The position numbers and the translations under genes were made by a program. The notes beneath the pieces are model-generated. The model was not told the origin of the DNA, did not search any database, and saw only the letters and a program-made list of their open reading frames with translations. Source: a virus. From it: a stretch of 36,010 nucleotides of DNA. This document shows, in pieces, positions 1 to 36,010 of the stretch. The stretch is taken from positions 1 through 36,010 of IMG/VR virus record IMGVR_UViG_3300031722_000097, one strand, 5' to 3'. Numbering within the stretch: position 1 is the stretch's first letter; each line of letters starts with the position of its first letter.

Positions 1-441
1 CATAAGTTCATCGGTGATGGTGCTCGAAAGAAGGTTGTGAGCAGAAACCGTCAGTTTGGTTCCTATGCCTGTTTCATTTTCATCCTCAAGTATCGATTTA
101 ATTTCCTTTTCGGCTCTGTTGTAGTAATTATCACCCGCAATGCCATTGTAGTATGGAATAGTTCCCGTCATCACCGTGGCAATATCCGATGCATTCCCTG
201 CTGAAATAATGTCGTAGTGTACGTTTTCGCAATTCGCACCCTGACCGATTATCTTTCTCAGTCCATTGCTGTCGAAATAATTGTACATTAAATCGAGATG
301 CTTCTGTTGAAGACCATCGATCATGATTCCGACTACCAAACGTGGGCGCACCGTAGTGCCGGACTGTGCACAAAGCAATGTGGATTGAAATGCAAGAACA
401 AGAACAAGAACAAGGAAATATTTAGGGAGAGTAAAGCGCAT
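1..441 (-). CDS. Alkaline phosphatase superfamily protein, secreted (partial, host gene)
   Basis: The 147 visible codons are the N-terminal part; the gene runs off the left edge. It starts with a signal peptide (basic MRFTLPK, a Leu/Val-rich core, then ...LLCAQ), so the product is exported. The mature start has RPRLVVGIMIDGL, where the Asp is the expected first metal ligand of the type I phosphodiesterase/alkaline phosphatase fold. SAGNASDIATVMTGTIP resembles the segment carrying the Thr/Ser nucleophile in Bacteroidota members, followed by GIAGDNYYNR. The substrate cannot be told. The hydrophobic core is encoded by a short 6-bp tandem repeat near 391-413. The gene is host flank and lies on the same strand as hisB, its probable neighbour before phage insertion. 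Confidence 0.75.
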   Translation of the reverse strand, partial: MRFTLPKYFLVLVLVLAFQSTLLCAQSGTTVRPRLVVGIMIDGLQQKHLDLMYNYFDSNGLRKIIGQGANCENVHYDIISAGNASDIATVMTGTIPYYNGIAGDNYYNRAEKEIKSILEDENETGIGTKLTVSAHNLLSSTITDELM

Positions 442-491
442 TATATAATTATCAATGGTTAATTGTAAATGGTTAATGATAACTGATAACT

Positions 492-549
492 GCCTAAAGC
501 ATTCCTTTGGTGAACGGTATAATCATTTTGTAGTTTAAAATGTTTAGGC
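492..549. repeat. Imperfect inverted repeat beside the left phage end
   Basis: GCCTAAAGCATT (492-503) and AATGTTTAGGC (539-549) are near-perfect reverse complements, differing by one missing base. A second pair, GTAGTTT (530-536) and AAACTAC (565-571), overlaps it. They frame the integrase promoter and the candidate attachment core. They could be recombinase arm sites or an operator; the sequence alone does not decide. Confidence 0.4.
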
Positions 550-557
550 TATTTTTG
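527..557 (+). promoter_or_regulatory. Promoter for the integrase (Bacteroidota type)
   Basis: TTTG at 527-530 and TATTTTTG at 550-557 are separated by exactly 19 nt, a perfect match to the Bacteroidota TTTG-N19-TAnnTTTG consensus. Transcription would begin near 564, about 20 nt before the integrase ATG at 586. The promoter lies left of the candidate att core, so it may be host DNA or the phage end may lie further left. Confidence 0.7.
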
Positions 558-564
558 TATCACA

Positions 565-574
565 AAACTACTAA
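565..574. repeat. Candidate left attachment core (attL)
   Basis: AAACTACTAA here is repeated exactly at 35005-35014, next to hisB. The left copy lies 11 bp before the integrase ATG and the right copy includes the hisB stop codon, as expected for a short serine-recombinase core. A 10-bp AT-rich match can occur by chance over the distance searched, so support is mainly positional. Confidence 0.4.
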
Positions 575-585
575 TAAATACCGAT

Positions 586-2451
586 ATGAAAGCAGCTTTA
601 TTGTTAAGAGTGTCCACTGAGCAACAGGATTTAGACAGCCAAAAGAATGATTTAAAGCCTATTGCAGAGGGTTTTGGGTATGATATACCAGATAGTTATA
701 TATTTGGTGAGCATATAACAGGTAAAGATGATATTAGAGTAAGTGAAAGAAAATCTATTACCAGATTGAAAGAAGCTTGTGCTACTGGTGAAATTAAGGC
801 TATCTTCATTTATGAGGTGTCCAGACTAAGTAGAAGTAGTATTGATGGAAGATCCTTTGTTCGTGATTTTGTGGAAATGAAAATACCAATTTATTTTAAA
901 GATAGAGGTATTTGGACACTTGACAGAACAACTTTAGAAGAAGATCCAACCACTAAAATGGTTGTGGGTATGTTCTTTGATTTTGCTGAACAAGAACTAA
1001 AAACTTTAAAAAGTAGGACTATGCGAGGTCGGAGAAATTCAGCTAGTAAAGGTTTAGCTACTGGTGGTTATATTAATTACGGCTACAAAAAGGATGTTGA
1101 AACAGGTAAAACAGTTATTGATGAAACAGAAGCACCATTTGTTTTAGATATGTTTGAAAAGTATTCTACAGGTAAATATAGCTTATCAGCCCTAACAAGA
1201 TATGCTAATACATTAGGTTTTGATACCAGATATAAAAAAAATAGTACAAGCGGTACTTTTAAAAATGCAAGTGGTTTTTCTAAATCTACTGATAACATAA
1301 AATGGAATGTTGGAGTAATAAGTTCAATGCTTAAAAACAAGATTTATATCGGTGAAACATACTTTCAAGAAATAAAGAAAGAAGTACCTGCAATGGTAGA
1401 TAAAGAAGTGTTTGATAAAGTACAACAAAAGCTTGTTTTAAACCCCAAATTCCTAGAAAAAACAAGAAATCACACCCACCTACTACAAAAGAAAGTTATT
1501 TGTGGACACTGTGGCAATTTGATGTCTGGGCATCTAGATACTAGTGGAAAATCTGGTAGTTATTTATGCACTAGTTATACAAGTACAAAAGAGAAATGTG
1601 GCAATACAACATTTAATTATTTTAGATTTGAAGCCTTGGTGTGGGATTTTATCAAAAATAATTCATTTGTATTTGCAAACTTGGACGAAGAAGAAAAAGC
1701 TAAGAAAATAACTGAACTAGAAGCTGAAAAACAACCTTTATTTGAAATAATATCACTTAGAGAAAGATATATACTAATTGAGAAGCAAAAGGTGGCTAAT
1801 CTATTAGATGTAGTCAAACAGGGTATTTTTTCTATAAATGATATAGCTAAGGATAAAATAGCAATTGATAAGTCAATAAATGATTACGAAAGGGAAATAT
1901 CCAAAGCTAGATCAAATATTTCATTAATAGATAATAGAATAGACCTAATTAAAAATTCTGATTTTTCAGCGGATTCAATAACTAAAATTGAATCTGATAG
2001 AGTTCAGATGAAAAAGGTGATTAATGATGTGGTAGACAATATTGTAGTTTACAAAATTGATAATAATTCAGTGGTTTTACAAGTAAATATGTATGACTAT
2101 CCGGTGTATAATATCCTTTTAAATCAGAGAAGTAAACGAATCTTTAAATACTGGTTCATTGAAGATTTTGTTGCTACCTTTTTAAAAGGTAAAGATAGAC
2201 CAGCAACACTAAAGGAATCAGATAATTTTTATTTCAGCAACCCTACAGACTTAGCTGGTTCTTCATACTGGGAATATTATGTATTTGATGAAATGTGTGC
2301 AATTTTAGAACATTCTGGTCTATATTCAGAATATTATCCAGCTGTTGAATATACTAATCCAAAAAGTAAAAAAACAGATGTAATTCCAGAAGATGAAACT
2401 GAGTTTAGAGAATATATGAGTACTAAATTTGGTACTGAGTTTGAAGATTAA
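586..2451 (+). CDS. Large serine recombinase (phage integrase)
   Basis: This 621-residue protein would integrate and excise the phage at short att sites. The N-terminal resolvase domain (about 1-150) has LLLRVSTEQQDLDSQ, with catalytic Ser10 and Arg8, and YEVSRLSRSSIDG, supplying the conserved arginines. The recombinase domain follows (about 160-300: GYINYGYKKD, then the KNKIYIGETYF segment). A zinc-ribbon-like part near 307-345 has CGHCG and two later cysteines, followed by a coiled coil (about 365-460) and an acidic C-terminus. The length is typical of the family. It has no internal TGA and ends in TAA, so the host can translate it without suppression. It lies at the left end of the element behind a strong promoter and is followed by a terminator. 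Confidence 0.93.
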   Translation: MKAALLLRVSTEQQDLDSQKNDLKPIAEGFGYDIPDSYIFGEHITGKDDIRVSERKSITRLKEACATGEIKAIFIYEVSRLSRSSIDGRSFVRDFVEMKIPIYFKDRGIWTLDRTTLEEDPTTKMVVGMFFDFAEQELKTLKSRTMRGRRNSASKGLATGGYINYGYKKDVETGKTVIDETEAPFVLDMFEKYSTGKYSLSALTRYANTLGFDTRYKKNSTSGTFKNASGFSKSTDNIKWNVGVISSMLKNKIYIGETYFQEIKKEVPAMVDKEVFDKVQQKLVLNPKFLEKTRNHTHLLQKKVICGHCGNLMSGHLDTSGKSGSYLCTSYTSTKEKCGNTTFNYFRFEALVWDFIKNNSFVFANLDEEEKAKKITELEAEKQPLFEIISLRERYILIEKQKVANLLDVVKQGIFSINDIAKDKIAIDKSINDYEREISKARSNISLIDNRIDLIKNSDFSADSITKIESDRVQMKKVINDVVDNIVVYKIDNNSVVLQVNMYDYPVYNILLNQRSKRIFKYWFIEDFVATFLKGKDRPATLKESDNFYFSNPTDLAGSSYWEYYVFDEMCAILEHSGLYSEYYPAVEYTNPKSKKTDVIPEDETEFREYMSTKFGTEFED

Positions 2452-2456
2452 AACTG

Positions 2457-2490
2457 AAAAGGCTACTAGAATAATATTGTAGCCTTTTTT
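2457..2490 (+). terminator. Intrinsic terminator after the integrase
   Basis: A perfect 10-bp stem AAAAGGCTAC/GTAGCCTTTT with a 12-nt loop is followed by a T-run, 5 nt after the integrase stop. Its stem resembles other cargo-region terminators (3683, 8485). Confidence 0.85.
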
Positions 2491-2505
2491 ATTTAAAAAA
2501 ATCAT

Positions 2506-2513
2506 TAACTTTG
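2506..2513 (+). promoter_or_regulatory. -7 element TAACTTTG upstream of the 128-residue gene
   Basis: TAACTTTG matches the Bacteroidota -7 consensus 28 nt before the next ATG and just after the integrase terminator. No TTTG is seen at the -33 position. Confidence 0.5.
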
Positions 2514-2541
2514 AGCCTTAATAACTAATCAATCAAATATT

Positions 2542-2928
2542 ATGGACATAAAATTTAAAGACAATCCAATTACAATTAAAACTATTGAAGTTGATGGCAA
2601 GAAATTAACAAAGCAGTTGTTGCAACAGATTGAAATAGATGATTTGCATTTTTTAAAAAATGCTGAATATTATACATATAGAAAATTAATAAGAAAAGCA
2701 AAAGAAGAATTAAATGACTTTGAATTTACAGGGCAAATAGTAGGGTATGTTAATATGATATTAGATAAAGATATTGTTATTAAAAGTTTTTTCGAATTGC
2801 CAAATATTAATATTTCTGGATTGCGTACTGTTTTATTCATTAATTCATTTGGAGAACTTAGTAGAAGTTATGTCCATCAAAGTAAATTTGATATTTTATT
2901 GGGTGAAGTGGAACAAATATATATTTAA
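2542..2928 (+). CDS. Hypothetical protein (128 aa), cargo
   Basis: I do not recognise this protein. It is a soluble 128-residue product with no signal peptide or membrane segment. It opens MDIKFKDNPITIKTIEVDGKKLTK, has a charged helical part (YRKLIRKAKEELNDF) and ends with a more hydrophobic part (GLRTVLFINSFGELSRSY). It has no internal TGA, ends in TAA, and has its own likely promoter, so it may be expressed in the lysogen. Small proteins of this look occur beside integrases in Bacteroidota mobile elements; that comparison is from memory and is not a function. Confidence 0.65.
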   Translation: MDIKFKDNPITIKTIEVDGKKLTKQLLQQIEIDDLHFLKNAEYYTYRKLIRKAKEELNDFEFTGQIVGYVNMILDKDIVIKSFFELPNINISGLRTVLFINSFGELSRSYVHQSKFDILLGEVEQIYI

Positions 2929-3006
2929 CACTACTGAAACAAATTGATTTTATTCATTTATCAGCATTTTACTAATCAGTGAAATACTATTCAACATCTA
3001 AACCCT

Positions 3007-3618
3007 ATGACATTATTAAACGCTATTTTACAGAATGACACTGTAAAAGTTCTTGTTTTGGATAATCAAAAATCATTTGTTGAATACTCAAATTTAATAA
3101 CAGCAATAACTTCAATTGTTGCAATTTTATTAAGTGTATTTGGACTTTTTTATTCAGTATATTACAACAGAAAATCATTAAGACAATCTGAAGATTATAA
3201 CCGAAAAACTTTAGAACAAACAATAAGGCATAATACACTATCAGTTGTACCAATATTGGCAATTAGTAAACGTTTAGTCAGTGAAACTAAAACTATTAAT
3301 ATTGAAATTGTAAATTGTGGACTTGGTACAGCAATAATTACTGAAATCTCTTTGATTTATAATGATATCACATATCTAAGAAATGATTTTAAACAGTTGT
3401 TAGTAAACAATAATATTAATTCAAATACAAATGCAAGGATACATTCTTTTACTGACAAATGTCCAATCTCATCAAATCAAAGAATACCTATATTTACTAG
3501 TGATATAGTAGAAGACTATAATTATCATAAAATTAATGATATTTTCAATAACACTAAAATCTCAGTTGATTATTTGACATTATATAATGAGAAGAGGAAT
3601 CATACTGATTCCTTATGA
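3007..3618 (+). CDS. Membrane-anchored hypothetical protein (203 aa), cargo
   Basis: One strong transmembrane helix lies at about 29-52 (NLITAITSIVAILLSVFGLFY), followed by a short charged coiled part (YNRKSLRQSEDYNRKTLEQT) and a mixed domain with beta-rich segments such as TINIEIVNCGLGTAIITEI. That arrangement is common in small membrane proteins of defence or exclusion loci, but no family is recognised. The stop is TGA followed at once by TAA (3616-3621), so reading TGA as Trp would add only one residue. The gene is effectively neutral to the code change. It is followed by a bidirectional terminator. Confidence 0.65.
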   Translation: MTLLNAILQNDTVKVLVLDNQKSFVEYSNLITAITSIVAILLSVFGLFYSVYYNRKSLRQSEDYNRKTLEQTIRHNTLSVVPILAISKRLVSETKTINIEIVNCGLGTAIITEISLIYNDITYLRNDFKQLLVNNNINSNTNARIHSFTDKCPISSNQRIPIFTSDIVEDYNYHKINDIFNNTKISVDYLTLYNEKRNHTDSL

Positions 3619-3682
3619 TAATTATAAATTTATGTACAAGTATATATAACAAAATATGTCCCACCCTCGAAAGCTGTTATAC

Positions 3683-3719
3683 AAAAAAGCTACCTAGAAT
3701 TATCTAAGTAGCTTTTTTT
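3683..3719. terminator. Bidirectional terminator between cargo genes
   Basis: A 15-bp stem with one mismatch (3683-3697 with 3704-3718) is flanked by A6 and T7, so it can stop transcription on both strands. It lies between the plus-strand 203-residue gene and the minus-strand PIN-like gene. Its central 17 nt recur at 6601-6617. Confidence 0.85.
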
Positions 3720-3816
3720 ACTAATAAAATCAATTTATTACCGTCCAATAATTGATTGTCATTTTTCTTATAATTGAAAAACTTAATCCAAAACACGTAT
3801 TTTACAGAGTCCTAGA

Positions 3817-5046
3817 TTATTTTTCTTTGGTTTTTTTAGAGGTATGAGGCTTGAGTTTGGGCGGCAAATTAAGTTCATTCTTATTACTTCTAGTTGAAAA
3901 TGGCTTATAAAATTCAGAAGAATAATTAAATGAATCTAATCCAGCTTTTAATTTATCCAGAACTTCTTGTGGATAATTATAATGAGGAAGATCATTATAA
4001 TCTGCTAAATTTTTCATCATTTTTTTCTGTGATAAAAATACTTCAAATGCATCAATCGATTTGTAATTTTCATTATTAAAGAAATCAATTACTTTGGAGC
4101 TAATATCAACTTGTGAATCTAGATTGTCTGATATATCATTCAAATTTTTATATTCCTTTTCATCATTAACTCGAATATCTTTTACTTCCTCAATAGTCTC
4201 ATCTTTTAATTCTGGTAGTAGTCTTTGTTCTTTAGCAATTAATAGAAAATTATCTGCATTATATATAAGAATTCTAATTCCTGTAATATCAAAGAATTCC
4301 TTAATTAATTCTTCTCTAGGTCTTATAGTTTTCCCTTTTTGAATTGTCCACCAATCCTCCTTTCTATCATCTGTAATAAAAATTAATGGATATTTTTTGT
4401 TTTTGGCATTATTAATCAGCTCTTTCCAAATTATTAGGTCACCATAAATGTGTCTTTGTCCTTTACTTTTTTTATTTATTTGGTCTTTATAACCTGGAGG
4501 GATTTCGTTTGAATACCGACTTTCTCCTTCTTTATAGATTTTCAACAAATCCTCTTTAGAGAATTCTTCACCCACTGAATTTTCAAATAAGTCAGTTAAT
4601 TCATTCAAAACATCATCCTTGGATCGAAAATCCGGATGTTTTAATTTTTGTTCATTAAGTTCATTACTGAGATTTTCCAAAAAATCATTATGTAGCTTGA
4701 TGATCTTTTCAATTACAATAGAAGGATGCTTCTTGTGTTTGTTAATTTGGCTTTTTAGGTACTTATCAAAGTTTTCTGGAAAAACTTCATATAATTCATC
4801 ATACGAATTTTCAATACTATCAATAACTTCTAAACGATTGTTTTGATATTCAAATGCAGCTTGATATGGAAGAAATAATCTTTCCTTTATAGTCTTTAAC
4901 GCATTCAAAAAGTCATCACGCGTTTTATCTGTATATCTGTATAAATTTAAAAGTGTATTTGCATCAAACGCAAAGATTCCTTTTTTCCAAGCTTCATTTA
5001 TTTCATCTTTTGTTGGATTGTAAAATCCAATAAATTTCTTTTTCAT
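3817..5046 (-). CDS. PIN-like domain protein (409 aa), probable defence nuclease
   Basis: The N-terminal two thirds resembles the PIN-like (PIN_8-type) family: FAFDANTLLNLYRY (about 26-39) supplies the first acidic residue, LPYQAAFEYQNNR an acidic helix, and GDLIIWKELINNA followed by PLIFITDDRKEDWW (about 200-235) the later acidic residues. PIN folds are metal-dependent RNases. The rest is charged and low-complexity with a Lys-rich end. In a prophage, such a gene is plausibly anti-phage or abortive-infection cargo; that role is inferred. It has no internal TGA, uses TGG for Trp and ends in TAA, so the host can translate it. It forms an isolated minus-strand unit with its own likely promoter. 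Confidence 0.8.
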   Translation of the reverse strand: MKKKFIGFYNPTKDEINEAWKKGIFAFDANTLLNLYRYTDKTRDDFLNALKTIKERLFLPYQAAFEYQNNRLEVIDSIENSYDELYEVFPENFDKYLKSQINKHKKHPSIVIEKIIKLHNDFLENLSNELNEQKLKHPDFRSKDDVLNELTDLFENSVGEEFSKEDLLKIYKEGESRYSNEIPPGYKDQINKKSKGQRHIYGDLIIWKELINNAKNKKYPLIFITDDRKEDWWTIQKGKTIRPREELIKEFFDITGIRILIYNADNFLLIAKEQRLLPELKDETIEEVKDIRVNDEKEYKNLNDISDNLDSQVDISSKVIDFFNNENYKSIDAFEVFLSQKKMMKNLADYNDLPHYNYPQEVLDKLKAGLDSFNYSSEFYKPFSTRSNKNELNLPPKLKPHTSKKTKEK

Positions 5047-5119
5047 ATTTTATTAGTTCAGATTATTTGAAATATTTATAAGTGTTATGTCTTAATAATG
5101 ACTTATGTATAATGAATTA

Positions 5120-5127
5120 CAAATCTA
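5120..5127 (-). promoter_or_regulatory. -7 element TAGATTTG for the PIN-like gene
   Basis: On the minus strand this reads TAGATTTG, matching TAnnTTTG, 74 nt before the ATG at 5046. No clear -33 TTTG is present. Confidence 0.4.
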
Positions 5128-5162
5128 CAACTTTTTTTGTTCACTTAATTGTTTTCATTAAA

Positions 5163-5190
5163 CAACCACCCCAAAAGGAGGTGGATTTTT
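5163..5190. terminator. GC-rich hairpin between two minus-strand cargo genes
   Basis: CCACCCC and GGAGGTGG pair around AAAA. On the plus strand it is followed by ATTTTTAAA and on the minus strand by a poorer T-run. It probably ends transcription of the 415-residue gene that stops at 5243. Confidence 0.5.
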
Positions 5191-5242
5191 AAATCAGAAT
5201 AAATAATACTGCTTTAAATTGTGGAATTCAATTATGTTGTTT

Positions 5243-6490
5243 TTATTCGAGATTGGTTTTAGAATTCAGTAAATTGTGTTCACAACGACTACAAGTTTCA
5301 AGTAATTTTTTAAGTTTTATATTTTTATTAAACAACCTTCTTTTTCTCGAGTTTAATTTTTTATTTTGTAAAGCTAAAATTTCAGCTAATTTGGCGTGTT
5401 TATCAACGGCTAATTCCATTGTTATTGAAGCTTCCATAGCAATAGAGGATAAGATTTCTACTATTTCATCAAGTTGCTTCTTCTTTTTATTATCTTTTTG
5501 TATGTAAGTAGATACACTTATAATTGAATCTGAGATCGCCTTAATTTCATTTACGTAGGAAAATACAAAATCACTCCCCTTCTTACATTTATCATTAACT
5601 TTGTTCATTAACTCGACATTATCAGTATCAGCATCAACTATTTCTTTGAAATTGCTAAGTAAATCATCAATCTCTTTTAGTTGTATATCTATGTTAGATT
5701 TTACAGTAATAAGATATTTAATCCGTTCATCAAAAATTGATTTTATTGAATAATCAATAGTTATTATTTTGAGTAGTTTTAATGTTGATTCTGAATCTAA
5801 TGTATCACTACTTAAAGTATTGTCGATAAGTGTATCAATGCTTGAAAGATCATTTTTACTTAGATTAAATAGATAAAAAATAATAGTTATAACTACAATT
5901 ATAATTACTGAAAATTTGAATTCTATACCAGTCCAATTTTCTGCATAATAATTAAGAAATATTTTAGCTATCGATAAAATACTAACAAACAATAGACTCC
6001 CAAAGACGAAGCCAAATCTAAATTTATAAAATAAGGTATTAATAGTGCCATATATACAAATAATATATATTAATCCGAAAATCACTAAGGTAAGTATCGG
6101 ATATTTAAAGCTATAAATGTCTATTTTGAAAATCCCGATACAGACAAATAAACTTAAAAGAATAATTGAACATACTAAAACCGTTATGTTGATATATTTT
6201 TTCAATGATTTAGAAACATCAATCAATTTGCCTTCCTTAAATTCATTTTTCTTCTTAACGAATAGCATATAAGAATAAATTGGAATCACAAAACAGAAAA
6301 TCAGAAGCACAATAGCAGATAATACATTATTCAATTCAAATTTATTTATTGGGTCAAGATCAAGAAAGTATAAAATACTAGAAACTAATGCACCTAATAA
6401 TACCCAATAATTCCAGCCTGGACTTGTATATTTAGCGGCTAATCTTTGTCTTTCTGAATACAGAATACTAAGCAATTCGTGTTTTTCCAT
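5243..6490 (-). CDS. Six-helix membrane protein with cytoplasmic coiled coil (415 aa), cargo
   Basis: I do not recognise the family. Six hydrophobic segments fill about residues 25-210 (for example WNYWVLLGALVSSILYFL, LSAIVLLIFCFVIPIYSYML, ITVLVCSIILLSLFVCIGIF and FKFSVIIIVVITIIFYLF). The C-terminal half (about 215-415) is soluble, charged and helical, ending KKLLETCSRCEHNLLNSK with a CxxC pair. The N-terminus EKHELLSILYSERQRLAAKY is amphipathic. A membrane domain plus a long helical domain would suit an exclusion or cell-killing effector, but nothing in the sequence proves it. It has no internal TGA and ends in TAA. Confidence 0.65.
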   Translation of the reverse strand: MEKHELLSILYSERQRLAAKYTSPGWNYWVLLGALVSSILYFLDLDPINKFELNNVLSAIVLLIFCFVIPIYSYMLFVKKKNEFKEGKLIDVSKSLKKYINITVLVCSIILLSLFVCIGIFKIDIYSFKYPILTLVIFGLIYIICIYGTINTLFYKFRFGFVFGSLLFVSILSIAKIFLNYYAENWTGIEFKFSVIIIVVITIIFYLFNLSKNDLSSIDTLIDNTLSSDTLDSESTLKLLKIITIDYSIKSIFDERIKYLITVKSNIDIQLKEIDDLLSNFKEIVDADTDNVELMNKVNDKCKKGSDFVFSYVNEIKAISDSIISVSTYIQKDNKKKKQLDEIVEILSSIAMEASITMELAVDKHAKLAEILALQNKKLNSRKRRLFNKNIKLKKLLETCSRCEHNLLNSKTNLE

Positions 6491-6600
6491 TTCTAATATA
6501 AATTATTGTTTTTAGCATTAACTTGCAATATGTAAAGTTAATGTATTTTTTTAAACAAGAGTAAAGTTCGTGTTATTTTGTGGCTTTTTTTTAAAATACT

Positions 6601-6617
6601 TACCTAGAATTATCTAA
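6601..6617. repeat. 17-nt copy of the 3691-3707 terminator core
   Basis: TACCTAGAATTATCTAA is identical at 3691-3707 and 6601-6617. At 3691 it is the heart of a terminator hairpin; here the outer stem arms are missing, so it looks like a terminator remnant at a cargo boundary. Confidence 0.7.
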
Positions 6618-6624
6618 TCAACAA

Positions 6625-6849
6625 TCACTTATTGATAGTTATATTAAATAGAGTGAAATTAAATGTTGGCTTAATTTGTTTGTTAATTGATTTATCCAAA
6701 CTAACTTTTTTATGAGTTGTAGCAATCTTTTTTGAATATCTACAAACAGTAGGCGTTTTATCTTTGTATGCACCATATATAGCACATACAGTACCTATAA
6801 AAGTACATATAGAAATAAAATTACTATTTATAAATTCAAATATTATCAT
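6625..6849 (-). CDS. Small hypothetical protein with one membrane helix (74 aa)
   Basis: It opens MIIFEFINSNFISICTFIGT with a hydrophobic segment (about 8-27), followed by a Lys-rich soluble tail. The stop is TGA; if that were read as Trp, four more residues (LLIR) and a TAA at 6610-6612 would follow. The gene could be real cargo or a chance reading frame in AT-rich DNA. No promoter or homologue is recognised. Confidence 0.35.
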   Translation of the reverse strand: MIIFEFINSNFISICTFIGTVCAIYGAYKDKTPTVCRYSKKIATTHKKVSLDKSINKQIKPTFNFTLFNITINK

Positions 6850-7268
6850 TACCTAATCATTAATCTACAAATGAAATAAATATTTGTTTAAGTAAAAGCT
6901 AATGGATGCCATTTTAATTGTAAACGCTATAATAGCTTTTGTATCTTACCAATACTTATTTTATTTGTATGTCTTCACTGTTTTGTGTTTGCGTATATTT
7001 TATTAAAATGTAAAAATAATCAAAACTAAAGCTTTAGATTTTAAAAATGCATATTTAACTACCTCCTGCGTATAAGTTGTAAAAATAATTTAAATACAAT
7101 CAATTTTTCAAATAATAATATTTTTATTGTTATATCTAAATAAAAAAGGCTGTTAGATCACTCTATCAGCCTATTTTTATGAAAACAACGTTATGAATCT
7201 TGAAGCGTAAAACAATTACTGTTTAGTTATAAGTGAGATTTACACCAACTTAAACTTAACTATTACAT
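6850..7268. other. Gene-free AT-rich stretch
   Basis: I see no coding region here on either strand under either reading of TGA. It holds the terminator at 7142-7178 and otherwise unstructured AT-rich DNA. It separates the 74-residue gene from the secreted protein gene. Confidence 0.6.
7142..7178 (-). terminator. Terminator for the secreted protein gene
   Basis: AGGCTGTTAGA pairs with TCTATCAGCCT (one mismatch) around a 4-nt loop, and the minus strand continues with a run of six T. It lies about 90 nt past the stop codon at 7269. Confidence 0.75.
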
Positions 7269-8354
7269 CTACTCTCTTAAAACTTGTCCACCACCAACAA
7301 TACTCTTATTTCTTAGACTTTCTTCAGAACTAAAAGTTGCTACAGTGAACGATATTTTGAAAACTTCTAAGAAAACCAATCCTAAAGAAAGTTGTCCGAA
7401 AGTGAAGTTATTGTTTGTAATTCCAAGATTGTTTCTGTAAATATCTGTACCATAAATCTTATTTGTGTTATAATTGATAAAGAAACGAAGTTTGTTATTA
7501 TCCAGTGAAGCATCACCATAAAAATCAATCCCATAAGAAGCACTTCCAGCCCATTTTTCTGTACTTGTACCAAAAGCAGGAAGATCAGATGTACCTCTAA
7601 CTATAAATCTAGAAATTAAGTTATAATGACTATCTCTTGAATGTATATACAAAAGTGGATATTCAAAATTTAAAACTGTATTTCCACCATAAGTCACAAG
7701 TCTTTGATAAGCTTCCTCATTTTTAGCAACTTGTGTACTATCATTATTATTACTTGAAATCATAGATCCCAAACTGACTCTTAGCATACCTAGATTACCA
7801 CTAACTAATTCAGAATAGATTGAAGCGCTATTTGAACCAAAAGTGAATCCTGTATTACCAAGTGTTTTAAACTTCTGACCATTACCATTATAAATTATAT
7901 CAAATAAAGCTTTAGACTTAATTACCCAAAAACCAGCATTTATCCAGCTGTAATTCAATAAGTCTTTTGTATAAGATAAATACAAAGAATCCTGTTTAAT
8001 AGATTTGATTTTCAATACTTTTCTTAACGAGTCAACTTTTTCAAAATCGGATTTCCTTTTTTTCGAGTCAAGTAATTTTGAATCACTATTGGGATCTGAG
8101 TTGTCATAATACAAACTAATAATATCGGATATTACTTTTTGTATTTCAGTTTTTTCTTTTGTCAAGTAGTTATATTCAATTATATCTTGTGTTTTATAAA
8201 CCTTTTCATTTTTTACAACAAGGTTGACTTTACTGTTTTCACTACTATTTACTGGGATGCTTGATTTTTGGTTTAACATTTTCAGTCCAGCTTGTGCATT
8301 CAAATCAATCACACATATAAGTGTTAGTATAGTTGTTAGTATTCGTTTTTGCAT
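7269..8354 (-). CDS. Secreted, probable outer-membrane beta-barrel protein (361 aa), cargo
   Basis: A signal peptide (MQKRILTTILTLICVIDLNAQA) directs export. A Ser/Lys-rich helical part follows (about 30-125). The C-terminal two thirds has alternating polar and hydrophobic strands rich in Gly, Asn and aromatic residues (TLGNTGFTFGSNSASIYSEL, RFIVRGTSDLPAF, YGIDFYGDASLDNNKLRFF), the look of an outer-membrane beta-barrel. A prophage-encoded surface protein could change the host envelope or block a receptor; this is inference. It has no internal TGA and ends in TAG. It stands alone on the minus strand with a terminator behind it. Confidence 0.65.
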   Translation of the reverse strand: MQKRILTTILTLICVIDLNAQAGLKMLNQKSSIPVNSSENSKVNLVVKNEKVYKTQDIIEYNYLTKEKTEIQKVISDIISLYYDNSDPNSDSKLLDSKKRKSDFEKVDSLRKVLKIKSIKQDSLYLSYTKDLLNYSWINAGFWVIKSKALFDIIYNGNGQKFKTLGNTGFTFGSNSASIYSELVSGNLGMLRVSLGSMISSNNNDSTQVAKNEEAYQRLVTYGGNTVLNFEYPLLYIHSRDSHYNLISRFIVRGTSDLPAFGTSTEKWAGSASYGIDFYGDASLDNNKLRFFINYNTNKIYGTDIYRNNLGITNNNFTFGQLSLGLVFLEVFKISFTVATFSSEESLRNKSIVGGGQVLRE

Positions 8355-8484
8355 AATTTTAAATATTTAGAGTTATGTTACATAAAGTCGTTAAAGCTGA
8401 TATAAGTTGCTGTAAGGACTACACTTAATTTTGTTTTCTATAAAATTTAAAAACAAAAAGAATACAAATAAGTTCTAATAAACC

Positions 8485-8519
8485 AAAAAAGCTACTTGGA
8501 ATTAACCAAGCAGCTTTTA
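8485..8519 (-). terminator. Terminator of the early (suppressor tRNA) operon
   Basis: An 11-bp stem with one mismatch (AAGCTACTTGG with CCAAGCAGCTT) around a 6-nt loop is followed on the minus strand by a T6 run, 3 nt past the stop of the acetyltransferase gene. It closes the minus-strand operon that begins with the helicase. Confidence 0.8.
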
Positions 8520-8521
8520 TT

Positions 8522-8845
8522 TTATCTGGAATACCAGTCAAATTTATCATCATATTCAAATTCATAAACAAATCCGTATTCTTTGTATTTATTAATTATA
8601 CTAGAATCTTTTAAAACCTGTATTCATATTTTTTTGTAATCCAATTTTAATACAATATCCATAATTTCACAGAAATAATTATTACCTCTATAATCTTCTT
8701 GAACATATACACCAGATAATACAATTTCATCTGGATTAGTCAATGTATTAAATTCAAAAGAATAAACAACTTTATCTATATCCATTTTTATATAGTGAGT
8801 TGATTTGTGATAATCCCACCGCTGAACATATTGTATCAATTCCAT
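8522..8845 (-). CDS. GNAT-like acetyltransferase, small (107 aa; one TGA=Trp)
   Basis: Under the standard code the frame stops at TGA 8624-8626 (codon 74). Read as Trp it continues KKIWIQVLKDSSIINKYKEYGFVY and ends at TAA 8522-8524. The part before the TGA has GVYVQEDYRGNNYFCEIMD, like the acetyl-CoA-binding V..xxRGxG region of GNAT enzymes; the part after it has the typical NKYKEYGF segment. The two halves match one fold only when joined, which supports the recoding. Its substrate is unknown. It is the last gene of the early operon: its ATG follows the upstream gene's TAA directly, and a terminator follows. Confidence 0.75.
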
Positions 8846-9169
8846 TTATTCAACAATAGTACAATCTTTATATTTATCCAGTGTCAGCAAATAAGTTTCA
8901 GCATTAACTTTAGTATTACCATCTGAAAAGTAAGTCGTAAAGTTTAGTTCTGGTGCTTCTGTTTGCATTGGAAGTACACTATCTGAGATATGAAGATAAT
9001 CTGTTTGCATTGGTTGTAAACCTGCTTCTTTTGTGGCTTTATCTAGGTATGTTTTTACGTTGATATTAGCAGTTTTATTATCTCAGTCAATAGTAATATT
9101 GCTTACAACTATGTAAGCAGATTCTGTTACTACTCCGTTTAAAAAGTCGATTCTTTTAGTTAGTCCCAT
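8846..9169 (-). CDS. Early hypothetical protein (107 aa; one TGA=Trp)
   Basis: It starts MGLTKRIDFLNGVV, has TGA at codon 29 (ITIDW), and ends KYKDCTIVE at TAA 8846-8848, immediately before the acetyltransferase ATG. Under the standard code only 28 residues would be made. The content is soluble and beta-rich with no recognised motif. The length, compact spacing and coherent frame across the TGA make it a real gene. Its resemblance to small structural or virion-associated proteins of Bacteroidota phages is only an impression. Confidence 0.7.
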
Positions 9170-9174
9170 TTTGT

Positions 9175-9330
9175 TTATTCTTTTACTGGTTGTAATTGTG
9201 TTTGTGCTTGTTTTTGTAGGTTATTAATCAGTTTAGCAACTTGATTAAATGGTTGTGTACTTAGTGCATTCAATAGAATGTTTGCATCTTCAATACTTAC
9301 TTTGAATTGTAGTTCTGTTTGTTCTTTCAT
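9175..9330 (-). CDS. Small early protein (51 aa)
   Basis: The frame MKEQTELQFKVSIEDANILL... ending QLQPVKE is helical and charged, with no Trp and no TGA. It fits tightly between its neighbours: the upstream stop is 2 nt before its ATG and the next ATG is 5 nt after its stop. I do not recognise it. Such small helical proteins in early operons are often regulators or inhibitors, but no function can be assigned. Confidence 0.65.
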   Translation of the reverse strand: MKEQTELQFKVSIEDANILLNALSTQPFNQVAKLINNLQKQAQTQLQPVKE

Positions 9331-9332
9331 CG

Positions 9333-9809
9333 TTAGTTTAGTTTGGTAATTAGGGTTTCTTTATTTGATCTGATTCATTCACCATTTTCATATAAAAAGA
9401 TGAATGCAGTTTGGTTTATATTTACAAGGTGGACTTGTTTACTTATATAGTTGTTATTTTCAAAAGATGTAGTTGCTTTACAACCTAAACTGCTAATGTT
9501 ACTTTCTATCTGGTTGACGTTTCAAAACAAAGCTATCTTTAAATCTGAAAAATCAAACACATTACAATACAAGCTCTTTTTACCTAGTAAGTACTTATAT
9601 TTTATATCTTCCAGAATAAAACCCTGTTCACTGTATTGTCAAAACTTAGATTTATCTAATCATCTTTCTTTTACTTCGATTATTCCACCGTTTGAGCAGT
9701 CCAGATCGTGTTTAGAATATTGTTCTGTAGTTTCGGTTGCTGTTATTCCACCTAAAGCTAATATCTCTTTTACTCAATCTAGTGTTATTTCTTCTCTATT
9801 TGATCTCAT
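9333..9809 (-). CDS. Hidden early protein with nuclease-like motif (158 aa; five TGA=Trp)
   Basis: Five TGA codons (12, 50, 57, 96, 145) fragment this gene completely under the standard code; no TGG Trp is used. Read as Trp it gives MRSNREEITLDWVKE... to ...TLITKLN, ending at TAA. DLDCSNGGIIEVKERW (about 35-50) has an Asp, a hydrophobic strand and E-x-K, as in small PD-(D/E)XK nucleases. This is suggestive only. It lies between the 59- and 51-residue genes in the early operon with almost no gaps. An open frame on the opposite strand over 9451-9825 is a by-product of its composition. Confidence 0.7.
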
Positions 9810-9813
9810 ATTA

Positions 9814-9993
9814 TTACTTAAATAATTGTTCAATATAAAGTCTTTGTTTAGTTATCAGATTTTGCATTCTAAGTTGTTTTATCTGCTTATTTTTTAATCT
9901 GATAATCTTTTTCATTGTGATAAACTCTGCTATTTTAGCACCTAATCAAATGCAGAATAAAGCGAAGGCTGTAATAAAAATTGCTGTTGTCAT
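9814..9993 (-). CDS. Small membrane protein (59 aa; one TGA=Trp)
   Basis: It starts MTTAIFITAFALFCIW, where codon 16 is TGA, in an N-terminal transmembrane helix, followed by a basic amphipathic tail (MKKIIRLKNKQIKQLRMQN...) ending EQLFK TAA. It is the first gene after the suppressor tRNA on the same strand. Without suppression only 15 residues are made. It could be a small membrane-acting early protein; no family is recognised. Confidence 0.65.
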
Positions 9994-10040
9994 TGTTGTT
10001 TTGTGATTTAAATGTTGTTTTGTTGATTGATTTTTATAGG

Positions 10041-10111
10041 CATAAGTGGAAAGAATCAAACTCTCGATTTCTTGGTTGAAAGCAGACGTGTTATCACTAC
10101 ACTACACTTAT
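10041..10111 (-). tRNA. Suppressor tRNA, anticodon UCA (reads UGA; probable Trp)
   Basis: The 71-nt minus-strand sequence folds as a tRNA: 7-bp acceptor ATAAGTG/CACTTAT; D arm GTGT-AGTGATA-ACAC; anticodon loop TTTCAAC with anticodon TCA at 10077-10079; 4-nt variable loop; T arm GAGAG-TTTGATT-CTTTC with one G-U pair. CCA is not encoded, as is usual in Bacteroidota. Discriminator G73, pair A1-U72 and anticodon bases C35 and A36 match bacterial tryptophanyl-tRNA identity. The body (D arm, TCTGC stem start, variable loop) resembles tRNA-Glu/Asp. The anticodon stem TCTGC/CAAGA has only three pairs, with G-A and C-C mismatches next to the loop. It is placed after the helicase in the early operon. 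Charging with Trp is inferred from these bases and from where TGA occurs in the genes. Confidence 0.85.
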
Positions 10112-10155
10112 ATTTTGTATTTAAAGTACTTATATTTAATGCTTTATTTATGATA

Positions 10156-10163
10156 CAAAATTA
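10156..10163 (-). promoter_or_regulatory. -7 element TAATTTTG upstream of the tRNA
   Basis: The minus strand reads TAATTTTG, matching TAnnTTTG, about 45 nt before the mature tRNA 5' end at 10111. No -33 TTTG is visible at the right distance. It could give the tRNA its own promoter, separate from the helicase. Confidence 0.4.
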
Positions 10164-10235
10164 CAAAAATTAATTTATTAAAATTCTATAAGTGGAGCTA
10201 TTTGTTAAAAATAATTCTGGTGATAATCTGAGGAT

Positions 10236-12011
10236 TTAATTTATAAATATTGCTTTACTTGAAATGATTTTATAACCTTTAAATCTAACTCTATCTACTG
10301 TTTTGTCTACTTTCTCAACATTAAAATAGTGTTCAATATGAGAAGCAGCAGGTGCTTTTGTTATTCCTAATTTATTATAAACTTCTGCTATTAATAATTT
10401 AGCATCTGCATTACTAATTGTTGAACCAGTTTTTAAGTCATACGCTTTTAAAAGTTTAAATATCTTATTTGGTTCTGATAAATTGGACTTAGAAATTATA
10501 ACTCGTTCTATATTACTTTTATGAAATGATAATCTTTCTAGTTCATCATAACCTAATACTTCAAAAGCTTTTACAACATCTTTGTCAAAGTCACAAGTGA
10601 ATTTAAACACATCAGAACTTTCAATATATTCTTTGTATAACTCACATTTTTGTTTGAATGATAATTTATTTAGTCTTTCAACTTCTAATAATTCTAATTC
10701 CTCAGCTCAGGGTTTTACAATAGTGACAGCAGAAAATGAACCGCTTAATTCAGCTATTAAGTTAGCTTTTACTGAATAAGTATGTTGTAATTCAAAGTTT
10801 GCACAATCAATATTTAGAAGAATCTTTTCAAATTTAATATCCGGCTTACCATCTACTTCTTCAATGTTCAAATAGACACTGTTTAGTTTATCAATATCTA
10901 AGAAATCAATAAAAACAGTGTTTCTTTCTGCTAGTAATTCTTCTGCTTTTTTGATGTTTGATTGTGTGGCTATTTCAAATTGCTCTTTCGTTACATTCAC
11001 ATATCTGGATTGTTTATAAATCAAATCTATTGAATTATCTTTTATATCTCTAATTCTACCACCAATTTGCCCCAAAGTAGTACTAATATCTACTAAAGTA
11101 TGTGCTTTTGAACCATCACACATCACATAAATTTTACCGCTTGGATCGAAAATATCACAGCCTTCAAAACAAGTAGAAGTATAAAAATTGATCTTCTTTA
11201 CAGGGTCTAATGTTGATTCTATTTTATATCCAGATAGTTTAGCAGCATTCTTTTCATTGCTTTTAGAACATACTATTCTAACATCTTCTTTTCTCAAATT
11301 AAGTGATTTGGTTACTTTGTTTATAAAGTCCACCGAGTTACAAAATATGTGTGCATTATGTTCTTTGTTTAAAGTAGTTCTACAAATTGCAGCAGATTCA
11401 TCTTCAATACTTTTTACATTTATATGTCTAACTTCTACTAATGGTAATTCATAAACTAATTCAAGTTCATCTAAATGTTTTATCTCATTAAACCACCATT
11501 CTCTTTTAATAGGTGTTGCAGTCATAAAGCACACTTTATTGAAGTTCTTCACCTCAGATAGTAGTAAATTCATTACCTCTTTTCTCAGTAAATACTGGTG
11601 AAATATAACTTGTCATTCATCAACAAGTAAAAAGTCATCATAAATATTCAAATTAGCCTTTGTGTACGCTTTTAATAGCTTACTTAGTCCGTCATAGGTA
11701 GAAACTATTTTTCGGGTTGTAGAGGTCTTTAAATACTCAACAATTGATGCTTGTGTCACACCTTCCTTAACTGTAAGCACATCTTTGTTATATCCTTCTT
11801 TATTGTTTACGACTTCTTTAAATGGCATTAGAATAATTATATCTTTATCAGAATCTAATGCTAGTGATGTGCCACCTATTCCGGTAACAGCTTTATTGAA
11901 TACCGTGTTATACATTTGTTCTAAATTCATAATGTCAGAAAGGTAAACTTTTGAACCTTCTAATGCTCTTTTTTCAATTAATTCTGCTGAAACAGTGATT
12001 GTTCTTTTCAT
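10236..12011 (-). CDS. DEAD/DEAH-box helicase-like protein (591 aa; two TGA=Trp)
   Basis: Three frame pieces join when TGA 11613-11615 (codon 133) and 10707-10709 (codon 435) are read as Trp. Helicase motifs appear in order: a P-loop-like GIGGTS (about 45-50) where the usual Lys is Gly; DDFLLVDEWQ as motif II, whose Trp is the first TGA; FMTATPIKREWW as motif III; CNSVDFINKV and TSTCFEGCDIFD as motifs IV and V; and QIGGRIRD as motif VI. The C-terminal part (about 440-591) looks like a separate helical domain. It is probably the phage replication helicase, acting early. Without the suppressor only 132 residues, lacking the catalytic core, would be made. It heads the operon that contains the tRNA. 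Confidence 0.82.
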
Positions 12012-12140
12012 AGTTGATTTGTATTAAATTATTTGTGATTTTTGATTTAATCTATTTCTAATTTGTATTTTTTTATTCCCCCCAAAAAATCCAAAAAAAT
12101 CTCTAGTACCTCGTTATAAGTTGGGGGAGTCGGATTTAAA

Positions 12141-12169
12141 AAATTAGGCGTATTTTAAACGCCTAATTT
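12141..12169 (-). terminator. Hairpin terminator or attenuator before the helicase gene
   Basis: A perfect 11-bp stem AAATTAGGCGT/ACGCCTAATTT with a 7-nt loop is followed on the minus strand by T6. It ends the HNH operon, and it also lies between the only good -7 element and the helicase start. Confidence 0.85.
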
Positions 12170-12237
12170 CCAAAAAATCAAATTAAACAGCATTCAAGGT
12201 AGTAACTCACGACAATTACTCTTTTTAAATTCTGATA

Positions 12238-12245
12238 CAAAGTTA
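12238..12245 (-). promoter_or_regulatory. -7 element TAACTTTG for the helicase/tRNA operon
   Basis: The minus strand reads TAACTTTG, a full match to TAnnTTTG. No -33 TTTG lies 19 nt upstream, so it may need an activator. It is flanked by two TAACTCAC words exactly 50 bp apart. Confidence 0.45.
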
Positions 12246-12331
12246 CCGATATTAACTCACTAAAAATCTATAAAGTATGATATTTCTTAAACATAGTTGT
12301 GAGGTGTAATTGTAGCCTAAATTTCGGGATT

Positions 12332-12643
12332 TTAGAGGGCTGATTTTGGGATTTGGGGGTTGTGAAGCCTCTGGTGGCATTCCTTGCAGATACTTTGTAA
12401 GTTGGTTGGATCGTAGGCTTTATTTATTCGGGTTAAACCTTCATAATTCATAAAACTATCAATGTGATGTATATCTACAGCTGGGGTTACTTTTCCAGCT
12501 AATAAACAGACCTCACAAAGTGGATTGTCCATCATTTTAGCTAGCCTTAGTTTCTTTCATCTAGTGGTATTATAAATGGCTTGTCTTTCCTTTGTTTTAT
12601 CAGATTTAATCCTCTGTTTCTGGGGTCGATTGATCGTTGGCAT
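12332..12643 (-). CDS. HNH endonuclease (103 aa; one TGA=Trp)
   Basis: Reading TGA 12557-12559 as Trp (codon 29, TTRWKKLRLAK) restores the phage HNH layout: a basic N-terminus MPTINRPQKQRIKSDKTKER, the IYNTTRWKKLR helix, CEVCLLAGKVTPAVDIHHID with the catalytic His pair, NLQSICKECHQRLH with the second zinc cysteines and the final His. Small HNH proteins near terminase genes help cleave DNA during packaging in many phages with this head type. The start ATG overlaps the upstream gene by 38 nt. A caller using the standard code would start it late at MMDNPLCEVC, losing a third of the protein. Confidence 0.88.
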
Positions 12644-13073
12644 CTTCCAAATATATTTGATGTTTGTATAGTTCTTTTTGATCTTGTTTTATCTGGAAAT
12701 TTACCATTTTAAGCTTGTAATCTATATATTCTAGTACTTGTTTTTCTTCTATTTCAGATAGATCTTCCATTACTTTCAAAAGTGTATTGTGAAAAATGTC
12801 TTCTGTAGTCTGGGACATTGAAAGCTTTTCTTTATCTTTTACATATTTAGATCAGAGTTTAGTATAATTTCTTGATATTATATTAGATACTTCTGTATTA
12901 ATAATAATTGAACTGGTTTTTAAACTTCTGTTTTTGGGATTAGAATCTACAATAGGATTTAGTATTTTATCTAATTTATCTTCTGTAATATCTCAATATT
13001 TACAAGTTATTTCAATTCCATAATCAAATATGTATTGTAATAGTGTTTCTTTAGTTGGCTTTTGTTTCTTCAT
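12606..13073 (-). CDS. Early protein with sigma-like segment (155 aa; two TGA=Trp)
   Basis: TGA codons 27 and 74 interrupt the frame under the standard code, leaving only a C-terminal piece starting at residue 86. Joined, it runs MKKQKPTKETLLQYIFDYGI... to ...STPETED TAA. TTEDIFHNTLLKVMEDLSE (about 89-107) resembles the core of region 2 of small sigma-70 factors. No region 4 is seen and the C-terminus is a charged helix. A phage transcription factor for late genes is one possibility; a packaging or head accessory protein is another. It overlaps the RHH gene by 23 nt and the HNH gene by 38 nt, indicating translational coupling. Confidence 0.65.
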
Positions 13074-13239
13074 AGTATTTGTTTATTAATTCTTCATTTT
13101 TATCAAATCAGTCTTTCATTATCATTCTGACTAATTTTGCTTTATCTATTTGGGTTGCTTGGTGCATTACTTCTAAACTTTGATTTATATCATTGTCTAA
13201 TCTTACTGTAATTCGGTTTTGCATTGAGGTTAATTTCAT
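13051..13239 (-). CDS. Ribbon-helix-helix regulator (62 aa; one TGA=Trp)
   Basis: MQNRITVRLDNDINQSLEVM has the beta-strand and first helix of Arc/CopG/MetJ repressors, and DKAKLVRMIMKD the second helix. TGA 13108-13110 is codon 44, so the standard code gives a 43-residue short form; reading Trp gives a 62-residue form with tail WFDKNEELINKYYEETKAN. I chose the ATG at 13239 because it follows the -7 element by 25 nt; a start at MQNRIT is possible. It heads the minus-strand operon beside the divergent control region and is the best candidate lysogeny regulator. Only the long form takes ribosomes into the overlapping start of the next gene. Confidence 0.72.
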
Positions 13240-13264
13240 AGTTGTAATATGTTTTAGATTCACA

Positions 13265-13272
13265 CAAAGGTA
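13265..13272 (-). promoter_or_regulatory. -7 element TACCTTTG for the RHH operon
   Basis: A perfect TAnnTTTG match on the minus strand, 25 nt before the RHH start. A TTTG occurs upstream but with 15-nt spacing rather than 19. Confidence 0.6.
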
Positions 13273-13335
13273 TAAAATATCATTTAACAAAAAACTATTT
13301 TTTATAGAATATGTGAAACATTTAATTAAGATTAT

Positions 13336-13343
13336 TATCTTTG
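13336..13343 (+). promoter_or_regulatory. -7 element TATCTTTG for the AbiC-like gene
   Basis: A perfect TAnnTTTG match on the plus strand, 23 nt before the ATG at 13367. It diverges from the RHH promoter, making 13265-13343 a back-to-back control region. Confidence 0.6.
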
Positions 13344-13366
13344 TGAATCATCAAAAAATCTACATT

Positions 13367-14503
13367 ATGAAATCAAATCAATCTTCTAAAAAATCGTATG
13401 TACTAGAAATAATTGGCGGTGTACTTTCAACGATATGTATATTTATGCTTATTTCATACTTCTTTGAATTTCACGATGGATTTTCTAATGATTACAATAA
13501 GTGGGGCGCATTTGGTAGTTACTTTGGCTCAATAACTGGATTACTTGCTTTTTTAGGTGTTTTGTACTCACTCATTCTCTCAAATAGAGCAACAGAAGAA
13601 GCAAAAAAAGAATCACAAATAAAGGAAGGAATAGCAAAAAAAGAAACTATAAGAAGGGAAGAAAGAGATTTGTTTTTTAAGTTACTAGAATTAGACAGAG
13701 ATCTATTTAATAACGTAAAGTTTGTTGAATGTTTTAAAGAAGTAGGACATAAAAAAGAGAATATATATGGTGGGATAGAAGCATTTGAAAAATTTAGAAT
13801 ACAATTGAACAACACATTAATTGAATATATAATTTATGATTATATGTTTAAAATGAGTACTGATAAATTAAAAGATATTTTAAAATCTGAAAATCAATAT
13901 TATGATTCAATCTTAAATATAAAATCTGACACATTGACAAAATTGAAATCTTTTGAACGATTTAATAACGGTTCTGATAGCTACTTAATAGAGAAAAAAA
14001 AATTATTTGCCGAATTATTGAAACAAGATATTAGTTCCATTTTCTCAAATAATGAAATTAAACCTAATTATTCTGATGAGCAATTATATAAATTCGATTC
14101 TGAATTCAATCCTATTCAGAATCTAAGCTCCAATGAAAGATATATTGCATTAAAATATGTTGGGGACATTTTAAATGAAGTTTATGGTCATATTTTGGAG
14201 CAATATATTCGGAACACTTACTATATTTTAAACACTTGCAATGATTTCAGCGAAGAGAAAAAGGGATATTATTTTAAATTATACAGAGCTCAATTGTCTA
14301 GAAGCGAAGCAATTGTTGTATTCATTGGAGCATTATCAAGTAAATCAAAAACAAATTTCGTAAAGTTGTTAAAATCAAGTGAGTTTTTAGATGTGATTCA
14401 TTATAAAGATCTTTACCTACTAAATAATGAAGCTGGGGAAGGAAATGAGAAATCATTTATCAATTCTATGTTTGATGAATTTTTAAAAGAAAATCCAGAA
14501 TAA
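13367..14503 (+). CDS. Putative phage abortive infection protein, AbiC-like (378 aa), cargo
   Basis: Two N-terminal membrane helices (YVLEIIGGVLSTICIFMLIS and GSITGLLAFLGVLYSLILS, about residues 10-75) lead into a charged coiled coil and a helical domain. The layout WGAFGSYFGSITGLLAF, FFKLLELDRDLF, YIRNTYYILN and FKLYRAQLSRSEAIVVF matches the putative AbiC family of membrane-anchored abortive infection proteins. The start at 13367 is preferred over the longer frame from 13193 because it follows the promoter. It has no internal TGA, uses TGG for Trp and ends in TAA, so it should be made in the lysogen. No terminator separates it from the recoded terS gene. Confidence 0.78.
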   Translation: MKSNQSSKKSYVLEIIGGVLSTICIFMLISYFFEFHDGFSNDYNKWGAFGSYFGSITGLLAFLGVLYSLILSNRATEEAKKESQIKEGIAKKETIRREERDLFFKLLELDRDLFNNVKFVECFKEVGHKKENIYGGIEAFEKFRIQLNNTLIEYIIYDYMFKMSTDKLKDILKSENQYYDSILNIKSDTLTKLKSFERFNNGSDSYLIEKKKLFAELLKQDISSIFSNNEIKPNYSDEQLYKFDSEFNPIQNLSSNERYIALKYVGDILNEVYGHILEQYIRNTYYILNTCNDFSEEKKGYYFKLYRAQLSRSEAIVVFIGALSSKSKTNFVKLLKSSEFLDVIHYKDLYLLNNEAGEGNEKSFINSMFDEFLKENPE

Positions 14504-14559
14504 TTTTATTTGGCAGCCAACATTTAGGTTCATATTAGAAATGATTAAAACCAAATAAT

Positions 14560-14940
14560 ATGAAATGACAAATACCAAAGGATATTGAAAAAGACGCTAC
14601 TGTTTATATGCAAGATGTATTATCAAAACTAGAAACTAGTGGAATACTAGAAGAAGTTGATAGTGCAGCACTAACTATGTTAGCCCGTAATTATTCAATG
14701 TTTATAAAAGCTTCTAAGCAATTAGAAAAAGATGGTTTAACTGTCGAAAGTGATAGAGGTAATATAGCACAACACCCATTAATTAAGGTGGCTAAAGATG
14801 CACAAACGCAAGCGATGAAAGTGATGTTAGAATTTGGACTAACTGCAAAGGCTAGAACCAAACTAATACAAAAAGATAATGAAAGCGATGAAGATTCACC
14901 GTTTGAACAATTTATAAAACAAGGTAAAGAAACGAGATAA
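14560..14940 (+). CDS. Terminase small subunit, P27-like (126 aa; one TGA=Trp)
   Basis: The start is MKWQIPKDIEKDATVY with TGA as codon 3 (14566-14568). The helical body (LEEVDSAALTMLARNYSMF, HPLIKVAKDAQTQAMKVMLEFGLTAKART) fits P27-family small terminases, which recognise phage DNA and feed it to the large subunit. It opens the packaging module. Without suppression translation would stop after two residues; an alternative in-frame ATG at 14608 would lose 16 residues. It is followed by the membrane protein gene inserted before terL. Confidence 0.85.
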
Positions 14941-14954
14941 ATAAATTTAATATT

Positions 14955-15629
14955 ATGGGAATATATTTTAAACGAGAAGATAAAATTGTTTTTCTTATAA
15001 GTATTGTATGTATAATATGGATTAGTTTATATAAATTACAATGGACAACAATTAGTTGTGGTTTGTTGTTTTATAATGCTGATATATGGGGTGATATAAC
15101 TTATACCATTTTCACATCAATACTTGCTGCCGGTTTGTTTTATACCTTTACTATTTTTATTCCCAGAATATCGAGAATAAAAATGATGAAAAAAAATATG
15201 AAGTACTATTTAAAAGAAATTGATGAATTATCTATTTCAATAATTGAAAATATAAAAATAGGAAAGACCGGTAATTATTATACTTTAGAAAAATATAATG
15301 TTGAAGCTTTTAGTCAAAACAACCAAAATGTAAAAAATGATTTTATTACATATTATACAAATATAAAAAATAAAGATACTTTCTATGATAGAATTAATTA
15401 TCAGAAATTGTATGTAAGCAATATTATTCTAAACTATTCAGATTTATTACCAGAAAAAATTGTAATTCTACTATCTGATTTTTGCAACATCTCGTTTAAT
15501 ACATTAAAAGAATACTCAAATATACAAAGTCAAATAGCATATGAACAATTCTTTATAACGTTCAATCTGTTAAACTCCGTTAGTAATGGATTTAAAGATT
15601 ACTTTCAATATAAAAATGAAACTATATAA
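14955..15629 (+). CDS. Membrane protein inserted between terS and terL (224 aa), probable moron
   Basis: Two membrane helices (IVFLISIVCIIWISLY, about 11-26, and ITYTIFTSILAAGLFYTFTIFI, about 48-69) precede a basic, helical cytoplasmic domain (KMMKKNMKYYLKEIDELS...). I do not recognise a family. terS and terL are normally adjacent, so this is an insertion. Unlike its neighbours it uses only TGG for Trp (four codons) and has no internal TGA, which points to separate origin and possible use in the lysogen. It ends in TAA overlapping the terL start by 14 nt. Superinfection exclusion or abortive defence is the likely role by position and shape; this is inference. Confidence 0.72.
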   Translation: MGIYFKREDKIVFLISIVCIIWISLYKLQWTTISCGLLFYNADIWGDITYTIFTSILAAGLFYTFTIFIPRISRIKMMKKNMKYYLKEIDELSISIIENIKIGKTGNYYTLEKYNVEAFSQNNQNVKNDFITYYTNIKNKDTFYDRINYQKLYVSNIILNYSDLLPEKIVILLSDFCNISFNTLKEYSNIQSQIAYEQFFITFNLLNSVSNGFKDYFQYKNETI

Positions 15630-17229
15630 TGAATATATAAATAAAGTCATTTCTGGAACTATAATAACAGGAAAAAATATTCAGTTAGCTTGTTCCAGAT
15701 TTAAAAGTGATTTACAAAGAACTGATTTAGAATTTAGAGAAAATGAAGTAGATAGAGCTATCAACTTTATAAGCACATTAAAACACTTCACCGGAAAACA
15801 TTCTGGTAAGCCTTTCATTCTGGAAGGTTGACAACAATTCATAATTGCCAATATTATCGGCTTCTACTGAAAAGAAACAGGAACACGAAGGTTTTCTAGT
15901 TCTTACATAGAAGTAAGCAGAAAACAAGGTAAAACGGCATTAGCAGCAGCATTATGTTTGTATTATCTAATCGCAGATAATGAAGATGGTGCAGAAGTAT
16001 TACTTGCAGCCAACAGCAAAGAACAAGCAAAAATAGCCTTTGATATGTGTTCTAGTTTTGTAAAGGGTATTGATCCCAAAACAAAATATTTTATCCCTTA
16101 TAGAGCAGATATAAAATTCAACCTCACAAACAGTAAACTTAAAGTATTAGCCGCTGATGATTCAAAATTAGACGGCTTTAATGCATCATTTGGTTTACTA
16201 GATGAATACCACGCAGCACCCACCAGCAAAGTTAGAGATGTAATAAAGTCTAGTATGGGAATGAGAAACAATCCTCATTTGTGTACAATAACCACTGCTG
16301 GCTTTAATAAGTCCTTACCCTGCTATCAACTAAGAACAGTAGCAATAGAAGTTCTAAATGCTGTAAAAACAGATGATTCTATGTTTATAGCTATCTTCTC
16401 TTTAGATGTTGATGATGATTGAACTGATAAAAATAATTGAATTAAATGCGCACCTAATTTAGGTGTAACAGTTCCTTCTAAATATATTAAAGAACAAGTT
16501 CAACAGGCTAAAAACAACCCATCAGAAGAAACTGGTATAAAAACTAAAACACTAAATCTTTGGTGTGATTCTGAGAATGTTTGGCTACCAGATGATTATA
16601 TTCTAAGCTGTAGTAAAAATATTGATCTAAATGATTTTAAAGGTAAAGCTTGTTATGTTGGTGTTGATTTAGGTCAAACATCAGATTTAACTGCTGTTTC
16701 TTATTTAGTTGTAAATGATAATAAATACTATTTCAAAACTCATTACTACCTTCCAGAAGAAGCTTTAAGAACTAAGTCTAACAAAGAATTATATAAAGAT
16801 TGAAAGCGAAAAGGGCAACTAACTGTAACGCCTGGCAATGTAACCGATTATGAATATATAACTAACGATTTGATGAAGTATTCACAGATTGTAAATATAC
16901 AAGTAATTGGATATGACAGCTATAATTCTACTCAGTGAGCAATTGATGCAACTGCTAAAGGTTTACCACTTGAAGTTTATTCTCAAACAATTGGAAACTT
17001 TAATAGACCAACCAAAGAAATAGAAAGGCTTATATTATCTGACAAAGCAGTTATTGATAACAATGAGATCAACAGATTCTGCTTTAAAAATGTAGTTTTA
17101 AAATCAGATCAAAATGGTAACACAAAACCAGTAAAATATATAGACAATAATAAAATTGATGGTGTAATTTCTATGATACAAGCTTTAGGTATGTATTTAC
17201 AAGTTCCTCATTATTCAAACACAATTTAA
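15616..17229 (+). CDS. terL: Terminase large subunit (537 aa; six TGA=Trp)
   Basis: Joining the frame across six TGA codons (72, 85, 269, 275, 396, 441) gives a full large terminase. The Walker A is SRKQGKTALAAA (about 101-112), Walker B GLLDEYHAA (about 193-201), and the coupling motif TITTAGF. The C-terminal nuclease starts at VGVDLGQTSDLTAV (about 350), then GYDSYNS and DGVISMIQALG supply acidic residues. The enzyme pumps DNA into the prohead and cuts it. GWQQFIIANIIGFYWKETG shows two TGA-coded Trp in a segment where large terminases conserve tryptophans. It ends in TAA 11 nt before portal. Without suppression only 71 residues are made. Confidence 0.95.
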
Positions 17230-17239
17230 CATAATACAA

Positions 17240-18478
17240 ATGGCATTTAATGACTGATTTAAAAAGAAATCAACACCTGCACCTATAACAGAAAAAAGAA
17301 GCTTTTTTGATTCTTTGATGTATAATTCACAAAGTGGTTATACAACTAACAAAGCTATGCTTCTACCTGCTGTTTATAGATGTGTAGAAGTGATTAGTGA
17401 TTCTGTTGCACAATTACCTTTAGAACCTTATTTAATTGACAATAACGGTTATAAAACAAAGCATAAAACACACCCAACATACAGACTTTTAAATAGTGAA
17501 CCGAACAATAAAATGAGCAGGTTTACTTTTATGAAAACATTAGTTCAAAGTGTACTTTTAAAGGGTAATGCTTATGCTTATATAGAAAGAGATCGAAGCG
17601 GTAATGTAATAGCATTGCAATTTATAGATAGTTCGTGAGTAACAGTAGTTACAACAGATATACAAAATAATAAATTGATGTATTCAATTACTGGTTTTAA
17701 TGCTTTAGTAGAGCCTATTAATATGATTCATATACTAAACTTTAGTTATGATGGTATTCGTGGAATAAGTACACTGGAACACGCAAGGTTAACACTTGGG
17801 TTAGCTACAGATTCAGAAGCACACGCAGCAGGATTTTTTAAAGGTGGTGCTAATTTAGCAGGTATTTTAAAAGTTGATGGTTCACTACTTCCAGAACAAA
17901 AACAAGATTTAAAAGCAGCTTGACAAACTTCATTTAATGCTTCTACTGGAACACCTAACGGGATAGCTGTATTAGAAGGTAATATGAATTTTCAACCTAT
18001 AACAGTTAGTCCTGTAGATGCACAACTTTTAGAAACAAGACAATTTAATGTAATTGATGTTTGTAGATTCTTTGGTGTTTCACCAATGAAATGTTTTGAT
18101 CTTACACAAGCTAATTATGCAACTGTAGAAGCTACACAGTTAGCATTCCTCACAGATACACTTTCCCCTTTATTAGAAAAGATAGAACTGGAATTTGAAC
18201 GCAAACTATATAAACCATCTGAACGAGATACTATAGATGTTAGATTTGATACTTCTGTTTTATTGAGAGCCGATAAAGTATCACAAGCAGAGTATTTTAA
18301 TAAGCTTTTCCAAATTGGTGTAATGACAGTTAACGAAATTAGAAAGGAATTAGATTTACCTGCTATAGATAATGGTGATAATAGTTTTGTACAAGTAAAT
18401 ACTATTACGCTGCAAAATGCAGTAAAAGAAACACAAATTGTAAATACACAAAAAAATGATGGAATTACGAAACAGTAG
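17240..18478 (+). CDS. Portal protein, HK97 family (412 aa; three TGA=Trp)
   Basis: MAFNDWFKKKSTP has TGA at codon 6; others are codons 133 (IDSSWVTV) and 228 (LKAAWQTSF). LPAVYRCVEVISDSVAQLP, LKGNAYAYIERDRSG, IHILNFSYDGIRGIS and DVCRFFGVSPMKCFDL are typical HK97-type portal segments. It forms the dodecameric ring at the capsid vertex through which DNA passes. The position between terL and the protease is canonical. It ends in TAG, overlapping the protease start. The TGA at codon 6 means almost no product without the suppressor tRNA. Confidence 0.94.
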
Positions 18479-19007
18479 TTGAGAATTAAGAACTACAGAA
18501 AACAGCAGAACCGTAGAAGGGTATGCTTTAAAATTTAATAAAGAATCTAGGGATTTAGGGGGCTTTATTGAGGTTATAGAACCAGAAGCATTAGATGGTA
18601 TTTTAGAACAATCTGATATACTTTGCTTATTAAATCACAGTGAAGATAGAGGTGTTTTGGCACGCTCTAAATTTGGTGCCGGTTCATTAAAATTAGAAGT
18701 TGATAATGTAGGATTGAAATACAGATTTGAAGCACCTAACACTTCTTTGGGTGATGAACTTTTAGAAGGGTTAAAACGTGGTGACATTACCACTTCAAGC
18801 TTTGCATTTACAATTGATAGTGATGTTTGGGAAAAAAGAAGTACAGGTTATCTAAGAAAGATTACAAAGTTCAAAGAATTGTTTGACGTTTCACCTGTTT
18901 ACAAAGAAGCTTATCCAGACACTACAGTAGCACTTAGAAAAATGACTGACTTAAAAGCTGAAGATCTATCTGGATATTATGAAACCTTAAAAATGAAAAT
19001 CAATTAA
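18459..19007 (+). CDS. Prohead maturation protease, HK97 type (182 aa; one TGA=Trp)
   Basis: MELRNSSWELRTT has TGA at codon 8 (18480-18482). LLNHSEDRGVLARS (about 57-70) supplies the catalytic His and GDITTSSFAF (about 108-117) the catalytic Ser of the U35/HK97 prohead protease family. EGYALKFNKESRDLGGFIEVI is the usual N-terminal motif. It cleaves the capsid N-terminal delta region during maturation. The ATG at 18459 (or 18456) overlaps the portal stop, and the gene stop TAA overlaps the capsid ATG by one base. Confidence 0.92.
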
Positions 19008-20206
19008 TGAAGAACACATTAGAATTACTAGACGAAAAAGACCAATTAAAGAAACGAGCTACAGAATTAATTTCTGGTGCTGAAAATGAAGTTAGAAAAT
19101 TGAATGATGTTGAGAATACAGAATTTGAAGCAATAACAATACAATTGGATCAAATAGATCAAGAGATCAGAAAGATCGAAGAAGATAATAAAAGAAACCT
19201 AAACAAAGTAACAACAACAAAACAAACAAATCAAACTATGGAAAATTTTTCATTATTGAAAGCTATTAATGATATAGCTAACAACCGTCAACTAGACGAA
19301 AGAGCACAAGAAGTAATTAATGCAGGTAAAGCTGAATTTCGTTTTGCTGGACAAAATGCTTCAGGGCAAATTATATTACCAATGGAAACCAGAGCAACAA
19401 TTTCTGCAACATCAGTACCTTCTGGTCAAGCAGTAATAGCTGAAGATAAACTTGGAATTTTAGAACCTCTTAGATCAAATTTAGTAATGGTTCAAGCTGG
19501 AGCAACATATATGACTGGTTTAACTGGTAATGTGTCAATTCCTGCTTATTCTGGATCAAGTGTATTGTGAGCTGGTGAAACTGCTAGTGCAACAGATGGT
19601 GCTGGCATATTCTATGAAGTAACTTTAGAACCAAAAAGAATTACTGCTGAATTAAGTATTTCAAAACAATTTTTGATTCAAGATTCTTTAAGTGCAGAAG
19701 AAATGCTTAAAAGAGATATTATCAAAGCAATTTCAAACAAATTAGAAGCTACTATATTAGGTTCTGCTGCTGGTTCTACAACTCAACCTGCTGGACTATT
19801 AAACGGTGCAGTTGCTGATACTACAGATGTAAATTATGCTGAACTTGTATATATGGAAGCAGCTTTAGAATCTACTAATGTAAAAGGAAACAAAGTGTTT
19901 ATTGTTTCACCTTCTGCTAAAGCTATCTTGAAAACAACTTTAAAAGCATCTGGTGTTGCAGCAGGTTTTTTAATGGAAGGAACAGAAATCAACGGTTATA
20001 ATACTTTTACAACTTCTGCTGTACCTTCTAATGGTGTAATCTTTGGATGTTTTGAAGATTATGTTATTGGACAATGGGGTGGAATTGATTTGACTGTAGA
20101 TCCTTATTCTTTGGCTTCACAAGGTAAAGTGAAATTAGTAATCAATGCTTATTTTGATGCTAAACCTCGTAGAGCTGAATCTTTCGTAAAAGCTATTTTA
20201 AAATAG
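19007..20206 (+). CDS. Major capsid protein, HK97 fold (399 aa; one TGA=Trp)
   Basis: The first 70 or so residues are a charged coiled coil (LLDEKDQLKKRATELISGAE...), the delta/scaffold domain removed by the protease. The shell domain follows, with LGILEPLRSNLVMVQAGATY, SIPAYSGSSVLWAGETA (codon 188 is TGA) and PKRITAELSISKQFLIQDS. The C-terminal part has GAVADTTDVNYAELVYMEAAL and VKLVINAYFDAKPRRAESFV, usual for HK97-like capsids. Position after the protease is canonical. The single TGA falls in the middle of the shell domain, so no capsid can form without readthrough. Confidence 0.94.
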
Positions 20207-20216
20207 TCTATAATAT

Positions 20217-20525
20217 ATGTATTTGACAATCGAACAAGCTAAAAAGCACTTGAATCTGGAAACAGAATTTATTGAAGATGATAGTTATATCACTTCATTA
20301 ATTCAAGTGGCAGAAGCAGCGGTTGAATTACATATTAATCAAAAATTAGTTGATGTTGCTGCAATTAATGGCGAGGTTCTACCCTTGCCATTATTGCACG
20401 CAATGTTATTAATGGTTGGTAATTTATATGCAAATCGTGAATCTGTTTCAATGAATGGCAAAGCATCTGAAATACCATTTAATTATAGATATTTATTGGA
20501 CTTCTACAAAAACTATTCAAACTAG
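20217..20525 (+). CDS. Head-tail connector protein, gp6-like (102 aa)
   Basis: MYLTIEQAKKHLNLE and DDSYITSLIQVAEAAVELHI match the short helical adaptor family (gp6/DUF-type connectors) that binds the portal ring. PLLHAMLLMVGNLYANRESV is the conserved second half. It has no Trp and no TGA and ends in TAG. It lies directly after the capsid gene, 3 nt before the next ATG. Confidence 0.85.
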   Translation: MYLTIEQAKKHLNLETEFIEDDSYITSLIQVAEAAVELHINQKLVDVAAINGEVLPLPLLHAMLLMVGNLYANRESVSMNGKASEIPFNYRYLLDFYKNYSN

Positions 20526-20528
20526 ATT

Positions 20529-20849
20529 ATGATACCAGCGGGAACACTAAAGTACAAACTGATCTTTAAACAGATTATTGAAACACAAACAGAATCCGGA
20601 TTTATCATTAAATCAAAGGTTGATTTATTTACTTGTAAAGCAGCTAAAGTAAAAGCTAAAAATAATTACGGTGAAGATGCTAAAGAGATGTTTAATAGTT
20701 CACAAATCGAATTTAAAGTTAGATATAACAAGCTAATAACAACAGACCTAACAATAGATTATAACTCTAATGAATATAAGATTGTAAGTGTTGATGAAAA
20801 CAAATTCGATAATAGTTTAAATCTTGTACTTGAAAAAATAAACAATTAA
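20529..20849 (+). CDS. Head-closure / head-tail adaptor protein (106 aa)
   Basis: MIPAGTLKYKLIFKQIIETQ, SKVDLFTCKAAKVKAKN and YNSNEYKIVSVDENKF follow the phage head-tail joining (stopper) family, a small beta-barrel that seals the connector. It has no Trp and no TGA and ends in TAA. Its order, second after the capsid, supports the call. Confidence 0.8.
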   Translation: MIPAGTLKYKLIFKQIIETQTESGFIIKSKVDLFTCKAAKVKAKNNYGEDAKEMFNSSQIEFKVRYNKLITTDLTIDYNSNEYKIVSVDENKFDNSLNLVLEKINN

Positions 20850-20854
20850 ATCCT

Positions 20855-21289
20855 ATGGAAATACAATCAACACTAATAGACTATGATAAAGTATTTAGGT
20901 CAATTGAAGGGTTAACCGATATTGAAAAAGATCAAACTATCAAAGCTGGTTTAAGGGCTGCAACAAACGTATTTTTAAGGGCTGGAAGATCTAATTTGAG
21001 AGCTAGATTAAAAGGTAATAAAAACACTGGTAATATAAATAAATCATTTAGAAGTAAATTAAAGCGTAGTAAGTTGGGTGCAATAGGTGGTTTTAATCAA
21101 CTAGGAATGCACGCTCATCTTTTAGATATGGGAACAGTAAACAGAACAACTAGAAGCGGTGCAAATCGTGGTCGAATGATAGCTAATAATTTCTGAACTG
21201 ATGCAATAAATACTAATCAGAATACAGCAATATCTAAAGTGTATGAAGGTATTGAACGAGGGATTCAAAGAATAATAATGAGAGGATAA
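20855..21289 (+). CDS. HK97 gp10-like neck/tail protein (144 aa; one TGA=Trp)
   Basis: The basic helical N-terminal half (FLRAGRSNLRARLKGNKN) followed by HAHLLDMGTVNRTTRSG is typical of the HK97 gp10-like family. TGA at codon 114 (NNFWTDAINT) is read as Trp, matching the aromatic residue usually found before the last helix, and adds 31 residues to TAA. It is third in the connector cluster, 1 nt before the next ATG. Confidence 0.83.
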
Positions 21290-21290
21290 G

Positions 21291-21680
21291 ATGATACAAG
21301 CTTTTACAAAATTCAGTATAACTACTGACATAAGAAAACTATTAATTGAAAATGTAGAACTACAATCTATTATCAACAGTAATATTTTTCCAATTTTAGC
21401 ACCAGAAGGAACAACAGGTGATTTTATAATTTATTACCGTGACAAGTACGGCAAAGAATATACAAATTACGGAGTTTTCAACGAACACTGTACAGTTTGA
21501 ATTGGTGCTGTTAGTGATAACTATGATAGATCGCAAAGAATTGCACAACTAATAAATGAAGCAATTGAAGGTAAACATAAAAACACTTCTGATTATGATT
21601 ACGAATGCAGATTGCTAGATTCAACAGAAGATTTTGAAGATAAAAAATACATACAAATACTAGTATTTGAAATTAAATAA
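21291..21680 (+). CDS. Tail terminator / DUF3168-like protein (129 aa; one TGA=Trp)
   Basis: The frame IRKLLIENVELQSIINSNIFP, then GDFIIYYRD, HCTVWIGAVSDNYDRSQRIAQLINEA and YIQILVFEIK follows small tail-completion proteins of the DUF3168 type, which cap the tail tube. TGA at codon 70 lies inside a predicted strand (CTVW); the helix after it is essential to the fold, so a stop there would be disabling. It ends in TAA before the tail tube gene. Confidence 0.72.
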
Positions 21681-21702
21681 CAACAAATAAAAATAAAATA
21701 AT

Positions 21703-22149
21703 ATGCCAACATCATATGACGTAAATACAGACTTAGTAAAAGGTAATAGTCTGTTATTGTATATCGGTTCAACTCCTTTAGCTTTTACAAAATCTAGTGA
21801 TTTATCAATTAGCGCAGATGCAATTGATACTTCTAATAAAATGTCTGGAAACTTCAAAAGCTCTTTACAGGGTGTAATTTCTTGAACAGTATCTAGTGAC
21901 TTTTTATATACAATGGTTGCAGGTGATGCAAACTTTGATACCTTAATGGGTGCAATGTTAGCAGGTAATGCAATTGATGTAGTTATTGGTACTACAACTG
22001 ATTCTACAACTTTTGCAATGACAAAAGGATTATACAGCGGAAAAGCACACATTGCATCTTTATCTTTAAAAGCAGAAGGTGATGCTGTAGCATCTTGTTC
22101 TGTATCTTTAACAGGTTCTGGTGCTTTGACTAAAGTAACAGTATTATAA
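21703..22149 (+). CDS. Major tail tube protein (148 aa; one TGA=Trp)
   Basis: Beta-rich sequence with GNSLLLYIGSTPLAFTKSSD, IDTSNKMSGNFKSSLQGVISW (TGA codon 61) and a C-terminal LTGSGALTKVTVL is characteristic of Bacteroidota siphophage tail tube proteins, in which the segment before the Trp reads like TxDISTKDSGGWxxxL. It stacks as rings to build the tail. A strong terminator follows after 11 nt, as is usual for a highly expressed gene. Confidence 0.85.
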
Positions 22150-22160
22150 GATCAAAATTT

Positions 22161-22186
22161 AAAAGGCGGTGATTATACCGCCTTTT
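22161..22186 (+). terminator. Terminator after the tail tube gene
   Basis: A perfect 10-bp GC-rich stem AAAAGGCGGT/ACCGCCTTTT with a 6-nt loop is followed by GTTTTT. It probably lowers transcription of downstream tail genes relative to capsid and tail tube. Confidence 0.85.
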
Positions 22187-22207
22187 GTTTTTAAAATTCA
22201 AATTGAT

Positions 22208-22852
22208 ATGAATATAAAATTAAACATTAAAAGTATCATCAAATTTGAACAGTTTACTAATAAATCATTCAATGAAATAGACTATACAAATGCAGATGAT
22301 TTATTAAAATTGATGTACTGTATAGTACTTTCAAACAATCCAGAGGTATTTACTTACGAAGAGTTTTTAGAGCTAATAAAGAGTAAGAAGATAAGTAAAA
22401 CCATTTCGGATAAATTCAACAAAGAAATTAAATTGATTGAACTATTTTCAAATAAGGAAATCAAAGACGAAGTTGTAGAAGAACAACAACCAGAGAGGGA
22501 AAAGACATATATAAAAGATATTGCTGCAATACTAGTAGTGAATGCTGGACTAGATATAAATTTCGTAATGAATGAAATGAGTATAAACGATATTTCTTTA
22601 TATATGGAAGCCTATAACAATAATGTGAAGCAACAAATGGAGAGTAGCAGATTATGAACATATCTAACACTATTACCTAGCCTAGATAGTAAAGTAAATT
22701 CACCAGTAAAACTTTATCCTTTCCCTTGGGAACTTGAAGCACAAGTTGAACAAGATAAAACAGAACTAAAAAGTATGGCTGATGAACTACCAGACATTTT
22801 TAAATCTAGTGCAGATCTAATTGAAAAAATAAACAAGCAAAAACAACAATAA
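22208..22852 (+). CDS. Tail assembly chaperone-like protein (214 aa; one TGA=Trp)
   Basis: The gene lies between tail tube and tape measure, the place of tail assembly chaperones (lambda gpG/gpT type). It is acidic and helical (KFEQFTNKSFNEIDYTNADD, SIKDISLY-like repeats) and continues across TGA codon 150 (SSRLWTYLTLLPSL) to TAA. In many phages this position uses a -1 frameshift to make a longer form; here the extension is in the same frame behind TGA, so suppression could serve a similar role. No slippery site was found by eye. The ATG at 22208 is chosen because the longer frame begins inside the terminator. Confidence 0.7.
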
Positions 22853-22853
22853 T

Positions 22854-25800
22854 ATGGCAGGAAGATTAAGTTTCTCAGTAGCTATTAATCTACTGACAGA
22901 GAATTTTAAAAGGGGTTCTGGTGAAATAAAAAACGGACTTCGTAATATACAAATGCAAGCAATGACAATGTTTGCTGCACTTGGTGCCGGTTCTTTAGGT
23001 TTGGGTGAACTTGTATCTAATTTAATAGATGTTGCCAGACAAACGAATAGAACATCTACAGCATTAAAAAACGTTTCCGGTGATTGAGAAACTTATGGAA
23101 AGAACCAAAAGTTTTTAATTGCTCTTTCTCAAAAATACGGTTTATATGTAAATGACTTAGTAGGCAATTTTGCGAAGTTTACAGCAGCAGCTACTAATGC
23201 TAATATGTCTATGAAAGATCAACAACTTTTGTTTGAAAGTCTTTCAAGAGCATCAACAGGGTTTGGTTTATCAGCAGATGAAACTAACGGTGTGTTCCTG
23301 GCTGTTACTCAAATGATGGGTAAGGGTAAAATTCAAGCTGAAGAACTTCGTGGTCAATTAGGGGAAAGAATGCCTATTGCAATGCAAGCGATGGCAAGGG
23401 CAGCAGGTACAACTGTAGCGGGTCTGGATAAGATAATGAAAGCAGGTAAATTAATGAGTGCTGATGTATTACCAAAGTTTGCCAAAGCATTAAATGAAAT
23501 GATGCCTAATGTCAACACTGATAATATTGAAACTTCATTCAACCGTTTAAAAAACTCATTCAAAGAATTAACCGACAAATTAAATGTAGGTGGTATTTAT
23601 AAGAACTTACTAGATCAAACTGGACAGGGTTTTCAGTGGTTGATGAATAACTTTAAAACGGCTGGTAATGCTATTGTAAATATTGTTGCAAGTTTAATTA
23701 TTGGTAAAGCTATTAATGCAATTATTACAAGTTATAGGACTTTAGAAGTAACTGCACTTAGATTTTACAAGAAACAGGCTTTAATGTCTGGTTTGGCATT
23801 TGATGAAATGGCATATAATGCCAATAAATTTAAAAACATTGCAACAGTAGCTTTTGCAAAAATTGGTGTTGCTTTAAAAGCAGCGTTTGCAACATTTGCT
23901 CCAATGCTAATTATTTCTGGATTAATTGCTATTTATCAACATTTCTCAGACTTAGCAGAGAAACAAAGAGAAATAAAAGCTATATGAACAGACTTTCAAA
24001 ACGGTTATAAAAATGCTGGTAAAAATGATTCACAAGTTAGGGAACTTTCAACGCTTCAAAGCATAATCAAAGACACAACTAAATCTTTAGATGAAAGAAA
24101 AACAGCCTTAGAACAAATAAATAATATACTTGGTACTAATTATGAGTTTGATAAAAGCGGTTTAAAAATCAACGGTGATATTAATACAAAGATCTGTGAA
24201 AGAATAGGTTTACTAGAAAAACAAGCAGAACTAAGTTACTTAGTGAATGCAAAAATGAAAGCTGGTGATGCTTTATCTGAAAGTGCTAATAAAGTAAGTG
24301 AGGATGAAAAGCAACTAGTGATATGGAGTTCAAGAGCAGCAAATAAAGACAAAAAAGGTTTTATTCAAGTTGCAGATGAAGCATATCAATCTAAAGTCTG
24401 GAAAGACAAATTAGATGTTGATTTACAAGAGAAAAAAGCGAATGAAAAGGTTTATAATTCAGCATCAAATAAAGTAATAACAGTTACTACTGATATTGAA
24501 AAGATAACCGGAAAACCTAAAGCATACACTGCACCAGTTGATACAACTGATAAGAAAGCAAAGAAAACCGATTTACAAAAAGCTGAAGAAGATTACACAA
24601 AAACACTTACTGAACTAAATAATCAAAAATCTAACGGTGTAGTTACTGATAAAGAATACAACAGGGCTTTAGATGAATTGAATAAAGAAACCTACAAAAA
24701 AATAGGTGGACTGGTCAAAGATGGCAGTAAGAATAAGATTTTTAAAGATGTAAAGGCTGGGGTATTAAACCCAAAAGAAACCGAAATAGGCAAAGTTGAA
24801 AATGATTACAATGATGCTTTAGCAGATCTTACTTTAGAAAAGAAATTAGGTTTAAAAACCAGTGAAGAGTATGACAGTGCTTTAAAAAGTCTTATAAACT
24901 CCACGGTAAAAAACATCTTCTCAAATGATAAAATTGATGCAGCATCAAGTGAGTTTGCAAAAACCTTAATTGCAGCTAAAAAGACGCTGGATAAAAAGGA
25001 TTATAGTTTACCTATAAAAGAAAAGGTAGATCACACTTTCGACTATAAAAAGAATGCTGTAGAGAAGCTACAGGATAAGAAAGATGTAAATGATAAATAC
25101 TCTAGTGATCTGGTTGAAAAGCTCAAAAAGAATACCGGTGCAGATGATATTGAACAACAAATCAAAAACGCTAAAGGTGATCTAACAGCACTTAATGCAA
25201 AGTTTGGTTCTGACTTGGTAGGTTCAATTGCTGCACTTGATGAAGCACTTAAAAACACAACTAGTTTGTCAGATGCTTTAAAGCTTGCAGAAGTGAAGAA
25301 AGACATCAAAGACTTACAAAAGGAACTGAATAACGGTTTATATGATGGTGTAAAAAATATTGCTGGTAGTGCTAAAAATATGTATGAGGGTTTTAAAGCC
25401 GTATCTGACACTATTAGTAATGTAGATGCTTCTGGATTTGAAAAGTTTCTTTCAATCTGAGATGCACTAACAAATACTGTTGATGGTATTATGTCAGTTG
25501 TAAAAATGATTGAGAATCTAACAACAGTTACTACTGCTTTAGGATTAGCTAAACAAGCACAAGTAGGAATTGAAGCAGGTGTTTCAGCAGCTAAAATTGC
25601 AACTAATATTGCAGAAACAGCTTCTTATACCGGACTTATGGCAGCAGAAACAGCAGCAGCTTATGCTTTTATTCCTTTCGTTGGTGAAGGTCTGGCACTG
25701 GCTCAAATTGGAGCAATGCAAGGCGCAATATTAGCTGCAAGTATTCCAAAGTTTGCAAACGGTGGTATTGTACAAGGTGGTTCTATTTCTGGTGATAAAA

Positions 25801-25994
25801 TCCTAGCTAGAGTAAACGCTGGTGAAATGATATTAAATCAAGGTCAACAAGGTAACTTATTTGCTCTATTAAATGGTCAAGGCTCTACAAATGGAACAAG
25901 TACCATTTCCGGTGGTGAGGTAGTGTTTAAACTTGAAGGTAGTGTTTTAAATGGAGTTTTAAAGAATTATAATAGTAAAAAAAGTAGAGTATAA
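22854..25994 (+). CDS. Tape measure protein (1046 aa; three TGA=Trp)
   Basis: It is the longest gene of the tail module, with an N-terminal tape-measure domain (MAGRLSFSVAINLLTENFKR; ADETNGVFLAVTQMMGKGKIQ; EELRGQLGERMPIAMQAMAR). Hydrophobic segments lie near 280-300 and 350-370 (APMLIISGLIAIYQHFSD), then long coiled coils (about 460-860). The C-terminus has FIPFVGEGLALAQIGAMQGA and FANGGIVQGGSISGDKILAR, typical of the tape measure end. TGA codons are 78, 378 and 869. At about 1.5 Angstrom per residue the tail would be near 150 nm. The stop TAA overlaps the next ATG. Confidence 0.92.
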
Positions 25995-28108
25995 TGATTT
26001 ACACAGGACAATTTAAAAGCATAAATAACACTTTATATCAAGTGGATATAAATGTAAATGATGGCAATAGTGGAACATCTGAGATAATTTTCTCATATGA
26101 ACCATTTAAAATCGAATTAAATACAAATAGTACAATTTACGAGCCGTTGAAATTATCAAATGCAACTTGTACAATTATATCTGATAGTTACAATTTCAAC
26201 CTTTATTCAGCAACTGCACAAGGTACTAAAATGACATTGAGAGATGTTGATAATAATATGATTAAATGAGTTGGTTATTTGACACCAAACATATATACAC
26301 AAGGCTTTGAACAACTTTATGAGAGTATTGAATTAGAAGCAATAGATGGTTTGAGTACATTAGACAATTACAAATTTGAAACGGTTGATCTTGTAAACAG
26401 AAAGATAAAAAGCTTTGAAGATTTATTGATTCATATCATCAAAAAGTGTAATTGCTATTCTAAAATATACGTGAATGAAAACAACTATTTACCGGGCTTT
26501 GAAGATCAAAAAATCATAGATAAATTACTCGTAGCTGAGCAAAATTTCTTTGATGATAACGAAGCAATAACATACAAAGAAGTACTAACACAGCTTCTTC
26601 AATTCCTAAACTATACAATTGTAGCAGATGGTGATGAGGTTTATATATTGAACTATGATTATATAAAAGGTGGATTTGTAAACTATCATACCTATACTAC
26701 TGCAAACAATTGGTTGAATTATTCAACTGGCTACACAACATTAAGTAATACAGTAGATGTTACAAATGAAAGTTTTAAATCGAATGGTGCTAGTATTGAA
26801 TTAGCTGAGGTTTATAATCAAGTAAGCATTAAAACCAGTGTAAGCACAAATGATAGTTTGATACCAGAGTTTTTTTCTGATGATGATCTAACCAACATTA
26901 CAAAAGTAACAGGAACAACAAACTGGTTTTCTTCTATTCCTAAAACTTATGGAAGTAAGAACTATGTGTTTAAATATTTCAAAAATGATAAATACAAAAC
27001 ATATAATAAAACTGGTGGTACTTGGTCTGAATTAACCGAACTTGATTATGATACAATATCAACTAAAGAGGGTGCATCCTTTGTAAGAATGGCAAACTAT
27101 GAAAATAATGTAGCATTAAGTTCTTCTGTTAGTTTCTCTGATTATGTTTGTCTTTATAGGTCTGGATATGTTGCACCAACTGGCGCATTACCTTTACAAA
27201 CTTGGCTTGACTGTACAAATAATGTTGTACTGAAATATTCATCAAGCAATGAGGGTAGTTATTTTTATGATGATTACTATTTAATAATTAGTGGCTCTGC
27301 TTATTGGGATTCAGCGGTTAATGTAGCTTATATAGATGAAAGTAAAAAAGCATCTACAGGTGATTATTATTTATCAACTTACGTATTATTATATGCAAAA
27401 TTAAAGATCGGAAATAAATACTGGAACGGTTATCAAAAGTATTGAACTAATATTGAAATGACTTTCCCAATTAAGTTTGAATACAAAGATGGACATCTTT
27501 ATAACAACTGGAAAAACATATTAAACGAAGTTGATACAACAGCATTTATAAATGAAGTTGGTAATAAAATAACCATTAAAAAGGCAGATATGTTATTCGG
27601 TGATATTGAGTTTTCATTATATGAACCATCTGAAATATATAAGGGTGGTACTTGTGGTGCTGTATGATTGAAAGATTTTGACATCAAGTTAGTTAAACCT
27701 ACAAGTGAGAAAAAAGCGGAAACAGATACAGAATATAAAAACGTAATCAATACAGCGTTTGTAAATGAATTTTCTGATATGAATTTAAAAGTATGTAGTG
27801 ATACAAATAAAGGATTGAATTATTCATCTGTTATTCAAAAAATAGGTACAGATTATACATACAATCAAAGTATCAAAACAAAGGCTTTAGGAATTGACCA
27901 GAAACAAGAATACAACATTATCCAGTCTTATGTGAATCAGTATTCAACACCAGCCAAAAAACTAAATATAACGCTGGCTAATATATTTAAACCGTATTCA
28001 TTACTAACAATAAATAGTATTTTTCCAACTGAAAAATTTATTGTTGATGGTATGAGTATAGATATAAAAAATGATACTAATCTATTGAATATAGTATCAA
28101 AGAAATAA
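25994..28108 (+). CDS. Tail tip / baseplate protein (704 aa; three TGA=Trp)
   Basis: Four frame pieces join across TGA codons 92 (NMIKWVGYL), 484 (YQKYWTNIEM) and 558 (GAVWLKDFD). The product is beta-rich with no clear enzymatic motif. The order (directly after the tape measure and before the fibre) and size fit the distal tail or baseplate hub protein of Bacteroidota siphophages. The start overlaps the tape measure stop as TAATG. No family name can be given with confidence. Confidence 0.75.
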
Positions 28109-28135
28109 CAGAAACAACAGTAAAACAATAATAAA

Positions 28136-30772
28136 ATGGAATTTCAAAGTAAAAATATAGCCTTACAAAGAGGTTCAACAACTACTGCTATTAATAATTA
28201 TAGTTCTGGTGGTTCTGGTTTAGTTTCAGCACCTTTGAATTATTTGCAATTAACCCAACAAACAAGCAATTTAATTACAAACGGAATTATACAGCTACCT
28301 ACTTCTATAGGTGGTTTATTAGGTAGTGTTACAGGTGAAACAGCTAACTATTTTATTAATAGTAATGGTTGAATTTTTTCAAATGGTACTAAAAATATTG
28401 CTGGATTAGATAAAGATGGCAAGCTAAATATAGGTGGATTAGAGCTTGTAAGCGATTCTAAGAACATCAAACTAGATATTAATGCAGATGGTAATCTTTT
28501 GCTTAGCGGGTCAGAAATGACAAATAAACCAGTTATACAAAGTATCATTGATGGAGTATATCAAGACCTTTTAATTAACCCAAATGGGGGCAATGTATCA
28601 ATTAATACAGAATATTCAGAGGGCTACCAACTTAATGTAAATGGAATAGTGAAAATAAAGGACTTAACCATTAACGGTGGTACTCATAACAATGTATTAG
28701 CTACAAATCCAGTTGATGGAAGTTTTACTTTGAATGGTCAACCTTTAGGAGCTAGAATATATAAAATTGATGAACTACTAAGCGGTACTTTTTCAAGTGA
28801 AGACATATCAAATAGTGTTAATGCTTATGTTGGTAAGAACTTACTACAAAGAGTAACAGCAATTGAAACAACAGGTTCACAACCTGCATTTAATGGTACT
28901 GGTTTTGTAAAGGTGAACGGTTCAACTATTAGTTATGATAATAATAGTTATTATGTTAATGGTAGTAATGTAATAAGTGCAACAGATGCCACAAATGCAC
29001 AAAATGGTAGATTATTATTTGATGAGTATAATGGTGGTTTTAGGGGTAGTAGTACTTTATCTGTAGCCTATGCAGTTAATGCGGGCAGTTCAATTAATTC
29101 TGATAAACTTGGCGGTCAACTTGCAAGCTATTATTTGCCTTATAGAACATTTGGAAGTGCTGCAAATAGTAACACAGACCAATTCATAAATATGAATTGG
29201 AACAGATTTACAGGTGATGCAAATACTTTAGGGTTGTTAAACACAACAGGTGTTTATAATATTAGCAGTGCTAGTAATGTACCCTCATATTATGGCACAT
29301 TGCTAGGCTTTTGGAATGGTGATATATCAACACAGTTATATTTAGGTTATAATGGTGATATGTCTTGGAGAAAGTCAATAGGTACATCTTACACAGGTAG
29401 TATTTGGCGAACTGTTTGGGATTCTGTAAATTTCAACCCTGCTAACTATTTACCATTAACAGGTGGTTTTTTAAGTGGTTTTTTAGATTCAAATGAGAAA
29501 ATATCAACTAATAATTTGTTTTTAACTAGAAATTCTGCTATAGGAAACCAAATTTTAATAAATGCTAGTGGTGCAAATTATGGAGCAATTCAAACTATAA
29601 GTTCTAATTCTTGGGGGCTTGGTACTGGAACAGGTAATGTTGATAAAAATATTAATAATACTGCTTTGATATGGGATATAAACAAAAATGTAACTATAGG
29701 TGGAAATATTAAAATTGGTATTTCATTGTCCGATTCCCCAACAAGTTCACCATCTTGTTTTGATTCAGGTAGAAACTATTCGAACGGTAAAACAAAAGAC
29801 AAATTAAAATTTAAGTTATATGATGAATATGGGTTTACAGTTGGCTCAGATGGTGATGTACAATATCATTCTAATGTTCAACATCAAACTTACATAGACA
29901 ATAATCTTAAATCAACTATAACTTCAACTGGATTATATATTAACGGAGAGATTAAAACAAATGATAATAGTGTTATTCATTCGGGTAATATTGGAAGTCA
30001 AACAGTAAGTAATTTAATGAATAGTGGCGGTGGTGGTATTCAATCCAGTGTATTAGGGCAGGGCTATAACTATGCTGTTTGTGTTAGAGAACCATTGGGG
30101 CAAGGTGGTAATACAGCTGTTGAAGCAGCCCCTAGATTAGGCTTTCACTGGGGCGGATTGGTTGCAAGTAGTATATCAATTGGAACAAATGGTTCATTCT
30201 ATTTGAACAATAATCCTGGGGGAAGTAGAGAAAATTTATACCTTAATAACTTATATGGTAGTTCTATTAATATGAGTGGTGATATATTTGGAGATATTTT
30301 CCACGGTAATGGTTCAGGTCTAAATAACGTTAATGCAAGCTATATAAATGGTATAGATAGTGGAAGAATTGTTTCTGGTGATAATGCAAGAGGTAGGTCA
30401 ACTTATTTCACTGGACAAAATGCAAATACATCAGATTCAAATAATGCAAGTGGTTTTTATTGTGGTTCATCTGTTACAGGTATGCCATCGGGTGACTGGT
30501 GGAACTGGATGACTTGTGCGGGTGGTAGTTGGGGCGGTAGCGATGGTTATGCTTTTCAATTAGCAAATTCATTTTGGGGTGATGATTTAAGAGTTAGAAG
30601 AATGACATCAGGAACTTGGCACGATTGGCAATCTATTATTCATTCGGGTAACATAGCAAATCAAAATGTTGCAAACAGTGATACAGTTGACGGTGTACAC
30701 ATTTGGAGGGGTTCACTGGCAAGTTATAACGCATTAACTAAAGATGCTAATACAATGTACATAATAATATAA
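28136..30772 (+). CDS. Tail fibre / receptor-binding protein (878 aa; one TGA=Trp)
   Basis: An N-terminal attachment part is followed by repeated Gly/Asn/Ser-rich beta modules, as in trimeric fibres. GYQLNVNGIVKIKDLTINGG is a typical start of the shaft; QFINMNWNRFTGDAN and the following part to WRTVWDSVNF resemble a pyocin-knob-like domain, and MPSGDWWNWMTCAGGSWGG with GTWHDWQSIIHSGN repeats such a domain near the end. IIHSGNIANQ and VIHSGNIGSQ are typical hinge motifs. It has a single TGA (codon 79) but many TGG Trp codons in the receptor-binding half, unlike the rest of the module, suggesting that half was exchanged recently. Confidence 0.85.
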
Positions 30773-30782
30773 TAATAAAACT

Positions 30783-31910
30783 ATGGGAGATTTTAATACA
30801 GGGTCGATAAATAATATCGCAAATATAAAACTGGGAAATGTACAAGTAAATAATGTATTTATGGGTACACAGGGCATTTGGACAAATAAACTCAAATTTG
30901 ATTACACAATAACACAGGAACTAACCTTTTTAGACCCATATGCAGAAGCTAAAGATTCGGGACAAATTCAAGGGATGAATAATACAATAGTCAAATGTAT
31001 ATCACAATCAAATGATAACTTTACACAATTAACAACAATCCCATATAGTACAACTAATTCATTAACTTATTACAACCCATTTACTACATTAACACAAAGT
31101 AATAGTTTCAGTGATATAATTTATAAATCTGATTTGAATAAATTCAAGTTAGTTACTAATCAGTTTCATAATTGGTATGCAGGTAGCACTATTCCAGTTG
31201 GAAGCGGTGCGGGCGTTGGGTCAGAAAGTTGGCACAATTTAGATGATACTAATCCACATTCAGTTGTAACCAATGGCGCATATAATGGAAGCATTATATT
31301 AAAAAATCAACCGCTTGACATTCCAATTGATTTAAAAATTAATGGTTACAAACAAGTAGATGCTTTACAAATAAACTATGATGCACCCATTCTAACAAAT
31401 GGAGCTTTAATTATTAGAATGTGGATTAGAGTTGATGAAACAAGTAATGGTACATACTTTGGTTCAGATACTAGGTTTAGTTTTTATTCTTTAAATTGCA
31501 ATTTAAGTGCTTATGACGATGCAGGTGTGTTTTTTGATTTTAACGAAAATAGAGAGATAATGTGGAATGATGGCACAGCTACTTACAGTGGTGGTAATGG
31601 TGTTTGTGAAATGATTTGGGTATGGAATTTTCCACCTAGTACAATGGGTTTTATGGATGCATTTGCAGAGTGTACAATTAATGCGGTTGTTGGAACTATT
31701 CTTAGTATATCATATAATAATACAACTATAACAGTTGATGAGGGTTATTTATCCAACGGTGTATATTTAAGTAATATATTTTTTGATACCAATGGGTTAA
31801 CTGGTATGAACTGGGTAACTTTAGGTGGTGATAATATAATGCCAATTACAACAAGATTAAAGAACTACAAAGTAACATTGAATTATAACCTAACTGATGT
31901 ATACGACTAA
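30783..31910 (+). CDS. Tail-associated hypothetical protein (375 aa)
   Basis: It opens MGDFNTGSINNIANIKLGNV and FMGTQGIWTNK, a pattern seen in proteins carried on Bacteroidota phage tail tips, followed by a beta-rich body with Gly/Asn/Thr (NGALIIRMWIRVDETSN). It has several Trp, all TGG, and no TGA. It follows the fibre by 10 nt and ends in TAA. It may be a second receptor-binding or fibre accessory protein. Like the fibre's distal half it avoids TGA. Confidence 0.7.
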   Translation: MGDFNTGSINNIANIKLGNVQVNNVFMGTQGIWTNKLKFDYTITQELTFLDPYAEAKDSGQIQGMNNTIVKCISQSNDNFTQLTTIPYSTTNSLTYYNPFTTLTQSNSFSDIIYKSDLNKFKLVTNQFHNWYAGSTIPVGSGAGVGSESWHNLDDTNPHSVVTNGAYNGSIILKNQPLDIPIDLKINGYKQVDALQINYDAPILTNGALIIRMWIRVDETSNGTYFGSDTRFSFYSLNCNLSAYDDAGVFFDFNENREIMWNDGTATYSGGNGVCEMIWVWNFPPSTMGFMDAFAECTINAVVGTILSISYNNTTITVDEGYLSNGVYLSNIFFDTNGLTGMNWVTLGGDNIMPITTRLKNYKVTLNYNLTDVYD

Positions 31911-31934
31911 TTAACAATTAAAACACAAAACAGA

Positions 31935-32141
31935 ATGAATTTGAAAGAAACAAAATTGAACGTACAACTAGCAGTAGCTTGTGTATTAGTGTTGGCAGGG
32001 ATATGCCTTTTATTTATGGGTTTTTGAGTAGTACCCATTGGAATTATACACAATAGTGTATTAGTAGCCTTTGGGGAAATATGCACCTTTGCAGGTGCTT
32101 TGTTTGGGGTAGATTACCACTATAAAAAGATTGGTAAATAA
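31935..32141 (+). CDS. Holin-like small membrane protein (68 aa; one TGA=Trp)
   Basis: The frame MNLKETKLNVQLAVACVLVL... has two hydrophobic helices (about 11-34 and 44-60) and a basic end DYHYKKIGK. The single TGA (codon 31, LLFMGFWVVPIG) lies at the end of the first helix, so under the standard code only a truncated one-helix peptide exists and gene callers would miss it. Small two-helix proteins at the end of the tail module are usually holins or related tail-end membrane proteins. No endolysin was identified nearby. A terminator follows the stop by 4 nt. Confidence 0.68.
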
Positions 32142-32145
32142 GTTG

Positions 32146-32181
32146 AAGTCTGTAGTCTTTGTTGATTACAGACTTTTTTTT
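32146..32181 (+). terminator. Terminator of the late operon
   Basis: A perfect 9-bp stem AAGTCTGTA/TACAGACTT with a 12-nt loop is followed by T8. Its loop contains the TTTG of the next promoter. Confidence 0.85.
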
Positions 32182-32188
32182 ACTTTTG
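32158..32188 (+). promoter_or_regulatory. Promoter for the right-end genes, nested in the terminator
   Basis: TTTG at 32158-32161 and TACTTTTG at 32181-32188 are exactly 19 nt apart, a perfect Bacteroidota promoter. The -33 element sits in the terminator loop and the -7 overlaps its T-run, so late transcription ends where right-end transcription starts. The ATG at 32207 follows 18 nt later. Confidence 0.75.
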
Positions 32189-32206
32189 TCAAAAAACAAC
32201 AATATT

Positions 32207-33067
32207 ATGAGTGTAGTAGATAAGTTTGATATTGACGATTGTATAGAAGAACCAGTATTAAGTTATATTGCTGGTATGGCAATGAGTCATTTTCCAGATG
32301 TTGATTTTGATGAAAATGGTAATCCTATGTTATATCAATCTTTTGAAACATTATACACATTTGTAAGAAGGTATAATAATCGGAAAATAGAATACAAATT
32401 TGAATACGAAGATTATTTTAATAGTGATAATGGGAAAGAAATTCAAAAGGTTTTGTTTGCGTTAAATATTGATTCTGAAAAGTTTTGGTATTTACTTTTA
32501 TTTGTATATGATTTTACATATTGCACCTGTATAACAGGTAAATTAATTGGTAAAAGTCCAAAAGAACATTTGAAAAGTTTTATTAAAGGTATTGAAGATA
32601 ATATTGATGATTTTGATCGCTTTACATTTAAAAATAAAACTGAAATAACTCTAACTGTTAAGGGAAATCATAGTGTAGTTATTGATAATCCAGTTGCAAT
32701 TTATTATTTATTGTTTATGTGTAAAGATGGCTTATCAAATGTAGTAGATGGTAGCATAATGACTAGATCAAAAGTTTATATAGATCAAGAAAAAGAAGCT
32801 ATTGTATCTTTACATATGTGTCTTTTTACAAAAATGATTATGTCCTGTTTAAATGAAAATATTCAAGGTAATCAACGTAAACAAAGAAAAGGTGATGTTG
32901 TATCATTTAATAAATTGGCGTTAATATCAAGGTTAATTCATTTTACAAGGATATTGATAAATAAAAAATTGCTAGATGGTGATGATGTTTTAAAACAGTG
33001 TTTGAAGAAATATAAAAAGACAGAAATAAAAAGAATGAATCTTGATTACTTTAATACATTTAATTGA
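32207..33067 (+). CDS. Hypothetical protein (286 aa), right-end module
   Basis: I do not recognise the family. The protein is soluble and mixed alpha/beta, with an acidic N-terminus (VDKFDIDDCIEEPVLSYIAG) and a basic C-terminus (KQRKGDVVSFNK; LKKYKKTEIKRMNLDYF). It has no internal TGA and its visible Trp is TGG. The stop is TGA at 33065-33067; if read as Trp, five more residues (CMVRG) and a TAA at 33083-33085 follow. The start at 32207 is preferred to a longer frame from 32159, which would begin inside the promoter. The gene has its own promoter, separate from late genes, and precedes the ParB-like gene. Confidence 0.7.
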   Translation: MSVVDKFDIDDCIEEPVLSYIAGMAMSHFPDVDFDENGNPMLYQSFETLYTFVRRYNNRKIEYKFEYEDYFNSDNGKEIQKVLFALNIDSEKFWYLLLFVYDFTYCTCITGKLIGKSPKEHLKSFIKGIEDNIDDFDRFTFKNKTEITLTVKGNHSVVIDNPVAIYYLLFMCKDGLSNVVDGSIMTRSKVYIDQEKEAIVSLHMCLFTKMIMSCLNENIQGNQRKQRKGDVVSFNKLALISRLIHFTRILINKKLLDGDDVLKQCLKKYKKTEIKRMNLDYFNTFN

Positions 33068-33133
33068 TGTATGGTAAGGGGGTAACGCAAAAGGTGGGTT
33101 TATTTTACCACTATATAGCTTTTCATATTGGCG

Positions 33134-33141
33134 TAATTTTG
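33134..33141 (+). promoter_or_regulatory. -7 element TAATTTTG for the ParB-like gene
   Basis: A full TAnnTTTG match, 50 nt before the ATG at 33192. No TTTG lies 19 nt upstream. Confidence 0.5.
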
Positions 33142-33164
33142 TCGTGTCAAAAGGAAATAATTTC

Positions 33165-33181
33165 TTTTGAAAATTTCAAAA
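33165..33181. repeat. Palindrome in the leader of the ParB-like gene
   Basis: TTTTGAAAATTTCAAAA is a perfect 17-nt inverted repeat around a central A, lying between the -7 element and the start codon. It could be an operator. It shares TTTGAAAATT with the first iteron at 34610-34619. Confidence 0.45.
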
Positions 33182-33191
33182 TTATATACAA

Positions 33192-34091
33192 ATGAAAAAA
33201 ACAATTTTTAGCCTAAGCGAATTAGGCAAAAGAATCGCCAAACTGGCAGGTAACAGAGATCAAGACCTTAAAATTGTGAAGTCAAAAAAAGCTTCGATGA
33301 TTGATAATGGTCTGTTAATTCCAGCAATTATTGTTGATGCAATTGATGCAATCAATCAGGGTTTAGATGTGGTCGACTTTTGGACAAATGAACCAATTAC
33401 AGAAGCTAATGCAGCAGATTATGTTGTTTTGGTTGATGCTGGTCATAGATTCAAAGCTCATATGGAACTACTGAGCGAGGGCGTTGGTTACGATAAGGAA
33501 TTTTATTTAATGTATCCTTTGAATACCACAATGAGCATTGCAAAGATGCTAGCCGTTATCAATACCGTTACAAATCTTTGGAAAGGGAAAGATTTAGGAA
33601 ATGGTGCAATGATGATTGTTAAAGAAAATCTACCGTTGCTAATTGCTATCTGTGAATTGACCAAAAGAGGTTATTCTTTGGATGCAGCAGTCAAATGGTT
33701 GACATTCCAAAACAAAATCAACAAAACTGTGTTGGCTAATGCAATGGATGGTAAGATCAACGATTGTTTGAGATTTACTACTGGCATTGAAAGAGGTCTA
33801 CGATTGCGAGATGCTGCAAAAGTAACTTTGGATGAATCAGTTCTAAAAACAAGAATCCTTCCAGATTGGCTTATTACAAAGTATGACAATGCAGTTGATG
33901 CAAATAAAGTGTTGATTATCAAAACTCTTGAAGACTTCTTCAAATCATTGAAAAGATCAGATGCTAAACTGATTGAAGAAGCTAAAGGCAAGAGAGGTGA
34001 AACAACTAAGGAACAGGTTATTTATACCAAACTTGATGAGTTGTTCAATGCTTTTGTTGCTGAACAAAGTAAAGCAGAACAGGCTGCATAA
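33192..34091 (+). CDS. ParB-like N-terminal domain protein (299 aa)
   Basis: SLSELGKRIAKLAGNRDQ, then KIVKSKKASMIDNGLLIPAI and DYVVLVDAGHRFKAHMEL resemble the ParB/sulfiredoxin-like fold, where the (D)GHRxxA segment binds or hydrolyses CTP or nucleic acid in relatives. The C-terminal half (about 130-299) is helical with a Lys-rich coiled coil. It may act in partition, replication or transcription control. It uses TGG for Trp and has no TGA. Codon choice looks richer in G and C than its neighbours. Its TAA stop is followed by an in-frame 22-codon continuation and a hairpin. Confidence 0.68.
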   Translation: MKKTIFSLSELGKRIAKLAGNRDQDLKIVKSKKASMIDNGLLIPAIIVDAIDAINQGLDVVDFWTNEPITEANAADYVVLVDAGHRFKAHMELLSEGVGYDKEFYLMYPLNTTMSIAKMLAVINTVTNLWKGKDLGNGAMMIVKENLPLLIAICELTKRGYSLDAAVKWLTFQNKINKTVLANAMDGKINDCLRFTTGIERGLRLRDAAKVTLDESVLKTRILPDWLITKYDNAVDANKVLIIKTLEDFFKSLKRSDAKLIEEAKGKRGETTKEQVIYTKLDELFNAFVAEQSKAEQAA

Positions 34092-34107
34092 TTAGAAAAC
34101 AAACCAA

Positions 34108-34133
34108 ATCAGCTATCAGAAATGGTAGCTGAT
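34108..34133 (+). promoter_or_regulatory. RNA hairpin with GAAA tetraloop after the ParB-like gene
   Basis: ATCAGCTATCA pairs with TGGTAGCTGAT (one G-U) around GAAA, an 11-bp stem with a GNRA tetraloop. No T-run follows, so it is not a normal terminator. It begins 17 nt after the TAA stop at 34089-34091. Confidence 0.55.
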
Positions 34134-34171
34134 AAATTAAAAAAAATCAAAGCAAAATAACAAACAACATT

Positions 34172-34420
34172 ATGGAAGGTAAAACAATTAAAGTAGTAGT
34201 TAGAGAAGTAGTAAGACGTGAAGCAGAACTGGTTATCGGTAAAGATATAACTGAACTTGATGCAAAGAAATTGTTGACAATCAGTCAAGATTGCGAAAGA
34301 GGTAGTAAAGAATATGATCTAATTAATAAATATTTAGTTAGTAATTCTACTGATTGTAATGATATTGATCCAGAAGATTCAGAAGATTATACAAGTATTG
34401 ATATTGAATTAGAAGACTAA
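34172..34420 (+). CDS. Small acidic hypothetical protein (82 aa)
   Basis: It opens MEGKTIKVVVREVVRREAEL (a beta-strand then a charged helix) and ends in a very acidic tail (DPEDSEDYTSIDIELED). It has no Trp, no TGA and ends in TAA. It follows the ParB-like gene by 80 nt, with a terminator 21 nt after its stop, so the two probably form one transcript. Acidic small proteins can be DNA mimics or inhibitors; no function is recognised. Confidence 0.65.
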   Translation: MEGKTIKVVVREVVRREAELVIGKDITELDAKKLLTISQDCERGSKEYDLINKYLVSNSTDCNDIDPEDSEDYTSIDIELED

Positions 34421-34441
34421 TCAATAAATCAATCCAAATTT

Positions 34442-34475
34442 AAAAGGCTGTTACAATTATGTAGCAGCCTTTTTT
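34442..34475 (+). terminator. Terminator of the right-end transcript
   Basis: A stem of 13 bp including one wobble (AAAAGGCTGTTAC with GTAGCAGCCTTTT) around a 6-nt loop is followed by a T-run. Confidence 0.85.
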
Positions 34476-34508
34476 GTTTGTAGTCCGTTATGTGTTGAAT
34501 ACAGCCAC

Positions 34509-34544
34509 ATTAAGTATAGAATTATTAAGTATATATTAAGTATA
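34509..34544. repeat. AT-rich direct repeats beside the iterons
   Basis: ATTAAGTATA occurs at 34509, 34524 and 34535. Such AT-rich repeats next to iterons are the usual form of a DNA unwinding element in replication origins. Confidence 0.6.
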
Positions 34545-34602
34545 TGGAAACCTTGTAATTCGCTGTGTCACAATAACTTAACTGTTTTCATACAAACTCG
34601 AG

Positions 34603-34656
34603 CGTATCATTTGAAAATTCCGACGTATCATTTGAGATTTTTTGCGTATCATTTGA
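34603..34656. repeat. Three iterons, CGTATCATTTGA, at exact 21-bp spacing
   Basis: CGTATCATTTGA starts at 34603, 34624 and 34645. Each is identical over 12 bp and the spacing is exactly 21 bp, two helical turns, so a protein would bind all three on one face. The filler between copies differs, so this is not a simple recent duplication. Possible roles are a replication origin, a partition site or an operator. The region 34421-35004 otherwise has no gene; it also holds two copies of GTAAACCTCA (34781 and 34831). Confidence 0.8.
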
Positions 34657-34859
34657 AATTGTTATCACAATCAGTTGTTTTACTTGTAAAACATATTGAC
34701 AATTAGGTGGTTAGACTTACTAGTCAACCCTCAAACCTATCTGTAGGGGGTATGGGGTCAAAATGTTATTAACTAATGGAGTAAACCTCACCCCTCCCTT
34801 CTTTACGCAAACAGTATTTTTTCAAAAATCGTAAACCTCAAAACCAGCATATTGAAGTC

Positions 34860-34898
34860 AAAAAAGCCAATTACAGGGTTAATGTAGTTGGCTTTTTT
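34860..34898. terminator. Bidirectional terminator at the right phage end
   Basis: A 15-bp stem with one wobble (AAAAAAGCCAATTAC with GTAGTTGGCTTTTTT) has A6 before and T6 after, so it works on both strands and isolates the prophage from hisB. Confidence 0.85.
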
Positions 34899-35004
34899 GT
34901 TTTAGGTAGTATTGAATTTGTATTATATATCTACAATAGGGTAGGAGCTAATAAAAAAGTTTAAAAAACATTTCGGTGTAACTCATTTATTTATAAGACA
35001 TTAC

Positions 35005-35014
35005 AAACTACTAA
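35005..35014. repeat. Candidate right attachment core (attR)
   Basis: AAACTACTAA is identical to 565-574. On the minus strand its TAG (35011-35013) is the hisB stop codon, so insertion would leave hisB intact. Confidence 0.4.
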
Positions 35015-36010
35015 AAGATCGTTCCCTTGGTAGAAGGCAATTCATATTGGTAGATATCCCGTTTTACAGCCATTTTGATTGATTTGGCTAATGCTTTAAA
35101 TATACCTTCAATTTTGTGATGTTCGTTATCGCCTTCGGCTTTAATGTTCAGATTCATTTTTGCAGCGTCGCTGAATGATTTGAAGAAATGGAGTACCATT
35201 TCGGTAGGTAAATCGCCCACATATTCGCGTTTAAATTCAGCATCGTACACTAACCAGGCACGTCCACCAAAGTCGAGAGCCACAGAGCACAAGCAGTCGT
35301 CCATGGGTAAATAGAACCCGTAACGTTCTACGCCACGTTTATTGCCCAATGCCTTGCCAAACGCTTCGCCTAACGCAATAGCAGTATCTTCGATGGTGTG
35401 ATGCTCGTCTACTTCAAGATCGCCTTTCACCTGAATGGTCAAATCGGAACCGGAGTGTTTACCTATTTGTTCCAACATGTGGTCGAAAAATTTCAGTCCG
35501 GTGTTGATGTTGCATTTTCCGGAACCGTCTAAGTTCAGTTCGATAAGGATATCGGTTTCTTTGGTGGTACGTTTTACCGTGGCAGTGCGTTCACCTGCAA
35601 AGAGGAACTCGGTGATGCGGTTCCAGTCTGTAGTTTGCAATGCGCAGTAGGCTGTCAGTCCTTTTTCCTTCAATATCTCCTCGTCGGTGCTGATGAAAAT
35701 AGCTTTGCAGCCCATGTTTTTGGCTAATTCAACATCAGTATAGCGGTCGCCAATAACAAATGAGCCTACTAAATCATATGCTTCGGTGAAATATTCGGTA
35801 AGCATGGCAGTACCCGGCTTGCGTGTTGGTAAATTATCTTCGGGGAAAGATATATCAATGAATATTTTATCGAAATGAATATCCTCGTTGGCAAGTGTCT
35901 TCAGAAAGCTAGCTTGTACCTGATCGAAGTTTTCCTGTGGATATACCGGTGTTCCCAAACCGTCTTGATTGGTAACCAATGCCCATTCGAAGTCGAGCTT
36001 TTTGCGGATA
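35011..36010 (-). CDS. hisB: Bifunctional histidinol-phosphatase / IGP dehydratase (partial, host)
   Basis: About 332 C-terminal codons are visible; the gene continues past the right edge. The N-terminal HAD phosphatase part shows [26 protein letters not shown] and [19 protein letters not shown], including the conserved Lys and Asp residues. The dehydratase part has [32 protein letters not shown] and [17 protein letters not shown], the manganese-binding His/Glu motifs. It catalyses two steps of histidine synthesis. The fused form is usual in Bacteroidota and gammaproteobacteria. It uses TGG for Trp, has no in-frame TGA and ends in TAG, so it gives no sign that the host has recoded TGA. Confidence 0.96.

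Follow-up and report, generated by a model that had tools for sequence, protein, structure and literature searches.

A Paludibacter prophage with two genetic codes: predicted reading of TGA as tryptophan in lytic genes and a candidate UCA suppressor tRNA

Layout of the prophage and its host

The stretch of DNA analysed here (36,010 nucleotides of IMG/VR record IMGVR_UViG_3300031722_000097, hereafter the window) combines two genetic codes within a single 34-kb prophage. This temperate prophage, a tailed HK97-type element, entered by way of its serine integrase and lies between hisB and a phosphatase gene in the chromosome of a Paludibacter species. Gene names were taken from Pfam and PHROGs (terS, terL, portal, S78 protease, PF05065 capsid, connectors, tape measure, and serine integrase), and the features are laid out as follows:

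586-2451 (+): large serine integrase with Resolvase, Recombinase and zinc-ribbon domains (phrog_95 integrase, 256 bits); 0 TGA, 5 TGG
2542-8354: cargo/lysogeny block in the standard code, 0 in-frame TGA
3817-5046 (-): PIN_8 protein within the cargo/lysogeny block, no recoding
8522-13290 (-): early lytic operon, recoded
8522-8845 (-): early-operon gene, 1 TGA
8846-9169 (-): early-operon gene, 1 TGA
9333-9833 (-): small early gene, 5 TGA
9814-10059 (-): early-operon gene, 1 TGA
10041-10111 (-): candidate opal suppressor tRNA, anticodon UCA (Rfam tRNA model)
10236-12011 (-): helicase-like gene, 2 TGA
12332-12643 (-): HNH gene, 1 TGA
12606-13073 (-): early-operon gene, 2 TGA
13051-13290 (-): early-operon gene, 1 TGA
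13193-14503 (+): putAbiC-domain gene inside the lytic block, no TGA
14560-14940 (+): terminase small subunit (terS), 1 TGA at codon 3
14955-15629 (+): cargo-like gene between terS and terL, no TGA, 3 TGG
15586-17229 (+): terminase large subunit (terL), 6 TGA at codons 82, 95, 279, 285, 406 and 451
17240-18478 (+): portal, 3 TGA
18456-19007 (+): prohead protease S78, 1 TGA
19007-20206 (+): major capsid PF05065, 1 TGA at codon 188
20217-22852 (+): connector and tail genes (Ad1, Hc1, Ne1, tail terminator, major tail, and 22169-22852), the last four with 1 TGA each
22854-25994 (+): tape measure, 3 TGA
25994-28108 (+): tail/baseplate-like gene, 3 TGA, 7 TGG
28136-30772 and 30783-31910 (+): two tail-fibre-like genes in nearly standard code, 1 TGA versus 24 TGG
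31935-32141 (+): small membrane protein in a holin-like position, 1 TGA
32159-34420 (+): right-end genes, no recoding
35011-36009 (-): host hisB, with host flank from about 34745

Genes for a phage RF1 or TrpRS, which are accessory in recoded phages, being present in some and not defining the class, were not found among the genes scanned, and the unscanned genes are too small for either. The putAbiC and PIN_8 proteins, both in standard code, may represent defence cargo. Near the right end, at 34594-34656, lie three tandem 21-nt repeats with the core GCGTATCATTTGA, which are also found in a larger recoded phage described below and are possibly att- or origin-related.

The window and Paludibacter MAG G021 encode HisB proteins that are 100% identical, and window positions 1-2513 and 34745-36010 match the flanks of a prophage in G021 at 95.6 and 96.6%. 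This sister prophage occupies the same attachment site and has more than 30 in-frame TGA codons in the same genes as the window. An earlier note on this DNA had placed the insertion beside hisB, and in relatives without the prophage hisB and the phosphatase gene indeed adjoin. Host recoding, which that note had seen no sign of in hisB, also finds little support in 60 kb of sampled host DNA, where code 4 brought little or no gain and TGA was used as a stop (33 ORFs; TAA 26, TAG 4, TGA 3). prfB is present in the host genomes tested, and among the host tRNAs that were read, one is Trp(CCA) and none has the anticodon UCA. Judging from these genomes, the host is a standard-code Paludibacter. The note had mentioned TGA-recoded phages of gut Bacteroidales, but a Paludibacter MAG as host lends no support to a gut link for this prophage.

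In-frame TGA and the residue it stands for

The earlier note had counted 38 in-frame TGA codons in 21 genes between 8522 and 32141, and our recount gave identical figures, both overall and for the genes it had singled out (terL six, portal three, tape measure three, helicase two, and the gene at 9333-9833 five); the remaining TGA codons are in the genes at 25994-28108 (three) and 12606-13073 (two) and, one each, in 14 genes. That lytic genes stop at TAA or TAG, as had also been stated, is true for all 21 TGA-bearing genes, and the internal stops across these genes are TGA in 38 of 38 cases with no TAA and no TAG, which rules out chance decay. When ORFs of at least 120 aa were counted, their cover of 8522-28108 was 0.43 under code 11, 0.85 under code 4, and 0.49 under code 15 (TAG readthrough), and their cover of the integrase/cargo region (586-8354) was 0.83 under all three codes alike. 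Read in code 4, the region 8522-32141 yields long genes of recognisable kind on either strand, while genes at 3007-3618, 6625-6849 and 32159-33067 use TGA as terminator under the standard code.

The ratio of TGA to TGG is 36:19 in the core lytic genes versus 0:24 in the lysogeny and cargo genes (Fisher 8e-9), and 1:24 in the two tail-fibre-like genes. The notion of a recoded lytic block thus holds for the core genes but does not extend to the tail-fibre-like genes, nor to the genes at 13193-14503 and 14955-15629 (0 TGA), and the fibre-gene figures in particular indicate that recoding of the block is non-uniform. The tail-fibre-like genes (28136-31910) favour TGG amid recoded neighbours, as if they had been acquired recently or kept expressible under the standard code.

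Relatives were collected by a viral-contig scan (39 terL-related loci) and a GTDB genome scan (80 more), and the many relatives without in-frame TGA, which cover 29 of the 38 TGA columns, served as the outside standard. At these columns, standard-code relatives have Trp in 533 of 856 cells (62%, against a background of 1.35%) and an aromatic residue in 77%; the plurality residue is Trp at 16 of the 29 columns and Phe or Tyr at 7. As controls in the same relatives, columns of window TGG codons are 86% Trp and columns of Phe codons 4% Trp. Trp predominates at terL codons 82 (67/79), 279 (71/82), 285 (80/82) and 406 (77/82), and is found in 48/49 relatives at HNH codon 29 and in 37/39 at capsid codon 188; TGA columns outside the near-unanimous ones are mostly at positions of greater variability, and those at terS 3, helicase 133 and portal 133 are Tyr/Phe or variable. 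The claim that TGA stands at conserved aromatic or Trp positions therefore stood for terL and HNH, while helicase motif II, for which it had also been made, is aromatic but has Tyr rather than Trp in the two standard-code relatives.

Gene ends and selection point the same way as the columns. Downstream of an aligned lytic gene, the stop met first is TGA in 0 of 219 cases in UGA-scored relatives versus 59 of 210 in standard relatives, and TAG in 0 of 20 cases in UAG-scored relatives. On the two sides of the first TGA, dN/dS takes similar values in three relatives (upstream and downstream, 0.232 and 0.234 in L013, 0.214 and 0.287 in L079, and 0.210 and 0.222 in L009), which argues that the parts downstream of TGA are translated. 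TGA positions in the lytic genes are also common to the window and its relatives.

Two explanations that dispense with a tryptophan code have to be set against these data. If there were no recoding, and TGA were a true stop in a decayed prophage or in an arrangement of short genes, the long TGA-free stretches and the standard-code host would find a ready explanation; comparison refutes this, however, through the exclusive use of TGA among the internal stops, the Trp columns, the retention of TGA across relatives, the purifying selection downstream of TGA, and the lack of TGA terminators in UGA-scored relatives, and we consider it practically excluded. That TGA encodes some amino acid besides Trp, be it a different aromatic, Cys, Gln or selenocysteine, is very improbable. 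The Tyr/Phe or variable columns listed above would suit such a residue, as would the D-arm of the UCA tRNA, which is like that of the family's Gln-type CUA tRNAs, but Trp is dominant at the well-conserved columns (terL 285 and 406, HNH 29, capsid 188). Moreover, a UAG-recoded relative has Gln at its TAG columns, so the column method does separate Trp from Gln. Selenocysteine and pseudogene readings were ruled out by the column and selection tests. In agreement with the earlier note, alignment columns, gene ends and selection thus all support TGA in the lytic genes being tryptophan, as far as comparison of sequences can tell.

The UCA tRNA at 10041-10111 and its family

A feature absent from the earlier note, as are the sister prophage and the turnover of codes in the family, is a match to the Rfam tRNA model at 10041-10111 (minus strand; 45.9 bits versus a gathering score of 29), which is intergenic in the early operon, in the gap that separates the helicase-like gene from the recoded gene following it, and which parses as AUAAGUG UA GUGU-AGUGAUA-ACAC G UCUGC UUUCAAC CAAGA AAUC GAGAG UUUGAUU CUUUC CACUUAU G. 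The parse has anticodon UCA, U33, A37, A1-U72 and discriminator G73, with no complete CCA encoded; the acceptor, D and T stems are wholly paired, and the anticodon stem is mismatched at 30-40 (G.A) and 31-39 (C.C), two pairs that were scored as unpaired in one register. Because of these two loop-side mismatches, ARAGORN at default settings reports no tRNA in the window and calls tRNA(tca) at 10041-10111 only when its threshold is lowered to 90%, so that, where recoded phages seem to lack a suppressor tRNA, detection may have failed. Folding by minimum free energy was non-significant (z -0.67) and did not recover the cloverleaf; the evidence for the tRNA is the covariance model and not this folding. 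With regard to bacterial tRNA-Trp identity (PMC9976931), the window tRNA fits at G73, A1-U72, A9, C35 and A36 and is missing G2-C71, G3-C70, G4-C69 and C34; A1-U72 and G73 also occur in the host tRNA-Trp genes. Taken together, these features make this tRNA a probable decoder that would read UGA as Trp.

In viral contigs a pattern scan picked out 35 stretches; about 30 of these, from other phages, hold tRNAs that share the D-arm and the UCA loop. They form a family of opal suppressor tRNAs in Bacteroidota phages with the D-arm TAGTGTAATGGTAGCAC, with which the window tRNA has the D-arm, UCA loop, A1-U72 and G73 in common, and several contigs bearing tRNAs of this family gain ORFs upon TGA readthrough. 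The 5-bp anticodon stem is intact in all but a few of the approximately 30 members, versus 3 bp and two mismatches in the window tRNA. The window form was seen only on the window phage and near-identical contigs, and conservation of its odd stem is thus not supported; a search of the window tRNA against a phage collection gave no match, and a helicase query for the helicase+tRNA cassette elsewhere returned near-identical contigs only. A custom cloverleaf scan for tRNAs with stop anticodons placed only the window type and those of loci L029 and L082 clearly above shuffles.

Several candidates were rejected on inspection. Weak tRNA matches in L003, L005 and L022 (10.2 bits) are coding sequence, a UCA "tRNA" that ARAGORN, run with introns allowed, called within fibre genes of both the sister and the large phage is a poor cloverleaf in coding sequence, and Rfam E-value matches to U6 and other eukaryotic RNAs are due to chance.

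A shortened anticodon stem has a parallel in the UGA-reading tRNA-Trp(CCA) with a 4-bp anticodon stem of Blastocrithidia and Zinderia (PMC13092985). The window tRNA differs from it in that its anticodon, UCA, is fully cognate to UGA and in that its broken pairs are loop-side (30-40 and 31-39).

Code turnover, decoding and rival explanations

All three codes (standard, UGA=Trp and UAG=Gln) occur within about 70-95% terL identity in the family to which this prophage belongs, which makes the steps of code change traceable. A terL tree of 76 rows requires at least six changes among these codes, four of them forced by well-supported branches, and standard clades are nested beside UGA clades. In TGA-recoded phages described earlier, a UCA tRNA has reportedly been seen, and so have several origins of the code among relatives. 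L029, L082 and L084 read UAG as Gln, and CUA tRNAs are present in L029 (7569-7639) and L082 (5778-5849, minus strand); the D-arm of these tRNAs resembles that of the window UCA tRNA.

At the position of the helicase and tRNA, the sister prophage has a replication-initiation-like gene and no tRNA. Rfam, ARAGORN and pattern searches, which were non-exhaustive, found no UCA tRNA in the sister prophage or in the recoded prophages of two other genomes (a Rikenellaceae MAG and Proteiniphilum acetatigenes), and equally non-exhaustive Rfam and pattern searches found none in the host MAG of the sister, which may be incomplete, or in those two genomes. With several recoded relatives thus showing no detectable UCA tRNA, an own one is either not obligatory in the family or not always detectable. 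Close relatives here change from one code to another, and a tRNA that could translate the codon is found in some and not in others, so their coping strategies are open to experiment, and the sister in particular makes decoding in tRNA-less recoded phages directly testable.

Two contigs, G002 (of L003; 1-41 kb) and G012 (of L022), with which loci L042, L166, L167 and L070 are grouped, carry a larger TGA-recoded phage beside a window-family phage, either as tandem prophages or through an assembly join at a shared module. The larger phage has a GroEL-like gene, ribonucleotide reductase, its own terL with 10 TGA codons, and a canonical tRNA-UCA; G012 carries many tRNAs. Window positions 34155-34655 are 98% identical to it over about 500 bases and positions 31934-32521 are 83% identical over 590, while the right-end module of the window has no such match to the sister prophage. 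The 98% identity suggests a recent exchange, and the two phages therefore probably meet in one host.

Comparison shows that the replication, packaging, head and tail genes of this prophage use UGA as Trp while its integrase, cargo and right-end genes are standard; most likely the prophage supplies its own decoder, and we put the probability of this reading as a whole at about 0.85. Against an own decoder speak the two anticodon-stem mismatches and missing acceptor identity pairs of the window tRNA, as well as the equally recoded sister and other relatives in which no UCA tRNA was detected. Upon induction, the UCA tRNA would be made from the minus-strand early operon or from its own promoter, charged with Trp by the host TrpRS, and would compete with the host RF2 at UGA; full-length lytic proteins would then appear only once this tRNA is present. 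One may speculate that the mismatches on the loop side of the anticodon stem are either tolerated or help to outcompete RF2. In a lysogen without the UCA tRNA, UGA would truncate most lytic proteins, and the quiescent state would be kept safe; this truncation may equally well be a by-product of drift.

The most serious competitor, to which we give somewhat less than an even chance, accepts the recoding and denies it any regulatory benefit: the lytic genes of an AT-rich genome would have drifted to TGA while a suppressor tRNA was at hand, and back upon its loss. The repeated code flips in the terL tree, with standard clades beside UGA clades, and the near-standard code of the fibre genes agree with such drift, but the sharp lytic/lysogeny split (36:19 versus 0:24) is what a regulatory role predicts. 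However, that split is not decisive, since genes expressed in the lysogen, where the tRNA is lacking, would be forced to stay standard in any case. Rather doubtful is a further explanation, in which the recoding is real and 10041-10111 is a decaying pseudo-tRNA, with UGA read by the UCA tRNA of a co-resident or co-infecting phage, by an unrecognised tRNA, or by near-cognate host tRNA-Trp with weakened RF2. It draws on the sister in a near-identical host and the recoded prophages of the two genomes named above, for which no UCA tRNA was found, and on the pairing in G002 and G012 of a canonical tRNA-UCA with a window-family member that shares an end module. Borrowing from hosts or competing phages has also been proposed in a jumbo-phage study (PMC13037316), and standard tools found a Sup-TCA tRNA in just 11 of 73 code 4 phages (PMC11210395). 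Yet, apart from the anticodon stem, every one of the 16 pairs of the window tRNA is intact, and its acceptor stem is private but fully paired, unlike the outcome of random decay; the anticodon, U33, A37, T-loop, A1-U72 and G73 are all kept. Possibly incomplete host MAGs and non-exhaustive searches weaken the argument from missing tRNAs, and near-cognate readthrough would be too weak for a terL with six UGA codons.

A more daring extension of the preferred reading, in which the prophage brings its own decoder, seems to us improbable but worth stating: the decoder may be a movable, shareable part, with an aberrant UCA tRNA, perhaps with a short stem that beats RF2, in an exchangeable helicase+tRNA cassette, which the sister would have lost so that it makes virions only with a tRNA supplied in trans by another recoded phage. 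If this were true, the dependence of the sister on another phage would rest on the genetic code.

Prophages whose code departs from that of a standard-code host have been described as a class (Borges 2022, Nat Microbiol 7:918, as cited in PMC10746230). As far as PMC10746230, PMC11210395 and PMC9523058 describe them, code 4 phages and prophages share with the window in-frame TGA=Trp in lytic and structural genes, a standard-code host, and unrecoded integration genes. The window differs from the code 4 phages of that work in its Paludibacter host, the broken anticodon stem of a tRNA that ARAGORN overlooks at default settings, fibre genes that keep TGG, and a same-site sister in which no tRNA was found; nor was an RF1 or TrpRS seen in it. 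TAG-recoded (code 15) crAss-like phages, for which there is peptide evidence for recoding (PMC9523058), likewise have a code unlike that of the host and a suppressor tRNA, there CUA, as the presumed decoder; the window differs from them in UGA=Trp and in being a small HK97-type siphovirus with a serine integrase. What is new here is the odd UCA tRNA, with its presumed function, together with a sister prophage in which none was found, and for this two-code prophage the host, attachment site, empty site and sister prophage are all known. A recoded prophage of Bacteroides neonati, with few TGA codons, has, immediately upstream of terL, a UCA tRNA whose variable arm is long (L033:7655-7748, L120:8899-8992).
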